From NCBI RefSeq assembly GCF_014640075.1, contig NZ_BMGG01000004.1:195048-259047 (forward strand): a DNA stretch of 64,000 bases. The letters are read 5' to 3'. This DNA comes from Chelatococcus reniformis (GTDB lineage Bacteria > Pseudomonadota > Alphaproteobacteria > Rhizobiales > Beijerinckiaceae). The position numbers were made by a program, and so were the translations under genes. Shown here in pieces: positions 1 to 64,000 of this stretch; positions within the stretch are counted from its first letter, which is position 1, and the number at the start of each line of letters is the position of its first letter. The notes beneath the pieces were generated by a model. The model searched no databases, was not told the DNA's origin, and was given only the letters and a program-made list of their open reading frames with translations.

Positions 1-3000
1 GGCGACCTGCCGGTCGAACAGGCCGGCGCCGATCTCGTTGTAGGACCCGGCGTTGGTGTAGACGAGGTCGGCGTCGACGAAGGGTCTCACATAGAACCCG
101 CCCAGGTCCCAGGTGTAGGCGGCGCGCAGGCGGCCGCCCAAGCCGTAGAGGTTCTGCGTGCCGAAGGCGACGCCGCCGATGCCGGCGAAGCTGGCGATGC
201 GGGTGCTGTCGAAGCTGCCGTAGTTGCCGGAGACGGCGGCGGCGAACAGCCAGTTGCCGATCTCGTACTTCAGGCTGAGGCCGGCCGAGCCGCTCTGGCC
301 GTCGATCTTGACGCGGCTGCCGGTGGCATCGGCGATGCGGCTGTCCTCGTAGGCGGCCGCGAAGCCCAGGAACCAGTTGGGGGCGATCCGCTTCTGGCCG
401 CCCAGGGCATAGGTGTAGACCGTGTCGTTGTAGCCGCCGGCGCCGTCGAAGCGGCCCTGGTTGAAGCGCTGGCCGCCGGCCTGGCCCCACAGGCACTCGC
501 CCTCGCGCAGCGAGGCGGTGCCGGTCTGGAACACCGGGCAGCTCATGGCCCGGTCGAGGCGCTGCTGGGTCAGCGCCACGTTCTCGGCGGCAGGGGCGTT
601 GATGGTCTCCGAGCGCAGTGCGCCGAGCACGCCGGTGTAGGCGCCGAGGTCGGCCGCGGCCAATGCCGCGAACACCGGTCCGAAGGCCCCGCCGCCGGCG
701 TTCCAGATCTGCTGGAGGTGGCCGGCGACCTGGCCGTCGCCGCCCCCCAAGCCGAATTCGGGCCGGTTGAAGGTGGCATCGACCGCCAGCGTGTAGGAAT
801 TGCCCTCCCGGGCCACATTGAAGTCGAAGACGTTGCGGCTGATGCCGGTGAGGGTGCCGGAGGCGATGCCGCCGACGTCGAGGAAGGCCAGGCGGCGCGG
901 CAGCAGGTTGCCGGTGCGCACGTCGACGCGGCCGTCGAGCTCGGCATTGCCGGCGACGCTCAGATGGTCGATGCGGCCGGCGCCGAAGTCGGCATCGAGG
1001 CGCAGCGTACCGTCGCGGCTCTGGGCGAAGTTGCCGGTGATGCGGGTTGTGCCGACGGTGTCGCGGCCGCCGATGACGACGGTGCCGGTGTTGACGACGT
1101 TGCCTTCCACCAGGCGGGCGTTCAGCGTGTTGTTGGAGTAGTTGTAGACGGTGCCGGCGGCGTTGCTGTCGGTGTTGTTGAGCAGCACGTCGCCGTCGAT
1201 GGTGCCGTAGTTGTAGACGTCGAGCACGCTGCCGGCGGCGGTGGAGCGATCGCCCACGTAGCGGACGGCGGCGCCGCCGTTGCCGCTGACATAGCCCGAC
1301 GACTGCACCGTGAGCGCGTTGTTGCGGCCGGCGGAGACGAGCACGCCGGCACCGCTGCCGTCGCTCGCGCCCTTCACCGTTCCGGCGACGTCGACCTGCA
1401 CCTGGCCGTTGCCGCTGGGCCCTTGGCTCTGGGCAAAGATGCCGACGCCTCCGGACCCGAGCGCATAGACCGCGCCGCTCTGGTTCACTGTGACGTTGCC
1501 GCCCGTCCCGCTACCGCCGTTGCCGGTCGATCCGGCGAAGGCGCCGCCGGCGTCGCCGCCGAGGCCGCCGCCGCCGCCGACCGATTGGGCGAACACGCCG
1601 ATCGCGTTGGTGCCGGACACCTGGATGGTGCCGTCGAAGCTGACGCCGACTGTGCCGCCGCCGCCGTGCGAGACACCGCCGGCTCCCGGCCGGTCGAAGG
1701 CCAGGGGACCGCTGGTATCGCCGCCCAGGCCGCCGCCGCCGCCGATCGACTGGGCGATGATGCCGTAGGCGCCGGCTCCCGTCGTGGTGATGTATGTTCC
1801 GGCGGTCGGGGCGACGTTGACGGTGCCGCCGTCCCCTCCCACTCCGCCGGCGCCGCCGAGGGCAAGTGACAGGATGTTGCCGCGGTCGCCGACCGTCGCC
1901 ATGCCGCCGCCGCCGCCGATCGACTGCGCCACAATGGCGTGCGCACGCTTTCCGTCCGTCGCGAGATTGAAGCCGCTGGCAATCGAGACGTCGCCGCCGT
2001 CACCGCCGGCGCCGCCGCTGCCGCCGACCACCAGGTTCAGCGCGACGCCGAGCTGGTTGTCGATGTCGTTGCTGGCACTTTGGGAGCCGATGCCGCCGCC
2101 GCCGCCGATCGATTGCGCGACGAGACCCATCGCATCCGTGCCGTGGGTGTAGGCGTTGAGCCAGCCGGTTGCCGAGACTGTGCCGCCACGATTGCCGTCT
2201 CCCGAGGCGCCCCCTCCCGTGGCGCCGATGACGAGGCGCCCGCTGGCGCTCGTGGAGCCATCCCCGGCCATGCCGCCGCCGCCGCCGATCGATTGCAGCA
2301 CCACGCCGTGCGCGAGCCGGCCCGCGGTCTCGATCCTGTTGTTGTTGTTGCTGTCGAAATTGGCGGTCACCGCGCCGCCCCGACCGCCGTCGCCGCCGGA
2401 ACCGCCGACGACCTCGTTCAGCGACGCCGTGGTCTTGGCATCGCTGATCGTCGAGGTGCCGCCCAAGCCGCCGCCGCCGCCGATCGATTGCGCCAGCAGC
2501 CCGATGGCGTGATGGCCTTGGGTCGAAATGGTGCCGGCGTGGGTCACTTCGACCTCGCCGCCGTCGCCGCCCTGGCCACCGCTGCCGCCGATGCTGACCG
2601 TGAAGTCGTAATTTTGCCAGATGATGTCGAGCGCCGAAAGGATGTTGCTGCCGGCGATGGCATTGCCGACCACCGAGCCGCCGATGCCGCCGCCGCCGCC
2701 GATCGACTGGGCAACCACGCCGATCGAGCCGGCCCCGGTGGTGGCGAGTTGGCCCGCCGTCGTGACCTTCGTCGTGCCGCCCTTGCCGCCCTCGCCGCCG
2801 GTCAGCCCGACGGTCACCGTGTCCGAGATCGACACGGTGATCGTCTCCCCGAAGCCGACCTTCTCGGTGAAGCCGGCCGACATGCCCGTCGAGGTGCCGC
2901 CGCCGCCGCCAATCGACTGGGCCACGATGCCGTAGGAGGTGGCGCCGCTGGTCGCGATCTGCGTGTCCACCCCGGCCGTCACCGTGGTGTCGCCGCCGTC

Positions 3001-6000
3001 GCCGCCGCCGCCGCCGAACCCGCCGACACCGATCTTACCCGTCAGGGCCGAAAAGCCGAAGGAACCGGAGGCCTTCGCCTTGGCGACGCCGCCGTTGCCG
3101 CCGCCGCCGCCGATCGACTGGGCGAGGATGGCGTGGGCCTGGTTCCCCGTCGTGGTCACCGCCGCCTGGTCGTACAGGTTCACGTTCGCCTGGGCGCCGT
3201 TGCCGCCCTCGCCGCCATCACCGCCGACTGCGACCGACAGGTCGCCGCCGAAGACGCCGGCGCCGAGGCCGGAGGTCATGGCGTAAGTCCAGGCATTCTT
3301 GGCGTAGCCGCCGCCGCCGCCGATGGATTGAGCGACGATGCCGTGCGAGCCGTCGCCATAGGTTGAGACGGACGTGTTGCCGCGCAAGTTGACGTCGACG
3401 TTGTCGCCGTTGCCGCCGCCGCCGCCGCTACCGCCGACCGAGACGGTGGCCGTCAGCGAGACAGGCACATAGACGGGAATCGACTGGGCGATCGCCGCCG
3501 CCATGGCGCGCCCGCCGGTGCCTCCGCCGCCACCCACCGATTGTGCGAGGACACCGATCGAGTCGGAGATCTCTGCGGCGGGGTCGGAGGACTGGCCGGT
3601 GGTGATCGCGCTGTCGGTGAGATCGACGGTGACCGTATCGGCCGCACCGCCACCGCCGCCCTTGCCACCCAGGGCCACCCCGGATGAAAAGACGAGATTG
3701 GCATCGGCGGCGTAGGCCGAGCCGCCGACCCCGCCGCCGCCGCCGATCGATTGGGCGGCGATGCCGATGGAATCGGAATTCTGGGTGAGGATGGTCAGGT
3801 TCTTGAACCCGACCCGGACGTCGTTGCCGTCGCCGCCGCCACTGCTGTCGCCGCCGATCTGCAAACTCAGGAAATTGAGGACGCCGGCGCCGATGGCGTT
3901 GCCGCCGCTGCCGCCGCCGCCGCCGATCGACTGAGCCAGAATGCCGTAGGCGTGCTCGCCCGAGGTTGCGATGTAAGGCGTGCCGGTGCCGGCGCCGCTG
4001 GCGGGATCGATGTTGCCGACCCTGACGTCGTTGCCGTTGCCGGCGCTGCCGCCGCTGCCACCGACGCCGACGGCGGGAATGAGGACGCTGAAGTCGAGCG
4101 TGTTGCCGCCATCGCCACCGCCAGCGCCGATCGATTGGGCGGTCACGCCGTTCGCCCAGGCACCCGAGGTGACGACGCTGCCGGCGAGGCCGACATCGAC
4201 GTTGCCGCCATTGCCGCCGGCGCCGCCGTCGCTGCCGACGGAGATGATGCCGAAGGTGCCGGCGCCGCTGCCGCCACCGCCGCCGATGGACTGGGCCAGG
4301 ATGCCGGTGGCGGCGTCGCCGCCGGTCTGCATCGCGCCGCTGTGAACCACCGTGACGTCGCCGGCATCGCCGCCGCCGCCCGCCGAGCCGCCGATGGTCA
4401 GCTTGCCACCGCCGAGCGTGCCCGCATCGCCACCGCCACCGCTGATCGACTGGGCGACGATGCCGCGGGAGCCAAACCCTCGGGTCAGGATCGTGCCGAA
4501 GTTGCTGACGTCGACCGCCCCGCCGTTGCCGCCACTGCCGCCGTCGCCGCCCAGTTCGAGGATCACGCCGACGGGGATGTCGCCGGTGCCGCCGCTGCCC
4601 GCGACCGATTGGGCGAGAATGCCGTGGGACACGGCCCCGTAGGTCTGGATCAGCCCGCTGCTGCCGACACTGACGGCGCCGCCATCGCCGCCGTTGCCGC
4701 CGTTGCCGCCGCTGCCGCCCAGGATGGCCACGAAGTCGCCGCCGGTGCCGCCGCCGCCGCCGATCGAATGCAGGGCGATCGCCGACGAGAAGTTACCGTG
4801 CGTGGTGATCGTGGTGATCGTGGTGTCGCTGGTCGAGCCGAAGCTGACGCTGCCGCCGTTACCGCCGTAGCCACCGCCGCCGGTCTGGCCGACGAGGGCG
4901 GTGTTGTCGCCACCGTCGCCCCCGGACCCGCCGACACTCTGGCCGAGCACGCCATAGCCGGCGGCGCCATTCGTTGCGATGGAGGCGCTGTCGAGCATCG
5001 TGACCTGGACGGCACCGCCGTCTCCGCCGTTGCCGCCGGAGCTGTTGCGATCGCCATCCTCGCCATCGCCGCCGGCACCACCCTTGCTGCGTACGACGAC
5101 CCCCGCCACGTTGTCGCCGACGGCGCTGACGACGCCGCTTCCCTGCAGCAGGATGCTGGTCAGGCCGGAGCCGCCACCGGAGGTGTCGCCGGCGTTGCCG
5201 CCGTTGCCGCCCTTGTTGCTGTTCGGGCCCTTGCCGCCGTCGCCGCCCTGGCTGATCGCCACGATGCCGCCGGAGAGGCCGGCGACCGGGCTCTGCGATT
5301 GCACCGTGATGTTGCCCGACGAGGTAACTTGCACCTGATAGCCGGCTTCGCCCTTGCCGCCGCCATCGCTGGGATCCTCGGAATCGGTGCCGTCCCCGCC
5401 CGAGCTCAGGGCATAGATGCCACGCACGCCGCCGGGCGTGCCGTCGCCGCCGTTCCAGTAGACCCCCACCGTGCCGGTGTTGCCGATGGTGATGTTGCCG
5501 CCGGTGCCGCCGGCGCCGTTGTCGTCGCCGCCCTCGTTGCCGCGCGACTGCGCCGCGATGCCGTAGGCGAAGCTGTTGCCGGCGAGGAAGCTGCCGGCAC
5601 TACCCAGGTTCACATCGCCCGCATTGGTCAGCGAGATGTCCTTGGCGTCGCCGCTGTTGCCGCCCTTCTGGTTGCCCGTGATGGCATCGTTCTGGTCGCC
5701 GCCCTGGCCCGCCCGGGCTTCGGCGAAGATGCCGACGCCGCCGTCGGGCAGGCGCTGGGTGATGCTCACCGAGCCGTTGTTGACGACTTTGACGGCGAGG
5801 GCCGCATCACCGCTGGCGCCGTCGCCGATGTGGCCGCCATCGCCACCGCGTCCGCCATCGGCACCGTTGTCGTCGGGCTCCTTGCCGTCGCCGCCGTGAC
5901 TGCGGACGTAGAGGCCGTAGATCGCGTCGCTCGACGTGCCGCCGATGGCGATGCTGCCATTGTTGGTGACCACCAGATTGCCGCCGTCGCCGCCGTCGGC

Positions 6001-6336
6001 GTCGCTCGACGAGCCGTCGTGGCCGGTGCTGGTGAGGTAGAGCCCCCACCATTGGCTGCTGGAGATGCTGAACGTGCCGTTGTTGGTGAGCGTGTAATCG
6101 GGGCCGCGGTCGCCCGAGCCGTCGCCCTCGCCCTGGAGCGGGGATGACGACGTATAGGTGCCTGAGCCGATGGTGCACGACGCGTGGGACGACGAGGGCG
6201 TCGAGCAGTTCGCGGACTGTGCGAAGGCGGGTGCCGCCGCCAGAAGCGCTGCCAGCGACGCGGACGACAGCAGGCCGGCGCGACCGGCGCCGATCTCCAG
6301 GCGCCGCGCCCTGCGGCTCGCAAGGACGTTCGTCAT
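1..6336 (-). CDS. Giant autotransporter adhesin with AQSIGGGGG repeats (3' end beyond window)
   Basis: One minus-strand frame stays open for 2112 codons from the ATG at 6336 to the window edge with no stop. The N terminus has a basic region, a hydrophobic segment and a likely signal-peptidase site (APAFA|QSANC), so export is expected. Residues about 80-450 are Gly/Asp/Asn-rich; about 450-1620 carry a regularly spaced repeat ending in AQSIGGGGG; about 1700-1900 look like a beta-helical stem. From about 1960 on, aromatic-rich alternating strands (WGQAGG, WFLGFAAAYEDS, YVRPFVDADLVY) look like the start of an outer-membrane autotransporter barrel, whose end lies before base 1. A GGGGG run 8 bases upstream of the ATG may serve as ribosome site. 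By family it should be a type V secreted surface protein; its ligand cannot be told. It is the only gene of this type here and has no operon partner. Confidence 0.9.
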   Translation of the reverse strand, partial: MTNVLASRRARRLEIGAGRAGLLSSASLAALLAAAPAFAQSANCSTPSSSHASCTIGSGTYTSSSPLQGEGDGSGDRGPDYTLTNNGTFSISSSQWWGLYLTSTGHDGSSSDADGGDGGNLVVTNNGSIAIGGTSSDAIYGLYVRSHGGDGKEPDDNGADGGRGGDGGHIGDGASGDAALAVKVVNNGSVSITQRLPDGGVGIFAEARAGQGGDQNDAITGNQKGGNSGDAKDISLTNAGDVNLGSAGSFLAGNSFAYGIAAQSRGNEGGDDNGAGGTGGNITIGNTGTVGVYWNGGDGTPGGVRGIYALSSGGDGTDSEDPSDGGGKGEAGYQVQVTSSGNITVQSQSPVAGLSGGIVAISQGGDGGKGPNSNKGGNGGNAGDTSGGGSGLTSILLQGSGVVSAVGDNVAGVVVRSKGGAGGDGEDGDRNSSGGNGGDGGAVQVTMLDSASIATNGAAGYGVLGQSVGGSGGDGGDNTALVGQTGGGGYGGNGGSVSFGSTSDTTITTITTHGNFSSAIALHSIGGGGGTGGDFVAILGGSGGNGGNGGDGGAVSVGSSGLIQTYGAVSHGILAQSVAGSGGTGDIPVGVILELGGDGGSGGNGGAVDVSNFGTILTRGFGSRGIVAQSISGGGGDAGTLGGGKLTIGGSAGGGGDAGDVTVVHSGAMQTGGDAATGILAQSIGGGGGSGAGTFGIISVGSDGGAGGNGGNVDVGLAGSVVTSGAWANGVTAQSIGAGGGDGGNTLDFSVLIPAVGVGGSGGSAGNGNDVRVGNIDPASGAGTGTPYIATSGEHAYGILAQSIGGGGGSGGNAIGAGVLNFLSLQIGGDSSGGGDGNDVRVGFKNLTILTQNSDSIGIAAQSIGGGGGVGGSAYAADANLVFSSGVALGGKGGGGGAADTVTVDLTDSAITTGQSSDPAAEISDSIGVLAQSVGGGGGTGGRAMAAAIAQSIPVYVPVSLTATVSVGGSGGGGGNGDNVDVNLRGNTSVSTYGDGSHGIVAQSIGGGGGYAKNAWTYAMTSGLGAGVFGGDLSVAVGGDGGEGGNGAQANVNLYDQAAVTTTGNQAHAILAQSIGGGGGNGGVAKAKASGSFGFSALTGKIGVGGFGGGGGDGGDTTVTAGVDTQIATSGATSYGIVAQSIGGGGGTSTGMSAGFTEKVGFGETITVSISDTVTVGLTGGEGGKGGTTKVTTAGQLATTGAGSIGVVAQSIGGGGGIGGSVVGNAIAGSNILSALDIIWQNYDFTVSIGGSGGQGGDGGEVEVTHAGTISTQGHHAIGLLAQSIGGGGGLGGTSTISDAKTTASLNEVVGGSGGDGGRGGAVTANFDSNNNNRIETAGRLAHGVVLQSIGGGGGMAGDGSTSASGRLVIGATGGGASGDGNRGGTVSATGWLNAYTHGTDAMGLVAQSIGGGGGIGSQSASNDIDNQLGVALNLVVGGSGGAGGDGGDVSIASGFNLATDGKRAHAIVAQSIGGGGGMATVGDRGNILSLALGGAGGVGGDGGTVNVAPTAGTYITTTGAGAYGIIAQSIGGGGGLGGDTSGPLAFDRPGAGGVSHGGGGTVGVSFDGTIQVSGTNAIGVFAQSVGGGGGLGGDAGGAFAGSTGNGGSGTGGNVTVNQSGAVYALGSGGVGIFAQSQGPSGNGQVQVDVAGTVKGASDGSGAGVLVSAGRNNALTVQSSGYVSGNGGAAVRYVGDRSTAAGSVLDVYNYGTIDGDVLLNNTDSNAAGTVYNYSNNTLNARLVEGNVVNTGTVVIGGRDTVGTTRITGNFAQSRDGTLRLDADFGAGRIDHLSVAGNAELDGRVDVRTGNLLPRRLAFLDVGGIASGTLTGISRNVFDFNVAREGNSYTLAVDATFNRPEFGLGGGDGQVAGHLQQIWNAGGGAFGPVFAALAAADLGAYTGVLGALRSETINAPAAENVALTQQRLDRAMSCPVFQTGTASLREGECLWGQAGGQRFNQGRFDGAGGYNDTVYTYALGGQKRIAPNWFLGFAAAYEDSRIADATGSRVKIDGQSGSAGLSLKYEIGNWLFAAAVSGNYGSFDSTRIASFAGIGGVAFGTQNLYGLGGRLRAAYTWDLGGFYVRPFVDADLVYTNAGSYNEIGAGLFDRQVA
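1550..4960 (-). repeat. Tandem protein-level repeat array inside the autotransporter
   Basis: The encoded block G-I-x-A-Q-S-I-G-G-G-G-G recurs about every 60-70 residues: 12 copies have the exact QSIGGGGG core and about seven are variants (QSVGGGGG, QSISGGGG, QSIGAGGG, HSIGGGGG). On the plus strand it appears as a CCGCCGCCGCCGCCGATCGA-like run roughly every 200 bases. Segments between the cores differ in length and sequence but keep a Gly-Gly-x-Gly-Gly-x-Gly pattern followed by a short beta strand. Similar DNA in tandem makes copy-number change by recombination or slippage plausible. Confidence 0.85.
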
Positions 6337-6636
6337 GTCGTGATGCCCCCATGCTACCAGGAACGCGAAGCCGCGCGCGACAGCCGCCCTGGTTCCCCAC
6401 ACCGGGCGGTAGCAACATGGTTTCGGGCAGGTCAACGCGAAGTCGATGAACCGGCAGCAGAGCTCGATGAAGCGGCGTATTTGCCGGCAAAATCTAATAG
6501 TGCAGCTCCTGGCGCCCGGTGTTCCTACCGGACGACAGCAAATTCCGCAGCTGTCCGAGCAACCTCGTCGCTGGGGCCACCGACAGCGGATCTCGGTCCG
6601 GATGGACGCATTCGATCAGCTCAACGCGGCTGCCGT
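6337..6636. other. Intergenic region upstream of the autotransporter, no gene recognised
   Basis: About 300 bases separate the autotransporter start from the first RIME-like element. Open frames cross it, but none has a recognisable domain or a good ribosome site. It should hold the autotransporter promoter and 5' leader. GCTACC near 6354 and GGTAGC near 6408 could pair and give a structured leader, but this is weak evidence. Confidence 0.4.
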
Positions 6637-6739
6637 TAGAGCATTTCCGCGTTTCTTAGAATCGCGAAAATGCACTATCTATTTGTTTTACCGCCTTTTC
6701 TTCACGCGCACCGGCGTCCGCTTCGCTCGAAGCGCTCTA
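6637..6739. repeat. RIME-like intergenic element, copy 1
   Basis: A 103-base element bounded by TAGAGC and GCTCTA, matching three others at 22437, 50332 and 53513. It is the most diverged copy: the first hairpin's right arm is AAAATGCAC rather than GAAATGCTC. The right-hand GCTCTA, read on the minus strand, gives the TAG stop of the fumarylacetoacetase gene. Size and two-palindrome structure resemble the RIME elements described in rhizobia. Confidence 0.8.
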
Positions 6740-8047
6740 GCGTGCGGCGAGCACCATGCCGCAACACTCGCCGAAGCCGATCGGTACGAAGCCGTCACGG
6801 CGCGCGTGAGCGCGCAGGATCACCTCGTCCCCATCCTCCAGGTAGCGGCGCTCCTCGCCGGTGACGAGGCGCATCGGTGCCCTGCCGCCCTGGGTCATCT
6901 CCAGCAGGCTCCCCAGCCCCGTCGGCTCCGGGGCCGAGATCGTGCCGGAGCCGAGGAAATCCCCGGGCCGGAGGTTGCAGCCGTTGCTGGTCTGGTGGGC
7001 CACCAGCTGCGCCGCCGTCCAATACATGTGGCGGGTGCTGCTCTGGCTCAGGCGGACCGGCGCGTGGCCGCTCTCGCGCAGCAGGGGCGTCGTCAGATAA
7101 ACCTCGAGATCGAGGGCCAGCGCCCCGGTCTGCTGGTCATCCGCGTCGGCAAGGTAAGGCAGTGGCGCCGGATCGCTCGCGGGGCGCGGCGGTTGCGCTG
7201 TGCGGAACGGGGCGAGCGCCTCGGGCGTGATCACCCAGGGCGACAGTGTGCTGCCGAAGTTCTTGGCCAGGAAGGGCCCGAGCGGCTGGTATTCCCAGGC
7301 CTGGATGTCGCGCGCCGACCAGTCGTTGAGCAGGCAGAAGCCGGCGATGTGCTCGCCGGCCTCGGCAACGGGAATGGGCGAGCCCAGGGCATTGCCGGGG
7401 CCGATCCAGATGCCGAGCTCCAGCTCGAAGTCCAGGTTGCGGCAGGGGCCGAAGCTTGGTGCGGCCTCGTCCGGCGCCTTGCGCTGGCCGTGGGGCCGAT
7501 GCAGTGCGGTCCCTGACGGCACCAGCGAGGAGGTGCGCCCGTGATAGCCGATCGGCACGTATTTGTAGTTCGGCAGCAGCGGGTTGTCCGGGCGGAACAC
7601 CCTGCCGACGTTGGTGGCGTGATGGATGCCGACGTAAAAGTCGGTGTAGTCGCCGACGCGGGCTGGCAGATGCAGCGTGCAAGGGGCGGCCTCATGCAGC
7701 AGGGGCCGCAACTGGTCGGCGGCACCGCTGCCGTCGGTCAGGAGCTCGCTCAGGCGCGCCCGTAGCGCCCGCCGCGGCCCGGCGCCGAGGGCGAAGAGCC
7801 CGTTCAGGGCCGCGCCGGCGGCCGCCTGCGCGGCGCGCGCCGTCTCACCGGAGAGCAGCCCGGTGTCGGCCAGGGCCTCAAGGTCGAGGATACTGTCGCC
7901 GATGGCGACGCCGGCCCGCGGGCCGCTGTCGTCCGGGGGCGTGAAGATGCCGAGCGGCAGGTTCTGCACAGGGAAGTCCGGATGGCCGTCGGCCGACGCC
8001 ACCCAGCTGCGGCGGCCCGGATCGTGGGTCTCGTCGATCTGAGCCAT
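6737..8047 (-). CDS. fahA: Fumarylacetoacetase
   Basis: Cleaves 4-fumarylacetoacetate to fumarate and acetoacetate, the last step of homogentisate breakdown in the cytoplasm. The 436-residue protein matches the full-length enzyme: N-terminal SH3-like part (FPVQNLPLGIF), then catalytic signatures DYTDFYVGIHHATNVG (metal Asp and catalytic His), LELGIWIG (metal Glu) and LNDWSARDIQAWEYQPLG. The ATG at 8047 lies 2 bases after the hmgA stop, so the two genes are probably translationally coupled. It is the last gene of the operon, and its TAG stop is provided by the RIME-like element. Confidence 0.96.
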   Translation of the reverse strand: MAQIDETHDPGRRSWVASADGHPDFPVQNLPLGIFTPPDDSGPRAGVAIGDSILDLEALADTGLLSGETARAAQAAAGAALNGLFALGAGPRRALRARLSELLTDGSGAADQLRPLLHEAAPCTLHLPARVGDYTDFYVGIHHATNVGRVFRPDNPLLPNYKYVPIGYHGRTSSLVPSGTALHRPHGQRKAPDEAAPSFGPCRNLDFELELGIWIGPGNALGSPIPVAEAGEHIAGFCLLNDWSARDIQAWEYQPLGPFLAKNFGSTLSPWVITPEALAPFRTAQPPRPASDPAPLPYLADADDQQTGALALDLEVYLTTPLLRESGHAPVRLSQSSTRHMYWTAAQLVAHQTSNGCNLRPGDFLGSGTISAPEPTGLGSLLEMTQGGRAPMRLVTGEERRYLEDGDEVILRAHARRDGFVPIGFGECCGMVLAAR

Positions 8048-8049
8048 GG

Positions 8050-9399
8050 TCAGGGCCGGGTCGGATCGAAGGTCTTGCGCAGCTCCTGGCCGTAGCGGCC
8101 ATAGCCCGTCTGCCGCTCGGCGGCGTTGGCCGCGAACGCCGTCACCCGCTGGGGAAAGCGCGTCTCGAACATGAAGGCCATCGTGCCCTCCAGCTTGTGC
8201 GGCTTGAGCTCGACGGAGCTCGCCTTCTCGAAGGCCTCCACGTCGGGCCCGTGCGGCAGCAGTGTGTTGTGCAGCGAGATGCCGCCCGGCACGAAGCCGT
8301 GGGGCTTGGCGTCGTATTGGCCGTAGACCAGCCCCATGAACTCGCTCATCACGTTCATGTGGTACCAGGGGGGCCGGAAGGTATTCTCCGCCACCAGCCA
8401 GCGGTCGCAGAAGACGACGAAGTCGACGTTGGCGGTGCCGGGCGTCTCCGACGGCGACGTCAGCACCGTGAAGATGGACGGGTCGGCGTGGTCGTAGAGG
8501 ACCGGTCCGACCGGCGAATAGCGGCGCAGGTCGTATTTGTAGGGGTAATAGTTGCCGTGCCAGGCGACGACGTCGAGCGGCGAATGCGCGATGTCGGCAG
8601 CCCATAGCGCGCCGCTCCATTTCACGAACAGGCGCGAGGGGGCGTCCCGGTCCTCGTAGGCGGCGACGGGTGTCAGGAAATCGCGCTGGTTGGCCAGGCA
8701 GTTGGCGCCGATGGGGCCGCGCTCGGGCAAGGTGAAGGCGCCGCCGTAGTTCTCGCAGATGTAGCCGCGCGCCGGGCCGCGCTTGAGCTCGACGCGCAGT
8801 TTGACGCCGCGCGGGATGACGGCGATCTCGCCGGGCTCGATGTCGATGCGGCCGAACTCGGTAGCGAGCCGCAGCTCGCCCTCCTGCGGCACGAACAGCA
8901 TCTCGCCGTCGGCATTGTAGAAATAGTCGTTCTCCATGGAGCGCGTCACCAGGTAGACGTGCGCGCCCATGCCGGCGTGGCTGCCGGCGTCGCCGGCGGT
9001 CGTAATGGTCCGCACGGCGTCGATGAAGCTTAGCGCCTCGTTGGGGATGGGGAAGGGATCCCAGCGCAGCGGCGCGATCGGGGTGTCCACCTCGGCCGCC
9101 GGCGCCGTGCGCCAGAGGCCCTTGTCGACCTTGCGGAACTCGCCCCAGTGGGCGACCGTCGGCCGGATCCGGTAGAGCCATGAGCGCTCGTTGGTGGTGC
9201 GCGGTGCCGTGAACGGCGAGCCCGACAGTTGCTCGGCATAGAGGCCGTAGGGGCAACGCTGCGGCGAGTTGCGGCCGATCGGCAGGGCGCCGGGCAGCGC
9301 CTCCGTCTCGAAGCCATTGCCGAAGCCCGACAGGTATTCGAGGTCATTGCCGCCGGCCGCCGAGCCGGCGGCGAAAGCGGGGCGCACGGTGACGTTCAT
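8050..9399 (-). CDS. hmgA: Homogentisate 1,2-dioxygenase
   Basis: Opens the homogentisate ring to 4-maleylacetoacetate using Fe(II). The 449 residues begin with the family signature [19 protein letters not shown]. The iron-site block is intact: [13 protein letters not shown] followed by [15 protein letters not shown] supplies the His and Glu ligands. I chose the ATG at 9399 (MNVTVRP) because GGAGG lies 5-6 bases upstream; an in-frame start 5 codons earlier has no such site. The gene sits 15 bases after the MBL-fold gene and directly before fahA. Confidence 0.97.
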
Positions 9400-9414
9400 G
9401 GGGGCCTCCAGCAC

Positions 9415-10395
9415 TTACGATCGCGCCTCGGCGGGTTTGGCCGCCTTGGCCTCCTCGAGCGCCTGCCACATCTCGACGTCGCGCTCGGCCGTCCAGATGC
9501 GCGGGTGCTCGATGCCCTTGGCCTCGTCGACGGCGCGGCTCACGTCGAAGGGCATGCAATGGTCGAAGATGACCCAGTGCCCATACTTGGGCCGCATGGC
9601 CTCCATGGCCACGTCGTAGATCTGGTTGAGCGAAGCGCCCTTGGCCACCCCCGCCTTGGCGATGGCGAAGAGGTCAGAGGTGAAGGCGGCCGTGCCGGCG
9701 ATCGCCTCGTCGACTTCGGCACGGCCGATCAGGCTGCGCCCGCGCCCGGGCACCAGCCGCTCGGCGCCGAGCGCCTTGACCGCGGCGAGCGTGGCCGGCC
9801 AGTCGGTGAAGTGGGCGTCGCCGCAATAGGGCGTGGCGCCGAACTCGACGGTGTCGCCGGCGAACAGCACCTTTTCCTTGGGCAGCCACACCACGGTGTC
9901 GCCCGCCGTATGGCTGCGGCCGATGTGGATGATCTGGACTTCGCGGTCGCCCAGCCAGAGGGTCATACGCTTGTGGAAGACGAGGGTGGGCCAGGTGAGG
10001 CCGGGGATGCTCTCCTTGCCGCGGAACAGGCGCGGGAAGCGGCCAATCTCGCTGTCCATGTCCTGCTGGCCGCGCTCGACGATGAGGTCGCGGGTGGCGT
10101 CGGAGGCGATGATCGTGGCGTCCCCGTAGGCCGAGGCGCCGAGGACGCGCACCGCGTGGTAGTGGCTCAGCACCACGTGCCGCACCGGCTTGTCGGTGAC
10201 GGCACCGATGCGCGCCAGCACGTCCTGGGCCATGGCGGGCGTGGCCTGGGCATCGACCACCAGCACGCTGTCGTCGCCGATGACGACGCCGGAATTGGGG
10301 TCACCCTCTGCCGTATAGCCGTAGAGGCCGGGCCCGAGCTCTTCGAACGAGACCTGCTTGTCGGCAAGGTCGGCGGTGCTGGCGAAACCTGACAT
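9415..10395 (-). CDS. MBL-fold metallohydrolase-like protein of the homogentisate operon
   Basis: A 326-residue protein of the metallo-beta-lactamase fold: SGVVIGDDSVLVVDAQAT, then LSHYHAVRVLGAS, GRSHTAGDTVVWLP and LFAGDTVEFG. The usual HxHxDH metal motif is altered to H78-Y-H80-A-V82-R83, so the second metal site has lost its Asp and third His while later His and Asp residues remain. It may bind one metal or be a specialised hydrolase. Its place between maiA and hmgA suggests a role in the same pathway, such as thioester or lactone hydrolysis or repair of a side product; that is inference. ATG at 10395 has AAAGGA upstream. Confidence 0.85.
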   Translation of the reverse strand: MSGFASTADLADKQVSFEELGPGLYGYTAEGDPNSGVVIGDDSVLVVDAQATPAMAQDVLARIGAVTDKPVRHVVLSHYHAVRVLGASAYGDATIIASDATRDLIVERGQQDMDSEIGRFPRLFRGKESIPGLTWPTLVFHKRMTLWLGDREVQIIHIGRSHTAGDTVVWLPKEKVLFAGDTVEFGATPYCGDAHFTDWPATLAAVKALGAERLVPGRGRSLIGRAEVDEAIAGTAAFTSDLFAIAKAGVAKGASLNQIYDVAMEAMRPKYGHWVIFDHCMPFDVSRAVDEAKGIEHPRIWTAERDVEMWQALEEAKAAKPAEARS

Positions 10396-10427
10396 GGTCG
10401 GTCCTTTCAGGGCAGCCGGAGCCGGAT

Positions 10428-11060
10428 CTACTCCGCGTCCGGCTGCCGGTCCGGCGCGGCGGCGGCGAAGGGGGCAAGCGCGTTGCAGGCGGTCTCGGCC
10501 GCCAGCAGGCGCGCAAGGTGCGACAGCTCGCAGCCGAAGCGGCGGGCGTTGTACAGCTGCGGCACCAGGCAGAGGTCCGCCAGCGTCGGCGCCGCGCCGA
10601 AGCAGAACGGCCCCGGGGCGCCGGCGAGCAGCGCCTGGCAGGCGTCGAGCCCCTCGCCGATGACCCAGCTCGCCCAGCCGGTGACCTCCGCATCGGCGAC
10701 GTCGAGCGCGCGCAGGCGCTCCTGCACCTTGAGGTTCTGCACGGGATGGATGTCGCAGGCGATGGCGTGCGCGAAGGCGCGGATGCGGGCGCGCTGCCAG
10801 GCGTCGCCCGGCAGCAATGGCGGATCGGGATGGGTTTCCTCGAGCCACTCGCAGATGGCCAGCGACTGGGTGAGCACGGCGCCGTCGCCGAGCTCGAGCG
10901 CCGGCACCAGGCATTGCGGATTGAGCCGTGCATAGGCCGGCGCCCGCTGGCCACCGTGGCGCAGGTGATGGAAGGCGTGTCCGGTCGCGACCCCCTTCAG
11001 GTTGAGCGCGATCCGCACGCGCCAGGCCGCCGTCGAGCGATAGTAGCCGTGCAGGATCAT
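10428..11060 (-). CDS. maiA: Maleylacetoacetate isomerase (zeta-class GST)
   Basis: Isomerises 4-maleylacetoacetate to 4-fumarylacetoacetate with glutathione, linking HmgA to FahA. The 210-residue protein has the thioredoxin-like domain with YYRSTAAWRVRIALNLKG (glutathione-site region), LVPALELGDGAVLTQSLAI (cis-Pro loop and glutathione-binding Gln-Ser), and the zeta-class helical domain with DIHPVQNLKV. The SSxSWRVRIAL signature is here RSTAAWRVRIAL. ATG at 11060 (MILHGYY) is preceded by GGGAGCGGAG. Length is normal for the family. Confidence 0.95.
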   Translation of the reverse strand: MILHGYYRSTAAWRVRIALNLKGVATGHAFHHLRHGGQRAPAYARLNPQCLVPALELGDGAVLTQSLAICEWLEETHPDPPLLPGDAWQRARIRAFAHAIACDIHPVQNLKVQERLRALDVADAEVTGWASWVIGEGLDACQALLAGAPGPFCFGAAPTLADLCLVPQLYNARRFGCELSHLARLLAAETACNALAPFAAAAPDRQPDAE

Positions 11061-11082
11061 GGCCGTCTCCGCTCCCTTCGCA

Positions 11083-11310
11083 TCAGGCGACGGCGTGCAT
11101 GGCGCGGTCCTCGCCACTCGGGACGAGGCCGCGCCGTGCCAGCGCCATGGCTTCGTCGAGCACGGTCCGGTCGCCGACGTGGTTGGCGAGCAGCAGGACG
11201 AGCTTGGCGTTCACCAGCCGGCTCTGTTCGGCCGTCAGGTCGCGATGGAGGCCGATCAGCGCTTCGTAGAAGCCGTCGGGATCGGCAATGTTGAGCTCGG
11301 TGGTCAGCAT
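11083..11310 (-). CDS. DUF2783 small protein
   Basis: A 75-residue acidic, helical protein (MLTTELNIADPDGFYEALIG) of the DUF2783 type, which I recall as commonly found beside FAD monooxygenase and homogentisate genes in alphaproteobacteria. No catalytic motif or signal peptide is visible. The ATG at 11310 has GAAGAGG just upstream and lies 7 bases after the monooxygenase stop. Its fixed position suggests an accessory role for the monooxygenase, but the function is unknown. Confidence 0.85.
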   Translation of the reverse strand: MLTTELNIADPDGFYEALIGLHRDLTAEQSRLVNAKLVLLLANHVGDRTVLDEAMALARRGLVPSGEDRAMHAVA

Positions 11311-11317
11311 GGCCTCT

Positions 11318-13003
11318 TCACCCCTGTCCGGTGGCGCGCGCCAGCGCCGCCTGTACGGCTTCGCCATGGAACTGCCGCCAGCGCGCACAGACGTGCTGAT
11401 CGGGCCGCAGCAGATAGAACGTCCCGGGCCGGGCGTCGTAGCGGTCGGCCGCGAGACCGGCGGCATCCTCCAGCACGGTCATGCCGTCCAGCGCCGGCAC
11501 CTGGGCGCCGGCCGGCGTCAACACCAGGATGGCGAGCGGCAGCGCGCCGCCGGCCGCGGCCCGGAGCGCCCGCAGCGTCTCGGCCGGCGGCGCATCGGGG
11601 CTGAAGTAGAGCCCGGTGAAGCCGCTGCCGGTCTCACGCAGCAGCCAAGCGTCCCGCCCTGCCGTGCGCACCGGCGCGTCCGCGGCCGGGGCGCCGGGCT
11701 CCATCGCCCCGCTGAACGGGCCCGTGTCAGCGCTGCTGAGCGGCGAGCCGCGATAGGTGCTGGGTGTCGATAGCCTGCCGCTGTTCACCAGCCGCCGTGC
11801 GAAGCCGCAGTCCCGGGCGAGCTCCAGCGTGGCGTCGCGGAACGCGAGGCTCGCCTCGTTCTTCGGGGTGATGAAATCGGTGCTGCGGGTCGAATTGAGG
11901 ATGTTCTCGTCCGCGGCGGCGATGCGCTCGCCGTCGTAACTGTCGAGCAGTGTCTCCGGCGCCAGGCCGCGCAGCACGAGGGCGAGCTTCCAGGCCAGGT
12001 TATCGGCGTCCTGTATGCCGCCGTTGGCGCCGCGGGCGCCGAAGGGCGACACGCCGTGGGCGCTGTCGCCGGCGAACAGCACGCGGCCGTGCCGGAAGCG
12101 GTCCATGCGCAGGCACGAGAAGGTGTAGACGCTCACCCAGTCCAGCTCGAACGCGGCGTCGGGGCCCAAGAGTGCCTGCACCCGCGCAATCACCCGCTCC
12201 GGGTCGCGCTCGATCTCGGGGTCGGCGTCCCACCCGAGCTGGAAGTCGATGCGCCAGATGTCGTCGGGCTGCCGGTGCAGCAGCACCGACTGGCCGCGGT
12301 GGAAGGGCGGATCGAACCAGAACCAGCGCTCGGTCGGCAGGTCGGCCGTCATGCGCACGTCGGCGATGAGGAAACGGTCGCGGAAGGTCTGGCCGGAGCT
12401 CTTCTGGCCGATATGGCCGCGGATGGCGCTGCGCGCGCCGTCGGCGGCGATGAGCCAGTCGCAGCGCAGGCGATAATCGCCCTCCGGCGTGGCGATCTCG
12501 AGCGTGACGCCATCATCGTCCTGGCAGACGCCCGTCACCCTGTTCTTCCAGCGGATCTCCAGGTTGGCGAACTCGGCCGCGCGCTCCAGCAGGTAGCCTT
12601 CCACGACATACTGCTGCAGATTGATGAAGGCCGGCCGCTGGTGACCGGCGTCCGGCTGGAGGTTGAAGCTGTAGACGGGCTCGTCGCGGAAGAAGACCTT
12701 GCCGAGATTCCAGGTGACGCCCTTGTCGACCATCCGCTGGCCGCAGCCGAGCCGGTCGAAGATCTCCAGCGTGCGCTTGGCGAAGCAGATGGCGCGCGAG
12801 CCGGTCGACAAGCGGTCGTCCTCGTCGAGGAGCAGGACCGGGATGCCTTGCCGGGCCAGATCGATGGCTGCGGTGAGGCCCACCGGCCCGCCGCCGACAA
12901 CGACCACCGGATGGCGGGCGGGCCGCGGCGCGTCCTGGTCGGGCGAGCGAGCGTAAGCGAATGTCAGGTTGCGGTAGTCGGGCGCGGACACTGCGCTCCT
13001 CAT
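11318..13003 (-). CDS. FAD-dependent aromatic hydroxylase (UbiH/MhpA-like)
   Basis: First gene of the operon. The 561-residue flavoprotein has the Rossmann FAD motif PVVVVGGGPVGLTAAIDLA, the DG motif LIAADGARSAIRGHIG and the second FAD motif RVLFAGDSAHGVSPFGARG, followed by a thioredoxin-like C-terminal domain as in MhpA-type hydroxylases. It probably uses NAD(P)H and O2 to hydroxylate a phenolic acid. Operon context suggests it makes homogentisate, for example from 3- or 4-hydroxyphenylacetate, but the sequence does not fix the substrate. I chose ATG 13003 (MRSAVSAP), preceded by GGGGAA; a GTG 8 codons upstream is possible. Confidence 0.88.
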   Translation of the reverse strand: MRSAVSAPDYRNLTFAYARSPDQDAPRPARHPVVVVGGGPVGLTAAIDLARQGIPVLLLDEDDRLSTGSRAICFAKRTLEIFDRLGCGQRMVDKGVTWNLGKVFFRDEPVYSFNLQPDAGHQRPAFINLQQYVVEGYLLERAAEFANLEIRWKNRVTGVCQDDDGVTLEIATPEGDYRLRCDWLIAADGARSAIRGHIGQKSSGQTFRDRFLIADVRMTADLPTERWFWFDPPFHRGQSVLLHRQPDDIWRIDFQLGWDADPEIERDPERVIARVQALLGPDAAFELDWVSVYTFSCLRMDRFRHGRVLFAGDSAHGVSPFGARGANGGIQDADNLAWKLALVLRGLAPETLLDSYDGERIAAADENILNSTRSTDFITPKNEASLAFRDATLELARDCGFARRLVNSGRLSTPSTYRGSPLSSADTGPFSGAMEPGAPAADAPVRTAGRDAWLLRETGSGFTGLYFSPDAPPAETLRALRAAAGGALPLAILVLTPAGAQVPALDGMTVLEDAAGLAADRYDARPGTFYLLRPDQHVCARWRQFHGEAVQAALARATGQG

Positions 13004-13075
13004 GGTGCGTTTCCCCGGCCGCGGCACGGATCCGGCCGTTGTCCGCGGCCGGCCTCAATTCGCGCTTGCTACATA

Positions 13076-13102
13076 ATGCGTAATATAGTCTTCTATGCGT
13101 AA
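13076..13102. promoter_or_regulatory. Candidate operator/promoter of the homogentisate operon and iclR
   Basis: The 121-base gap between the divergent operon and iclR holds an AT-rich patch with two direct copies of ATGCGTAA, at 13076-13083 and 13095-13102, 19 bases apart start to start, about two helical turns. Such spacing fits dimer or tetramer binding by the IclR protein encoded next door. No binding data can be inferred; the site is proposed from position and repetition. Confidence 0.5.
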
Positions 13103-13124
13103 GATTGATCCGGGAGAGTAAGCG

Positions 13125-13946
13125 ATGTCAAGTGCGGTCGCGGACGTCGTGCCGGTGCGGAATGCGGCCGGGCCGGCGGCCAAGGGCGGCGTCAACTCCG
13201 TGGAGGTCGCCGGCGATCTGCTGCGGGCGTTGTCGGAGACGACCGGGCCGGCGCGGCTCGCCGATCTGGCGCGCGCCGCCGGCCTGCCGTCGGCCAAGGC
13301 GCACCGCTATCTCGTCAGCCTCGTCCGCGCCGGCCTGGTCGAGCAGGATCCGGCCACCAGCCGCTACGATTTCGGGCCGCTGGCCTTGCGGGCCGGCGTC
13401 GTTGCGCTCGGCCGCTCGGACGTGCTCAAGCGCGCCGAGCGCACGCTCAACGCCATCGTCGAAGCGACGGGCGAGACCGCGGCGGCCGCGGTCTGGGGCA
13501 GCCACGGGCCCACCCTGGTGCGGCTGGTGGAAGCTCGCCACGAGCTCGCCAGCACGGTGCCGCTCGGACACGTCTGTGCGCTCACCTTCTCGGCCGCCGG
13601 GCTCGTTTATTGCGCCTTCGGCGAGGCCGAACGGCTGGCGCCACTGATCGGCCGCGAGCTGGCGCAGAGCCGGTCCGTCGGCCGTCGCGGTGCGCCGACG
13701 AGCCGGACGGAACTCGAGCGCCTGACCGATGCCATTCGCGCCCAGGGCTTCGCCACCGTCGCCGCCGAAGGCGACGGCGGGTTGGCGGCGGTCTCGGCCC
13801 CGGTGTTCGACGCCGCCGGCCGGATGCGCCTGGCGCTCACCGTGTTCGCGCGCGTCGGTCGCCTCGACGTCTCACCGCAAGGACCGGTCGCCGCGCTGAT
13901 GACCGGGGCGGTGCGATCCCTCGGGGCCGACCTGCACGGGCGGTGA
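13125..13946 (+). CDS. IclR-family regulator, HmgR-like by context
   Basis: A 273-residue regulator. Residues about 20-85 form the winged helix-turn-helix (SVEVAGDLLRALSETTGPAR, LADLARAAGLPSAKAHRYLV) and residues about 95-270 the IclR effector domain. The Ala/Pro-rich first 20 residues are probably disordered. The ATG has a GGGAGAGTAAGCG ribosome site. It is transcribed away from the homogentisate operon with a shared 121-base promoter region. IclR-type repressors control hmg operons in Pseudomonas, so homogentisate-responsive control is likely but inferred. Confidence 0.92.
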   Translation: MSSAVADVVPVRNAAGPAAKGGVNSVEVAGDLLRALSETTGPARLADLARAAGLPSAKAHRYLVSLVRAGLVEQDPATSRYDFGPLALRAGVVALGRSDVLKRAERTLNAIVEATGETAAAAVWGSHGPTLVRLVEARHELASTVPLGHVCALTFSAAGLVYCAFGEAERLAPLIGRELAQSRSVGRRGAPTSRTELERLTDAIRAQGFATVAAEGDGGLAAVSAPVFDAAGRMRLALTVFARVGRLDVSPQGPVAALMTGAVRSLGADLHGR

Positions 13947-14083
13947 AGCGTCCCCGGCAGTCACAAGCTTTCATTGTTGGCAGATCATGGTAGCCACGCG
14001 GCAGCGTGTGCTGCGCGCGTCGGCTGCGGCATGTGAGGTATGCCGCCCGTCGCACGTGGCAGGCGAAGGGATCAGGCTCGCGG

Positions 14084-14620
14084 ATGCAGAAGCGGCAGGT
14101 TGCAGCGCTACCTTACCATAGGAAGAGGGGCGTCAAGATCCTCCTGATCACGTCCAAGGAGACGCGACGGGCGATCATTCCCAAGGGCTGGCCGAAGAAG
14201 AAAAAGAAGGAGCACGCCGCCGCCGCCAAACGGGCGCGCCGCGAGGCCGGCCTCAAGGGCAAAGTCGGCAAGCAGCCCATCGGGGTCTACAGCTACTGGA
14301 AGCGCGGAAAGGGCCATTACGAGCTGTGTGAGGTCGCCGTCTACCCCCTTGCCGTCACCAGGCTCCGCAAGCGCTGGCGCGACATGAAGGATCGCCGCAT
14401 GCGCTGGTTTCCGCCCGACGATGCGGCCCTTCTGATCGACGAGCCGGACCTGAGCACTTTGATCCGTCAGTTCGCCAAGGAGTTTGCCGGGAAGCGGGGC
14501 AAGCCCAAGTCGTCGAAGCCATCCCCAGCGCGCGGTCGAAGTAACGGATCTCGCTCTGAGCGGATCGGGGTCGTCCACCACGGAACGACCAAGGAGCCCA
14601 GCGGTCCACCCACCGCTTGA
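14084..14620 (+). CDS. Nudix-like protein with a degenerate Nudix box
   Basis: 178 residues. The first 130 follow the diphosphoinositol-polyphosphate-type Nudix pattern seen in alphaproteobacteria: QVAALPYH, VKILLITSKETRRAIIPKGW, GKQPIGVYSYWKRGK, YPLAVTRL, MRWFPPDDAALLIDEP. The catalytic REAYEEAGV stretch reads K49-R-A-R-R-E-A-G-L57, so two of the three key glutamates are arginines and only E54 remains. The region is also very Lys/Arg-rich. It is probably not a normal Nudix hydrolase and may be decaying or repurposed, for instance for nucleic-acid or phosphate binding. The start is uncertain: ATG 14084 has a weak ribosome site. The tail after residue 135 is low-complexity. Confidence 0.7.
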   Translation: MQKRQVAALPYHRKRGVKILLITSKETRRAIIPKGWPKKKKKEHAAAAKRARREAGLKGKVGKQPIGVYSYWKRGKGHYELCEVAVYPLAVTRLRKRWRDMKDRRMRWFPPDDAALLIDEPDLSTLIRQFAKEFAGKRGKPKSSKPSPARGRSNGSRSERIGVVHHGTTKEPSGPPTA

Positions 14621-14799
14621 GTCTTCGGCGGCTCTCGCCTTTTCGTCGCACGGGCGCCGCCGCCTGTGGTCGACGCTGCCGCAGCCATGAATGCAGGACC
14701 AAGATCGCATCGCGGCAACGTGGGCTTGACGCTTTCTGCCGGATCCTAGACATGTCGCGACATCGGGCTCGCGCCCCCAGAGTCAAGACGAAGACCATC

Positions 14800-15885
14800 A
14801 TGAACGCGCCGGAGCGACCTATTTCGCGGCCATTCCGAGCAGGGCTTGGTCGGCGCCTGCCGCCGGGGCACATTCGCGTCGGGGTGGCGATCAAGGTTCC
14901 GGACGTGTTGGCTTCGTTCGGAGTCGATCTTGGCCCTCTGCTGGCGGCGGAAGGCGTTGCCGAGGACGTCTTCTCGGATCCGGACCATGCGCTGCCATTC
15001 GTGACCTTCTGCGGACTCATTTCGCGCTGCGCGGCCGCCGTCGCGCGGGACGACTTCGGCCTCCTCGTCTGCGAAGCCGCCTCCGCCTCCAATCTCGGTC
15101 TCGTCGGCTTTCTGCTCCAGCAGGCTCCGGACGTGCGGACGGCTTTGACCGATCTCGTGGGCTACCTCCACCATCATGACCGCGGGGCAGCGCCGTTCCT
15201 CGTGGTCGAGCACGGCACCGCATGTCTCGGATATGCCATCCACGAGCCTCATCTGCCGGCGACGGCGCAGATCCATGACGGCGCCCTTGCGACGGCGCTC
15301 AACATCATGCGGGCACTGTGCGGGGCGCAGTGGACGCTGCTGGAAGTCACCTTGACGCGGCCGCGCCCGGCGTCACCGGCTCGATACGAGCGGTTTTTCG
15401 ACGCTCCGGTCACCTTCGGCTCCGATCGCGACGCCCTCTATTTTCCCGAGAGCTGCCTCGCCACGCCGATCCCCCGGGCCGACCCGGCGCTGCGACGAAT
15501 GCTGGAGGAGCAGGTCGAGCTTCTGGAGCGCGAAGAAGTCGACAATGTTTCGGAGCAAACGCGGCGGTTGCTGCGCGCGGCGCTGCTGACGAGCCTGGGC
15601 TCGCTCGATGAGATCTGCCGGATGCTCGGCATGAGCCGCCGGACATTCGCGCGCCGGCTGACGGCCGAGGGCACCACCTTCAAGCGTATCGCCGATGAGG
15701 TCCGGTTCGATCTGGCCCGTCATCTCCTCGGGAGCACGGCGATGAGCGCGACCGAGATCGGGGCGATCGTCAGATTTTCGGAGGCCAGCGCCTTCAGCCG
15801 GGCCTTCAAGGGCTGGTCCGGAATGACGCCGCGCGAGTGGCGGCTCCGCTACGCGCGCTCCTCCGGCGGGATGGCTGCCGGCTGA
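14800..15885 (+). CDS. AraC-family transcriptional regulator
   Basis: A 361-residue regulator. Residues about 20-210 match the Arabinose_bd/OruR-type N-terminal ligand domain (VPDVLASFGVDLGPLLAAEG). The C-terminal 100 residues are the double helix-turn-helix: LGSLDEICRMLGMSRRTFAR and MSATEIGAIVRFSEASAFSR ending in GMTPREWR. The open frame extends upstream; ATG 14800 (MNAPERP) fits the usual N terminus best, while ATG 14752 is an alternative. No adjacent target is obvious: the Nudix-like gene is 179 bases upstream and an HdeA-like gene follows. Confidence 0.88.
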   Translation: MNAPERPISRPFRAGLGRRLPPGHIRVGVAIKVPDVLASFGVDLGPLLAAEGVAEDVFSDPDHALPFVTFCGLISRCAAAVARDDFGLLVCEAASASNLGLVGFLLQQAPDVRTALTDLVGYLHHHDRGAAPFLVVEHGTACLGYAIHEPHLPATAQIHDGALATALNIMRALCGAQWTLLEVTLTRPRPASPARYERFFDAPVTFGSDRDALYFPESCLATPIPRADPALRRMLEEQVELLEREEVDNVSEQTRRLLRAALLTSLGSLDEICRMLGMSRRTFARRLTAEGTTFKRIADEVRFDLARHLLGSTAMSATEIGAIVRFSEASAFSRAFKGWSGMTPREWRLRYARSSGGMAAG

Positions 15886-16043
15886 CGTTCGGCCGTCGGC
15901 GCCACGAGACGCAAACGAAAATTCCCCGGACGGTTCCGCTCGCGGGCCCGCTCCGTCAAGCTTCCGGCAAAATCCGTCAAACGCGGCGGCTCGGACTGTC
16001 GCATTGGCGGCCAGTGTGCTCGCCAAGTGGAGGATGTTCGAGA

Positions 16044-16400
16044 ATGAGCCGATCGCTGCTGTCCGCTGCCCTGTTCCTCGCGACCGTATCGGTGGCCGCC
16101 GCGCAGGCGCCAGTCCCTCTCGCGTCCTATGCCGACGCCAACGGGTTCCTCGACGTGCAGACACTGACGTGCGCCCAACTCGCCGATACCTATCAGGAGG
16201 ATGCCGATGCCCTGACCACCTGGTACAGTGGTTGGTACAACGGCCTGGCGCACAAGCACTATGCCGATATCCGCAAGGGCAAGCTGATCGAGCACGAGGT
16301 CATCGTTTACTGCAAGGCAAACCGAGACAAAAAGATCATCGAGGCCATCGCCCACGTCTTCAAGGATGAGCGCGCCAAGCTCGGCATCGAGATGAGATAG
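16044..16400 (+). CDS. HdeA/HdeB-like periplasmic protein
   Basis: 118 residues with a signal peptide (MSRSLLSAALFLATVSVAAA|QAP). The mature part has the HdeA-type pattern: two cysteines about 47 residues apart in LTCAQLADTYQ and VIVYCKANRD, likely joined by a disulfide, with a Tyr/Trp-rich centre (TTWYSGWYNGLAHKHY). HdeA proteins are small periplasmic chaperones active under acid stress; members in alphaproteobacteria are less well understood. A GGAGG about 10 bases upstream supports the ATG at 16044. Confidence 0.78.
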   Translation: MSRSLLSAALFLATVSVAAAQAPVPLASYADANGFLDVQTLTCAQLADTYQEDADALTTWYSGWYNGLAHKHYADIRKGKLIEHEVIVYCKANRDKKIIEAIAHVFKDERAKLGIEMR

Positions 16401-16414
16401 CAAGCGCCTGACTT

Positions 16415-16443
16415 GAGCCGCGCCACCGGCCGAAGCGCGGCTC
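16415..16443 (+). terminator. Hairpin after the HdeA-like gene
   Basis: GAGCCGCGC at 16415-16423 pairs perfectly with GCGCGGCTC at 16435-16443 across an 11-base loop, 15 bases after the stop. No U-run follows, so it may be a weak terminator or an mRNA-stabilising hairpin. Confidence 0.5.
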
Positions 16444-16585
16444 TGCCGCGAGCGCGGCGGCGGTCGACCCGCGTGCTCCGCCGCGCGTCGTGCAAGTACA
16501 CCTGCGATTTTCACGATTACTTCAGCCTGGGCTTGAGGGTAATGTCGCCCGCCCGCGTTCGGGCAGAGCGCTTCAGGAGGGAACG

Positions 16586-18016
16586 ATGAACATCACGCGT
16601 CGTATGGCCATGCTCGGCAGCCTCGGAGTTCTGGCTGGCGGCATCGGCGGGGCCGCCCGGGCCGATTGGGGCGCCGACCTGGCGGACCTGGGCGAAGGGC
16701 TCGATGATTTCTGGCTGGCCACGGACGCTTATATCTTCGGCTACCCGCTGGTCACCATGGAGATGACCCGGCGTGTCATGACCAATGTGGCTGCGCCGGA
16801 GGGCACGCGGGCCCCCATGGGGCAGTTGGTCAAGATGCGGCACTATCCGGATGCCTCGTTTCGGGACGTGACGGCGCCGAATGCCGACACGCTCTATACG
16901 ACGACGTGGTTCGACGTCAGCAAGGAGCCGTGGGTGGTGAGCGTGCCCGACATGAAGGGACGCTACTTCCTGCTGCCGATGCTTGACGGCTGGACGACCG
17001 TCTTCGACGTGCCGGGCTCGCGCACCACCGGTACCGGCGCCCAGACCTTCGCCGTCACCGGGCCCGGCTGGTCCGGCACGCTTCCCGCCGGCGTGCGGCA
17101 GTATAAGTCGCCGACCAGTATCGTATGGCTCCTCGGCCGCATCTATTGCACCGGGACGCCGGAGGACTACGCGGCGGTTCATGCCCTCCAGGATCAGTTC
17201 AAGGTGACGCCGCTGAGCGCGTACGGCAAGGACTACACGCCTTCGCCGGGCAAGGTCGATGCCTCGATCGACATGAAGACGGCCGTTCGCGAACAGGTCA
17301 ACCGCATGGATGCGGTGGAGTACTTCACGCTGCTTGCGCAGCTCATGAAGGACAATCCCCCGTCATGGTCGGACGCCGCGGCCGTTGGGCGCTTCGCCAA
17401 AATCGGCCTCGTCCCGGGCCAAGACTTCGACAAGTCCAAGCTCAAGGCCGACTTTGTGCGACGCGTTCCCTCGATCGCCTTCGATCGCATCATGCTCCAG
17501 TTCAAGGTGAACGACGCCGTTCAGCACATCAACGGCTGGAACTTCACGACTAAGACGGGCCTCTACGGCACCGACTATCTCATGCGAGCCTTGATTACGG
17601 CGATCGGCCTCGGCGCCAACCGGCCGCAGGATGCGGTCTATCCGACGTCGCTCAAGGCGGCCACTGGTGAGGACTACGACGGGTCCAGCAAATACGTCAT
17701 GCACTTCGCCAAGGGCCAGTTGCCGCCCGTGGAGGGTTTCTGGTCGCTGACCATGTATGACAGCAAGTATTTCTTCGTCGCCAACCCGATCAACCGCTAC
17801 TCGGTCAGCCCCCGCCAGGACTTGAAGCCGAATGCGGACGGCTCGGTGGACCTCTACATCCAGAAGGACTCGCCCGGCCCCGACAAGGAGTCGAACTGGT
17901 TGCCGGCACCTGCAGGCAAATTCCTGCTGATGTTGCGCATGTACTGGCCGGAGGAGACCGCCCCCTCGATCATCGACGGCTCGTGGACAATACCGCCGGT
18001 CAAGAAGGTCAGCTGA
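16586..18016 (+). CDS. DUF1254/DUF1214 secreted protein
   Basis: A 476-residue protein with a Tat-like export signal (NITRRMAMLGSLGVLAGG, cleavage probably after ARA). The N-terminal half has the DUF1254 pattern (DAYIFGYPLVTMEMTRRVM, APNADTLYTTTWFDVSKEPW) and the C-terminal half the DUF1214 pattern (GFWSLTMYDSKYFFVANPIN, RYSVSPRQDLKPNADGSVDL). The family is widespread and its activity is not settled. The start has a very good ribosome site (AGGAGGGAACG). It is a single gene followed by a strong terminator. Confidence 0.9.
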   Translation: MNITRRMAMLGSLGVLAGGIGGAARADWGADLADLGEGLDDFWLATDAYIFGYPLVTMEMTRRVMTNVAAPEGTRAPMGQLVKMRHYPDASFRDVTAPNADTLYTTTWFDVSKEPWVVSVPDMKGRYFLLPMLDGWTTVFDVPGSRTTGTGAQTFAVTGPGWSGTLPAGVRQYKSPTSIVWLLGRIYCTGTPEDYAAVHALQDQFKVTPLSAYGKDYTPSPGKVDASIDMKTAVREQVNRMDAVEYFTLLAQLMKDNPPSWSDAAAVGRFAKIGLVPGQDFDKSKLKADFVRRVPSIAFDRIMLQFKVNDAVQHINGWNFTTKTGLYGTDYLMRALITAIGLGANRPQDAVYPTSLKAATGEDYDGSSKYVMHFAKGQLPPVEGFWSLTMYDSKYFFVANPINRYSVSPRQDLKPNADGSVDLYIQKDSPGPDKESNWLPAPAGKFLLMLRMYWPEETAPSIIDGSWTIPPVKKVS

Positions 18017-18043
18017 CCGACGGAGCCGGTGATCGACTGAGAG

Positions 18044-18066
18044 AGGGGCTCCAGGCGAGCCCCTTT
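18044..18066 (+). terminator. Rho-independent-type terminator
   Basis: AGGGGCTC (18044-18051) pairs perfectly with GAGCCCCT (18057-18064) over a 5-base loop, followed by TT. It lies 28 bases after the DUF1254 stop, before the convergent epoxide hydrolase gene. Confidence 0.75.
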
Positions 18067-18096
18067 CGCTGCCGGCCGGGCGATGCCGCGCGTGGG

Positions 18097-19275
18097 TCAG
18101 CGCAGGGTGCGGGCGAAAGCGCGGATCTCGCCCATGAGCAGATCAGGCTCCTCCAGCGCCGCGAAGTGGCCGCCACGCGGCATGTCGGTCCAGCGAACGA
18201 GGTTGTAGCCCTTGGCGGCGAGGCTCCGCGGCGGCGGCGGATACACCGGCTCGGGGAAGGCGGCGACGCCGGTGGGCGTCTCCACCCGGCCCGCGGGCAG
18301 GCGGTTGGGGCTTTCCAGCAGGCGGCCGCGGTAGAGCCAGGCGGCGGTGGCGAAGCTCTTGGTCACCAGATAGATCATGACGTTGGTGAGCAACTGGTCG
18401 CGGCTGTAGCACGCCAGCAGGTCCGGGCTGCCGTCTGCTGCGCGCGGCAGGTCGGACCAGGCGGCGAACTTCTCGATGATCCAGGCGGCGACACCGACCG
18501 GACTGTCCATCAGACCGAAAGCCAGCGTCTGCGGCTTGGTGCCCTGCAGGCGCAGATAGGCGGCCTCCGCGTCCATGCTGGTGCGCATGCGCTGGGCATA
18601 GGCCTTCTCCTCCTCGCTGTCCGGCTTCATCAGCGGGCTGAGCGCCGGCACCATGTTGAGGTGCACGCCAATGCACGCCTCGTGGTCGTAGCCGAGCCAG
18701 CCGGAGATGGACGATCCCCAGTCGCCGCCCTGGGCGATGTAGCGGTCGTAGCCGAGCACGTCGGTCATCAACGCGTTGAAGCAGACGGCGATCCGGCGCG
18801 GCCCGATGGGCCGCTCGGGCCGACCGGAGAAGCCGTAGCCGGGCAGCGACGGCACGATCACGTCGAAGGCGTCGGCGACATCCCCGCCGAAGCGCTCGGG
18901 ATGGGCCAGGGGCTCAATGATATGCAGGAACTCGAAGAACGAGCCGGGCCAGCCGTGGCTCAGCAGCAGCGGCAGCGGCTTGCGCCCGTCGGGGCCAGCC
19001 GAGCCGCGGACATGGATGAAATGCACGTCGAGCCCGTCGGCCTTGGCCTTGAACTGCGCGAAGCGGTTGAGCTTCGTCTCCTCGGCGCGCCAGTCGTAGC
19101 CGTCGAGCCAATAGGCGGCGATGTCGCGCATGAAGGCGAGGTCGGTGCCGGCGCTCCAGCCGCCCGCGTCCGGCAGCGCCGACCAGTCGTAGGCGCGCAC
19201 CCGCTCGCGAATGGCGGCGAGATCGGCGTCGGGCACGGCGATCCGGAAAGGGGTGGTCGAAGTGGCGAGGCTCAT
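18097..19275 (-). CDS. Epoxide hydrolase (alpha/beta hydrolase with EHN domain)
   Basis: 392 residues. An N-terminal epoxide-hydrolase domain (FRIAVPDADLAAIRERV, W-rich lid) is followed by an alpha/beta hydrolase core: oxyanion motif LLLSHGWPGSFFEF, nucleophile Asp in AQGGDWGSSISGWLG, and catalytic His in PRGGHFAALEEPDLL. This is the microsomal-type family that opens epoxides to diols, although some members act on esters. No signal peptide, so cytoplasmic. ATG at 19275 is best because the domain begins right after it; the ribosome site is weak. Transcribed after the TetR gene on the same strand. Confidence 0.9.
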   Translation of the reverse strand: MSLATSTTPFRIAVPDADLAAIRERVRAYDWSALPDAGGWSAGTDLAFMRDIAAYWLDGYDWRAEETKLNRFAQFKAKADGLDVHFIHVRGSAGPDGRKPLPLLLSHGWPGSFFEFLHIIEPLAHPERFGGDVADAFDVIVPSLPGYGFSGRPERPIGPRRIAVCFNALMTDVLGYDRYIAQGGDWGSSISGWLGYDHEACIGVHLNMVPALSPLMKPDSEEEKAYAQRMRTSMDAEAAYLRLQGTKPQTLAFGLMDSPVGVAAWIIEKFAAWSDLPRAADGSPDLLACYSRDQLLTNVMIYLVTKSFATAAWLYRGRLLESPNRLPAGRVETPTGVAAFPEPVYPPPPRSLAAKGYNLVRWTDMPRGGHFAALEEPDLLMGEIRAFARTLR

Positions 19276-19418
19276 GGAGGTGTCCGCTGTCGGTCGATGG
19301 CGTCGCGGCAGCTTAGCCCATGATCGCCGGTCCGTCGCCGCCGTGGCGCCCTTCGCGCCCGACGCAAGACCTGGAGCTCTTCGCTTAATCCGAAGGGTCC
19401 GTCCGATCCCGGACGGGC

Positions 19419-20090
19419 CTAGCGCTCGCCGTAGCGCCGGCGGCGGACATACACCGGCTTTCTGGGGCGGGCCGTCGGTTGCGGGGCGGCATCCTGAGCC
19501 GCGCCGACACCCAGGAGCCGGAACACCATGTCCACGTGCAGCTTGATGAGGTCGGCTTGCGAGACACGGCCGTCCTCGCGGTACCAGTAGCAGACGCCGG
19601 ACAGCAGCGAGAGCACGGCGAAGGTGGTGACGCGCGGATCCTCGGCCTTGAACAGGCCTTCGTCGACGCCCTGCCTGATGAGATCGGTGAGGATCGCCGA
19701 ATAGCGGTCGCGCATGCCGGTGATCACGGCGCGGTCGGCGGGCGACAAGCTGCGCAGCTCGAGGTTTCCGATGATGACCTCCTCCTGCTGCTCGGTGTGG
19801 AATCGGATATGCAGCTCGATGAATTTGCTCAGCCGCTGCGACACGTCGGCAATCCCGACGCACTCTCGCTCGAAGTCGGCCAGCATCAGCTCGAGATGCT
19901 CCTTCAGCAGGTTGAACAGAAATTCGTCCTTGCTGCTGATGTAATTGTAGAGCGAACCCGCCTGGATGCCGACTTCTTCGGCAACCTTGCGCAAGCTGGC
20001 GGCCTTGAAGCCATACTGCGCGATCATCGAAACCGCCGCCTGGCGAATTAGCTTAGCAGTAGTTTCCCTGCGAAACCCGACCCGCCGCAT
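19419..20090 (-). CDS. TetR/AcrR-family regulator
   Basis: 223 residues. Helix-turn-helix at residues about 10-55 (ETTAKLIRQAAVSMIAQYGF, SLRKVAEEVGIQAGSLYNYI) followed by an all-helical ligand domain of the kind seen in regulators of fatty-acid or branched-acid catabolism. ATG 20090 has AGAGGA about 8 bases upstream. It is next to, and co-oriented with, the acyl-CoA genes at 20347-31921, so it is a reasonable candidate for the protein that reads the shared CTAACA-NN-TGTTAG palindromes. The sequence cannot prove this, and no copy of the palindrome is seen at its own promoter. Confidence 0.9.
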   Translation of the reverse strand: MRRVGFRRETTAKLIRQAAVSMIAQYGFKAASLRKVAEEVGIQAGSLYNYISSKDEFLFNLLKEHLELMLADFERECVGIADVSQRLSKFIELHIRFHTEQQEEVIIGNLELRSLSPADRAVITGMRDRYSAILTDLIRQGVDEGLFKAEDPRVTTFAVLSLLSGVCYWYREDGRVSQADLIKLHVDMVFRLLGVGAAQDAAPQPTARPRKPVYVRRRRYGER

Positions 20091-20346
20091 CAACTGTCCT
20101 CTGTCTTTGCACGGCGAGATGTTCGTCGGCACGTGCGAGAATCGCTCTCCGGAATGTAGCCTGCATCTGCTGAAGCCAAAAAAGGCGCCGCGCCGCCAGC
20201 TGCCCGCCGCGCCGCGTGGGGCCTGGCGACCGCGCACCGCGGCAGCCCTCGTCCTCCTGTAGCGCAGGGTGCGCGGCGCTGTCCACGGGCCACCGCTGGT
20301 GGCCTCGCCCTGCGCTCGTGGCCACGCGTATGCACACCAGAGCCAT

Positions 20347-21453
20347 TCACGCCCCGCCGAGGGCGGGGTAGTCGATGTAGCCCTTGGGACCGGGCGTGTA
20401 GAAGGTCGTCCGGTCCGCGGCGGTGAGCGCGGCGCCGACCTTGAGGCGCTCCGGCAGATCCGGATTGGCGATGAACGCCCGGCCGAAGGCGACGAGATCG
20501 GCGGTTCCGGCGGCCAGCTCGCGTTCAGCCGCGGCCTTGTCGTAGCCGCCGGCCACGATCAGCCGGCCGGCGAAGCGCTGGCGTGCAAAGCGCGGCACGT
20601 CGACAACGCTGCCGTCCGGGCCGGCGCTTCGGTCGCCTGACACCTCCGGCTTGATGACGTGAAGATAGGCGATGTCGAGCCGGTCCAGGCGCCGGATGAC
20701 GTGGTCGAATAGCGCCGCCGGGTCGCTGTCGCTGGCATCGTTGAACGAGCCGAACGGCGACAGGCGTGCGCCGGTGCGGTCCGCCCCGATGGCCGCCGCC
20801 ACGGCCTCCACGACCTCGACCAGCAGCCGCGTCCGGTTTTCGACGGAGCCGCCGTAGCGATCGTCGCGGCGGTTGGAGCCGTCGTGCAGGAAGGCATCCA
20901 GCAGGTAGCCGTTGGCGCCGTGGATCTCGACGCCATCGAAGCCGGCCCGCAGGGCATTGCGGGCCGCCGCCGCATAGTCGTCCGCCACGCGCGCGCATAC
21001 GTCGGTCGCCAGTGCGCGCGGTGTGGGGAAGGGCACGAGGCCGTCCGGGGTGAAGATGGTGCCGGCGGCCGCGATCGGCGAAGGTCCGACGGGCGGGGCG
21101 GCGACGATGCGGTTGGCCGGGTGGGCGATGCGCCCCACATGCCAGAGCTGGAGCACGATCGTGCCGCCGCCCCGGTGCACGGCATCCGTCACCCGACGCC
21201 ACGCCCCGATCTGGGCTTCGCTGTAGATGCCGGGCGTGCGCAGATAGCCCTGGCCCTCCGGGCTGATCTGGGTTGCCTCGGCGACGATCAGGCCGGCGCC
21301 GGCCCGCTGGCCGTAGTAGGTGGCATGCAGATCCGACGGCAGCCCTTCGCTGTCCGCCCGCGAGCGGGTGAGGGGTGCCATCGCCATCCGGTTGCGCAGC
21401 GTCCAGGCACCGACCTCGATCGGCTCGAACAGTCGCGACGCGGCGGCGGCCAT
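20347..21453 (-). CDS. Old Yellow Enzyme family ene-reductase
   Basis: 368 residues, a TIM-barrel FMN flavoprotein: N-terminal FEPIEVGAWTLRNRMAMAPL, then FDGVEIHGANGYLLDAFLHD and RRDDRYGGSVENRTRLLVE with the family's Arg and Asn residues, and the phosphate-binding end GRAFIANPDLPERL. Enzymes of this type reduce the C=C bond of alpha,beta-unsaturated carbonyls with NAD(P)H. Its ATG shares one base with the stop of the HMG-CoA-lyase-like gene (TGATG), so the two are coupled. It may saturate an enone or enal intermediate in the acyl-CoA pathway, for example of a terpenoid; this is inference. Confidence 0.93.
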   Translation of the reverse strand: MAAAASRLFEPIEVGAWTLRNRMAMAPLTRSRADSEGLPSDLHATYYGQRAGAGLIVAEATQISPEGQGYLRTPGIYSEAQIGAWRRVTDAVHRGGGTIVLQLWHVGRIAHPANRIVAAPPVGPSPIAAAGTIFTPDGLVPFPTPRALATDVCARVADDYAAAARNALRAGFDGVEIHGANGYLLDAFLHDGSNRRDDRYGGSVENRTRLLVEVVEAVAAAIGADRTGARLSPFGSFNDASDSDPAALFDHVIRRLDRLDIAYLHVIKPEVSGDRSAGPDGSVVDVPRFARQRFAGRLIVAGGYDKAAAERELAAGTADLVAFGRAFIANPDLPERLKVGAALTAADRTTFYTPGPKGYIDYPALGGA

Positions 21454-22403
21454 CAGTGCTGCGAGCCGGCGGCGGCTGCGGCGCCCGAGCGCATCACCTT
21501 GCCGGGGAGGGGGTGGCCGACGATCGTCTCGGCCATCTGCGCACAGGCGGCCAGCTTGGCGAGGTCGATGCCCGTGGCGATGCCCATCTCGTGGCACATG
21601 TAGACGAGATCCTCGGTGCAGATGTTGCCGGCCGCCCCCTTGTGCCCGGCAAACGGGCAGCCGCCGAGCCCGGCGCAGGAGCTGTCGAACTGGTCGACGC
21701 CGAGCCGCAGGGCGGCATAGGCGTTGGCCATGCCGGTGCCGCGGGTGTCGTGCAGGTGCAGCCCCAATCTCAGGTCGGGCCAGCGCTCGCGCACGGCACC
21801 GATGCGCCGCTCCATGGAGAGCGGCGTGCCGTGCCCGACGGTGTCGGCGAGGTAGACGCCCTTCAGCCCGATGCCATGCTCGTTCGCCAAATCGAGCAAG
21901 CCGGCGACCATGCGCAGCACCTGAGCGATCGGCACCTCGCGTTCGAAATTGCAGCCGAAGGCCGTCATCACATAGCCCCACTCGGTGGCGATGCCATGCT
22001 CGCGGTAGATCGCCAGCCAGCGCCGCTGTTCGGCGAAGGTCTGTTCGATGGTCATGCCGGTGTTCTTGAGACTGAACGTCTCCGAAGCCGTCACCCGGAT
22101 GGCCCCCACCAGATCGAGCGGTGCACGCAAGGCCCGCTCCAGCCCGCGGGTGTTGAGCCAGAGCCCGGTGTAGCGCACCCCGGGGCGCCGCCGGATGGCC
22201 GCCGCCACCGCCTCGGCATCGCGCATGCCCGGCACCCGTTCGGGATTGACGTAGGAGATGCAGTCGATCTGCGGCACGCCGGTCTCGGCCAGCGCCTCGA
22301 TGAAGCGCACCTTGTCGGCGGTGGCGATCGAGGCCCGCTCGATCTGGAAGCCTTCGCGCGGGCCCTCCTCGTGGATCCGCACGGCTTTGGGAAGATCGGA
22401 CAT
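21453..22403 (-). CDS. mvaB: Hydroxymethylglutaryl-CoA lyase-type enzyme
   Basis: 316 residues of the HMG-CoA-lyase/DRE-TIM metallolyase family: N-terminal VRIHEEGPREGFQIE (usual form DxGPRDGLQ), LADTVGHGTP, metal-binding LGLHLHDTRGTGMANAYAAL and the active-site signature DSSCAGLGGCPFAGHKGAAGN with its catalytic Cys. HMG-CoA lyase splits HMG-CoA into acetyl-CoA and acetoacetate, the last step of leucine/isovalerate breakdown. A carboxylase, hydratase and acyl-CoA dehydrogenase nearby fit this. The DG to EG change in the first motif may signal a related 3-hydroxy-3-methylacyl-CoA substrate. Confidence 0.9.
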   Translation of the reverse strand: MSDLPKAVRIHEEGPREGFQIERASIATADKVRFIEALAETGVPQIDCISYVNPERVPGMRDAEAVAAAIRRRPGVRYTGLWLNTRGLERALRAPLDLVGAIRVTASETFSLKNTGMTIEQTFAEQRRWLAIYREHGIATEWGYVMTAFGCNFEREVPIAQVLRMVAGLLDLANEHGIGLKGVYLADTVGHGTPLSMERRIGAVRERWPDLRLGLHLHDTRGTGMANAYAALRLGVDQFDSSCAGLGGCPFAGHKGAAGNICTEDLVYMCHEMGIATGIDLAKLAACAQMAETIVGHPLPGKVMRSGAAAAAGSQH

Positions 22404-22436
22404 GATGCGTTCCTTGGCTCGGGGCGGCAGGCCGCC

Positions 22437-22539
22437 TAGAGCATTTCCGCGTTCTTCGAATCGCCGAAATGCTCAATCTGTTTGATTTGTCGCGTTTTCT
22501 TCACGCGAACCGGCGTCCACTTCGCTCGAAAACGCTCTA
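22437..22539. repeat. RIME-like intergenic element, copy 2
   Basis: A 103-base element with two hairpins: GAGCATTTC pairs with GAAATGCTC, and GCGTTTTC pairs with GAAAACGC. On the minus strand its right end gives the TAG stop of the biotin carboxylase. It is flanked on both sides by GGCCGCC (22430-22436 and 22540-22546), which looks like a 7-base target duplication. Confidence 0.85.
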
Positions 22540-23916
22540 GGCCGCCTGCCGGGCCTGTTGCTGCTCGATCTCGGCTTGATGGGCCGTGAGGAAATCGGTG
22601 CTCAAGCGGCCGGCACGGAAGGCGGGGTGGTCGAGCACGGCCCTGAGCCAGCCGACGTTGGTCGTCAGTCCGTCGATGCGCAGATCGCCGAGCGCGCCGA
22701 TCAGCCGGTCGATGGCCTCATCGCGCGAGGCGGCGTGCGCCATCACCTTCATGATCATCGGGTCGTAGAAGGGCGTGACGACCGAGCCCGCGCGGCAGCC
22801 GGTGTCGACACGCACGCCCGGTCCGTGCGGCAGCACGAGGCCGGTGATGGTGCCGGGCGACGGCATGAAGCGCCGCGCGGGATCCTCGGCATAGACGCGC
22901 GCCTCGACGGCGTGACCGTCGTGGCGGATCTGGTCCTGCGTGAGCTCGGCGGCGACGTCCTCGCCGATGGCATGGCGCAACTGGGCCGCCACCAGGTCGA
23001 CGCCGGTGACGAGCTCGGTGGTGCCGTGCTCCACCTGGATACGGGTGTTCATCTCCAGGAAGAAGAAGCCGCCGGTGTCGTCGTCGTAGAGAAATTCGAT
23101 GGTGCCGGCGCCGTCGTAGGCGCAGGAGCCGGCTAGGTCGACGGAGACCTGCGCCATGGCGGCGCGGGTGGTCTCGCCGAGGCCGGGCGCCAGAGCCTCT
23201 TCGATCACTTTCTGGTGGCGGCGCTGCAGCGAGCAGTCACGGTCGAACAGATGCACGGCCCGACCGTCGCCGAAGCCGAACACCTGCACCTCCACGTGCC
23301 GGGCGCGCCGCACGTAGCGCTCGAGATAGACCGCGCCGCTGCCGAACGCCCGCTCGGCCAGGCCACGCGTGGCGGCGATGCCGGCCGCGAGCGCCTCCGG
23401 CGTCTCCACGAGCCGCATGCCGATGCCGCCGCCGCCCGCCGCGGCCTTGATCAGCAGGGGAAAGCCGATGCTGGCCGCCGCGGCGGCGACCGTCGCCTCG
23501 TCCGGCGGCAGCTTGTCGGTCCCCGGCAGCACCGGAACGCCCGCCGCGCGGGCGAGGGCCCGCGCCTGCTCCTTGTCGCCCATCGCGGCGATCGTCTCGG
23601 GCCGCGGCCCGACGAAGACGAGGCCTTCGCGACCGCAGCGGGCCGCAAAGCCGGCGTTCTCCGCCAAAAAGCCGTAGCCCGGATGGATGAGCGTCGCCCC
23701 CGTGTCGCGGGCGGCGGCCAGGATCGCATCCTGGTCGAGATATGATTGCTGGGCGCGCGCAGGCCCTACCCGGCGGGCCTCGTCGGCCAGGGCGACGTGC
23801 GGGGCCTCCGCATCGGTGTCGGAATAGACGGCGACGGTGGCGAGGCCGATCGACCGCGCCGACGACAGGATCCGGCAGGCGATCTCGCCTCGGTTGGCGA
23901 CGAGCAGCTTGTGCAT
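22537..23916 (-). CDS. Biotin carboxylase subunit of an acyl-CoA carboxylase
   Basis: 459 residues, the length of a stand-alone biotin carboxylase with no C-terminal biotinyl domain. It has LLVANRGEIACRI, the Gly-rich ATP loop AAAGGGGIGMRL, biotin/bicarbonate-site residues RDCSLQRRHQKVIEE and EMNTRIQVEHGTTELVTG. It carboxylates biotin on the carrier protein using ATP and bicarbonate. The usual EHPVTE is EHGTTE here. The carrier (25616) and carboxyltransferase (25840) are separate genes upstream with a CoA ligase in between. A palindromic operator precedes the ATG, and the stop lies inside a RIME-like element. Confidence 0.92.
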   Translation of the reverse strand: MHKLLVANRGEIACRILSSARSIGLATVAVYSDTDAEAPHVALADEARRVGPARAQQSYLDQDAILAAARDTGATLIHPGYGFLAENAGFAARCGREGLVFVGPRPETIAAMGDKEQARALARAAGVPVLPGTDKLPPDEATVAAAAASIGFPLLIKAAAGGGGIGMRLVETPEALAAGIAATRGLAERAFGSGAVYLERYVRRARHVEVQVFGFGDGRAVHLFDRDCSLQRRHQKVIEEALAPGLGETTRAAMAQVSVDLAGSCAYDGAGTIEFLYDDDTGGFFFLEMNTRIQVEHGTTELVTGVDLVAAQLRHAIGEDVAAELTQDQIRHDGHAVEARVYAEDPARRFMPSPGTITGLVLPHGPGVRVDTGCRAGSVVTPFYDPMIMKVMAHAASRDEAIDRLIGALGDLRIDGLTTNVGWLRAVLDHPAFRAGRLSTDFLTAHQAEIEQQQARQAA

Positions 23917-23930
23917 GGGATTGATCCGTT

Positions 23931-23948
23931 AACTTACAATTGTTAGTT
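23931..23948. promoter_or_regulatory. Palindromic operator 1 (biotin carboxylase promoter)
   Basis: AACTTACAATTGTTAGTT is an inverted repeat with one mismatch, 15 bases upstream of the biotin carboxylase ATG. Its core CTTACA-AT-TGTTAG matches sites at 31944-31957 and 37134-37147. The form suits a TetR-type dimer. Confidence 0.7.
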
Positions 23949-23968
23949 TATATCGCGACGAATGCCGG

Positions 23969-25504
23969 TCAAGTGGCCGAGCCTCGATAGCGCGCGGCGA
24001 TCCAGGTCCTGAGCTCGCGCTTCATGATCTTGCCGGAATAGTTGATCGGCATATCGGCATAGTCGACGAAGATCACCTTCTTGGGCGCCTTGTAGCCGGC
24101 GAGATGGTGCTTGGCGAAGGCGATCAGCTCGTCGGTCGATGCCGCTTGGCCATCGCGCAGAACGACGACCGCGGTCACCTCTTCGCCCCATCTGTCGCTG
24201 GGCAGCCCGATGATTCCGACCTCGCGAATCTTGGGATGCCGCTGCATCGCCCGCTCGACCTCCTGGGAGTAGACGTTGAGGCCGCCGGTCTTGACCATGT
24301 CCTTGATGCGGTCGCGGAAATAGACGAAGCCGCCCGCGTCCATGGCGCCGGCGTCGCCGGTGCGGAGCCAGCCGTCATGGAATGCGTCGCGCGTCGCGTC
24401 CCGCCGCTTGAAGTAACCCTCCATGACCGACGGTCCGCGTACCAGGATCTCGCCCTCTTCCCCCGTCTTCGCATCGCTCATGTCGGGGGCCGCGATCCTG
24501 ACCTCGAAGTTGAGGAAGGGCCGCCCGATGGAGTCGGGTGCCAGATGATAGTCTTCTTCCTTCAGTACAGTGACGATGACGCCGGCTTCGGTCAGCCCGT
24601 ACTGGTAGAAGATCTTCATGCCGGGGACGAGACGGTGCATCTCTTCGCGGTCCTTGCCCGAGAGCACGCCGCCCCCGACGTACCAGCTGCGGAAGGTGCG
24701 CATGCGCGCCGGCTCGTCGCGGGCGGCAAGGCAGAGTTCGCGCGCCATGGACGGCGGCGTGAAGCCGTTGGTGCCGCCGTGCCGGTCGATCATCTCGACC
24801 ATGCGGTCGGCCGAGTAGTCGCCGAGGATCGTCGAGCGGGCACCCAGATAAAGATGGGGCAGCAGCCAGCAATTGAGGGCGGCCGCATGGTGCAGCGGCG
24901 TCGCCAGCACGGTGTTGCTGAACTCGTCCATGCCGGTGTCCAGGGCCTCGTGCACGGTATTCCAGAAGACCTGGCGGCTGCGCAGCATGACGCCTTTGGA
25001 ACGCCCGGTGGTGCCCCCGGTGAACATGATCAGCGCCAGATCGTCGTCGCTCGGGCTGGACGGCGGCGGTGTGTCGGTGGCCCGGCCCAGGATCGTGTCA
25101 TAGCTGTCAGGCCCCGGGCCGCCGTCGAGCAGGGCGATCGGAATGTCGATGCGGCCGGCCAGGTGCTGCTCGGCAAGCTCCGCCGTGGCGAAGACGAAGC
25201 GGCATTCCGCATCCTCGAGGTTGCCGAGGATCTCCGCAGTGGTCAGGCGGTAGTTGACCGGAACGCATGTGGCCCGCACCGCCGCCGTGGCGAGCATGGC
25301 GACGACCCAGCGCAGGCTCGATTTGGCCAGGATCGCCACCTTGTCGCCCGGCGCGATGCCGCGGGCGAGCAGGAAGTGCGCCAGCCGGTTGGCGGACGCG
25401 TCGAGCTCGGCGTAGCTCATCGAGCGATGCTCGTCGATGAGCGCGACCCGGCTGGGGAACTTGCGGGCATTGCGAGCGACATGCTGTGAAACGACAGTCG
25501 TCAA
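23969..25504 (-). CDS. Acyl-CoA synthetase (AMP-forming), TTG start
   Basis: 511 residues of the ANL superfamily: phosphate loop LIMFTGGTTGRSKGVML, adenylate motif YQYGLTEAG, hinge GWLRTGDAGAMDAGGFVYFRDR, and catalytic Lys in NYSGKIMKREL. It should activate a carboxylic acid to its CoA thioester for the acyl-CoA pathway. The start is TTG at 25504: GGGAG lies 7 bases upstream and no in-frame ATG exists before the conserved MSYAEL segment. A 111-base gap separates it from the biotin carrier gene, with no hairpin seen, so it is probably in the same operon as the liv and carboxylase genes. Confidence 0.9.
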   Translation of the reverse strand: MTTVVSQHVARNARKFPSRVALIDEHRSMSYAELDASANRLAHFLLARGIAPGDKVAILAKSSLRWVVAMLATAAVRATCVPVNYRLTTAEILGNLEDAECRFVFATAELAEQHLAGRIDIPIALLDGGPGPDSYDTILGRATDTPPPSSPSDDDLALIMFTGGTTGRSKGVMLRSRQVFWNTVHEALDTGMDEFSNTVLATPLHHAAALNCWLLPHLYLGARSTILGDYSADRMVEMIDRHGGTNGFTPPSMARELCLAARDEPARMRTFRSWYVGGGVLSGKDREEMHRLVPGMKIFYQYGLTEAGVIVTVLKEEDYHLAPDSIGRPFLNFEVRIAAPDMSDAKTGEEGEILVRGPSVMEGYFKRRDATRDAFHDGWLRTGDAGAMDAGGFVYFRDRIKDMVKTGGLNVYSQEVERAMQRHPKIREVGIIGLPSDRWGEEVTAVVVLRDGQAASTDELIAFAKHHLAGYKAPKKVIFVDYADMPINYSGKIMKRELRTWIAARYRGSAT

Positions 25505-25615
25505 GCGATCTCTCCCAGATGAGCCGGCCGCATAACTTCTATGGATTGCAACGCGCCAAGTCTCGATAGATTGGCTGAGTGGCCGGCGTGCCGCAGCCGA
25601 CGAGCGACGTCGCGC

Positions 25616-25828
25616 TCACGACAGCTCGATCAGCGGGGTGTCCTGATCGACCACCTCGCCCTCTTCGACCAGGATCTTGGCGACCGTGCCGCGGTTGTCG
25701 GCTTCGACTGCGATCTCCATCTTCATGGATTCGAGGATCATCACGGTGTCGCCGTAGTCGACAGCGTCGCCGGGTGCCTTGACGATCTTCCACACGGTTC
25801 CGGCCATCGGGCTGGCAATCTTCTTCAT
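25616..25828 (-). CDS. Stand-alone biotin carboxyl carrier protein
   Basis: 70 residues forming just a biotinyl domain: IASPMAGTVWKIVKAPGDAV at the start and the biotinylation motif ESMKM with K36 as the modified lysine. It shuttles carboxybiotin between the biotin carboxylase and the carboxyltransferase. A free carrier this small is unlike methylcrotonyl- or propionyl-CoA carboxylases, in which the domain is fused to the alpha chain. The ATG lies 11 bases after the carboxyltransferase stop. Confidence 0.95.
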   Translation of the reverse strand: MKKIASPMAGTVWKIVKAPGDAVDYGDTVMILESMKMEIAVEADNRGTVAKILVEEGEVVDQDTPLIELS

Positions 25829-25839
25829 GTAAAGGCTCC

Positions 25840-27366
25840 TCAGACCGGATGGACGGCGTTGCGCCGCTCGATGGCCGGCGTCGGCTTCAGCGCATACAGC
25901 GCGAAGCGGTTGATCAGTTCATCCCGCAGCTTGTTGGGATGGACCACGGCTTCGGAGGCGAAGCTGTCGGCAGCTGCCGAGTAGACGTTGATGTCCCGCG
26001 CATATTCGTCCCGCTTCGCCTTGATGAAGGCGGCGCGATCGGCCGGTGCCAGCTCGGCGATCTGGTTGAAGTACATGGCGTTGACGGCCGCCTCCGGGCC
26101 GACGAGCGCGGGCATCGCGGTGGGCAGGGCGAGCATGGCGTCGGGCTTGGTCGGCGCGCCCGACATGGCGAGAAAGCCGCCGCCATAGGCCTTGCGCACC
26201 ATGACCGCGATGCGGGGAACGCTGGCTTCGCAGACCGCGGAGAGAAGCTTGGCGCCGTGGCGGATGATGCCGGTCTTCTCCACCGAGCTGCCGATCATGT
26301 AGCCGCTGATGTCCTGGAGGAACAGCAACGGGATGTTGAAAGCATTGCAGAGCCAGATGAAGCGGGCAGCCTTGTCGGAGGAATCGTTGAACAGCACGCC
26401 TCCCTTGAACTTCGAGTTGTTGGCGACGACCCCGATCGGCCGGCCGCCCAGGCGAATGAAGGCCGTGGTCATCTCCTTGGCGAAGAGTTCCTTGCTTTCC
26501 AGGAACGAGTCGTCGTCGGCGAGCGCGCGGATCAGGGTCTTGATGTCGAACGGCACGTTCTGGTCGCGCGGCAGCAGCGCCTCCAGATCTGGCGGCGCGG
26601 CCTGCGCGGCCGTTGCGGCGATGGGCGGCGTCTGCGACCACGAGCCGGGGAAATAGCCGAGATAGGTCTTGGCGACGGCGATCGCCTCGGCATCCGACTG
26701 CACCAGGATATCGCCGAGGCCGCTCAGGGTGCAGTGCATGCGCGCCCCGCCCAGGTCCTCCTCGCTGATGTCCTCGCCGATGGCCATCTTGGCCATGCGC
26801 GGCGAGCCCACATAGGCGGTCGCCTTCTTGTCGACCATCACCACCGTGTCGCAGAGGCCGGGGATGTAGGCGGCGCCGGCCGGCGAGGGACCGAACAGCA
26901 CGCAGAGCTGCGGCACGACGCCCGAGAGCTGCACGAGATTATAGAAGATGTTCCCCCACGCCGTGCGGCCGAGGTAGGATTGCTTCTGCTCATCGATGCG
27001 GGCGCCGGCGGAGTCGACGAAGTAGACCAGTGGAATCTTCAGCTCGCGCGCCCGCTCCTGCATGCGCGTGATCTTGAGCATGGTCTGGTAGCCCCAGGAC
27101 CCGGCCTTGACCGAAATGTCGTTGGCGATCATCGCCACCATGCGGCCGTCGACTTTGCCGATGCCGGTCACGACAGCATCGGCGGGCACCCGCTTCTCGG
27201 CCCCGGCGAGCAGCCCGTCCTCGATCTCCAGGCCGTTGTCGAAGAACAGGTCGAGCCGGTCGCGCACGAAGATCTTGCCCTCGAGCAGCTTGGCCGATTT
27301 CTCGGCATTGCGCCCTCCGGCGAGAGCCCAGGCCTCCCGCTGCTTGAAGTCGTCGTAGAGGTCCAT
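25840..27366 (-). CDS. Acyl-CoA carboxylase carboxyltransferase subunit
   Basis: 508 residues of the propionyl/methylcrotonyl-CoA carboxylase beta family, with two crotonase-like halves: N-terminal LVYFVDSAGARIDEQ and LFGPSPAGAAYIPGLCD, C-terminal IPLLFLQDISGYMIGSSVEK and RIAVMVRKAYGGGFLAMSG. It transfers CO2 from carboxybiotin to an acyl- or enoyl-CoA. Presence of a dehydrogenase, hydratase and HMG-CoA-lyase homologue makes a 3-methylcrotonyl-like substrate plausible; the sequence alone does not decide between substrates. AAGGA is 7 bases before the ATG; the gene follows livF after 16 bases. Confidence 0.93.
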   Translation of the reverse strand: MDLYDDFKQREAWALAGGRNAEKSAKLLEGKIFVRDRLDLFFDNGLEIEDGLLAGAEKRVPADAVVTGIGKVDGRMVAMIANDISVKAGSWGYQTMLKITRMQERARELKIPLVYFVDSAGARIDEQKQSYLGRTAWGNIFYNLVQLSGVVPQLCVLFGPSPAGAAYIPGLCDTVVMVDKKATAYVGSPRMAKMAIGEDISEEDLGGARMHCTLSGLGDILVQSDAEAIAVAKTYLGYFPGSWSQTPPIAATAAQAAPPDLEALLPRDQNVPFDIKTLIRALADDDSFLESKELFAKEMTTAFIRLGGRPIGVVANNSKFKGGVLFNDSSDKAARFIWLCNAFNIPLLFLQDISGYMIGSSVEKTGIIRHGAKLLSAVCEASVPRIAVMVRKAYGGGFLAMSGAPTKPDAMLALPTAMPALVGPEAAVNAMYFNQIAELAPADRAAFIKAKRDEYARDINVYSAAADSFASEAVVHPNKLRDELINRFALYALKPTPAIERRNAVHPV

Positions 27367-27382
27367 CGGAGGTTCCTTGATC

Positions 27383-28096
27383 TCAATCGCCGAAAATCAT
27401 GTGGCGAACGTCGGAGTCCTGGCTGAGGTCCCGGCATGAGCCCTGGCGCCGCACCACGCCGGCCCCCAGCACCACGGCGCGGTCCGCCACCTCCAGCGCC
27501 AGGCGGGCGTTCTGCTCGACGAGCAGCACGGTGACGTTCATCTCGCGCAGCCGCCGGATCTCGCGGTAGATCTCCGCGACGATGACCGGCGCCAGTCCCA
27601 TGGACGGCTCGTCCAGCATCAGCAGCGTCGGCTGCGCCACCAGGGCGCGGCCGATCGCCAGCATCTGCTGCTCCCCGCCGGAGAGGTTGCCGGCGGGCTG
27701 GCGCCTGCGTTCGCGCAGACGCGGAAACAGCTCGAACACCTTGTCGATGCGCTCGCCGAGGTCGGCACCACGCTTGGCGTAGCCGCCCATGCGCAGGTTG
27801 TCGGCGACGGACAGCGTCGAGAACACCAGCCGGCCCTCGGGAACGTGGATCAGTCCGCTGCTGATGCGCTGGCGCGGCGTCAGGTGCGTCGCGGCGCGGC
27901 CGAGATAGGAGATCTCGCCCTCGGTCCGCTCGAGCACCCCTGAAATCGCCTTGAGCAACGTGGTCTTGCCGGCGCCGTTGGGGCCGATCAGGCAGACGCA
28001 TTCGCCGGCGGCGATGCTGAGATCGATGTCGCGAATAGCCCGCAACGCGCCGTAGTAGGCGCTGAGGCCCTTGATCTCGAGAACCGGGTCAGGCAT
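27383..28096 (-). CDS. livF: Branched-chain-type ABC transporter ATPase
   Basis: 237 residues with Walker A GPNGAGKTT, signature LSGGEQQML, Walker B LLMLDEPSMGLAP and the H-loop region VLLVEQN. It is the LivF-type ATPase of a HAAT-family importer. Its ATG overlaps the livG stop by 8 bases, which also shows that MPDPVLEI is the start. The substrate is probably a carboxylic acid used by the adjoining CoA ligase and carboxylase rather than an amino acid; this is inferred from context. Confidence 0.95.
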   Translation of the reverse strand: MPDPVLEIKGLSAYYGALRAIRDIDLSIAAGECVCLIGPNGAGKTTLLKAISGVLERTEGEISYLGRAATHLTPRQRISSGLIHVPEGRLVFSTLSVADNLRMGGYAKRGADLGERIDKVFELFPRLRERRRQPAGNLSGGEQQMLAIGRALVAQPTLLMLDEPSMGLAPVIVAEIYREIRRLREMNVTVLLVEQNARLALEVADRAVVLGAGVVRRQGSCRDLSQDSDVRHMIFGD

Positions 28097-28853
28097 CGGC
28101 GTCGAGCCCCAGGTAGGCGGCCATGACGAGCGGATCACGCCGCACCTCTTCGCCGCCGCCGCGCGCGATGACCGTGCCCGCGTCGAGCACGTAGATGCTG
28201 TCGGAGACCGCCATGACCAGATCGAGGTCGTGCTCGACCAGGACCAGCGTCACGCCCATCGCGATGATCTTGCGGAACAGCTGGCCGAGCGCCGTCGTCT
28301 CGCTGGTGTTCAGGCCGGCGGCCGGCTCGTCGAGCAGCAGCAGGCGCGGGCCGGTGGCGAGCGCGCGGCCGATCTCGAGCTTGCGCTGGAGGCCGTAGGA
28401 GAGATCGCCGGCGCGGCGTTGCCACCAGACCGGATCGAGATCGAGGAATTGCAGCAGCTTGCGCGCGTCCGCCTCGGCCGTCCGCTCCTCGGCACGGCTC
28501 GATGGCAGATTGAGCAGGTCGGCGAGGAGGCTCGCCCTCTGGTGCCGGTAGAAGCCGGTGGCGACGACTTCCCAGGCGGGCATGTCGACGAACATTTGCA
28601 GGTTCTGGAAGGAGCGCGCCAGGCCCATGGCGCAAATGCGATGTGGCGGCAGGCCGGAGATCCTGGCCCCGTCGAGGTGCACCTCGCCGGCGGACGGCGT
28701 CGCATAGCCTGAAATTACGTTCATCAGCGTGCTTTTGCCGGCACCGTTGGGGCCGATCACCGAGGTGATCACGCCGGCCGGGATCGCCATGCGGACGTCG
28801 CGCAGCGCATGCACGCCGCCAAAGGATTTCGACACGCCGTTGATGGACAGCAT
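28089..28853 (-). CDS. livG: Branched-chain-type ABC transporter ATPase
   Basis: 254 residues: Walker A GPNGAGKSTL, LivG-specific ARSFQNLQMF, Walker B LLLLDEPAAGLN and H-loop VLVEHDLDLV. The signature region reads LSYGLQRKLEIGRAL, the usual LivG form. Pairs with LivF on the inner face of the membrane. ATG 28853 (MLSINGVSK) has GAGGTG just upstream and starts 6 bases after the livM stop. Confidence 0.95.
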   Translation of the reverse strand: MLSINGVSKSFGGVHALRDVRMAIPAGVITSVIGPNGAGKSTLMNVISGYATPSAGEVHLDGARISGLPPHRICAMGLARSFQNLQMFVDMPAWEVVATGFYRHQRASLLADLLNLPSSRAEERTAEADARKLLQFLDLDPVWWQRRAGDLSYGLQRKLEIGRALATGPRLLLLDEPAAGLNTSETTALGQLFRKIIAMGVTLVLVEHDLDLVMAVSDSIYVLDAGTVIARGGGEEVRRDPLVMAAYLGLDADA

Positions 28854-28858
28854 GGTGC

Positions 28859-29848
28859 TCACCTCGCCTGCGCCGGCCGCCTGCGGAGGGCGGTGATCTG
28901 GAGGCGCAGGCGCGAGGCGATCTGCGTCAGGCCGTCGACCAGGCCCTGCGGCGCGAACTTGACGACCAGCACCATGAGGACGCCGAAAGCGAGGGTCTTG
29001 TAGTCCTCGGCCCGATCGAGCAGCAGCGGCAGCACGGTTACGATGAGCGCGCCCACGATGGCGCCGGATATGCGCTGGAGCGAGCCGACGATGACCATGA
29101 CCAGGACGTCGATCGAATAGGAGAAGCCGAACGAGGAGGCGTTGAAGGAGCGCGCGAAATTGGCGTAGAGGCCGCCGGCGATGCCCGCCAGCATGGCGCC
29201 GAGCGAGAAGACGAGGGCCTTGGTGCGCACGCAGTCGATGCCGACGCCGGCGGCGGCGAACTCCGACATCTTCATGGCGCGCAGGCTGCGGCCGACCTTC
29301 GAACGGGTGACGTTGGAGCCGATCAACGCCGCGATCACCAGGAACGCCCAGCACACCCAGAACAGGTCGTTGGAACGTGGCAGTTCGTTGCCCACGAATT
29401 TGAAGCGGGCGATGGTGACGCCGGGATCGAGCCCGCCCGTCAGGCTCGAGAGGTTGGCAAACAGGATGTAGGCGATGATGCCGAAGGCGAGCGTGCCCAT
29501 GGCCAGGTAGTGGTCGTGCAGCCGTGACAGCGGCCGGCTGACCAGCCAGCCGCACGCCATCGCCACCAGTCCGCCGGCGACGATCGCCAGTGTGCTGTCG
29601 AGATGAAGCCTGTTGGTCGCCAGCGTCGTCGCGTAGGCGCCGATGCCCACGAAGGCCGCCTGGGCGAGGGAGATCTGCCCGGCCAGGCCGAAGATCAGGC
29701 AGAGCCCGATGGCCGCGATGGCATTGATGGCGGTGTAGATCAGCAACGACTCGTGGAAGGAGTTGCCCGCCGCCAGGAAGGCGATCGGGAACAGCACGAG
29801 CAGGGCTGTGGTGATGAGGCGATCATGGGTCATCGGGGCCGCCGTCAC
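28859..29848 (-). CDS. livM: Branched-chain-type ABC transporter permease
   Basis: 329-residue inner-membrane protein with about eight to ten hydrophobic segments and the LivM core GLCLIFGLAGQISLAQAAFVG and the loop GRSLRAMKMSEFAAAGVGID. It forms half of the translocation pore with LivH. The start is probably GTG 29848, whose GTGA overlaps the livH stop by 4 bases; ATG 29833 is possible. Confidence 0.93.
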   Translation of the reverse strand: MTAAPMTHDRLITTALLVLFPIAFLAAGNSFHESLLIYTAINAIAAIGLCLIFGLAGQISLAQAAFVGIGAYATTLATNRLHLDSTLAIVAGGLVAMACGWLVSRPLSRLHDHYLAMGTLAFGIIAYILFANLSSLTGGLDPGVTIARFKFVGNELPRSNDLFWVCWAFLVIAALIGSNVTRSKVGRSLRAMKMSEFAAAGVGIDCVRTKALVFSLGAMLAGIAGGLYANFARSFNASSFGFSYSIDVLVMVIVGSLQRISGAIVGALIVTVLPLLLDRAEDYKTLAFGVLMVLVVKFAPQGLVDGLTQIASRLRLQITALRRRPAQAR

Positions 29849-30711
29849 AGTTTCTTCAGGGCGCGGCCGCCGAGCAGCCCCTGGGGGAACAGCATGAGCA
29901 CGACGAAGAGAAGCGACAACGTGATCGCATCCTTGTAGGCGGAGCTGAGGTAGCCGGCGGACAGGGCCTCGGTGAGGCCGAGGATCAGGCCGCCGACGAC
30001 GGCGCCGATGGGGCTGCCGATGCCGCCCAGAATGGCGGCGCCGAAGCCCTTGAGACCGAGGAACAAACCGTTGTCGTAGCTGGCCGAGGCGATCGGGGCG
30101 ACGAGGGCGCCGGCGGCGGCGCCGAAGAAGCCGGCAATGGCGAAGGACGAGGCCGCGATCCAGCGCGGGGCGACGCCCATCAGGACGGCGGCGTAGGGGT
30201 CGAGCGCCACCGCCCTCATGGACAGCCCGAGCCAGGTGGTGCGCAGCACGACGGCGAGGCCGAGCGAGAGCACCACGAGCGTCAGCACGATCCAGGCCGC
30301 CTGCGGGCTGATGAAGATGCCGAACACGGGCCAGGTGGCGGCGCTGGACAGCGGCGGCAGGAACAGCGTCGATTTGCCGATGGTCACCTCGACCGCGCCC
30401 TTGATGGCGATGGCGAGACCCAGCGTGATCATGACCTGCGCCAGCGGATCGCCGGCCTTCTGGTCGAGCACCAGCAGGTAGAGGACGAGGGCGATGGCGG
30501 CGACGCAGACGACGGTGGCCAGCAGCGCCGCCGCCATGGGCAGGCCGAGCGTCTGCGAGAAATACACGGCCAGCACGCCGCCCAACATCACGAACTCGCC
30601 GTGCGCGAAGTTGATGATCCGCTTGGTCGCGAAGACGATGGTGAAGCCGATGGCGATGAGCGCGTAGACCGCGCCCAGCGACAGGGCGGAGATGACGATC
30701 TGGGTGATCAT
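29845..30711 (-). CDS. livH: Branched-chain-type ABC transporter permease
   Basis: 288-residue inner-membrane permease with typical LivH motifs: LGAVYALIAIGFTIVFATKR, IINFAHGEFVMLGG near the N terminus and GSPIGAVVGGLILGLTEALS near the end. It lies 31 bases downstream of the binding-protein gene and overlaps livM by 4 bases, so the permease genes are translationally coupled. Confidence 0.95.
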   Translation of the reverse strand: MITQIVISALSLGAVYALIAIGFTIVFATKRIINFAHGEFVMLGGVLAVYFSQTLGLPMAAALLATVVCVAAIALVLYLLVLDQKAGDPLAQVMITLGLAIAIKGAVEVTIGKSTLFLPPLSSAATWPVFGIFISPQAAWIVLTLVVLSLGLAVVLRTTWLGLSMRAVALDPYAAVLMGVAPRWIAASSFAIAGFFGAAAGALVAPIASASYDNGLFLGLKGFGAAILGGIGSPIGAVVGGLILGLTEALSAGYLSSAYKDAITLSLLFVVLMLFPQGLLGGRALKKL

Positions 30712-30742
30712 GGGCGATGCCGCCGTTCCGGCCGTGTCGCGT

Positions 30743-31921
30743 TCACTCGGCCACCACCCACTGCCCGTCCTTGGCCTGCATCAGCACCATCGACAGGGAG
30801 TTCTGGTTGAGGCCGCCGTGGTTGTCGGGCGTGAACTGGAAGATGCCGTTGGCGCCGGTGATCGAGACCGTCTCGATGGCGTCGCGCAGCTTGTCGCGGG
30901 TCAGTTCGCCGTCGACTTTCTCGGCGGCCGCCTTGACGATCATCAGGGCGTCGTGGCTGTGGGCTGCGAAGGTGGCCGGCGCGTCGCCATACTTGGCCTT
31001 GTAGTCGGCATAGAGCTTCTGCACGACCGGGCGGACCGGGTCGTCCGCCTTGAGCGTGTCGGGCGCCAGCAGCCGCATGGAGGTGACGTAGGTGCCGTTG
31101 GCCGCAGGGCCGGCCTGCTGGAGCAGGTCGCGGCTGGCGGCGGCGTAGCTGTTGAAGATCGGCTTCTGGTAGCCGACGGCGGCCGCGTTCTTGAGAATGA
31201 TGCTCGGCCCGGGCAGGGCGCTCCAGATCAGCAGCGCCTGTGCGTCGGAGGCTTTGACGCGCAGCACCTGCGCCGTCATGTCGGTGTCCTGGCGGTTGAA
31301 TTCCTCGTGCCGGACGATGTCGATGCCGTCGGTCTTGGCGAGCTCGCGCAGTACGTTCGCGCCGGATTGGCCAAAGCCGTCGGCCGACGACATCAGCGCG
31401 ATCCTGGTGATGCCGCGCTTCTTGAGCTTGGCCAATAGATCGGCAGCGACGATGCGGTCCGACGGCGGTGTATTGAAGCCGTAGGGCGTCGTCGGCGTGA
31501 ACACCTTCTCGGTGCCCGCGTGCATGATGATCGGCGTCTTCGCTTCGTTGGCGATCGGCAGCACGAGCAGGCTCTCGCCGGAGCTGGACGGTCCGAAGAC
31601 GACGTCGACTTTGTCGGAATCGATGAGACGGCGCAGCTGCTGCGACGCTTTGGTGCCGTTGCCTTCGGTGTCGTAGACGATGACTTCGACCTTGCGGCCG
31701 GCGATGCCGCCGGCCTTGTTCAGCTCCTCCGCGGCGAGCCGCAGGCCGCGCTCCTCGGGGATGCCCAAGAATGCGGCTGGCCCCGATGTCGCGTAGACGG
31801 CGCCGACCTTGATCGATTCGGCGGCCTGTCCGGGGGAACCCATGGCTGCGGCGCCGGCGAGCGACACGGCGACGGCGATGGCAGGGCGGCGGAGCGGGCG
31901 GAGGGCGAGCCAAGGGCGCAT
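30743..31921 (-). CDS. livK: Periplasmic substrate-binding protein, branched-chain type
   Basis: 392 residues: signal peptide (basic MRPWLALRPLRRP, hydrophobic stretch, cleavage near GQAA|ES), then the type I periplasmic-binding fold with IKVGAVYATSGPAAFLGIPE and VVFGPSSSGESLLV. It captures the transporter's substrate and is the first gene of the operon, with a palindromic operator 23 bases upstream. A close paralogue lies at 33432-34589; shared blocks include LSSGES-like loops, FNRQD and AIETV, so one probably arose from the other by duplication. Confidence 0.94.
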   Translation of the reverse strand: MRPWLALRPLRRPAIAVAVSLAGAAAMGSPGQAAESIKVGAVYATSGPAAFLGIPEERGLRLAAEELNKAGGIAGRKVEVIVYDTEGNGTKASQQLRRLIDSDKVDVVFGPSSSGESLLVLPIANEAKTPIIMHAGTEKVFTPTTPYGFNTPPSDRIVAADLLAKLKKRGITRIALMSSADGFGQSGANVLRELAKTDGIDIVRHEEFNRQDTDMTAQVLRVKASDAQALLIWSALPGPSIILKNAAAVGYQKPIFNSYAAASRDLLQQAGPAANGTYVTSMRLLAPDTLKADDPVRPVVQKLYADYKAKYGDAPATFAAHSHDALMIVKAAAEKVDGELTRDKLRDAIETVSITGANGIFQFTPDNHGGLNQNSLSMVLMQAKDGQWVVAE

Positions 31922-31943
31922 GAGCGGTTCCCCATATTTTTAT

Positions 31944-31957
31944 CTAACAGGTGTTAG
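31944..31957. promoter_or_regulatory. Palindromic operator 2 (liv operon promoter)
   Basis: CTAACAGGTGTTAG is a perfect 14-base interrupted palindrome, with TTAG following on the right. It lies 23 bases upstream of the livK start and 139 bases from the divergent acyl-CoA dehydrogenase gene. It is the best match to the shared regulon motif. Confidence 0.75.
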
Positions 31958-32049
31958 TTAGTTGTTGACGGCGGCGCTTGTCAAACGCATTTTTGCGACC
32001 GCGGACGGCGGCTTCGCCACCGGTCCCACAGGAGCCGGTCCCGACCGAC

Positions 32050-32072
32050 GGTAGCGATTTGGTATCGCTACC
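32050..32072. promoter_or_regulatory. 23-base palindrome upstream of acyl-CoA dehydrogenase
   Basis: GGTAGCGAT and ATCGCTACC form a perfect 9-base inverted repeat around TTGGT, ending 23 bases before the dehydrogenase ATG. It could be a second operator, unlike the CTAACA-type sites, or a hairpin in the 5' leader just ahead of the ribosome site at 32081-32087. Confidence 0.6.
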
Positions 32073-32095
32073 CGCATAGCAGGTGAGTATTGGTG

Positions 32096-33244
32096 ATGAC
32101 TTCGCTGTCGGAAGAACAAATCGCATTCCAAGACGTCATCAACCGGGCCATCGTCGAGACGTCGCCCGTCGAGCGCGCGCAGAAGCTCGACGCCGCCAAG
32201 ACCTTCGACGCGGAGCTCTACCGGGTGCTCGGCGAACTTGGTGTTCTCGGGCTCGGGGTGGCGGAGGAGGACGGCGGCAGCGGCGGCACCAATATCGAAC
32301 AGGTTGTTGCGCTGCGCGCGCTGGCCAACCGCGCGACCTCGATGGCGGTGTTCTGCGTCGTGCAGTTCCTGGTCACCCGGCTGTTGAAGGACAATGCCAC
32401 TGCCGAGCAGAAGCGGGCCTTTCTGGCTCCGCTGGCCGCCGGCCGCCAGAAGGCGTCGTTCTGTCTGACCGAGGCGGGCGGCGGCACCGACATCCTGCGC
32501 GCCATGAAGACGACGGCCCGCGCCGACGGCGGCGACTATGTGATCAACGGCGCAAAGATGTGGATCAGCGGCGCCACGACGTCCGACTTCTACGTGGTGC
32601 TGGCGCGAACCGCGCCCGGCAAGACCGACGGTGTGTCCATGTTCCTGGTGCCGAGCCGGGCGGCGGGCATCACGGCCCGTGAGATCGACACCTTCGCCAT
32701 CAACGGCTACGACACCTGCCAGGTCTTCTTCGACGACGTGCGCGTTCCTGCCGCCAACCTGATCGGTACTGAGGGCCGCGGCTTCCGCCAGGTGCTGGCG
32801 ACGCTGAACTCCGAACGCATCAACGCCGCGGCCGTGGCGATCGGCATCGCCCAGGGCGCCATGGAGGTGGCGGCCGACTATGCGCGCGAGCGCCAGGCCT
32901 TCGGCAAGTCGCTGGCCGAGCTGCAGGCGGTGCAGCACAAGCTCGCCAACGTGGCGACGACCGTCGAGCTTGCCTGGACCTTCCTGCTGGCGACGGCGGT
33001 GCGCGACGACAACGGCGAGCCGGTCGACGTGGCGAGCTCCATGGCCAAGCTCGCGGCCTCCAATGCCGCCAAGCTCTCCGCCGACGTCGGCATGGAGATC
33101 CTGGCGTCCGCCGCCTTCGATACGGCGAGCCCGATGCAGCGCTACTACCGCGATCACCGGCTGTATTCGTTCGCGCCGTTGAACGACGAGATGTGCCGCA
33201 ACCTGATCGCGGAACGTTACTTCGGCTTCGGGCGCGGATTCTGA
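32096..33244 (+). CDS. Acyl-CoA dehydrogenase
   Basis: 382 residues of the FAD-dependent acyl-CoA dehydrogenase family: SFCLTEAGGGTDI (flavin and substrate loop), YVINGAKMWISGA, and RERQAFGKSLAELQAVQHKL. It should introduce an alpha,beta double bond, passing electrons to ETF. Near the C terminus, where many members have the catalytic Glu in a YEGTxQIxR motif, the sequence is FAPLNDEMCRNLIAER with no EGT, so the base may lie elsewhere, as in isovaleryl-CoA dehydrogenase, or activity may differ. Upstream TTG and GTG starts are in frame; I chose ATG 32096, 8 bases after AGGTGAG. Divergent from the liv operon. Confidence 0.9.
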   Translation: MTSLSEEQIAFQDVINRAIVETSPVERAQKLDAAKTFDAELYRVLGELGVLGLGVAEEDGGSGGTNIEQVVALRALANRATSMAVFCVVQFLVTRLLKDNATAEQKRAFLAPLAAGRQKASFCLTEAGGGTDILRAMKTTARADGGDYVINGAKMWISGATTSDFYVVLARTAPGKTDGVSMFLVPSRAAGITAREIDTFAINGYDTCQVFFDDVRVPAANLIGTEGRGFRQVLATLNSERINAAAVAIGIAQGAMEVAADYARERQAFGKSLAELQAVQHKLANVATTVELAWTFLLATAVRDDNGEPVDVASSMAKLAASNAAKLSADVGMEILASAAFDTASPMQRYYRDHRLYSFAPLNDEMCRNLIAERYFGFGRGF

Positions 33245-33270
33245 CGGAGGCGCGCGCCACCCTGGCGGCA

Positions 33271-33383
33271 TAGCCGGGCTTGACCCGGCTATCCCATCCA
33301 CTGAGGAGAGAACCGTTCAGCCGGTGCTGTCGACATAATGTTACTTGAGTTGATGAATGACCGGGTCAAGCCCGGCCATGACG
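33271..33383. repeat. REP-like palindromes between acyl-CoA dehydrogenase and second binding protein
   Basis: Two REP-like copies. TAGCCGGGCTTGACCCGGCT-A at 33271-33291 is a hairpin, and CCGGGTCAAGCCCGGCC followed by ATGACG lies at 33361-33383 in the opposite orientation. The same unit occurs at 36193-36276, 39765-39786 and 48329-48480. The first hairpin could act as a transcription attenuator after the dehydrogenase gene. Confidence 0.75.
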
Positions 33384-33431
33384 CGGCAGGCATCGCCCAT
33401 AAAAATAGCTCAAGAACTGCGGGAGGACATA

Positions 33432-34589
33432 ATGACAAATCTGAAATCCAGGCGCCTATGCCTTGCGGCACTTGCCTCGTTGCTGCTGGCGCCGGGCGCT
33501 GCGGCGGCGGCCGAGCCGATCACCATCGGCGCCATCTATCCGATGAGCGGCTCGGCCTCGTTTCTCGGCATCCCCGAGGAGCGGGCGCTGCGTATGGTGG
33601 TCGAGGACTGGAACAAGGCGGGCGGCCTCGCCGGCCGTCCGGTCAAGCTGATCGCCTACGATACCGAGGGCAACAGCACCAAGGGCGTGCAGCAGCTGCG
33701 ACGGCTGGTGGAATCGGACAAGGTCGACGTGCTGTTCGGGCCGTCAAGCTCGGGCGAAAGCCTTGCCGCCATTCCCATCGCCAATGAATTGCAGACCCCG
33801 ATGATCGCGCACGGCGGCACCGAGGCCATCGTCAGCCCGCCGCTCAAATACGTGTTCAATTCCTGCCCTGTCGACCGCGTGGCGATCTCGCACGTACTCG
33901 CTTATGCCAAGCGCAATGGGTTCAAGAAGCTCGCCATGATGAGCGCGGCCGACGGCTACGGCCAGTCGGGCACCCGCATCCTGCGCGAGCTCGCCCCGAC
34001 CTACGGCATCGATGTCGTCGCCGCCGAGGAGTTCAATCGGCAGGATCCGGACATCACCGCCCAGGTGCTGCGGGTGCGTGAGCGCGAGCCCGACGCCATC
34101 GTGGTGTGGAGCGCCCTGCCGGGGCCAACGGTGCTGCTGAAGAACGCGCGGGCGGTCGGCTACGACGTGCCGATCATCGTCGGCTATGGGGCGGCATCGA
34201 ATGCCCTCGTCGCCAATGTCGGGGCCGCGGCGGAGGGCGTCTACATCTCCTCGTTCCGCCTGCTGGTGCCCGACAGCCTGCCGGATTCCGATCCCTCCAA
34301 GCCCGTCGTGCAAAAGCTCTATACTGACTACAAGGCGAAGTACGGTCAGGCCCCGGAGAACTTCGCCCAGCACAGCTACGACGCGGCGCTGATCCTGGAG
34401 CAGGCGGTCAAGTCGATCAAGGGGCCGTTGACGCGTGATACCCTGCGCGATGCCATCGAGACGGTGCAGGTCACCGGTGCAAATGGTCGGTTCCATTTCT
34501 CCCCCACCAGCCACGGCGGACTCGATTTGGAGTCCAAGCCGCTCGTCATGCTGCGTTACGAGCAGGGACGGTGGCGGGTGGTGGAATAG
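33432..34589 (+). CDS. Second periplasmic binding protein, LivK paralogue
   Basis: 385 residues with a signal peptide (NLKSRRLCLAALASLLLAPG, cleavage near AAAA|EP) and the type I binding fold (ITIGAIYPMSGSASFLGIPE, VLFGPSSSGESLAA). It clearly resembles the livK product at 30743-31921 along its length. No permease genes follow, so it probably delivers a related substrate to the liv permease next door. GGGAGGACATA supports the ATG at 33432. It is followed by a CoA ligase gene after 44 bases. Confidence 0.93.
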   Translation: MTNLKSRRLCLAALASLLLAPGAAAAAEPITIGAIYPMSGSASFLGIPEERALRMVVEDWNKAGGLAGRPVKLIAYDTEGNSTKGVQQLRRLVESDKVDVLFGPSSSGESLAAIPIANELQTPMIAHGGTEAIVSPPLKYVFNSCPVDRVAISHVLAYAKRNGFKKLAMMSAADGYGQSGTRILRELAPTYGIDVVAAEEFNRQDPDITAQVLRVREREPDAIVVWSALPGPTVLLKNARAVGYDVPIIVGYGAASNALVANVGAAAEGVYISSFRLLVPDSLPDSDPSKPVVQKLYTDYKAKYGQAPENFAQHSYDAALILEQAVKSIKGPLTRDTLRDAIETVQVTGANGRFHFSPTSHGGLDLESKPLVMLRYEQGRWRVVE

Positions 34590-34633
34590 CGCAACCCGCG
34601 TGCGATTTCGGTCAAAGCGCATCGGAGCAAGGC

Positions 34634-36178
34634 ATGCTCGACATTCCCCAGAATACGCTCCCCGACATCTGGTCGTATCACGCGTGTCTCGCGCCCGCGA
34701 AGCGCGCCATCGCCAGCGGCGACGAGGTGCTGACCTGGGGCGAGTTCGGCGCGCAGATGAACCGGATGGTCCATGCGTTGACCGGGCTCGGCCTGCGCAA
34801 GGGCGACCGCGTCGCCTTCGTGATGTCGAACACCGTCGAGCACCTGGTGCTGCTGTGCGGCGCGATGAAGGCCGGCGCTTGCGTGGTGCCGTTGAGCACG
34901 CTCCTGGCACCGGAGCAGATCGCCGGCCTGATCAACGATTCCGGCGCCCTGTGGCTGTTCACGGACCCTGGCTTCGCCGGGGTGATCCGGACGATCCGCG
35001 AGCGGCTGGTCACCGTGCGGCCGGGCGGGGTCTTCTCCAGCGGCGACGAGGAGGGGTGCGGCTCCACCGAGGCTCTGCTGGCGCAGGCGAGCTCGGCGGA
35101 GCCGGGGGTGGCGCTCCACCTCGATGACCTCATGAACATCAGCTACAGCTCCGGTACCACGGGGCTGCCCAAGGGCGTCGCCTATTCCCACCGCGCCCGC
35201 CAGATCATGGGGCTGACCTACGCCATTCCCATGAAGTTCGGGCCCACGGCGCGGACCCTGCTGACGACGCCGATCTACTCCAACGGCACCTGGATCACGC
35301 TGTGGCCGGCGCTGCTGAGCGGCGGCGAAATCGAGATCATGCCGAGCTTCGCAGTCGGACCGTGCCTTGAGTTGATCGAGGCGCGGCGCATCACCCACAC
35401 CTTCATGGTGCCGACCCAGTATATCCGTATCCTGGAGGACCCCGCCTTCCGGCGGGCGGACCTCGGCTCGCTGCGCATGTGCCTGACCGCCGGTTCCGCC
35501 ATGGGCACCGACGTGAAGCGCCGCATCCAGGACCAACTCGGCCCCTGCCTGCACGAACTCTATGGCTACTCCGAGGGCGGTGCGACGATCATCACGCCGG
35601 AGGAGATGGCTGAGCGGCCGGCCTCGGTGGGGCGCCCCAACCCCGGCTTCGACATCCGCATCCTCGATCAGCACGACCGCGATGCGCCGCGCGGGGAGGC
35701 CGGCGAGATCGCCTTCTACGGCGGCTGGGCCATGCGCGGCTATCACGGCAATCGGGAGCAGACCGAGGCGGCAATCTGGCGTGACCAGCGCGGCCGCACC
35801 TTCATCCGCTCGGGCGATGTCGGCCGGCTCGACGCGGACGGCTATCTCTATGTGGTCGACCGCAAGAAGGACATGATCATCTCGGGCGGCTTCAACATCT
35901 ATCCGTCCGATATCGAGGCGGTGCTGAGCGCGCATCCCGATGTGATCGAGGCCACTGTCGTCGGCGTGCCGCATCCGACCTGGGGCGAGACCCCGGTGGG
36001 CTTCGTCATCCTGCGGGGAGATGCGGCGCCGGAGAGCGAAGCCTTGAAAGCCTGGGCCAACGAACGGCTCGCCAAGACCCAGCGTCTGGCCAAGGTCGTG
36101 CCGTTGGACGAGTTTCCGCGCAATGCGCTCGGCAAGGTGGTGAAGCGCGAGCTGCGGGACCGCCCGGAGATCAAGTAG
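34634..36178 (+). CDS. Acyl-CoA synthetase (AMP-forming)
   Basis: 514-residue ANL-family ligase: phosphate loop SYSSGTTGLPKGVAYSH, YGYSEGGA, GDVGRLDADGYLYVVDRKKD and catalytic Lys in NALGKVVKREL. It activates a carboxylic acid with ATP and CoA. Next to a binding-protein gene, it pairs import and activation of one compound, in parallel with the ligase at 23969. ATG 34634 (MLDIPQN) has GGAG/AAGG upstream and matches the usual N terminus; an in-frame upstream extension is unlikely. Confidence 0.92.
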   Translation: MLDIPQNTLPDIWSYHACLAPAKRAIASGDEVLTWGEFGAQMNRMVHALTGLGLRKGDRVAFVMSNTVEHLVLLCGAMKAGACVVPLSTLLAPEQIAGLINDSGALWLFTDPGFAGVIRTIRERLVTVRPGGVFSSGDEEGCGSTEALLAQASSAEPGVALHLDDLMNISYSSGTTGLPKGVAYSHRARQIMGLTYAIPMKFGPTARTLLTTPIYSNGTWITLWPALLSGGEIEIMPSFAVGPCLELIEARRITHTFMVPTQYIRILEDPAFRRADLGSLRMCLTAGSAMGTDVKRRIQDQLGPCLHELYGYSEGGATIITPEEMAERPASVGRPNPGFDIRILDQHDRDAPRGEAGEIAFYGGWAMRGYHGNREQTEAAIWRDQRGRTFIRSGDVGRLDADGYLYVVDRKKDMIISGGFNIYPSDIEAVLSAHPDVIEATVVGVPHPTWGETPVGFVILRGDAAPESEALKAWANERLAKTQRLAKVVPLDEFPRNALGKVVKRELRDRPEIK

Positions 36179-36192
36179 TTTGAAAGTGGATA

Positions 36193-36276
36193 GATGGCCG
36201 GGTCAAGCCCGGCCATGACGGCATGAGGGTAAGGCGCAAGATGTCCAGCGTCATGGCCGGGCTTGACCCGGCCATC
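36193..36276. repeat. Inverted pair of REP-like elements at a convergent gene junction
   Basis: A 28-base unit at 36193-36220 (GATGGCC GGGTCAAGCC onward) recurs as its exact reverse complement at 36249-36276, separated by 28 bases. Each unit is itself a hairpin. The pair sits between the converging CoA ligase (stop 36178) and enoyl-CoA hydratase (stop 36316) genes, so a bidirectional terminator role is likely. Confidence 0.85.
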
Positions 36277-36315
36277 CATCCAACAAAGACACGTCCGGCG
36301 CAGGATCAGACGGTG

Positions 36316-37113
36316 TCAGCTGCTCGCCGACTGCCACCTGGGCTTGCGCTTCTCGATGAAGCTCTGCATGCCTTCGGCGGCTTCCTCCCAGCCCCACATC
36401 TCGGCCACGCGGTCGACCGTATAGATCATGTTGTCGGCCGACGTGTGGGTCGACACGTATTCGATCAGCCGCTTGTTGGCGGCCAGCGCGCCCGGAGCGC
36501 ATTGCAGGATCATGTCGATCTCGCGGGCGACGGCCTCGTCGAGGTCGCCCGCCGGCACCGCCTCGGTCAGCAGGCCGATCTGTGCCGCTTCCGCCCCGGA
36601 GATGCGGCGGCCGGTGAGGAACAGCCGCCGCGCGGCGGGCACGCCGATGCGCCGCACGACATAGGGGGAGATCATGCCGGGCAGCAGCCCCAGGCGGGCC
36701 TCGGTGATGGCGAACTGCGCGGTGTCGACGCCGATGGCGATGTCGCACACGGCGATCAGCCCGAGGCCGCCGGCGTAGGCGGGCCCGTTGATGCGGCCGA
36801 TGGCCGGCTTCGACAGGGTATCGAGCTCGCGCAGCCAGAAGGCAAGCTTGCTGGCCTCGGCGAGGCGCTCGCTCTGCGGCCGCGCCGCTTGGGCGCGCTG
36901 GTACTTCAAGTCGCCGCCGGAGCAGAAGGTGACGCCCTGTCCGGAGAGCACCAGAACCCGGATGCCGGGGTCGGTATCGCAGCGGCGGACCGCCTCGCGC
37001 GCCTCGTCGTACATGACGCCGTTCATCGCGTTGTGGGCCTCGGCGCGAGCGAGCGTCAGGCGGGCGACACCGCGTGCGTCGACGTCGAATTCGATGGTGC
37101 TCAGGGGCGGCAT
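36316..37113 (-). CDS. Enoyl-CoA hydratase/isomerase family protein
   Basis: 265-residue crotonase-fold protein with the CoA and oxyanion-hole segments FCSGGDLKYQRA and NGPAYAGGLGLIAVCDIAIG, and ITEARLGLLPGM. It probably hydrates an enoyl-CoA; a methylglutaconyl-CoA hydratase role would complete a leucine-like route here, but crotonase activities are hard to predict. The usual first catalytic Glu is in the GPAYAGG region (often GxxxGGG) and is not clear; the second falls in ITEARLG. ATG 37113 has GAGAGG upstream. Divergent from the SDR gene, with operator 3 between them. Confidence 0.9.
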   Translation of the reverse strand: MPPLSTIEFDVDARGVARLTLARAEAHNAMNGVMYDEAREAVRRCDTDPGIRVLVLSGQGVTFCSGGDLKYQRAQAARPQSERLAEASKLAFWLRELDTLSKPAIGRINGPAYAGGLGLIAVCDIAIGVDTAQFAITEARLGLLPGMISPYVVRRIGVPAARRLFLTGRRISGAEAAQIGLLTEAVPAGDLDEAVAREIDMILQCAPGALAANKRLIEYVSTHTSADNMIYTVDRVAEMWGWEEAAEGMQSFIEKRKPRWQSASS

Positions 37114-37133
37114 TGCGAAGCCTCTCGGTAAAA

Positions 37134-37147
37134 CTAACAAACGTCAG
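37134..37147. promoter_or_regulatory. Palindromic operator 3 (enoyl-CoA hydratase/SDR divergent promoter)
   Basis: CTAACAAACGTCAG matches the shared CTAACA-NN-TGTTAG pattern with two changes, and flanks extend the symmetry to AAACTAAC and GTCAGTTT. It lies 21 bases upstream of the hydratase start and 85 bases from the SDR start. Confidence 0.65.
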
Positions 37148-37231
37148 TTTACTTAACTCGACAACCCGGAGCAATATGGCGGCGTCGGACATCCGTGATC
37201 GTGCCGGCGCGAAGCCAGGAGGAACACGTCG

Positions 37232-37993
37232 ATGGAGCTTTCGTTCTCGCTTGCCGGCCGGTTGGCGCTGGTGACCGGCGGCGGTCAGGGCAACGGCCGC
37301 GCCATCGCCGCGGGGCTTGCCGCGGCCGGCGCCAGGGTGGTCGTCGTCGACGTCAATGGCGAGACCGCCGAGGCGGCGGCGGCGGAGATCGTCCGCACCG
37401 GCGGAGGCGCATGGGCCGCGGCTGTGGACGTCACCGATCGGGCAGCCTGCCGGGCGCTCGCCGACACGATCGGCCGGCGCGAGGGGCCGGTGTCGATCCT
37501 CGTCAACAATGCCGGCATCCTGGTGCGCGGGCCGGTCGACCAGGCGGACGCCGATGGAGCCTGGGACAGGACACTTCGGGTGAATGTCGACGGCACCTAC
37601 AACATGGTGCGCGCCTTCCTGCCGGCGCTGCGCGAGACGCGCGGTGCCATCATCAACCTGGGCTCGATCCAGTCTTTCATCGCCACGCCGAACTCGGCCG
37701 CCTACACGGCGTCGAAAGGCGCCGTCCTCCAACTCACCAAGGCGCTGGCGGTCGAGCTGGCGCGGGATGGGATCCGCGTCAACGCCATCGCGCCCGGTTT
37801 CATCGAGACGCCGATGACGGAGGCGACGCGCGCGCGCCCCGAGAGCATGGCCGCCTTGCTGGCGCATACGCCGATGCGCCGCGTGGGCCAGCCGGCGGAA
37901 CTCGCCGGCGCCGCGGTGTTTCTGGCATCGGCGGCTGCGAGCTATGTCACCGGCGCAACGTTGCCGGTCGACGGCGGCTATCTCGCGCAATGA
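37232..37993 (+). CDS. SDR-family oxidoreductase (3-oxoacyl reductase-like)
   Basis: 253 residues of the classical short-chain dehydrogenase family: cofactor loop VTGGGQGNGRAIA, acidic residue VVDVNG typical of NAD(H) preference, NNAGI, catalytic Ser in NLGSIQS, and YTASK. The C terminus TLPVDGGYLAQ is standard. It likely oxidises a 3-hydroxyacyl-CoA or an alcohol intermediate of the pathway. Its stop overlaps the next gene's ATG (ATGA). Confidence 0.92.
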   Translation: MELSFSLAGRLALVTGGGQGNGRAIAAGLAAAGARVVVVDVNGETAEAAAAEIVRTGGGAWAAAVDVTDRAACRALADTIGRREGPVSILVNNAGILVRGPVDQADADGAWDRTLRVNVDGTYNMVRAFLPALRETRGAIINLGSIQSFIATPNSAAYTASKGAVLQLTKALAVELARDGIRVNAIAPGFIETPMTEATRARPESMAALLAHTPMRRVGQPAELAGAAVFLASAAASYVTGATLPVDGGYLAQ

Positions 37994-38559
37994 CCGGCCG
38001 TCTCGACGCCTGCGAGCCGCCGCGGGAGTGCCTCGCGGTGCGCGCCGTCTGCATCCTGGCCGCGCCGGCGACCGAGGTGTGGGCCTTGATCGGCGATTTC
38101 GGCGGGGTGGCGGCCTGGCTCCCGGGCATCGAGGCGGTGACGCTGACGGGCCAGGGGATCGGCGCGATCCGGGTTTGCCGCACGGCTGCCGGCACCTTTC
38201 GCGAGCGGCTGACCGCGGCCGAGACGCAATCCTGCCGCTACGTGATCGACGCCGGACCTCTGCCGGTGAGCCGCTACGAGGCGACGCTCTCGGTCGGGCC
38301 GTGGGCCGGCGGCACGCACTGCCGTGTCGTATGGACATCGACGTTCACGGCCGACGGTGTCGACGACGGCGCCGCGCGGCGGCGCGTCGAGCGCATTTTC
38401 CTCGCCGGGCTCGGCGGGTTGTGCGCGCGCTATGGCGCCGCCCCCGACGGCAGCGTCAGGCTTGACAACATCCAGCACCAAATTAACGGTTGTTTGTTAG
38501 TTAATGGAGCGGCCAGCCGCTCGCAGCCCGGGGGGAGGTCGGCATGGCCGAACAAGTGA
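37990..38559 (+). CDS. SRPBCC/START-like small-molecule-binding protein
   Basis: 189 residues. Residues about 15-155 fit the polyketide-cyclase/SRPBCC pattern (AVCILAAPATEVWALIGDFG, WLPGIEAV, CRVVWTSTF), a hydrophobic-pocket fold that binds lipids or aromatic ligands. Starts inside the SDR stop (ATGA overlap). The last 25 residues are unlike the family and run through a candidate operator and into the cupin gene start (16-base overlap), so the C terminus may be an accidental extension. Its exact role is unknown. Confidence 0.8.
   Translation: MTGRLDACEPPRECLAVRAVCILAAPATEVWALIGDFGGVAAWLPGIEAVTLTGQGIGAIRVCRTAAGTFRERLTAAETQSCRYVIDAGPLPVSRYEATLSVGPWAGGTHCRVVWTSTFTADGVDDGAARRRVERIFLAGLGGLCARYGAAPDGSVRLDNIQHQINGCLLVNGAASRSQPGGRSAWPNK
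38485..38502. promoter_or_regulatory. Weak copy of the shared operator upstream of the cupin gene
   Basis: The right half TGTTAGTT is exact while the left half (AACGGTTG) matches only in AAC. The longer symmetry ATTAAC-N12-GTTAAT around it (38482-38505) is perfect. It lies 41 bases upstream of the cupin ATG, inside the end of the SRPBCC gene. Could give the cupin and hydrolase genes their own promoter. Confidence 0.35.
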
Positions 38560-39005
38560 AACCCATCGTCACCCGCAAGGACCACCTCGACACGCAGACG
38601 GCCCAGTCCGGGGGCGCCGTCCGCGTCTCGGGCGTGAGCCGCCAGCACACGCCGGCGACCCGGCTCTGGTATGGCAAGGTCAGCAACGAGCCGGGATTCC
38701 GGTCGCTGCCCCATCACCACGGTGAGGCCGAGACCGGCGGCTATGTCCTGCACGGCCGCGGCCGGATCTACTACGGCGACAACTATGGCGAATGGATCGA
38801 CATGGCGGAGGGCGACTTCGTCTTCGTGCCGCCGTTCATGCCGCACGTGGAGGTCAACCTGAGTGCCGAGGACGATCTCGTCTGGCTCACCACGCGCACG
38901 CCCGAGAACATCGTCATCAATCTGCCCGATGTTGCCGACGAGGCGCTCGCCGGCTTCGCCGAGATCGCCGCGGCCGCCGCCGCCCACGCCAAAGCCAAAG
39001 CTTGA
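38544..39005 (+). CDS. Cupin-domain protein
   Basis: 153 residues with one cupin barrel: motif 1 PHHHGEAETGGYVLHGRG (metal-binding His cluster and Glu) and motif 2 EGDFVFVPPFMPHVEVN. It may be a small dioxygenase, an isomerase or a ligand sensor. Too short for a gentisate dioxygenase, which has two cupin domains. A GGGGGGAGG lies just before the ATG. The FAH-family gene follows after 14 bases, suggesting the two work together. Confidence 0.88.
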   Translation: MAEQVKPIVTRKDHLDTQTAQSGGAVRVSGVSRQHTPATRLWYGKVSNEPGFRSLPHHHGEAETGGYVLHGRGRIYYGDNYGEWIDMAEGDFVFVPPFMPHVEVNLSAEDDLVWLTTRTPENIVINLPDVADEALAGFAEIAAAAAAHAKAKA

Positions 39006-39019
39006 TCGGGTCCGCTGCC

Positions 39020-39733
39020 ATGCATGCCTTCGTCGTCGAGCCGCCGGCCGTTTCCTACCTGGACGTCGCCGGCGAGGGCGGCCGCTTTCCGGTCCGCCGC
39101 ATCTTCTGCGTCGGTCGCAACTACGCTGCCCACGCCAGGGAAATGGGCAAGGATCCCGATCGCGAGGCCCCGTTCTTCTTCACCAAGCCGGCCGATGCTG
39201 TGGTCCGCAACGGCACGACGGTGCCCTATCCGCCCGAGACCGCAAACCTCCACCACGAGATCGAGCTTGTCGTGGCGATCGGTCGGGCCGGGTGCGAGGT
39301 GGCAGCGCACGAGGCCCTCGACCTGGTCTGGGGCTATGGCGTCGGCATCGATCTGACGCGCCGCGACCTGCAGATCGCCGCGCGGGACAGCGGCCGCCCC
39401 TGGGACTGGGGCAAGGCCTTCGACCGCTCGGCGCCGATCGCGCCGCTGCATCCCGTCGAGGGGGTCGGCCATCCCGCAAGCGGCCGCATCTGGCTCGCGG
39501 TCAACGGCGACATCCGGCAGGACGCGGATATCGCCGATCTGATCTGGAGCGTCCCGGAGATCATCGCGATCCTGTCGCGCTCCATGGCGCTGCGGCCCGG
39601 CGACCTGATCATGACCGGGACGCCCGCCGGCGTCGGCCCTCTGGTTGCGGGCGATGCGGTCACCGGCGGCGTCGCCGGATTGAGCGACATCGATATCAGG
39701 ATCGGCCCACGCCCGGTCGCGATCGACACGTGA
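39020..39733 (+). CDS. Fumarylacetoacetase-family hydrolase (fumarylpyruvate hydrolase-like)
   Basis: 237 residues of the FAH superfamily: FCVGRNYAAHAREMG, PFFFTKPADAV, metal-binding HHEIELVVAIG and MTGTPAGVGPL. Family members split acylpyruvates such as fumarylpyruvate, or decarboxylate/isomerise ring-cleavage products. It is much shorter than FahA at 6737. Being next to a cupin, it may act on a ring-cleavage product; substrate not determinable. The DNA reads ATGCATGCC, and the first ATG (39020) is in frame. Confidence 0.9.
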   Translation: MHAFVVEPPAVSYLDVAGEGGRFPVRRIFCVGRNYAAHAREMGKDPDREAPFFFTKPADAVVRNGTTVPYPPETANLHHEIELVVAIGRAGCEVAAHEALDLVWGYGVGIDLTRRDLQIAARDSGRPWDWGKAFDRSAPIAPLHPVEGVGHPASGRIWLAVNGDIRQDADIADLIWSVPEIIAILSRSMALRPGDLIMTGTPAGVGPLVAGDAVTGGVAGLSDIDIRIGPRPVAIDT

Positions 39734-39764
39734 AGGCGAAGCCCGAAACGCCTCTCAGCCGCCG

Positions 39765-39786
39765 TGGCCGGGGCCAAGCCCGGCCA
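39765..39786. terminator. REP-like hairpin at a convergent junction
   Basis: TGGCCGGG pairs with CCCGGCCA across GCCAAG, followed by TGACGGCG. It sits between the FAH-family gene (stop 39733) and the convergent gene at 39811. Same repeat family as at 33271, 36193 and 48329; likely works as a bidirectional terminator. Confidence 0.65.
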
Positions 39787-39810
39787 TGACGGCGGGGCGG
39801 CCTTAGCCTC

Positions 39811-40293
39811 TTACGCCAGCTCGGCCTCGACGAGTGCGCGCGCCGGCGGGATCCAGATCGCGTCGATCGCCGCAAAGTCCGCCTCCGACAAGTCGACGGC
39901 GGCCTCGAACGTCATGGGATCCATGTGCCCGTTCAGCACGTCCGGATAGGGCCACCGTACGGCAGCGACGACGCGCTCACCGGCGCGCAGCTCGATCACC
40001 AGCGGCGACCCGCCGCTCGAACCGTGGCCGCTCTGGTAGCCGTCGCCGATGCAGTAGAGCTCCACCCGGGCCGGGCCGTCCCGCCGTCGCTGCAGCGAGA
40101 TCTCGAGGTCGAGCAGGCCGAAGCCGGCGTGATCCTGCGGCGCCGCCTCGTAGAAGTAGATGTGCGGGACGCGCGCGTATTTGACCGGGCCGTCGGCCAG
40201 GTCGTTCGGCACCTGCGCGTCCGGGCGCCCCGGCGTGCGCGGCGGCACCGGCCCGAGCAGGCTTGTTTGCGGCAGGGAGCAGCAGTCGCTCAA
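39811..40293 (-). CDS. Hypothetical protein coupled to the amidohydrolase gene
   Basis: 160 residues, not recognised. It has no signal peptide or membrane segment. It is Pro-rich at the start with a Cys-Cys pair (SDCCSLPQTS), then a mixed beta pattern (VELYCIGDGYQSGHGSSGG, ELRAGERVVAAVRWPYPDVL) suggesting a small beta-sandwich or Rieske-subunit-like fold. The start is TTG 40293, whose TTGA overlaps the amidohydrolase stop by 4 bases, so it is translated after that gene. Probably an accessory protein of the ring-cleavage pathway. Confidence 0.7.
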   Translation of the reverse strand: MSDCCSLPQTSLLGPVPPRTPGRPDAQVPNDLADGPVKYARVPHIYFYEAAPQDHAGFGLLDLEISLQRRRDGPARVELYCIGDGYQSGHGSSGGSPLVIELRAGERVVAAVRWPYPDVLNGHMDPMTFEAAVDLSEADFAAIDAIWIPPARALVEAELA

Positions 40294-41399
40294 GTGTATG
40301 ACCCCTGTTGTCGTTGCGAAGGCGTTGCGGTCGTGACGGCGGCGGCCAGGGCTCCCCCGGCGGCCCGGCCGAGGAAGGCGAGGGCGTTGTCCCAGGCGAT
40401 GGCGGGGCGCGTGCCCAGCGCGGCCTCGGCGAAGGCGGCGGGCTCGGGCTGGCGGATGGCGAACGGATAATCCGAGCCGACCACGATTTGCTCCTCGCCG
40501 ACCGCGTCGGCCAGGAAGCGCAGTGCCGCGCCGTCGTAGAGCACCGTATCGTACCAGAAGCGGGTGGCCAGCACCGAGGGCTTGTCGGGCATTGTCTTGC
40601 GCATGGCGCCGCCGAGCGCGAAGCCGCGGTCGAGCCGCGGCAGGATCCAGGGCAGGGCGCCGCCGCCGTGGCTCAGCATCACGCGCAACGCGGGGAAACG
40701 GGACATCGTGCCGCTCGTCAGGAGCGAGGTGGCGGAGAGCGCGGTCTCCAGGGGAAAGGCGGCGACCGCGGCCAGCTCCGGCGGGCCGCCGATGCGGTCG
40801 AGCCCCCCCGGGTGCAGCGGATGCACGAGGACGCCGAGGTCGAGTGCCTGCGCCGCTTCGTAGATCGGCTGCAGGGACGCGTCGCCGAGCGGCACGCCCG
40901 CGATGTGGGTGCCGATCTCGATGCCGCCGAGCCCCAGCGCCTTGACCTGCTCCAGGCCCCGAATCGCCCGGACGGTGTCCTGCATCGCGACCATGCCGAG
41001 GCCCGCGAAGCGGCCGGGCGCCTCCGCGATCATGCGCGCGATGTCGGTGTTGACGATGGTGGCCAGATCCTCCGCCTCGGCCGGCTCCAGCCAGTGCGAC
41101 AGAAGCTCGGGCATCGGCGACAGCACCTGCGCCTCCACGCCCTCCTCGGCGAGGTCGCCCAGTCGGCGCGGCACGTCCCAGCAGCGGGAATCGATGATTC
41201 GAAAGACCTTGCCGGCGATGACGACGGCGGCGACGCCGTCATCGCGCACCTCGACCGACGGCCAGTGCCGGCTGCGCGCGGCGTCCGCGGCCAGCCGCGG
41301 CACCACGTGGGTGTGAACATCGATGGCCCGGCCCAAGACGCCCTCCCTGGGATCCGCGGTGGGATCTCCGTGGAGCTGCGGCGGCAACCGTGCGGGCAC
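40290..41399 (-). CDS. Amidohydrolase-family decarboxylase/hydrolase (ACMSD-like)
   Basis: 369 residues of the amidohydrolase 2 family, which includes ACMSD and 2,3-dihydroxybenzoate-type decarboxylases: metal motif AIDVHTHVVP, GIEIGTHIAG, LDLGVLVHPLHPGG, catalytic LSHGGGALPWIL and VGSDYPFA. These enzymes usually remove CO2 non-oxidatively from an aromatic or ring-opened acid. Beside a Rieske oxygenase and an extradiol dioxygenase, it could decarboxylate the ring-cleavage product. GTG 41399 is chosen because GAGGAG lies 7 bases upstream; a TTG 8 codons upstream would fall within the conserved promoter element. Confidence 0.88.
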   Translation of the reverse strand: MPARLPPQLHGDPTADPREGVLGRAIDVHTHVVPRLAADAARSRHWPSVEVRDDGVAAVVIAGKVFRIIDSRCWDVPRRLGDLAEEGVEAQVLSPMPELLSHWLEPAEAEDLATIVNTDIARMIAEAPGRFAGLGMVAMQDTVRAIRGLEQVKALGLGGIEIGTHIAGVPLGDASLQPIYEAAQALDLGVLVHPLHPGGLDRIGGPPELAAVAAFPLETALSATSLLTSGTMSRFPALRVMLSHGGGALPWILPRLDRGFALGGAMRKTMPDKPSVLATRFWYDTVLYDGAALRFLADAVGEEQIVVGSDYPFAIRQPEPAAFAEAALGTRPAIAWDNALAFLGRAAGGALAAAVTTATPSQRQQGSYT

Positions 41400-41408
41400 C
41401 GGCGAGCT

Positions 41409-41440
41409 CCTCTTTACAAACAAGCTGGACTGCTTTTAAA
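41409..41440 (-). promoter_or_regulatory. Conserved promoter element A (amidohydrolase / Rieske divergent region)
   Basis: On the minus strand this region reads TTTAAAAG-CAGTCCA-N6-TTGTAAAGAGG. The same block, with 18 of 18 bases identical in CAGTCCA-N6-TTGTAAAGAGG, occurs at 51348-51371 ahead of a substrate-binding protein gene. It lies in the 200-base gap between the divergent amidohydrolase and Rieske operons. Confidence 0.7.
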
Positions 41441-41599
41441 TGATCGTCAAGGCACGCTGCAGAGGCCGTTTCGAAGCCGCCAGGGAGAGGACGATATGCG
41501 TCCGGCCGCCCCCGGTCGAGACCGGGATACCGATCCAGGAGCTTTTTATTCGGCAGAGGCGGCCGCGCGACGGCTCGGCCGCGGCCGCGAGCCCGGGCC

Positions 41600-42811
41600 G
41601 TGACCGCGTCGGACGCTCGCATCTTGATCGTCGGCGCCGGCCAGGCCGGCGGCCGCGCGGCCGAGGCATTGCGCGCTGCGGGGCACCGCGGCCCGCTGAC
41701 GCTGCTCGGCGAGGAGCGGCACCCCCCCTACGAGCGGCCGCAACTCTCCAAGGCGATCCTGCTCGACGATGTGGCGGCTCCGGCCTTCATGCGGCCGGAC
41801 GCGGATTGGCCGGCGCTCGGGATCGATCTGGTCGTCGGTGCTGCGGCGGTCGACGGCGACCTGGGGCAGCGCCGCGTCGGCCTCGCCGACGGCCGCGAGT
41901 ACGCGTTCGACAAGCTGCTGATCGCGACGGGCACGCGACCGCGGCGGCTCGAGCCGCTGGAGGAGGGGCCGCTGCCGGTCCTCTATCTCCGCGATCTCGA
42001 CGATGCCCTGGTGCTGCGCTGCGCCCTGGCCCCCGGCCGCCGCGTCGTGCTCATCGGCGGCGGCGTCATCGGCCTCGAGGTGGCGGCGGCGGCGGTGGGC
42101 CGCGGTTGCACCGTCACCGTCGTCGAGGCGGCTCCCCGCCTCATGCCGCACGTGGGCTCCGCATCACTCAGCCGGTTCATGGACGAACTGCATCGTGACC
42201 GCGGCGTCGCTATTCGCTGCGGGGTCACCGCGATGGGCCAGACCAGCGGCGGTGTCGACCTGTCGGACGGCAGCTCCGTCGCCGCCGATATCGTTCTGAT
42301 CGGCGTCGGCGTCGAGCCGGCGCTCGGTCTGGCGCGCGCCCTCGGGCTCGGCGACGGTCAGGGAATCGGCGTCGATGCCACGGGCGCCACCGCGGCCGAC
42401 GGCATCTACGCCGCCGGCGACGTGGCGCTGCAATGGAGCCGCTGCCACGGACGCGCGCTGCGCCTGGAGAATTGGGCGAACGCGCAGAACCAGGCGATCG
42501 CGACGGCCCGCACCATGGCCGGCGAGGCCATGTCCTACGACGTCCCGTCGTGGTTCTGGTCCGACCAGTTCGACGCCAATGTCCAAGTGGTGGGCGATCC
42601 CGGTGCCGGCGAGGAGTTCGTTCGCGGCGATCCCGCCTCCGGCCGCTTTGCCGTGCTCAGCCTCGCCGGAGACGAGATCGTCGGCGGCATCACTGTGAAC
42701 GGTGCGCGCGATATGGCCGTCCTGCGCCGGCTGGTCGCGGCCGGCAAGCGGATCGCGCTCTCCGATTGGCAGAACCCGGCCTATGACCTGCGCCAATCGC
42801 TCAAGGCCTAA
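41600..42811 (+). CDS. NAD(P)H:ferredoxin reductase of the Rieske oxygenase
   Basis: 403 residues of the class III oxygenase-coupled NAD(H)-ferredoxin reductase family: FAD Rossmann motif [43 protein letters not shown] motif [26 protein letters not shown], and the family C-terminal domain with [15 protein letters not shown]. It passes electrons from NADH to the Rieske ferredoxin at 45435. The start is GTG 41600, the first start in the frame; ribosome site weak. First gene of the plus-strand operon. Confidence 0.92.
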
Positions 42812-42830
42812 GAAGACAAGGGAGGAAGGG

Positions 42831-44123
42831 ATGATGGAACGAAGCGAACAACCCGCCATATGGGTCGACGAGGGGCAAAAGTTCTTCAAGGTCGCACGGC
42901 GCAACTTCGTCGATCCGGAGATCTGGCAGGCGGAGAAAGAGCGGATTTTCGAGCATTGCTGGCTCTACCTCGGCCACGAGTCCGAAGTGGCCAAGCCGGG
43001 CGATTTCATCACCCGCACCGTGGCCGGGCGCGGCATCCTGTTCACCCGCGACAGCAAGGGCGAGCTTCGGGCGCTGCTCAACACCTGCCCGCACCGCGGC
43101 GCGCAGGTCTGCCGCGAGCGCAAGGGCAGCGCCAAGTCGTTCCAGTGCTTCTACCACGGCTGGGTGTTCGGCGCCGACGGCCGGCTGCGCAGCCAGCCGG
43201 GCGAGGCCTCCTATGCGGAGGGCTTCAAGGCCCGCGAGTCGTCGAACATGACGCCGGTGCCACGCTTCGAGAGCTACCGCGGCTTCAACTTCGTCTGCTT
43301 CGATCGGGATGTCGTTCCGCTCGATGAATATCTGGCAGGCGCCAAGGAGTATCTGGACATCGTCTGCGACCAATCGGCGTCCGGCATGTCGATCGTTGCG
43401 GGCACCCAGGAGTATTCGATCCGGGCCAACTGGAAGCTGCTGACCGAGAACAGCATCGACGGCTACCACGCCACCACGACGCACGCGACCTACTTCGACT
43501 ACCTCATGAACACGACCGACGGGCTCACGGGCGGGCGCATGGGCGGCTTCGGCATCGACCTGGGCAACGGACACGCGGTGCTGGAATACGGTGCGCCGTG
43601 GGGGCGGCCCGTCGCGCAGTGGATCCCGGCCTGGGGGGAGGACGGCCGCCGGGAGATCGACAGGCTCTATGCCAGGCTCGTAGCCGATTACGGGGAGGCG
43701 CGGGCCGACCGTATCGCCAAGATGAACCGCAATCTGTTCATCTTCCCGAACCTGGTCATCAACGACATCATGGCGACCACCGTGCGCACCTACTATCCGG
43801 TTGCGCCCGACTACATGACGATCAATGCCTGGGCGGTTGCGCCCAACGAAGAGACCGCCTGGGCGCGCAAGTTCCGACTTTACAACTTCCTGGAGTTCCT
43901 GGGACCGGGCGGCTTTGCCACGCCCGACGATGCAGAGGCGCTGGAGCACTGCCAGCGCGGCTTCGCCAACAACAAGGAAGCCCAATGGAATGACATCTCC
44001 AAGGGGATGGGCAAGGCGCGTCCGTCCTACGACGACGAGCTGCAGATGCGGGCGTTCTGGACGCAATGGAACAATCGCATGTTCCCGCCGCCGACCGTGA
44101 ACAAGGCCCAGGCCGCCGCGTGA
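42831..44123 (+). CDS. Rieske ring-hydroxylating dioxygenase, alpha subunit
   Basis: 430-residue oxygenase component. The Rieske [2Fe-2S] ligands are C86-P-H88 and C106-F-Y-H109. The mononuclear iron site shows D210, H213 and H218 in [12 protein letters not shown], with a third acidic ligand expected near the C-terminal third. It should add O2 across an aromatic ring to give a cis-dihydrodiol. The accompanying ferredoxin, reductase, dehydrogenase, extradiol enzyme and ACMSD-like decarboxylase resemble in outline the p-cumate/benzoate-type systems, so the substrate is probably an aromatic carboxylate. GGAGGAAGGG precedes tandem ATGs at 42831 and 42834. Confidence 0.95.
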
Positions 44124-44134
44124 GGGAGGATGAG

Positions 44135-44632
44135 ATGTCTGCGACCATGACCCGTGTGAGCCGCGCCGAGGTGGAGGACTTCCTCTTCAGCGAGGCCGAC
44201 CTGCTCGACCAGTGGCGCCTGCCCGAGTGGCTCGGCCTGTTCACCGACGACGCCACCTACGAGGTGCCGTGCACCGACCTGCCGGCCGACGCACGCTCGG
44301 ACGAGAGCCTGTTCTACATCGCCGACGACCGCTTTCGCCTGGGCGAGCGCGTCAAGCGGCTGATGAAGCGCACGGCCCACGCGGAGTTCCCGCATTCCAA
44401 GACGCGCCGCCTGATCGGCAACGTGCGTGTCCTCGCCCAGCAGGATGACCAGGTCGACGCCAAGGCGGTGTTCGCCACCTACCGCACCAAGGACGGCGTC
44501 ACCGACCTCTACGTCGGAGCCGCCTACTACGAGCTGGTCGTCACCGCCGACGGCCTGCGCATCCGCTCCAAGCGCTGTGTGCTGGACAGCGACAGCCTGA
44601 GGCCCAGCGGCCGCATCTCGATCGTGCTGTGA
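44135..44632 (+). CDS. Ring-hydroxylating dioxygenase, beta subunit
   Basis: 165 residues of the small-subunit family with the NTF2-like cone fold: VSRAEVEDFLFSEADLLDQW, WLGLFTDDATYEVP, RTAHAEFPHSKTRRLIGNVR, and KRCVLDSDSLRPSGRISIVL at the end. It is structural and helps the alpha3beta3 assembly. GAGGGAGGATGAG before ATG 44135 is a strong ribosome site; it follows the alpha gene by 11 bases. Confidence 0.94.
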   Translation: MSATMTRVSRAEVEDFLFSEADLLDQWRLPEWLGLFTDDATYEVPCTDLPADARSDESLFYIADDRFRLGERVKRLMKRTAHAEFPHSKTRRLIGNVRVLAQQDDQVDAKAVFATYRTKDGVTDLYVGAAYYELVVTADGLRIRSKRCVLDSDSLRPSGRISIVL

Positions 44633-44640
44633 GGGACGCC

Positions 44641-45438
44641 ATGGCCGAGACGCAACGCAACGAAGCGGCCGCCGCCGACGGCCGCAGGCTCGCCGGCCGG
44701 GTGGCGCTGGTCACCGGGGCGGCCGGCGGCATCGGCGCGGCCATCGCCCACCGGCTGGCGGCGGACGGGGCGAAGCTCGTGCTCGCCGACGTGCCCGGCT
44801 CGCCGGTGGCGGACGTGGCCGCCGCCATCGCCGATGCCGGCCATGGCCGCCCCGTCGTCGAGACCGGCGACCTGGCACAGGAGGAGGCCGCGGGCCGTAT
44901 CGTCGCCGCCACGATCGAGGCCCACGGCGCGCTCGACATCCTGGTGAACAACGCCGGCGGCGGCATCATCAAGCCGTTCCTCAGCCATACGCCGGAGACC
45001 CTGAGGACGACGATCGACCGCAACCTGTGGACCGCGCTGTGGTGCACCTGGCATGCCGTCCCGCAGATGAAGGGCAGGGGCTACGGCCGCATCGTCAACA
45101 TCGGCGCCGACTCGGTGCGCAACGGCCTGTGGGATCACGCCGCCTACAACGCCGCCAAGGGCGGGGTGCACGCCATGGCCTCGGGCCTGGCGCGCGAATT
45201 CGCGGCGGACGGCATCACCGTGAATGTGGTGGCGCCGTGCATCATCGAGACGCCGCAGGTGACGGCGGCGCGCCGGACGGTGCCGGAATGGGTTGCCAAG
45301 TTCGTCAGCGTGGTGCCGCTCGGCCGGCCGGGCTCCATGGCGGAAGTGGCCTCGATGGTGGCGTATCTGGCCTCGGAGGAGGCGTCGTTCGTGACCGGTC
45401 AGGTCATCAGCGTCAACGGCGGCAGCACCATGCAATGA
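44641..45438 (+). CDS. SDR family dehydrogenase, likely cis-dihydrodiol dehydrogenase
   Basis: 265 residues: cofactor loop VTGAAGGIGAAIA, LVLADVPG (acidic residue, NAD preference), NNAGGGI, catalytic Ser/Tyr/Lys in NIGADSVRNG and YNAAKGG. It probably oxidises the dioxygenase's cis-dihydrodiol to the catechol, restoring aromaticity. I prefer ATG 44641 (GAGGGA 6 bases upstream) over the GTG at 44629 that overlaps the beta-subunit stop. Its own stop overlaps the ferredoxin ATG (ATGA). Confidence 0.9.
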   Translation: MAETQRNEAAAADGRRLAGRVALVTGAAGGIGAAIAHRLAADGAKLVLADVPGSPVADVAAAIADAGHGRPVVETGDLAQEEAAGRIVAATIEAHGALDILVNNAGGGIIKPFLSHTPETLRTTIDRNLWTALWCTWHAVPQMKGRGYGRIVNIGADSVRNGLWDHAAYNAAKGGVHAMASGLAREFAADGITVNVVAPCIIETPQVTAARRTVPEWVAKFVSVVPLGRPGSMAEVASMVAYLASEEASFVTGQVISVNGGSTMQ

Positions 45439-45761
45439 CGGTCGCGGCGATGGACAAGACGTGTATCGGCAAGATGTCGGATTATCCGCCGGGCGAGATC
45501 CGTCCCGCGACACTGGCCGACGGCACGGCGCTCGCCGTCTACAACGTGGACGGTCGCATCTACGCCACGGCGGATCTGTGCACGCACGGCGAGGCCTCGC
45601 TGTCGGAGGAGGGCATCCTCACGGGCTGCACGGTGGAATGCCCGTGGCACTTCGGCACGTTCGACGTCACCAATGGCCGCGCCACGGCCATGCCGTGTAC
45701 CATTCCGTTGAAGACCTATGCGGTCGAAGTCGTCGACGAGGATGTGTATGTCCAAGGTTAA
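45435..45761 (+). CDS. Rieske [2Fe-2S] ferredoxin
   Basis: 108-residue small ferredoxin of biphenyl-dioxygenase type. The cluster ligands are C49-T-H51 and C69-P-W-H72. It carries electrons from the reductase (41600) to the oxygenase alpha subunit. It is coupled to the SDR gene by an ATGA overlap, and its end overlaps the tetR start by 14 bases. Confidence 0.95.
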   Translation: MTVAAMDKTCIGKMSDYPPGEIRPATLADGTALAVYNVDGRIYATADLCTHGEASLSEEGILTGCTVECPWHFGTFDVTNGRATAMPCTIPLKTYAVEVVDEDVYVQG

Positions 45762-46608
45762 GCTCACCCGTCCCAAGACCCAGGCCCAGAGCGGTGTCGT
45801 CGTGGACGCGCCGCGCTCCGGGCGCAGCCGGCCGGCTCAGGTTGCGGCGAAGGCGGAGCGAGCGGGGCAGGGGCCGCGCCCCCGGCGCACGCAGGCGGAG
45901 CGCAGCGAGTCGACGCAAAAGAAGGTGCTGGATGCGGCCATCCGGCTGCTGCGGCAGCGTGGCTACGGCGGGCTGCGCACCAGCGAGGTGGCGGAACTGG
46001 CCGGCGTCTCGCGCGGTGCGCAGCTCCACCATTTTCCGACCAAGCACGACCTCATCGTCGCCACGCTGCGCCACCTCAACGAGAAGGCCGCCGCGCAGAG
46101 CCGGCGGCGGGCGGGCGCCGCGCATGGCCCCGACGACGCTGTCGCGGCCATCATCGCCGATGCGCACGACTTCTTCTTCAGCGATTTCTTCTTCGTCCAG
46201 CTCGCCATCAGCATGGGCGACGGCGAAGCCAAGGAACTGCGCCGGGAAACCTACCAGCTCTCGCGCGACAACCGCTTCGCCGTCGAGGCCGCGTGGTGCG
46301 AGGCGCTGGTGGCGGCCGGCGTGCCGCCCAAGCTCGCCGAGGACGTGCTGGCGCTGACCCTCAGTATCGTGCGCGGCTTCTCCGTCCGCACGTTCATCGA
46401 GGACGATCCCGAGCGCTTCAGCCACCTCTACGAGGTCTGGCGCAGGATCGTCGGCGAATACCTCGCCTCGCATCTCGGCCCGCGGCAGGCCGACAAGCGG
46501 CCGGGCAAGGACAAGGAGACAAATGTTGGACCCGATCCGGATCGTGCAGCTGTGCTACGTTCGCCTGGGCACCGACGACCTCGAGGCGAGCGCCCGCTTC
46601 GCGACTGA
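45748..46608 (+). CDS. TetR-family regulator within the Rieske operon
   Basis: 286 residues. A basic, Pro/Gly/Ala-rich N-terminal arm of about 55 residues (MSKVKLTRPKTQAQSG) precedes the helix-turn-helix (TQKKVLDAAIRLLRQRGYGG, EVAELAGVSRGAQLHHFPTK). The C-terminal ligand domain has an FFFSDFFFVQL patch. The ATG at 45748 lies inside the ferredoxin gene with GAGG 7 bases upstream. The C-terminal 29 codons overlap the next gene, which is unusually long. Being inside the operon suggests feedback control, with the CAGTCCA-N6-TTGTAAAG elements as possible operators; not proven. Confidence 0.88.
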   Translation: MSKVKLTRPKTQAQSGVVVDAPRSGRSRPAQVAAKAERAGQGPRPRRTQAERSESTQKKVLDAAIRLLRQRGYGGLRTSEVAELAGVSRGAQLHHFPTKHDLIVATLRHLNEKAAAQSRRRAGAAHGPDDAVAAIIADAHDFFFSDFFFVQLAISMGDGEAKELRRETYQLSRDNRFAVEAAWCEALVAAGVPPKLAEDVLALTLSIVRGFSVRTFIEDDPERFSHLYEVWRRIVGEYLASHLGPRQADKRPGKDKETNVGPDPDRAAVLRSPGHRRPRGERPLRD

Positions 46609-47389
46609 GATCGTGGGCTTGCAGCGGGGGGAGGGCCGGGGCGGGGACGTGGTGTTCCGCTCCGACGCGCGAGCCCACACGCTGGCGCTGTCCACCGAGC
46701 GGGGCGCGAGCCTCGGTGTTGAACTGGAGGACGAGGCAGCGCTGGGCGCCGCCGCCGCCGCCCTGGAGCAGGCCGGCTATGGCTGCCGCGAGGCCTCGGC
46801 AGCCGAGTGCGAGCGCCGCTTCGTGCGCCGCGCCCTGATCTGCGCCATCGGCGAGGGCATCGCCGTCGACCTCGTGCTGCGCCCTGCCGTCAGCGGCCGG
46901 CGCTACTTCGGCAGCCGCGATGCCGGCATCACCGGCCTCGCCTGCGTCGGCCTGCGCAGCACCGACCTTGCCCGCGACACGGCGCTGTGGACGGCGCTGC
47001 TGGGCGCCACGGTGAGCGACCGGGCCGGCGAGGTCACTTATCTGGGCTTCGACGAGGCCCATCACCGCATCGCGCTCTATCCGGCTGCCCGGGCCGGCAT
47101 CGTCTACGTCACCTACGCCGTCGAGAGCTTCGATGCGGTGATGCAGAGCCATTACTTCCTCCAGGAGCATCAGGTGCGGGTCCTGCACGGGCCGGGGCGC
47201 GAGGCCGCGTCGGGCCAGGTGTTCGTGCGCTTCCAGGGGCCGGGGGAGCAGATCTTCGCCTACGGCCACGGCATGGCCACCATCGACCGGGGCCGGCACC
47301 GGGCGCGCCAGTTCGCGGCCGAGCCGGGCTCGCTGTGCGCCTGGGGCAGCACGAGCGAGGTGCCCGAGCTCGCCGGTGCGGCCGGATGA
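46523..47389 (+). CDS. Extradiol-dioxygenase-like VOC protein lacking all iron ligands
   Basis: 288 residues with two-domain type I extradiol dioxygenase architecture, similar throughout to its neighbour at 47413. The three positions that bind Fe(II) in the neighbour (H140, H197, E245) are C141 (GLACVGL), Y198 (VTYAVE) and A246 (IFAYGH) here, and the acid-base His of GRH is Glu (GRE). Iron-dependent ring cleavage is therefore not expected. It may be a pseudoenzyme partner, a substrate-binding protein or an isomerase-like enzyme. It has its own strong ribosome site (AAGGAG) and overlaps tetR by 86 bases. Confidence 0.88.
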   Translation: MLDPIRIVQLCYVRLGTDDLEASARFATEIVGLQRGEGRGGDVVFRSDARAHTLALSTERGASLGVELEDEAALGAAAAALEQAGYGCREASAAECERRFVRRALICAIGEGIAVDLVLRPAVSGRRYFGSRDAGITGLACVGLRSTDLARDTALWTALLGATVSDRAGEVTYLGFDEAHHRIALYPAARAGIVYVTYAVESFDAVMQSHYFLQEHQVRVLHGPGREAASGQVFVRFQGPGEQIFAYGHGMATIDRGRHRARQFAAEPGSLCAWGSTSEVPELAGAAG

Positions 47390-47412
47390 GCGCACAGCAA
47401 GGAGACCCTCCG

Positions 47413-48276
47413 ATGATCGAGCTCAAGGACGTCAGCTATGCGCGGCTGGGCGCGCCGGACCTGGAGCAGGCGGAGGCGTTCGCCACCCGCTGCCTCGGTT
47501 TGCAGGTGGCGGAGCGCAGCGCCAAGGCGCTCTACCTGCGCTCCGACGACCGGGCCCATACGCTCTGCTATGTGGAAGGCGATCCGCAGGACCAGACGGT
47601 GGCCTTCGAGATCGATGACGCAGGCCAGCTCGACGCCGCGGCGGGCACGCTGGAGGGGCTCGGCCACGGCGTGCATGCGGGCACGGCCGGCGAGTGCGCG
47701 GCGCGCAAGGTGAAGGCCTTCATCGCCTTCAAGGACCCGACCGGCAACCAGATCGAGCTGGTGGTGCGGCCGGACCGCAGCGGCCGGCGCTACTTCCCGA
47801 CGCGCGATGCCGGCATCACCGGCTTCAGCCACATCGGGCTGAACACCACCGATCCCCGTCGCGACGAGCGGTTCTGGACGCAGGTGTGCAACGCCCGGGT
47901 CAGCGACCGCATCGGCGACATCGCCCTGATGCGGGTGAACGCCATCCACCACACCATGGCGCTGGCGCCGGCCTCGGGGCCGGGCATCCAGCACATCAAC
48001 CACCAGGTGGCCAGCAACGACGACGTGCTGCGCTCGTTCTACCATCTGGCGGAGCAGAACGTGCCGATCGTGTTCGGGCCGGGGCGGCACCCGACCTCGG
48101 GGGCGCGCTTCCTCTACTTCCTCGGGCCCAACAACATGGTGTTCGAATATTCCGTCGGCGTCGACGCGATCGAGGACGAGGCCAGCCACCGCCCCCGCCA
48201 GTTCGGCTTCGAGCCCTCGAGCCTCTGCATGTGGGGGTCCAAGCCGGGCGGCGCGATCCCGCTGCCGCCGTCGTGA
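47413..48276 (+). CDS. Type I extradiol ring-cleavage dioxygenase
   Basis: 287 residues, two VOC modules. The iron ligands are present: H140 in GFSHIGLNTTD, H197 in IQHINHQVASNDDV and E245 in MVFEYS, plus the usual second-shell HH (IHHTMAL) and GRH. Resembles 2,3-dihydroxybiphenyl-1,2-dioxygenase-type enzymes that open catechols beside the two hydroxyls. It should cleave the catechol produced by the SDR at 44641. AGGAG is 9 bases before the ATG. It is the last gene of the operon, followed by REP-like hairpins. Confidence 0.93.
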   Translation: MIELKDVSYARLGAPDLEQAEAFATRCLGLQVAERSAKALYLRSDDRAHTLCYVEGDPQDQTVAFEIDDAGQLDAAAGTLEGLGHGVHAGTAGECAARKVKAFIAFKDPTGNQIELVVRPDRSGRRYFPTRDAGITGFSHIGLNTTDPRRDERFWTQVCNARVSDRIGDIALMRVNAIHHTMALAPASGPGIQHINHQVASNDDVLRSFYHLAEQNVPIVFGPGRHPTSGARFLYFLGPNNMVFEYSVGVDAIEDEASHRPRQFGFEPSSLCMWGSKPGGAIPLPPS

Positions 48277-48328
48277 GGGCGCCGGGGCCGCCCCATCATG
48301 GCCGAGCTTGCCCAGTCGTGCCCTCGCA

Positions 48329-48480
48329 CGTCATGGTCGGGCTGACCCGACCATCCATCCCCTAAGTAAATAAGCTGTAGAGGCCAGCGGACGCTCGCAG
48401 GTTTTCCAAGAAGATGGATGGTCGGGTCAGCCCGACCATGACGTTCGGATGGGTGCGCCGGGTCAAGCCCGGCCATGACG
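48329..48480. repeat. REP-like inverted pair plus a third copy at a convergent junction
   Basis: A 31-base unit at 48329-48359 recurs as its exact reverse complement at 48413-48443, and a third, slightly different copy (CCGGGTCAAGCCCGGCC onward) lies at 48458-48480. They fill the space between the convergent extradiol dioxygenase (stop 48276) and CoA ligase (stop 48498) genes. The outer pair could form one long hairpin in either transcript; probable bidirectional terminator. Confidence 0.85.
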
Positions 48481-48497
48481 GCTCGGAACGTGACCGC

Positions 48498-50150
48498 TCA
48501 GCCCAGCGCCGCGCGCTGCGCCGGGGCGCCGTCGGCGACTGGGGGGCGCCCATAACGCTCCCGCAGCTCGGCCTTCCGGACCTTGCCGGTGGCGGTCATC
48601 GGCAACTCGTCCACGAAGCTCACCGCGTCGGGCACCCACCAGCTGGCCAGCCGCGTCCGCAGGTGGGCAAGGATGTCGTCGGCGCTCGTCTGCGTCTCCA
48701 TACCCGGCCGCAGCACGGCGAGCAGCAGCGGACGCTCCTGCCACCGTGCATGCTCGACGCCGATGACGGCGGCCTGCAGCACGGCCGGATGGTCGAGGGC
48801 GGCATTCTCGACCGTCACGCTGCTGATCCACTCGCCGCCGGACTTGATCACATCCTTGGAACGATCGACGATGTCGATGCTGCCGTCGGGAAAAATGCGG
48901 GCGACGTCGCCGGTCGAGAGCCAGCCCGTGGTCGATGGCGCGGCGTCCTTGTAGTAGCCGGCGGCAACGCAGGGCCCACGCGCCTCCAGGTGTCCCGCCG
49001 CTTCGCCGTCCCACGGCAACTCGGCTCCGTCGTCGTCGAGCAGCCGCAGCTCCGTGCCATAGCCGATCCGGCCCTGGCGCATGCGCCAGACCAGTTGCTC
49101 CTCGGCCGGCCGGGTAGCGGCGCCGGGCGGCAGCGTCGAACGCAAGCCCGCGACCTCCGTCATGCCCCAGACCTGGCCGACCGGAATGCCGAGGGCAGCC
49201 AGTTCGTCCACCAGCTTGCGGGGCGCCTTGCTCCCCGCCACCAGGGCGATGCGCAGCGACGCCGGCCCGGCGCCCCGGCCGTGCCAGTGGTCGGCCAGGC
49301 CGAACCACACGGTGGGCACCGCGGCGGCGGCCGTCACGCCTTCGCCGTCGATGAGCTCGCCGAGGGCCGCGGCCTCGAAATGGCGGCCCGGCAGAACGAG
49401 CTTCTGCCCGTTCATGGGCGCCGTGAACGGCATGAACCAGCCGTTGGCATGGAACAGCGGCGCGATCGGCATCGCCGCCTCGCTGTCGCCCGAGCGCAGC
49501 ACGCCGATCATGTCGGCGGTGCTCATCAGCAGCGCGGCGAGGACGAGCGAGCGATGGGTGTAGACGACGCCCTTGGGTGCTCCGGTGGTGCCGGACGTAT
49601 AGCAGATGGTGGCGGCCTGGCGCTCATCGAACTCCGGCCATTCCGCTTCGTGACTTGCGGCGGCCAGAAGCGCTTCATAGGCGTGGACGTTGGTCAGCGA
49701 CGTCTTGGGCAGATCGCTCGCCGGGTCCATGTAGATCCAGCCGCGCACGCTCGGCAGCGCCGGCGCCAGCCGCTCGGCGAGGGCGAGGGTCGCCGCATCG
49801 ATACAGATCCAGCTGTCCTGCGCGTGGTTGACGATATAGGTGATCGTCTCGTCATAGAGGCGCGGGTTGATCGTGTGCAGCACCGCCCCGATGCCGGGAA
49901 CGCCGTAGAACAGCTCGAAATGGTGGTGGGTGTTCCAGGCCAGCGTGCCGACGCGGTCGCCGCTCGCCACGCCGAGCGATCGAAGGGCCGCCGACAGGCG
50001 CCGGCAGCGCGCATAGGCGTCTCGGTAGGTATAGCGGTGGACCGCGCCTGCGACCGTGCGCGCGACGATGTCCGTCCTTCCGTGAACCGTCGCCGCGTGG
50101 CGCAGAATGCCGCCGACCAGCAACGGTGTGTCCATCATCAGCCCTTGCAC
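48498..50150 (-). CDS. Fatty-acid/aryl-CoA ligase (AMP-forming)
   Basis: 550 residues of the ANL family, medium/long-chain or methylmercaptopropionate-CoA ligase type: N-terminal GLMMDTPLLVGGILRHA, LAWNTHHHFELFYGVPGIG, phosphate loop ICYTSGTTGAPKGVVYTHRS, WGMTEVAG, GDVARIFPDGSIDIVDRSKD, catalytic Lys in TATGKVRKAEL. Converts an acid to its CoA ester. GTG 50150 is preferred (GGGAGG 5 bases upstream, matches the family's N terminus); ATG 50138 is possible. Downstream partner genes are absent; it is transcribed after the SDR at 50433 with a RIME-like element between them. Confidence 0.9.
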   Translation of the reverse strand: MQGLMMDTPLLVGGILRHAATVHGRTDIVARTVAGAVHRYTYRDAYARCRRLSAALRSLGVASGDRVGTLAWNTHHHFELFYGVPGIGAVLHTINPRLYDETITYIVNHAQDSWICIDAATLALAERLAPALPSVRGWIYMDPASDLPKTSLTNVHAYEALLAAASHEAEWPEFDERQAATICYTSGTTGAPKGVVYTHRSLVLAALLMSTADMIGVLRSGDSEAAMPIAPLFHANGWFMPFTAPMNGQKLVLPGRHFEAAALGELIDGEGVTAAAAVPTVWFGLADHWHGRGAGPASLRIALVAGSKAPRKLVDELAALGIPVGQVWGMTEVAGLRSTLPPGAATRPAEEQLVWRMRQGRIGYGTELRLLDDDGAELPWDGEAAGHLEARGPCVAAGYYKDAAPSTTGWLSTGDVARIFPDGSIDIVDRSKDVIKSGGEWISSVTVENAALDHPAVLQAAVIGVEHARWQERPLLLAVLRPGMETQTSADDILAHLRTRLASWWVPDAVSFVDELPMTATGKVRKAELRERYGRPPVADGAPAQRAALG

Positions 50151-50331
50151 GATCGCCTCCCTTGCGTGTTGGCCTTCCGTCCGGGCGTCGTTGCGCCCGG
50201 AGCGCTTCGCAATTGGATGGAGCTCATACAATTGCGAAGACATGCTCCAGTTCTTTGAATCTGGCGCGTTTCTCGGCGATGGGGTGGGTTCCACCCAATC
50301 GTGAAGCGCACCGGCCGGCCGTGCGGCCGCT

Positions 50332-50435
50332 TCGAGCATTTCCGCGTTTCTTTGAATCGCCGAAATGCTCTATCTGTCTGAATTGTCGCGTTTTCTTTAC
50401 GCGAACCGGCGTCCGTTTCGCTCAAAAACGCTCTA
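50332..50435. repeat. RIME-like intergenic element, copy 3
   Basis: A 104-base copy with left end TCGAGC in place of TAGAGC and intact GAGCATTTC/GAAATGCTC stem. The right end GCTCTA, read on the minus strand, is the stop (TAG) of the SDR gene at 50433. Second hairpin arms are GCGTTTT and AAAACGC. Confidence 0.85.
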
Positions 50436-51212
50436 GAACGTGCCCCGGTACGCTCCGCCGTCGATCAGCACGTTCTGCCCGGTGATGTAGGCGGCCTGGA
50501 CGCTGCACAGGAAGGCGCAGGTCGAGCCGAATTCGAGGGGATCGCCGAAGCGGCCGGCGGGGTTGTCGCGCTTGACCTGCGCGACGGTCTCGTCGACCGC
50601 ACGGCCGCGGCTCGCCGCCAGCGCGGCGAGGTTCGATTTCAGCCTGTCGGTGTCGAAGGTGCCCGGCAGCAGATTGTTGATCGTGACGTTGTGCGCGACC
50701 GTCTTGCGGGCGAGGCCCGCGACGAAGCCGGTCAGGCCCGAGCGCGCGCCGTTCGACAGGCCGAGGATGTCGATCGGTTCCTTCACGGCGTGCGAGGTGA
50801 TGTTGACGATGCGGCCGAAGCGCCGGGCGATCATGCCGTCGACCGTCGCCTTGATCAGCTCGATGGGCGAAAGCATGTTGGCGTCGAGGGCCCTGATCCA
50901 GTCCTCCCGCGACCACTTGCGAAAGTCCCCGGGCGGCGGCCCCGCCGCGTTGTTCACGAGGATGTCGGGGTCGGGGCAGGCGGCCAGCGCCTTGGCGCGC
51001 CCCTCGGGCGTGGTGACGTCGGCGGCGACGGTGCGCGGGCGCCGGCCGGCCTGCCGTTCGATGTCATCGGCGGCCTCTTCCAGCGTGGCCGGCGTCCGGG
51101 CCACGATGACGACGTCGCAGCGTTCCTCGGCCAGCGCCATGGCGCTCGCCTTGCCCAGGCCCTTGCTCGCCGCACACACGAGGGCTCTGCGCCCCTCCAG
51201 GCCAAAATTCAT
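50433..51212 (-). CDS. SDR-fold protein lacking the catalytic Tyr and Lys
   Basis: 259 residues with the SDR Rossmann fold (ALVCAASKGLGKASAMAL, NNAAGPPPG, IVNITSHAVK, GQNVLIDGGAYRGTF). The nucleotide loop is AASKGLG instead of GxxxGxG. At the active site Ser140 is present but the YxxxK pair is S153-N-G-A-R157, so normal SDR catalysis is not expected unless Arg and other residues substitute. I recall the SNGARSGLTGF block from other alphaproteobacterial SDRs, so it is probably a conserved variant rather than damage. Stop codon is supplied by the RIME-like element. Confidence 0.85.
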   Translation of the reverse strand: MNFGLEGRRALVCAASKGLGKASAMALAEERCDVVIVARTPATLEEAADDIERQAGRRPRTVAADVTTPEGRAKALAACPDPDILVNNAAGPPPGDFRKWSREDWIRALDANMLSPIELIKATVDGMIARRFGRIVNITSHAVKEPIDILGLSNGARSGLTGFVAGLARKTVAHNVTINNLLPGTFDTDRLKSNLAALAASRGRAVDETVAQVKRDNPAGRFGDPLEFGSTCAFLCSVQAAYITGQNVLIDGGAYRGTF

Positions 51213-51345
51213 CGCTTGTTTCCATCCCTTGTCAGCCGCGTGAAGGCGCCATGGCCGGCGCCGCCAAAGTCGCGCGCCGGCGCCTCGGGCCGGCGGTCGC
51301 CCAGTCTGGAGCTGTTCGCAACTGAGCCGTTGCGTCGAATTAAAA

Positions 51346-51371
51346 GACAGTCCATCCTGCTTGTAAAGAGG
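51346..51371 (+). promoter_or_regulatory. Conserved promoter element B (binding-protein gene)
   Basis: TTAAAAGA precedes CAGTCCA-N6-TTGTAAAGAGG, identical in its fixed bases to element A at 41409-41440. It lies about 90 bases upstream of the binding-protein ATG. It links this gene to the amidohydrolase/Rieske cluster. Confidence 0.7.
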
Positions 51372-51461
51372 GATGCCACGTCCCCGGCCGGTCGCGACGG
51401 TCCGCGCCTGGCGCGCGCCGTGACCTCGCCGCTACGGCAGCCAATCAAGCGGAGGAACCCC

Positions 51462-52670
51462 ATGCGCCATCTCACCGTGATCGCGACCGCATCGCTCTGG
51501 GCGACGGCTGCGCTGGCCGGGCCGACCTACGGTCCAGGCACCAGCGCCACGGAAATCAAGGTCGGACAAACGATCCCCTACAGCGGACCTGCATCAGGCT
51601 TTGGACTCTATGGGCGGGCCTGGACCGCCTATTTCGACATGATCAACAAGAAGGGCGGCATCAACGGGCGTAAGATCACCGTCCTGTCGCTCGACAACGG
51701 CTACAATCCGAGCAAGGCCGTGGAGCAGACACGCAAGCTGGTGGAGGAGGACGATGTCCTGGCCGAGATCGGCACCGTCGGCACCGTGCCGAATGCGGCC
51801 GTGCAGAAGTATATGAACAACAAGAAAGTGCCGCAGGTGCTGATATCGGCCGGCGGCAGCCGCTTCAACGATCCCAAGAACTTTCCCTGGACCGTGCCGT
51901 TCTACCCGACCTTCGACATGGAGGCGAGCGTCTACGCCAAGCACATCCTGGACACGAGGCCGGATGCCAGGATCGGTATCCTCTATCAGAACGACGATTA
52001 CGGCCGCGATTTCCTGAAAGGCTTCAAGGAGACCCTCGGGGCGAAGGTATCGCTGATCGTCGGCGAGCAGAGCTACGCGCTGACCGATCCCACCGTCGAC
52101 TCCCAGGTGCTCGCTTTGCAGAGCGCCGGCGCCACCGTGCTGATGCAGTTCACCACCCCGAAATTTGCCGCCCAGGTGATCCGCAAGGCGCACTCGATCG
52201 GCTGGTCGCCGTCGCAGTACCTCGCCAGCCCGGCGAGTTCCATCCAGGGAACGCTGGTGCCCGCCGGGGTCGCCGCCTCGACCGGCGTGATGACCGCCGT
52301 CTTCCACAAGCAGGTCGGCGACCCGGCCTGGGACAAGGACAAGGATGTCGTCGATTTCCTGGCATTCATGAAGGAGTGGGCGCCGGCGCAGAACGCCTTC
52401 GATGCCATGGCCATCTCGGGCTATCTCAATGCGCAGCTGACCGCCATCGTGCTCGACCGGTGCAAGGACGACCTCAGCCGTGAAAACCTCCTGAAGCAGG
52501 CCACGACGTTGAAGGACGTCTCGCTGCCCATGCTGCTGCCGGGCATCCGGGTGAGCAATACGCCGGGCGACTACCGGCTCTATCACGAGCTGCAACTGGC
52601 GCGCTTCGACGGCACCGGCTGGACGCCTGTCGGTGGACTGATCCGCGTCGAGCCGCCGGCCGGCAACTGA
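51462..52670 (+). CDS. Periplasmic substrate-binding protein (LivK-type, lone gene)
   Basis: 402 residues: signal peptide (MRHLTVIATASLWATAALA|GP), then a type I binding fold (IKVGQTIPYSGPASGFGLYG, GGINGRKITVLSLDNGYNPS, RIGILYQNDDYGRDFLKGF). It belongs to the branch often associated with aromatic-acid uptake in alphaproteobacteria. No permease gene adjoins it; the transporter may be the one at 59798-64000 or encoded elsewhere. GGAGGAACCCC precedes the ATG. Promoter element B suggests co-regulation with the Rieske cluster. Confidence 0.92.
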   Translation: MRHLTVIATASLWATAALAGPTYGPGTSATEIKVGQTIPYSGPASGFGLYGRAWTAYFDMINKKGGINGRKITVLSLDNGYNPSKAVEQTRKLVEEDDVLAEIGTVGTVPNAAVQKYMNNKKVPQVLISAGGSRFNDPKNFPWTVPFYPTFDMEASVYAKHILDTRPDARIGILYQNDDYGRDFLKGFKETLGAKVSLIVGEQSYALTDPTVDSQVLALQSAGATVLMQFTTPKFAAQVIRKAHSIGWSPSQYLASPASSIQGTLVPAGVAASTGVMTAVFHKQVGDPAWDKDKDVVDFLAFMKEWAPAQNAFDAMAISGYLNAQLTAIVLDRCKDDLSRENLLKQATTLKDVSLPMLLPGIRVSNTPGDYRLYHELQLARFDGTGWTPVGGLIRVEPPAGN

Positions 52671-52816
52671 TCGCGCCCGTCGCTTCGGGACGCGCAGGCG
52701 CGAAGACCGCCGCCGGCGCCTCAGGCTCTCGCGAGCCGGGTTTCGAGCAGCTCGTGCAGCCCCTGTCTTTCTCGCGCCACCTGCTATGATCAGCAGCGGG
52801 GAGGGCAGGCAGCGGC

Positions 52817-53515
52817 ATGGCGACCGACGACATCAGATCGCTTCTGGAAACCGATGATTGGTTTCATGGCCTGCCGGAGCCGCTGCGCGGCCTGATCGTG
52901 CAGAAGGCGGTGCTGCGCGACTACGGCGGCGATGCCCTCGTCTTCGCCACCGGCGACCCGCCGACCGGGCAATTCGCGGTGATCTCGGGCGAGATCCGTC
53001 TGGTCTCGCACACCGCCAACGGCAAGCACGTCCTCTTCAGCATCTTCAAGCCGGGCATGTGGTTCGGGCACCTCTCGGTGCTCGACCAGCAGCCGCGCTT
53101 CCAGGATGCGCTGACGGTCGGCCCGACGCGGCTGCTGCTGCTCAGCATGGCCGCCTTCAACGGCATCATCGCTGACGAGCCGCGCTACATCCTCAACTTC
53201 ACGCATCTGCTCTGCCGCCATATCCGCAGCGCCATGGACATGCTGGCCGAGATGAAGACCGCGCCGCTGTCGGCCCGCCTCGCCCATGCGCTGCTCGACA
53301 TGTGCGCCGATGCCGCGCCGCCGCAGCTGCCGGGCTCGCGCATCACGCAGGAGGAGCTCGCCGCGATGATGGGCGCCTCGCGCCAGACCATCAACCGGCT
53401 GCTCCGCGACTGGGAGGACCGGGACCTCATCGGCCTGGAATATGGTCGCGTGATCGTACGCAACCGCACCGTCCTGTCGGCCGTCGCGAGCCACGGCAAC
53501 CTGCCGTTCTCCTAG
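52817..53515 (+). CDS. Crp/Fnr-family transcriptional regulator
   Basis: 232 residues: cyclic-nucleotide-binding-type beta-roll (residues about 20-130, with FAVISGEIRLVSHTANGKHV and GMWFGHLSVLDQQ) and a winged helix-turn-helix (ITQEELAAMMGASRQTINRL) at the C terminus. The N-terminal region lacks the cysteine cluster of Fnr proteins, so oxygen sensing by an iron-sulfur cluster is unlikely. The gene follows the binding-protein gene by 146 bases; a GGGGAGGGCAGGCAGCGGC run precedes the ATG. Its TAG stop lies at the first three bases of a RIME-like element. Confidence 0.93.
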   Translation: MATDDIRSLLETDDWFHGLPEPLRGLIVQKAVLRDYGGDALVFATGDPPTGQFAVISGEIRLVSHTANGKHVLFSIFKPGMWFGHLSVLDQQPRFQDALTVGPTRLLLLSMAAFNGIIADEPRYILNFTHLLCRHIRSAMDMLAEMKTAPLSARLAHALLDMCADAAPPQLPGSRITQEELAAMMGASRQTINRLLRDWEDRDLIGLEYGRVIVRNRTVLSAVASHGNLPFS

Positions 53516-53616
53516 AGCATTCCCGCGTTTCTTCGAATCGCCGAAATGCTCTATCTGTTTGATTTGTCGCGTTTTCTTCACGCGAGCCGGCGTCCACTTC
53601 GCTCGAAAACGCTCTA
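53513..53616. repeat. RIME-like intergenic element, copy 4
   Basis: A 104-base copy with intact ends TAGAGC and GCTCTA and both hairpins (GAGCATTcC/GAAATGCTC and GCGTTTTC/GAAAACGC). Here it is the left-hand TAG that ends the plus-strand crp-like gene, the reverse arrangement of copies 1-3. Confidence 0.85.
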
Positions 53617-53860
53617 ACCTCGCCGAGACCCGTCGTCCTGTCCCATCGGCCGGCTCTCGCAGCGCTGACGTAGCGGCGCCGCGCGCGCGGTTGCGGGCTT
53701 GGACCCTACTCATCGCCCCGAGCCGTCGATCCCTCCTGTCCGGCCTTGACCGGAGGCGCGACGCACAGGCCCGGGCCCGAATTGTCGAGCAGAGACCAGC
53801 GGCGCCCCGCGTACGGGTACTTGCTGCATTGCAATAAAATAGGTCGCAAGCGCATTATTT

Positions 53861-53870
53861 ATATGCATAT
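53861..53870. promoter_or_regulatory. Candidate MarR operator
   Basis: ATATGCATAT is a perfect 10-base palindrome in an AT-rich patch just 9 bases before the marR ATG, in otherwise GC-rich DNA. Position suits autoregulation by the MarR protein and control of the efflux operon. The remaining 53617-53860 shows no gene. Confidence 0.5.
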
Positions 53871-53879
53871 TATCCTGAC

Positions 53880-54359
53880 ATGATGAAATCGGTCGACCCA
53901 CGCTTCCTGCTGACCTCGACGCTGCTGCAGGCCGGTCGCCAATGGCGCCGCCTCGCCCAGGAGGTGCTGGCAGAGCATGAGATTTCCGAGGCTCGCGGCG
54001 CTGCGCTCCTGTGGGTGCGGCGCCTCGGCGGCGGCGTCCGCCAGGTCACGCTGGCGGCGTACGTCGGCATCGAGGGGACCTCGATCGTGCGCCTGCTCGA
54101 TCAGCTGAGCGCGCTCGGCCTCTTGGAGCGCCGCAGCGACCCGGACGACAGGCGGGCCAATACCGTCTGGCTGACGGAGGCCGGCGAGCGGCTGGCGGAG
54201 CACATCGAGGCCGCGCTGGGCGAACTGCGCGAGCGTGTCCTGAAGGACGTGGGCGACGCCGATCTGGACGCGACGCTCAGGGTCTTCGCGGCGATCGACC
54301 GGGCGGCCGGGGATTCGCGCGCCCAGCTCGCACTCCCGCCCCTGGACCCTCCCGTATGA
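53880..54359 (+). CDS. MarR-family transcriptional regulator
   Basis: 159 residues with MarR topology: dimer helix, winged helix-turn-helix (VTLAAYVGIEGTSIVRLLDQ followed by LERRSDPDDRRANTVWLTEAG, the wing with the DxRxx signature). Probably represses the efflux operon until an aromatic acid binds. Starts with two ATGs; its stop overlaps the next gene (ATGA), confirming that regulator and pump are co-transcribed. Confidence 0.93.
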   Translation: MMKSVDPRFLLTSTLLQAGRQWRRLAQEVLAEHEISEARGAALLWVRRLGGGVRQVTLAAYVGIEGTSIVRLLDQLSALGLLERRSDPDDRRANTVWLTEAGERLAEHIEAALGELRERVLKDVGDADLDATLRVFAAIDRAAGDSRAQLALPPLDPPV

Positions 54360-56434
54360 CTTGGCCGTCGCGGCGCGACTGGTTGTTCTCGGCCAAGGCC
54401 TACGCTGCCGCCATCTCGGCCCTCTGCATCGGCTTGGCCTGCGGCCTGCCGCGTCCGTACTGGGCGATGACGGCGGTCTACGTGGTCTCCAACCCGATGT
54501 CGGGGGCGACGGTATCGAAAGCGCTCGACCGCACGTTCGGGACCCTGCTCGGCGCGGCGGGGGCGGTAGTGATGGTGCCGCTTCTCGTCAACGCGCCGGA
54601 GCTGCTGATGCTCGCGGTCGCGTCGTGGACCGGCCTCTTTCTCTTCATTGCCCTCCATGACAGGACCCCGCGCAACTACGTGTTCATGCTGGCCGGCTAC
54701 ACGCTGCCCTTGATTGCCCTGCCCAACGTCGGCGTGCCGGATACGATCTTCGATGTGGCGGTGGCGCGCAGCGAAGAGATCATCGTCGGTATCGTCGTCG
54801 CCGCCGTGATCGGTACCATCGCGTGGCCGCAGAGTATCGGGCAGGTCCTCGACGCGCGTATTGCAGGCTGGCTCAAGGATGCCGGCGGCTGGGCACGGGA
54901 GGTGCTGCGGGCGAAGGGCTCGCAACCGGCGGCCTCGCTGGGCCGCCAGCAGCTGGCGGCCGACATGTCGCCGCTCACCGCCATGATCAGCCAGCTGTCC
55001 CACGACGCCGGCACGCGTGACGTCAAGCACCAGGCCGAAGCGCTCCGCGGACGCCTGCTGCTTCTGCTGCCGTTGCTGTCCTCCATCGCCGACCGCATGC
55101 ATGCCCTCCGCCTGGAGCCGGGCGCCTGGCCGCCCGATCTCGCTGACGTCACCGACCGGATAGCCGCGTGGTTCGAGGCGCCGGCCGCGTCCAGCGACGC
55201 CGAGGAGCCGGACCGGCTGCGGGCGGCACTCGCCGCGCTGCGACAGCCGCCGCGCGACGCGGCCGATTGGCAAGGGCTGGTGCACGCCAGCCTGGTCACG
55301 CGGCTCGCCGAGCTCGTCGACCTCTGGCAGGACTGCCTCGCCCTCCAGCGTCTGATTGCCGGGGGGGCCGCGACGCGGCGCAGGCCGTCGCTCCGTCATC
55401 GGCCGGTGATCGGGCGTGAGCAGCACTACGACCGTGGCCTGATGCTGTTCTCCATGGGCTCGACGATCGTCGCGACCTTTGTCGCAGGGTTGCTCTGGAT
55501 CTGGAGCGGCTGGTCCGACGGCGCCAACGCGGTGGCCTTCGTCGCCATCGCGTGCTGCTTCTTTGGTGCCCTCGACCGGCCGGCGCCATCCATGCGCATG
55601 ATGCTGACGTGGACGGTCGTCGCCTATGTGCTGACCGGCGTCTACCTCTTCGCGATTCTGCCGCGCATCAACGACATCGAGATACTGGCCCTGGTGCTGG
55701 CCCCGCCGTTTCTGCTGATCGGCGTGCTCATGCCGCGCCCCGAGCTGACGCTGGTCGCCCTTCTGATGGCCGCCAATCTGACCGGCGATCTGGGCTTGCA
55801 GGGACGCTACGGCACCGACTTCACATCCTACGCCGACGGCGGGCTGGCGATCGTCGCCGGTCTCCTTTTCGCCGTGCTTTGGACCCTCGTCACGAAGCCG
55901 TTCGGCGCCGAGCTGGCGGCGCGCCGCCTCGTCAGGGCCGGCTGGGCCGATCTCGCCGATCTTGCGACGGGATCCCGCCGCGTCGATCATGCCGCCCTGG
56001 CGAGCCGCACGCTGGATCGACTGGGGCAGCTGACGCCCCGCCTTGCCGAAGCGGACGGCGGCCCCGGCGCCGTCGACGGCCTGGCGGACCTGCGCACGGG
56101 CTACAATATCATCGCCCTGCAGGGCGAGCGCCGCGCTCTACCGGGCGACGCCGGGGACCGGATCGACGCCGTGCTCGGGGGCGTCGCAGCCTTCTTCCGC
56201 ACCTGCCTCGTCAGCGGCCGGCGGACCGCCGCGCCCGATCACCTGCTGCGGGATATCGACCGGGCGCTGCAAGCTGCTGCCACCGGCGGTCAGGGACAAG
56301 CCGCCCGGACCACACTGGACGCGCTGGTGGGTCTGCGACGGGCGCTGTTTCCGCTGGCGGCGGGGCCTGGCGGTCACGACCCGACAAGGACGGGCTTCGA
56401 CGCCCCGCCCGCCTTTGCCGTCGCGGCGGAATAG
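54356..56434 (+). CDS. FUSC-family inner-membrane efflux protein (AaeB-like)
   Basis: 692 residues. An N-terminal hydrophobic half (about six segments, starting ALCIGLACGLPRPYWAMTAV), a soluble helical region and a second hydrophobic block (residues about 360-510, with MLFSMGSTIVATFVAGLLWI) give the duplicated FUSC architecture. The family includes AaeB, which exports p-hydroxybenzoate and related aromatic acids. Works with the small membrane protein and HlyD protein that follow. This suits a cell that degrades aromatic acids and needs relief from overload. Confidence 0.92.
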   Translation: MTWPSRRDWLFSAKAYAAAISALCIGLACGLPRPYWAMTAVYVVSNPMSGATVSKALDRTFGTLLGAAGAVVMVPLLVNAPELLMLAVASWTGLFLFIALHDRTPRNYVFMLAGYTLPLIALPNVGVPDTIFDVAVARSEEIIVGIVVAAVIGTIAWPQSIGQVLDARIAGWLKDAGGWAREVLRAKGSQPAASLGRQQLAADMSPLTAMISQLSHDAGTRDVKHQAEALRGRLLLLLPLLSSIADRMHALRLEPGAWPPDLADVTDRIAAWFEAPAASSDAEEPDRLRAALAALRQPPRDAADWQGLVHASLVTRLAELVDLWQDCLALQRLIAGGAATRRRPSLRHRPVIGREQHYDRGLMLFSMGSTIVATFVAGLLWIWSGWSDGANAVAFVAIACCFFGALDRPAPSMRMMLTWTVVAYVLTGVYLFAILPRINDIEILALVLAPPFLLIGVLMPRPELTLVALLMAANLTGDLGLQGRYGTDFTSYADGGLAIVAGLLFAVLWTLVTKPFGAELAARRLVRAGWADLADLATGSRRVDHAALASRTLDRLGQLTPRLAEADGGPGAVDGLADLRTGYNIIALQGERRALPGDAGDRIDAVLGGVAAFFRTCLVSGRRTAAPDHLLRDIDRALQAAATGGQGQAARTTLDALVGLRRALFPLAAGPGGHDPTRTGFDAPPAFAVAAE

Positions 56435-56437
56435 CCC

Positions 56438-56647
56438 ATGCCGCTCGAGCTCGATCTCTACGGCGTCTATCTGCCCGGTGTCTTCGGCCTGATGCTCGCG
56501 GCCTACCTCATCGTGCGCGGCCTGCGCGCCGTGGCCGCCCGCACCGGCTTTTATGCGTTGGTCTGGCATCGCGCCCTGTTCGACCTAGCCGTCTACGTCA
56601 TCGTTCTCGACGCCCTGTTCTCGTACACCTCAAAGCTCATCCCATGA
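56438..56647 (+). CDS. DUF1656 small membrane protein (AaeX-like)
   Basis: 69 residues with two hydrophobic helices (VFGLMLAAYLIVRGL and LAVYVIVLDALFSY). DUF1656 proteins are regularly found between the FUSC and HlyD genes of aromatic-acid efflux systems. Starts 3 bases after the FUSC stop; its stop overlaps the hlyD ATG. Confidence 0.9.
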   Translation: MPLELDLYGVYLPGVFGLMLAAYLIVRGLRAVAARTGFYALVWHRALFDLAVYVIVLDALFSYTSKLIP

Positions 56648-57549
56648 CATATCTCATCGGAACCGGACGTCTTCTCGTCACCCTGGCTGCCGTGGCAGTC
56701 GCCGCGTTCGTCGGCCGCGGCCTCTGGGACTACTACATGAACGCGCCGTGGACGCGCGATGCGCACGTGCGCGCCGACGTGGTCGAGATCGCGCCCGATG
56801 TGGCCGGCCTGGTCGAGGACGTCCTCGTCCACGACAACCAGACGGTGCATCGCGGCGATGCGCTGTTCCGTGTCGATCGCCGTCGCTTCACCATCGCGCT
56901 CGAGCAGGCAGAGGCGACCTTGACCGGCCGCAAGGCGTCGCTCGACCTCGCCCAGCGCGAACTGGCCCGCTCGCAGAACCTCGGCGACTACGCCTCCCGC
57001 CAGCGGGTGGAGCAGGCCCAGGCCGCCGTCGCCCAGGCCGACGCGTCCTATCGCGAGGGGCTCGCGGACCGAGACCTCGCCAAGCTCAATCTGGCGCGCT
57101 CGAACGTCACGGCATCAGTGAACGGCATCGTCTCGAACCTGGCGCTGCATGTCGGCGAATACGTTGCCACCGGCAAATCCGTCGTTGCCCTCATCGATAC
57201 CGACTCGCTGCGTGTCGAGGGCTATTTCGAGGAGACCAAGCTGCCCCGCATTCATGCGGGAGACAAAGTCGCCATTCGGCTCATGGGGCAGCCCGGCACG
57301 CTTCAGGGCACGGTCGAGAGCATCGCCGGCGGCATCGAGGATCGCGAGCGCGCCGACGGCGCCGGCCTGCTTGCCAACATCAATCCCACCTTCACCTGGG
57401 TGCGTCTCGCCCAGCGCGTCCCGGTGCGGATCAGGCTGGACAAGCCGCCGGCGGACATGCGGCTGGTCGCAGGCCTCACCGCCACGGTGCAGGTCGAGAC
57501 GCCGGACGGGCACGCCGCGACGGTCTTCCGCCGCAGCACCGGCTCTTGA
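56644..57549 (+). CDS. HlyD-family periplasmic adaptor (AaeA-like)
   Basis: 301 residues: one N-terminal transmembrane anchor (LLVTLAAVAVAAFVGRGLWD), a biotinyl-lipoyl-like domain (APDVAGLVEDVLVHDNQTVH), a coiled-coil hairpin (LEQAEATLTGRKASLDLAQR onwards) and beta-barrel part ending in RLVAGLTATVQVET. Joins the FUSC pump to an outer-membrane channel, not encoded here. ATGA overlap with the DUF1656 gene. Confidence 0.93.
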   Translation: MTYLIGTGRLLVTLAAVAVAAFVGRGLWDYYMNAPWTRDAHVRADVVEIAPDVAGLVEDVLVHDNQTVHRGDALFRVDRRRFTIALEQAEATLTGRKASLDLAQRELARSQNLGDYASRQRVEQAQAAVAQADASYREGLADRDLAKLNLARSNVTASVNGIVSNLALHVGEYVATGKSVVALIDTDSLRVEGYFEETKLPRIHAGDKVAIRLMGQPGTLQGTVESIAGGIEDRERADGAGLLANINPTFTWVRLAQRVPVRIRLDKPPADMRLVAGLTATVQVETPDGHAATVFRRSTGS

Positions 57550-57565
57550 GCGCAGCCGACGAGGG

Positions 57566-57583
57566 GGCGCGCGGGGCCGCGCC
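57566..57583. terminator. GC hairpin at a convergent junction
   Basis: GGCGCG (57566-57571) pairs with CGCGCC (57578-57583) over a 6-base loop, 17 bases after the hlyD stop. No U-run. May end the efflux operon; the rest of the gap to 57683 shows nothing. Confidence 0.35.
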
Positions 57584-57682
57584 GGCGATCCTACGGCCAG
57601 GGCCGCGGCCTGTCAGTCCAAGGACGGATCCGCTCGGCCACCGGCCCGCTCGGCTCTGGCCGAGGGGCCGGAGCCGCGGGCA

Positions 57683-58768
57683 TCAGAGCTGCTTCAGCGT
57701 CAGCTTCTCGATCTCGCGCCAGTCCAAATCGTAGCCGAGGCCGGGCTTGGTCGGCGCATTGACATAGCCGTCGCGCTCCACGCGGATCACGTCGGCCATG
57801 CCGATGTCGAGGATGCCCTGGGGCACCGGGATCTCGAACAGGTCGCAATTGTGGATGGCCAGCATGACGTGCAGGTGCGCCGCCTGGACCAGCGTGGTGC
57901 CGTAGCTGTGCGGCTCGTATTTGGCGTTGAAGGCTTCGCACAGCGCCGCCGACTTGCGCATGGCCGAGATGCCGCCGATCCAGTCGCCGACCGAGCGGAT
58001 GCTGTCGACCGCGTGGCTCATCAGGTATTTGGGATAGCCGCGCAGGCCCTCGGTGACGCTCTCGGTGGCGGTGATCGGGATCTTGAAGCTGCGCGTCAGG
58101 TCGGCGAGGCCCAGAAGGTCGGAATCGGCGATGGGCGCCTCGTACCAGTAGAAGTCGAGCTCTTCGAGCACCTTGCCGACCTTGAAGGCCCCAAGCCGGT
58201 CGTAGGCGTTCACCGGGTCGAGCATCAGGTCCATCTTGTCGCCGAAGGCCTTGTGCACCGCCCGGCAGACCTCGATGTCCTTGTGCGGCACGCCGAAGGC
58301 ATGCAGCTTGAAGGCGCGGAAGCCCTGCTCGTAGCATTCGCGGGCGATGTCCACGTATTCGGGCACGGTCTCGTACATCACCGTGCTGGCGTAAGCTTTG
58401 ATGCGGTGACGGGCGGCGCCCAGCAGCTTGTAGATCGGCACGCCGTGGTGCTTGCCCAGGATATCCCACAGGCAGATGTCGACGGTGCTCGATACGGCAT
58501 TCGGCGACTTCAGGCCGTCGGTCAGCTTGTAGGAGATCGCCTCCACGTCGTGCGGATCCTGCCCGATCAGCAGGGTCCGAAGGCCCGGCAGCGCGGATTC
58601 GATCTCGCCCGCGGACATCAGCCAGGTGATGCACTGGCCCTCGTGGCCGTCGTCGGTCGCGATGCGCAGCAGGATGTGCTCGATGGTGCGCGGTGGCCAC
58701 TCCTCCTTCCAGCGGAACTGGTAGTCGAGCGGCTTCAGCACGTGTGCCTTCACGTCGGTGATCTTCAT
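57683..58768 (-). CDS. Enolase-superfamily enzyme (mandelate racemase/muconate lactonizing type)
   Basis: 361 residues with N-terminal capping domain (MKITDVKAHVLKPLDYQF) and TIM barrel. Metal ligands are visible as Asp in LMLDPVNAYD, Glu in FYWYEAPIADSD and Glu in ITATESVTEG; the second-strand motif is KxH (FRAFKLHAFG) in place of KxK. Such enzymes remove the alpha proton of a carboxylate, usually dehydrating a sugar acid or racemising a hydroxyacid. With a 2-hydroxyacid dehydrogenase next to it, a hydroxyacid substrate is likely; it is not identified. ATG 58768. Confidence 0.9.
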   Translation of the reverse strand: MKITDVKAHVLKPLDYQFRWKEEWPPRTIEHILLRIATDDGHEGQCITWLMSAGEIESALPGLRTLLIGQDPHDVEAISYKLTDGLKSPNAVSSTVDICLWDILGKHHGVPIYKLLGAARHRIKAYASTVMYETVPEYVDIARECYEQGFRAFKLHAFGVPHKDIEVCRAVHKAFGDKMDLMLDPVNAYDRLGAFKVGKVLEELDFYWYEAPIADSDLLGLADLTRSFKIPITATESVTEGLRGYPKYLMSHAVDSIRSVGDWIGGISAMRKSAALCEAFNAKYEPHSYGTTLVQAAHLHVMLAIHNCDLFEIPVPQGILDIGMADVIRVERDGYVNAPTKPGLGYDLDWREIEKLTLKQL

Positions 58769-58802
58769 GGGGCTTCTCCCTCGCTTGAGTTATCGGTGAC
58801 GG

Positions 58803-59801
58803 TCAGGACGCCGTCGCTGCGGCGGCGGGCGCTGCGCGCGAGCGCGGCCAGATCTGGGGGTTGACGAGGCCGTCGGGCGCGACGCCCCGCAGCGCGGCGT
58901 CCATGGCGCGGGCGGCTGCCATGGCCAGCCGTTCGAACGCCTGAGCGGTGATGCCGGCGTCGTGCGGTGACAGCACCACGTTGGGCATCGCCAGCAGCGG
59001 GTCGTCCGCGGCCGGCGGCTCGGGCTCGAACACGTCGAGGCCGGCTCCGGCGATCAGGCCGCCGGCGAGCGCCCGGCGCAGCGCCAGCGGATCGACCACG
59101 CCCCCGCGCGAGGTGTCGATCAGCCAGGCGCCCGGCTTCATCACCGCGAGCTCGGCTGAGCCGATGAGGGCGCGCGTGGACGGGCGCAGCGGCACGTGCA
59201 CAGAGACGATATCGGCCGCCCGCAGGGCGTCGGACAACGGCGCGACTGCGTCCACATGCCGGTCGGCCGGATCACGCCCGTCGGGCGTCACCGCCAGCAC
59301 GCGCATGCCAAAGCCCTGCTTGGCGATGCGGGCGAGCTCCCGGCCGATGGCGCCGAAGCCGACGATCGCCAGCGTGCGGCCGGAGATCTCGGCAAGGCCG
59401 CCGTGCCAACGCGCCTCGAAGCATCCCGCGCGGACGGCGCCGTCCGTATGCACGAGCCGCTTGGCGAGGCACAGGATGAGGCCGATGACGTGCTCGGCGA
59501 CGGACAGCGCGCCGGCGCCGACCGCGTGCGTCACCAGGATGCCGCGGACGGAAGCCGCCTCGACGGCGATGTGGTCGACCCCCGAACCGGCCGCCGCGAT
59601 CACCTTGAGCCGGGGCGCCGCCGCGAGCAGGTCCGCCGAGACGGTGAGCGGCGGATAGGCGTAGAGTGCATCGGCGCCCCCCAGGAACCCGCGGATGTCC
59701 TGGCCCGCCGCCACATCCACCACGCGGTGGCGCGCGGCCAGCCAGTCGCGCCCGGTCGGGTGCAGCATGGGCAGGCCGAGGACGATGGTCGCCGGTCTCA
59801 C
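58803..59801 (-). CDS. D-isomer-specific 2-hydroxyacid dehydrogenase
   Basis: 332 residues: NAD Rossmann motif AIVGFGAIGRELARIAKQGF, catalytic Arg in DTSRGGVVDPLALR, Glu in DVFEPEPP and His in LSPHDAGIT. Oxidises or reduces a 2-hydroxy/2-oxo acid pair with NAD(P). The start is GTG 59801, overlapping the livF stop by 4 bases (GTGA), so it belongs to the transporter operon. Could process the acid imported by the transporter together with the enolase-type enzyme. Confidence 0.92.
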   Translation of the reverse strand: MRPATIVLGLPMLHPTGRDWLAARHRVVDVAAGQDIRGFLGGADALYAYPPLTVSADLLAAAPRLKVIAAAGSGVDHIAVEAASVRGILVTHAVGAGALSVAEHVIGLILCLAKRLVHTDGAVRAGCFEARWHGGLAEISGRTLAIVGFGAIGRELARIAKQGFGMRVLAVTPDGRDPADRHVDAVAPLSDALRAADIVSVHVPLRPSTRALIGSAELAVMKPGAWLIDTSRGGVVDPLALRRALAGGLIAGAGLDVFEPEPPAADDPLLAMPNVVLSPHDAGITAQAFERLAMAAARAMDAALRGVAPDGLVNPQIWPRSRAAPAAAATAS

Positions 59802-60550
59802 GCCGCGCCCTCCAGGTCGGCCGGCGCGCGCCCGAGATAGGCTTGGCGCACGACATCGGTCCTGCCCAGTTCCGCTGGCGTGCCGGCCGCGGCGATGCGG
59901 CCGTTGGCCAGCACGTAGGCGAAGTCGACGAAGCCGAGCGTCTGCTCGACCACCTGCTCGACCAGCAGCACCGAGACGCCCTGGGCGCGGATGTCGCCGA
60001 GGACGCGGAACACCTCGTCGACCAGGATCGGGGCGAGACCGAGGGACGGCTCGTCGAGCATCAGTACGCTCGGGCGGCGCACCAGCGCCTGGGCGATGGC
60101 CAGCATCTGCTGCTGGCCGCCGCTGAGCGTGCCCGCGGCGGCGGGGGCTTTCTCCCGAAGCGCCGGGAAGAGCGTGAACGCCTCGTCGCGGCGGCGGGCC
60201 ATCTCGGCGCGCCCGAGGCCCAGGCGATACATGCCGAGCTGGATGTTGTCGGCGACACTCTCCTTGCGGAAGATGCGGCGGCCCTCCGCCACGTGCGACA
60301 GCCCGCGGCCTACCAGCGTCTCGGCGGCCAGCCCCTGGATGTCCTTGCCGGCGAGGCGGATTCGCCCGGCCGAGGGTTTCAGCAGGCCGGAGATCGCCTT
60401 GAGCAGCGTCGATTTGCCGGCCCCGTTGGCACCCAGCAGCGCCACGGCTTCGCCGCGGCCCACGGCAAGCGCCACGTCGCGGACGATCGGCACCACGCCG
60501 TAGCCGACGGCGAGCCCGTCGACCGCAAGGATCGGCTCGGGCCGGCTCAT
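59798..60550 (-). CDS. livF: Branched-chain-type ABC transporter ATPase (second system)
   Basis: 250 residues: Walker A GANGAGKSTLLKAISGLL, signature LSGGQQQML, Walker B VLMLDEPSLGLAP, VLLVEQVVEQ. LivF-type ATPase of the second transporter. ATGA overlap with the upstream fusion gene. Confidence 0.95.
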   Translation of the reverse strand: MSRPEPILAVDGLAVGYGVVPIVRDVALAVGRGEAVALLGANGAGKSTLLKAISGLLKPSAGRIRLAGKDIQGLAAETLVGRGLSHVAEGRRIFRKESVADNIQLGMYRLGLGRAEMARRRDEAFTLFPALREKAPAAAGTLSGGQQQMLAIAQALVRRPSVLMLDEPSLGLAPILVDEVFRVLGDIRAQGVSVLLVEQVVEQTLGFVDFAYVLANGRIAAAGTPAELGRTDVVRQAYLGRAPADLEGAA

Positions 60551-62334
60551 GACCGTCCTCCGGTGTAGGCCTTGACCACCTCGGCGCTGCGGAACACCTC
60601 CTCGGCGCTGCCCTGCGCGAGGATGCGGCCCTGGTCGAGCACGGTGACCGTGTCGGCGATGTCGGCGACGAGCTCGATGTGGTGCTCCACCATGACGATG
60701 GTGATGCCGAGCTTGCGCATCTCGGCGATCAGGGTGGCGAGGCGCTCCAGCTCCCCCATGGAGAGTCCCGCCGCCGGCTCGTCGAGCAGCAGGAGCTGGG
60801 GCCGCCCGATCAGGGCACGGGCGATCTCCACCAGCCGCTGCTGGCCGTGCGGCAGCAGCGCCGCCTGATCGTGAGCCCGGTCGGCGAGCCCCACGAGCGC
60901 CAGCCATTGCATGGCCTCGCCGTCGAGATCGGCGGCCTCGCGCCGGGCCCGCGGCAGCCGCAGCGCCAGTTCGAACCCATTCGCCGCCTCTCGGGCATAG
61001 CCGCCGAACCGGGTGTTCTCGATGACCGAGAGGTCGCCGAGCAGTTTTGGGGTCTGGAAGGTGCGCTGCACGCTGAGCCGGGCGATGCGGCTGGGCGCGG
61101 CACCGACGATCTCCGTCGTGCCGAGGCGGATCGAGCCGCTGCTTGCCGGATAGAAGCCGGAGATCAGGTTGAGCAGCGTCGTCTTGCCGGAGCCGTTCGG
61201 ACCGACGACAGCGTGGATGCGGCCGGCCGGGAGCGCCATGGCGACGCCGTCGAGCGCCTTGACGCCGCCGAAGCGCTTGCTGACGTCGTCGATGGTGACG
61301 GGCGTGCCGGCGATCGGCTCGATCGGCTTGGCGCGGGTCGGCACGGCAGCCGCCGCCTTGCGCTCCGGCATCAGCCGCCGCTGCAGCGAGGCGATCGCCC
61401 CCGCCAGTCCCTCGGGCAGGAAGATCGAGAAGGCGAGCAGGCCCACCCCGTAGGCGATCATCCGGTATTCCTTCAGGCTGCCCAGCAGTTCCGGCAGCAC
61501 GAAGAACGCCAGCACGCCGAGCAGCGGGCCGGAGAGCCGCGCCGGCCCGCCCAGCACCACGACGAACAGGAAGAAGATCGAGAAGTCGAAGGTGAAGTCT
61601 TCCGGCGTTACCACCACCTTGGCGACGGCATAGAAGGCGCCGGCGAGCCCGGCGACGGCGCCGGAGAAGAGGAAGGCGAAGAGGCGCAGGCGCGCCGGGG
61701 ACACGCCGCTCGCCTGGGCCGTGACCGCGCCTTCGCGGATCGCATGCAGCGCCCAGCCGACCCGCGAGTTCATCAGGTTGGCGATGACCCACCACAGCAG
61801 GGCGCTGACGGCCACGACGAGCCAGAACACGGCGACGCCGGAGAAGCGGTAGCCGAAGAGGCTTGGCGCGGGCACGCCGACGATGCCGCCGTAGCCGCCC
61901 GTCAGCCAGCGCAGGTCCGCCAGCATCGCCGTCACCGCCAGGGTGAAGGCGATGGTGATGAGGACGAAGTACCACGACGACAGGCGTAGCGCCGGAAGGC
62001 CGAGGAGGCCGCTGAAGCCCATGCCGACCGCTGCGGCGAGCCCGGCGGCCGGCCAGAAGCTCCAGCCGTACTGGACCGTGGCGATGGCCGTGGCGTAGGC
62101 ACCGACGCAGATGAGGGCGCCGTGGGCGATGGAGATGATGCCGGCGTAGCCGCTCAGCACGTTGAGCCCCATGGCGGCCATCACGTAGATGGCCGCGAAG
62201 GTGAGCAGCAGCAGGTAATAGGAGTTGCTCATGGCGAAGGCGGCCGCGATGAGCGTGGCGACCACGCAGATCGTCGCCGTGAGCGTGGGTAAGCGCAGGC
62301 GCGCGGCCGGCGCCGCCGGGATGGTGTCGATCAT
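60547..62334 (-). CDS. Fused permease-ATPase (LivM-LivG) of branched-chain-type ABC transporter
   Basis: 595 residues. Residues about 15-320 are a LivM-type permease with many hydrophobic segments (GLNVLSGYAGIISIAHGALI, GWALHAIREGAVTAQASGVS); residues about 345-590 are a LivG ATPase with Walker A GPNGSGKTTLLNLISGF, QRTFQTPKLL, LPHGQQRLVEIARAL and Walker B LLLLDEPAAGLS. The fusion replaces the two separate genes of the first system at 28089-29848 and is common in this transporter family. Start chosen at ATG 62334, with GAGG 6 bases upstream; ATG 62340 is possible. Confidence 0.93.
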   Translation of the reverse strand: MIDTIPAAPAARLRLPTLTATICVVATLIAAAFAMSNSYYLLLLTFAAIYVMAAMGLNVLSGYAGIISIAHGALICVGAYATAIATVQYGWSFWPAAGLAAAVGMGFSGLLGLPALRLSSWYFVLITIAFTLAVTAMLADLRWLTGGYGGIVGVPAPSLFGYRFSGVAVFWLVVAVSALLWWVIANLMNSRVGWALHAIREGAVTAQASGVSPARLRLFAFLFSGAVAGLAGAFYAVAKVVVTPEDFTFDFSIFFLFVVVLGGPARLSGPLLGVLAFFVLPELLGSLKEYRMIAYGVGLLAFSIFLPEGLAGAIASLQRRLMPERKAAAAVPTRAKPIEPIAGTPVTIDDVSKRFGGVKALDGVAMALPAGRIHAVVGPNGSGKTTLLNLISGFYPASSGSIRLGTTEIVGAAPSRIARLSVQRTFQTPKLLGDLSVIENTRFGGYAREAANGFELALRLPRARREAADLDGEAMQWLALVGLADRAHDQAALLPHGQQRLVEIARALIGRPQLLLLDEPAAGLSMGELERLATLIAEMRKLGITIVMVEHHIELVADIADTVTVLDQGRILAQGSAEEVFRSAEVVKAYTGGRS

Positions 62335-62342
62335 GCCCATCC

Positions 62343-63236
62343 TCACACCTCTCGCGTCAGCCGCGCACCGGCGAGGCCGTGCGGGCGCACGAGCAGCAGC
62401 GCGAGCACGACGGCGAGCAGCAGCACCTGCCGGTAGCCCGGCGTGGCGGAGACCGAGCTCAGGCTCTCCACGCAGCCCACCAGCATGCCGCCGGCGAGCG
62501 CCCCCCAGTTGTTGCCGACGCCGCCGATGGCGAGCGCCATGAAGCCCTTGACCAGCAGCATCATGCCGATCGACGTGCTGGCGAGGACGAGAGGCGCGGC
62601 GATGACGCCCGTGAAGGCGGAGTAGGCGGCCGCTACGGCGAAGGAGCCCATGGTGAGGGTGAGCGGGCTGATGCCGTTGAGGCGCGCGCCGTCGCGGTCC
62701 TCGGCGACGGCCAGCACCGCCTTGCCGACCAGCGTCGAGCGGTAGAACCACTCGACCGCCGCGATGGAGAGCGCAGCGAGGACGATCACCGCGACCTGCT
62801 GGGTGGAGAAGGTGAGCGCCCCGATCTGCACCATGTCGAGGGAGGCGCCGGGCACCGGCGGCACCGCCTGCGGGTCGGTGCCGTAGACACGGTCGCTCGT
62901 GTGCAGCACGACGATGGAGAAGGCGAGCGTGCTGATGATCCAGCCGTGGTGGTGCCGCGCATTGGCGAGCAGCGGCGCCACCGCCAGCCGCTCCTCCAGG
63001 AGCCCGAGCGCGCCGGCGGCGACCAGCACCAGCGCGGTGCCGGCGAGCCAGGGCAGGGACCAGCCGGTCATCAGCCCCCAGGCGAACATCGCCCCCAGCA
63101 TCACGAACTCGCCCTGGGCGAGATTGAAGACGTTGGTGGGCTTGAAGGCGATGTTCAGGCTCACGGCCACCATGGCGTAGACGGCGCCCATGGTGACGCC
63201 CGAGACGAGCAACGCGAGGATGTCTTCGAGCGACAT
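62343..63236 (-). CDS. livH: Branched-chain-type ABC transporter permease (second system)
   Basis: 297-residue inner-membrane protein with LivH motifs: SGVTMGAVYAMVAVSLNIAF, NVFNLAQGEFVMLGA near the N terminus and GGVGNNWGALAGGMLVGCVE near the end. Its ATG shares one base with the binding-protein stop (TGATG). Confidence 0.95.
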   Translation of the reverse strand: MSLEDILALLVSGVTMGAVYAMVAVSLNIAFKPTNVFNLAQGEFVMLGAMFAWGLMTGWSLPWLAGTALVLVAAGALGLLEERLAVAPLLANARHHHGWIISTLAFSIVVLHTSDRVYGTDPQAVPPVPGASLDMVQIGALTFSTQQVAVIVLAALSIAAVEWFYRSTLVGKAVLAVAEDRDGARLNGISPLTLTMGSFAVAAAYSAFTGVIAAPLVLASTSIGMMLLVKGFMALAIGGVGNNWGALAGGMLVGCVESLSSVSATPGYRQVLLLAVVLALLLVRPHGLAGARLTREV

Positions 63237-64000
63237 CAGGCAACCCCCGGCGCCCGCCGCCGCAGCAGGCCGCGGTATTCCTTGGCGAGCGGATCGTCGG
63301 TCGAGTTGGCGATAGCCATGGCCACGACATCCGGCCCGTAGGCGGTGTGCTTGTCGGCGGTGAAGCTCATGTTGCCGAACAGGCCCGCGACCGACGTGGA
63401 GCCGTCGAGCACGGTCTTGATCGCCTCCGGATCCGCTGACCGGGCCTTCTCCGCCGCGTACTTCAGCGCGAAGAGGAAATCGTAGAACGGCGTCGTTGCG
63501 GCCGGGCCGATCAGGCTGTCGGGCACGTCGCTGGCCAGGATCTTCTTGGCGTAGGCGCGGATCCGCTCCGACGGCGGCTCGGCATCGGTGTAGGTGAGGG
63601 CGCTGAAGGTGGCGGCATAGATGTCGGGATAGCGGGCGCTCTCCGGCACGGCGCCGGGGGTGCCGGCGAACAGGAGGCCGGTGTGGCCGACCACCACCGG
63701 CTTCCAGCCGATGCGCGACAGGCCGACGAGGAATTGGGTGACGTCGACGTTGTTGGAGATGTGGGTGTCGAGCGCCTCGGCGCCGTCGCTGCGCAGCTTG
63801 CGCAGGAAGGGCGTCATGTCCGTCGACTTGATCGGGAAGGTCTGGTCACTGACGATCTGGAGGCCCTTGGCCGGCGCCTGCTTCAGGATGGCGTCGCGGG
63901 TCGAGGCGCCGGCCGCCGAATCCTCCACGAGGATGCCGATCTTCTTGGCGCCGACCTTGGCCAGATACTCCACGTGGCGGGTGACCTGGGCATCGGAGGT
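63236..64000 (-). CDS. livK: Periplasmic binding protein of the second transporter (N terminus beyond window)
   Basis: The frame is open to the window end, so the signal peptide and first lobe are missing; 254 C-terminal residues are visible. They show the type I binding fold (VGAKKIGILVEDSAAGASTR, FPIKSTDMTPFLRKLRSDGA, ALKYAAEKARS). It is the first visible gene of the operon and differs clearly from the other three binding proteins. The substrate is unknown. Confidence 0.9.
   Translation of the reverse strand, partial: TSDAQVTRHVEYLAKVGAKKIGILVEDSAAGASTRDAILKQAPAKGLQIVSDQTFPIKSTDMTPFLRKLRSDGAEALDTHISNNVDVTQFLVGLSRIGWKPVVVGHTGLLFAGTPGAVPESARYPDIYAATFSALTYTDAEPPSERIRAYAKKILASDVPDSLIGPAATTPFYDFLFALKYAAEKARSADPEAIKTVLDGSTSVAGLFGNMSFTADKHTAYGPDVVAMAIANSTDDPLAKEYRGLLRRRAPGVA

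Follow-up and report, generated by a model that had tools for sequence, protein, structure and literature searches.

A RIME-type repeat of Chelatococcus reniformis that probably inserts at TA and leaves the stop codons of neighbouring genes in place

Four copies of the repeat and the genes they abut

The stretch of DNA analysed here (the window, 64,000 nucleotides of Chelatococcus reniformis contig NZ_BMGG01000004.1) harbors four copies of a short repeat, all given on the plus strand, which align with one another over about 104 columns. Copy 1 (6637..6739, TAGAGC...GCTCTA, 87.5% to the query consensus) abuts fahA, the fumarylacetoacetase gene (6737..8047, minus strand, start as set by our own gene caller), whose TAG stop (6739-6737) is formed by the right end of the repeat. 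Copy 2 (22437..22539, placed by the alignment of the copies) stands in the same relation to a biotin carboxylase-like gene (22537..23916, minus strand) and copy 3 (50332..50435) to an SDR gene (50433..51212, minus strand), the right end again forming the TAG stop, and at copy 4 (53513..53616, placed by the same alignment) it is the left end that forms the TAG stop, that of a CRP-like regulator gene (52817..53515, plus strand). The sequence-only reading had located the four copies here, each with its terminal TAG as the stop of the abutting gene; this holds throughout, but the left end of copy 3 is altered and reads TCGAGC, not TAGAGC.

The four stop-sharing ORFs are real genes by coding statistics and NCBIfam profiles, and each of the four proteins reaches to within 6 positions of where its best profile ends. 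FahA scores 550 bits with TIGR01266 (profile positions 1-419 of 420, above the cut-off), the biotin carboxylase-like protein covers positions 2-447 of 451 of NF006367, below the family cut-off, and the matches of the SDR and CRP-like proteins are also below their family cut-offs. In two genomes of the same genus (G001 and G002) the SDR homologues (52% identical) stop at the same residue and use TGA in both cases, which, given this divergence, neither supports nor excludes a putative former TA stop; with about 65% nucleotide identity, both genomes are too diverged for empty sites except at the SDR gene. Concerning the repeat itself, no match was found in Rfam at gathering thresholds, and in copies 2 and 4, the two that were folded, both of its hairpins are predicted for each strand (z from -2.7 to -5.4).

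Rhizobium-specific intergenic mosaic elements (RIME) are reportedly some 100-110 bp long, carry two palindromes and occur in many copies outside genes. The repeat, for which a RIME-like identity had been proposed, fits this description, with a size of about 104 bp, two hairpins and 101 full copies in 2.46 Mb, none of them inside a called gene (the shared stop codon aside); the likeness to RIME thus covers size, palindromes, high copy number and the TAGAGC/GCTCTA ends. RIME (Osteras 1995) are cited in PMC2573895 and PMC2245857, and the available text of the former lists rhizobial repeats of RIME type as intergenic and of unknown function. The stop-codon overlap of the window's repeat differs from this intergenic description, and no stop rule for RIME was found in the literature searched, in so far as its text was available and with the founding RIME paper outside its scope.

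Stop codons and the zone behind genes

The 2.46 Mb, 36% of the genome, comprise a first set and a held-out set of 800 kb, with gene ends taken from our own gene caller. Before counting, 12 partial match rows of the first set that do not overlap full copies were dropped, as was, in both sets, every match covering 86 query bases or fewer. Exactly at a stop lie 42 of the 101 full copies (35/74 in the first set, 7/27 in the held-out set), or 38/97 when the window's own four are taken out, which rules out a strict stop-codon rule. Four of four at stops has a probability of 0.027 at the sampled rate, and the four of four noted in the sequence-only reading is partly luck. The non-random association with gene 3' ends that it proposed stands: of the 66 copies whose two ends both carry an intact TA, 35 are at stops where 14.6 are expected after matching for target type and gap orientation (p<=5e-6; the remaining 35 of the 101, with degenerate ends, were left out of this test).

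The occupancy of YTAR sites shows where this association resides. It amounts to 29/207 at stops, 7/41 at 1-20 nt behind a gene (a class free of register-slip copies), 6/61 at 21-40 nt, 3/185 at 41-100 nt, 11/648 beyond 100 nt and 2/442 where there is no 3' neighbour, that is, 14% of stops, 13% of sites up to 40 nt downstream and under 2% farther off. Specificity for the stop codon itself is ruled out, since stops are no more occupied than the other YTAR sites of the 0-40 nt zone (29/207 versus 13/102, p 0.86), and occupancy is lower by a factor of at least eight between divergent genes and at distances above 40 nt from a 3' end. In the held-out set the zone effect is weaker (OR 4.4, p 0.023) and the stop rate, as given above, lower. 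What is favoured is the zone of 0-40 nt behind genes, and the data do not tell targeting from retention, the two alternatives that the sequence-only reading had put forward.

Target site and copies in other genomes

The flanks of 74 copies are most often C-TA..TA-G (30), followed by C-TA..TA-A (11) and T-TA..TA-G (6). At one Rhizobium locus, filled and empty sites can be compared. The fdhA gene of R. leguminosarum BIHB 1217 reads C-TA-[element]-TA-G, and in R. beringeri TP24 and in R. leguminosarum strains OyaliB, GLR17 and A1 the C-TA is present once, in each case as that of the fdhA TAG stop; the stop of R. bangladeshense fdhA is TGA, and all six proteins compared end in -HGEVAKAA. The target TA is hence present once in the empty and twice in the filled site, as expected of a MITE with TA target duplication. 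The far TA is followed by G, against C or T in the empty strains, which requires the assumption of one substitution at this site. Judged by these alignments, the TA duplication is clear at one clean, near-identical empty site, in Rhizobium and not in the window's species; at the remaining sites we infer it from the C-TA...TA-G flanks. The suggestion that the element brings a new stop fares badly here: the fdhA TAG is already at the same codon in four relatives without the element, with the same C-terminus. Such use of the same TAG by relatives lacking the element had been named beforehand as the outcome that would count against that suggestion, and it speaks for a pre-existing stop, again in Rhizobium and not in the window's species.

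The repeat occurs in many soil bacteria. Rhizobium plasmid matches have 80.6-84.5% identity over 56-62% of the query (among 20 of 50 records), and a relative (L317) that shares the repeat's layout matched 328 plasmid records, 309 of them from Rhizobium or Sinorhizobium. In five of five further Rhizobium copies, chosen for having a CDS under the match and with four 'hypothetical protein' rows with CDS left out, the final TAG of the CDS coincides exactly with the repeat's end, according to others' annotation. Plasmid pXAUT01 of Xanthobacter autotrophicus carries the element as a tandem pair, each outer end of which is the stop of one of two convergent genes. All 8 relatives' plasmids compared lack this tandem pair; in the 7 for which the helicase was translated its C-terminus is the same -AA, and the RES protein of pXAUT01 exceeds that of the 5 relatives translated by three residues. 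In a related genus (g6), copies were taken from the top of the match lists (25/27 matches in genome G007, 9/33 in G060 and 8/36 in G061), two copies at locus edges being left out of the counts. The ends in G007 are mostly TAT/TAA, and 8/25 copies supply the stop, all from the TAA/TGA end; as read from these ends, the stop there follows the end letter of the element.

Probable stop-preserving insertion, its alternatives and related repeats

Taken together, the repeat is very probably a RIME-type miniature transposon, non-autonomous and about 100 bp long, that inserts at TA and rebuilds TA-containing stops, leaving the protein untouched. Insertion would occur at TA, preferably within CTAG or YTAR, with duplication of the TA, and the first base after the TA would come from the element, mostly G at both ends here and A, T or G in relatives. 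Where an element lands within the TA of a stop (TAG or TAA), TAG (or TAA) would be restored in frame at the very same codon, TAG being the outcome when the element sequence starts with G, as here; the old 3' flank would be shifted about 102 bp downstream and the protein left unchanged. In this genome of 68% G+C, TA and CTAG are scarce and the stop codon is the commonest YTAR site within 0-40 nt behind a gene. From the absence of copies inside called genes of the sample we infer that insertions there are purged, and what exceeds tolerance in the preference for the 3' zone may reflect either retention, with the hairpins serving as the mRNA 3' end, or a preference of the transposase. A search of the same genome for an autonomous partner in two transposase families gave 3 DDE_3 and 5 DUF4096 hits, with no matching ends around the 8 loci when inverted repeats were sought, and on visual inspection the TAGAGC/GCTCTA pairs that lie 0.5-3.5 kb from each other in the sample appeared to be chance occurrences.

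Short repeats with some of these properties are known from other bacteria, according to the available text of the papers concerned. Bru-RS1 and Bru-RS2 of Brucella are palindromic repeats of 103-106 bp (PMC10800456), and IS711, which appears to duplicate the TA of YTAR, is reported to favour Bru-RS (PMC2266754). Likened by description and not by sequence, Bru-RS and the window's repeat agree in size and palindromes, and the apparent target of IS711 is likewise the TA of YTAR, but Bru-RS are described as landing sites of IS711 and not as stop-codon insertions. RUP of Streptococcus pneumoniae (PMC2229807) and MITEPsy1 of Pseudomonas syringae, which inserts at CTAG/YTAA (PMC3189936), are non-autonomous repeats of about 100 bp and share with the window's repeat length, non-autonomy and TA-containing targets; MITEPsy1 differs in its ends and in the 4 nt that it duplicates, and the available text of both papers contains no stop-codon bias that we could find. 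BOX of S. pneumoniae, which is over-represented between convergent genes, encodes the stop in 36/58 overlapping CDSs, without strong evidence of truncation (Croucher 2011, PMC3049150). It resembles the window's repeat in supplying stops, also by description, in an unrelated host, and no stop-preserving insertion mechanism was found in the available text of that paper. Repeats supplying stops are thus already known from BOX, as far as that text goes, and the window's repeat is a variant.

Concerning the preference for the 3' zone, it is quite possible, if somewhat short of an even chance, that tolerance alone accounts for it, with random insertion at YTAR and purging of harmful sites (genes, promoters) and nothing more. 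The empty interiors of called genes and the mere 5/101 copies between divergent genes agree with this, and Croucher 2011 (PMC3049150, available text) argues likewise for pneumococcal repeats; however, stops are over-used even in the matched test (35/66 versus 14.6), and the reading is already strained by the near-end bias that also appears in convergent gaps. In these gaps, 20/91 sites lying no more than 40 nt from a gene end (the end itself included) are occupied, as against 3/135 far ones (OR 12, p 1.7e-6), and as there are no promoters to spare there, the clustering counts for a further reading, which we hold tentatively: the element is selectively kept behind genes where its hairpins act as a terminator or stabilise or process the mRNA 3' end, and the stop overlap follows. 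The near/far contrast is not significant in the held-out set alone, though, and short convergent gaps alone give weak values (p 0.11 up to 200 bp, 0.04 up to 300 bp). In copies 2 and 4, each strand gives a better fold than almost every shuffled version of it, in line with such a role; against it, a consensus scan of 49000-55000 for intrinsic terminators (a G+C-rich stem, then a T run) gave three sites, none within copies 3 or 4. Orientation is similarly divided. One of the two arms is turned towards the gene in 29/42 copies at exact stops (p 0.02), and in 13/13 of genus g6, but the bias of the first set (25:10) is not repeated in the held-out set (4:3), copies off stops have none (27:27), the favoured arm is the one without a T-rich linker after it, and the other arm in G007 could not supply a stop anyway.

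It is more doubtful that the transposition machinery itself prefers gene 3' ends, through their stop or terminator context or local DNA structure, over other TA sites. It would explain why sites 0-40 nt from gene ends are occupied eight to ten times as often as others of the same target type, and IS711 is likewise said, in the available text of PMC2266754, to prefer single sites among many YTAR for unexplained reasons, but copies at stops (35) and elsewhere (31) have flank profiles that look alike, with no clear consensus beyond YTAR. Truncation, in which insertion inside coding sequence made new, earlier stops, is very improbable and mostly ruled out by the 45 gene stops found inside the element in the sample, none deeper than offset 2 from its end (offsets 0, 1 and 2 in 42, 2 and 1 cases), where out-of-frame insertions would have left stops deep within. 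Any in-frame TA would indeed yield TAG, and among the 24 proteins with an NCBIfam match (30 of the 42 stop-sharing proteins were scanned) 6 stop at least 19 positions before their best profile ends, 3 of these having weak partial matches only; against this, 18 of the 24 end within 15 positions of the profile end, some with tails beyond it, and fdhA, SDR, the pXAUT01 helicase, FahA and UrtD all end at the family position.

Stop-preserving insertion is a simple rule that would explain the positions of many copies, why they are harmless there, and why annotated genes overlap repeats by exactly three bases. What it leaves over is that the first 40 nt behind genes are preferred eight- to tenfold, perhaps because the copies there form mRNA 3' ends. 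Speculatively, RIME-type repeats of many Hyphomicrobiales may have an end sequence suited to stop-preserving insertion and combine this with a two-hairpin mRNA 3' end, a TA stop on one strand, or two overlapping convergent stops, being rewritten to TAG/TAA and the copies within 40 nt being kept as working 3' ends. If so, scores to hundreds of genes per genome would end in a domesticated mobile 3'-UTR.

Copies at stop codons in the window and in the genome

The four RIME-like elements of the window (6637-6739, 22437-22539, 50332-50435 and 53513-53616, copies 1 to 4) lie where the sequence-only reading had placed them, and their alignment spans about 104 columns. The TAGAGC/GCTCTA ends described there are found except in copy 3, whose left end is TCGAGC. 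As also claimed, one terminal TAG per copy is the stop codon of the abutting gene in all four cases, namely fahA, a biotin carboxylase-like gene, an SDR gene and a CRP-like gene. All four genes are called by a codon-model gene caller and match NCBIfam families, three of them scoring below the family cut-off.

A 19-base end probe (<=3 mismatches) was run against the whole genome of C. reniformis (6.81 Mb, 39 contigs) and gave 217 + 215 matches, which we take as roughly 200 elements since 2 mismatches also let the probe match the inner arm; sampled stretches extrapolate to about 280. Contiguous stretches of 1.66 Mb, window included (set 1), hold 74 full copies, and held-out contiguous stretches of 0.8 Mb hold 27. 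An element end falls exactly at a stop in 35/74 and 7/27 of these, respectively (difference p 0.07), and in 42/101 pooled, or 48/101 allowing a register slip of <=3; set 1 minus the window's four copies gives 31/70. Under the pooled sample rate, four of four at a stop has a probability of 0.027. None of the 101 full copies lies inside a called gene, their gaps being tandem (54), convergent (42) or divergent (5).

Target word and distance from gene ends

Concerning the target, the 74 copies of set 1 are flanked as C-TA...TA-G in 30 cases, C-TA...TA-A in 11 and T-TA...TA-G in 6, while CTAG is scarce (500 in the 1.66 Mb, those in elements counted). For IS711, an excerpt of PMC2266754 describes an apparent TA duplication in YTAR, with Bru-RS favoured. 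When stop insertions are computed as expected from target word and gap type, 35 of 66 copies are at a stop against 14.6 expected (p<=5e-6), a non-random placement as the sequence-only reading had held. YTAR sites are occupied in 29/207 cases at the stop itself; behind a gene's 3' end the counts are 7/41 (1-20 nt), 6/61 (21-40 nt), 3/185 (41-100 nt) and 11/648 (farther away), and sites with no 3' neighbour give 2/442. Stop sites do not differ from other near ones (p 0.86). Hence, it is the 0-40 nt zone that is favoured, rather than the stop itself; stops make up two thirds of the YTAR sites within that zone.

The held-out set shows near 5/93 versus far 6/467 sites occupied (OR 4.4, p 0.023). 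In convergent gaps the figures are 20/91 versus 3/135, with 18/76 versus 1/24 (p 0.04) for native gaps <=300 bp, 16/68 versus 0/10 (p 0.11) for those <=200 bp and 3/29 versus 2/67 (p 0.16) in the held-out set alone.

Empty sites, end letters and protein ends

The old codon is expected to continue behind the far TA with its third base; read in this way, the 42 stop copies give TAG in 30, TAA in 5, TAT in 1 and other in 6, the far TA being lost or shifted in the last. The fdhA gene of R. leguminosarum pPR3 ends on a related repeat, and the repeat-free sites of R. beringeri TP24 and R. leguminosarum OyaliB, GLR17 and A1 carry one TA versus two in the filled strain, with TAG as stop at the identical codon; in R. 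bangladeshense the stop is TGA. All six strains, repeat-bearing or not, share the last eight residues. The far TA is followed by G in the filled strain and by C or T in the empty ones, a silent last-codon difference. The proposed TA-duplicating insertion mechanism fits this one clean empty site of Rhizobium.

The third base of the rebuilt stop would come from the element end. In the related genus g6, ends are mostly TAT/TAA in genome G007, TAG/TAA in G060 and TAA/TAA in G061, and 13/42 copies supply a stop (8/25, 2/9 and 3/8, respectively), always from the 3' arm. The TAT end supplies none in this sample, and one additional G007 copy has its gene's stop TAG two bases inside a TATAGC end. This pattern fits the element giving the third base, although the 5' arm of G060 and G061, able to supply a stop, does so in 0/5 cases.

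Of 45 gene stops within elements, 42 have offset 0, two offset 1 and one offset 2. A family scan of 30 of the 42 stop-copy proteins matched 24, of which 18 reach the end of the best profile within 15 positions and 6 fall short; some of the former extend beyond it with tails, so reaching the profile end leaves room for small changes.

Xanthobacter autotrophicus pXAUT01 carries two direct tandem copies with a shared junction TA (locus L203, 2899-3104). The genes on either side, RES and helicase, are convergent and have the two outer TAGs as their stops. The pair is absent from the eight relatives' plasmids fetched; the helicase C-terminus is -AA, as in pXAUT01, in all seven relatives translated, and the RES protein of pXAUT01 has three more residues than its counterpart in the five relatives translated. 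The pre-insertion site may have been CCTAAGC, with both stops on one TA. Five of five further Rhizobium copies, selected for having a CDS under the match, end that CDS in TAG exactly at the repeat end. Among the 60 plasmid rows listed from 328 records, many repeat one site across strains and many show no CDS, so no rate is given; other plasmid copies fetched (e.g. Agrobacterium vitis, Bosea, Bradyrhizobium) lie outside genes and share no stop.

Possible 3'-end role and related repeats

A 3'-end role for the element appears rather doubtful. In copies 2 and 4, the predicted folding of either strand beats that of almost every shuffled version, and where an element ends exactly at a stop, the arm facing the gene is more often the AAAACGC-type one (29:13 in C. 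reniformis, 13:0 in g6). The bias is absent in the held-out set (4:3), and a terminator scan of 49000-55000 found no terminator-like site within the two copies there.

DDE_3 and DUF4096 transposase matches adjoin an inverted repeat, CTAGAGGCTGTTAT, whose arms lie about 816 bp apart (locus L303, 2063-2878, on C20 of C. reniformis); this is a candidate IS, ending in GAG within a CTA context, and a possible lead to the mobiliser. Short TAGAGC...GCTCTA inverted repeats that are not recognised as the element lie at 17387-17501 of locus L110 and on C3 of C. reniformis (274712-274748 and 312905-313010); three of four such repeats provide the stop of a called gene, and the habit may thus extend to other repeat families.

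RIMEs are counted among intergenic repeats of unknown function in a passage of PMC2573895. According to part of PMC3049150, the stop is taken from the repeat in 36/58 CDSs overlapping BOX. Since BOX stops are already described, the stop habit of the element is a variant of something known.
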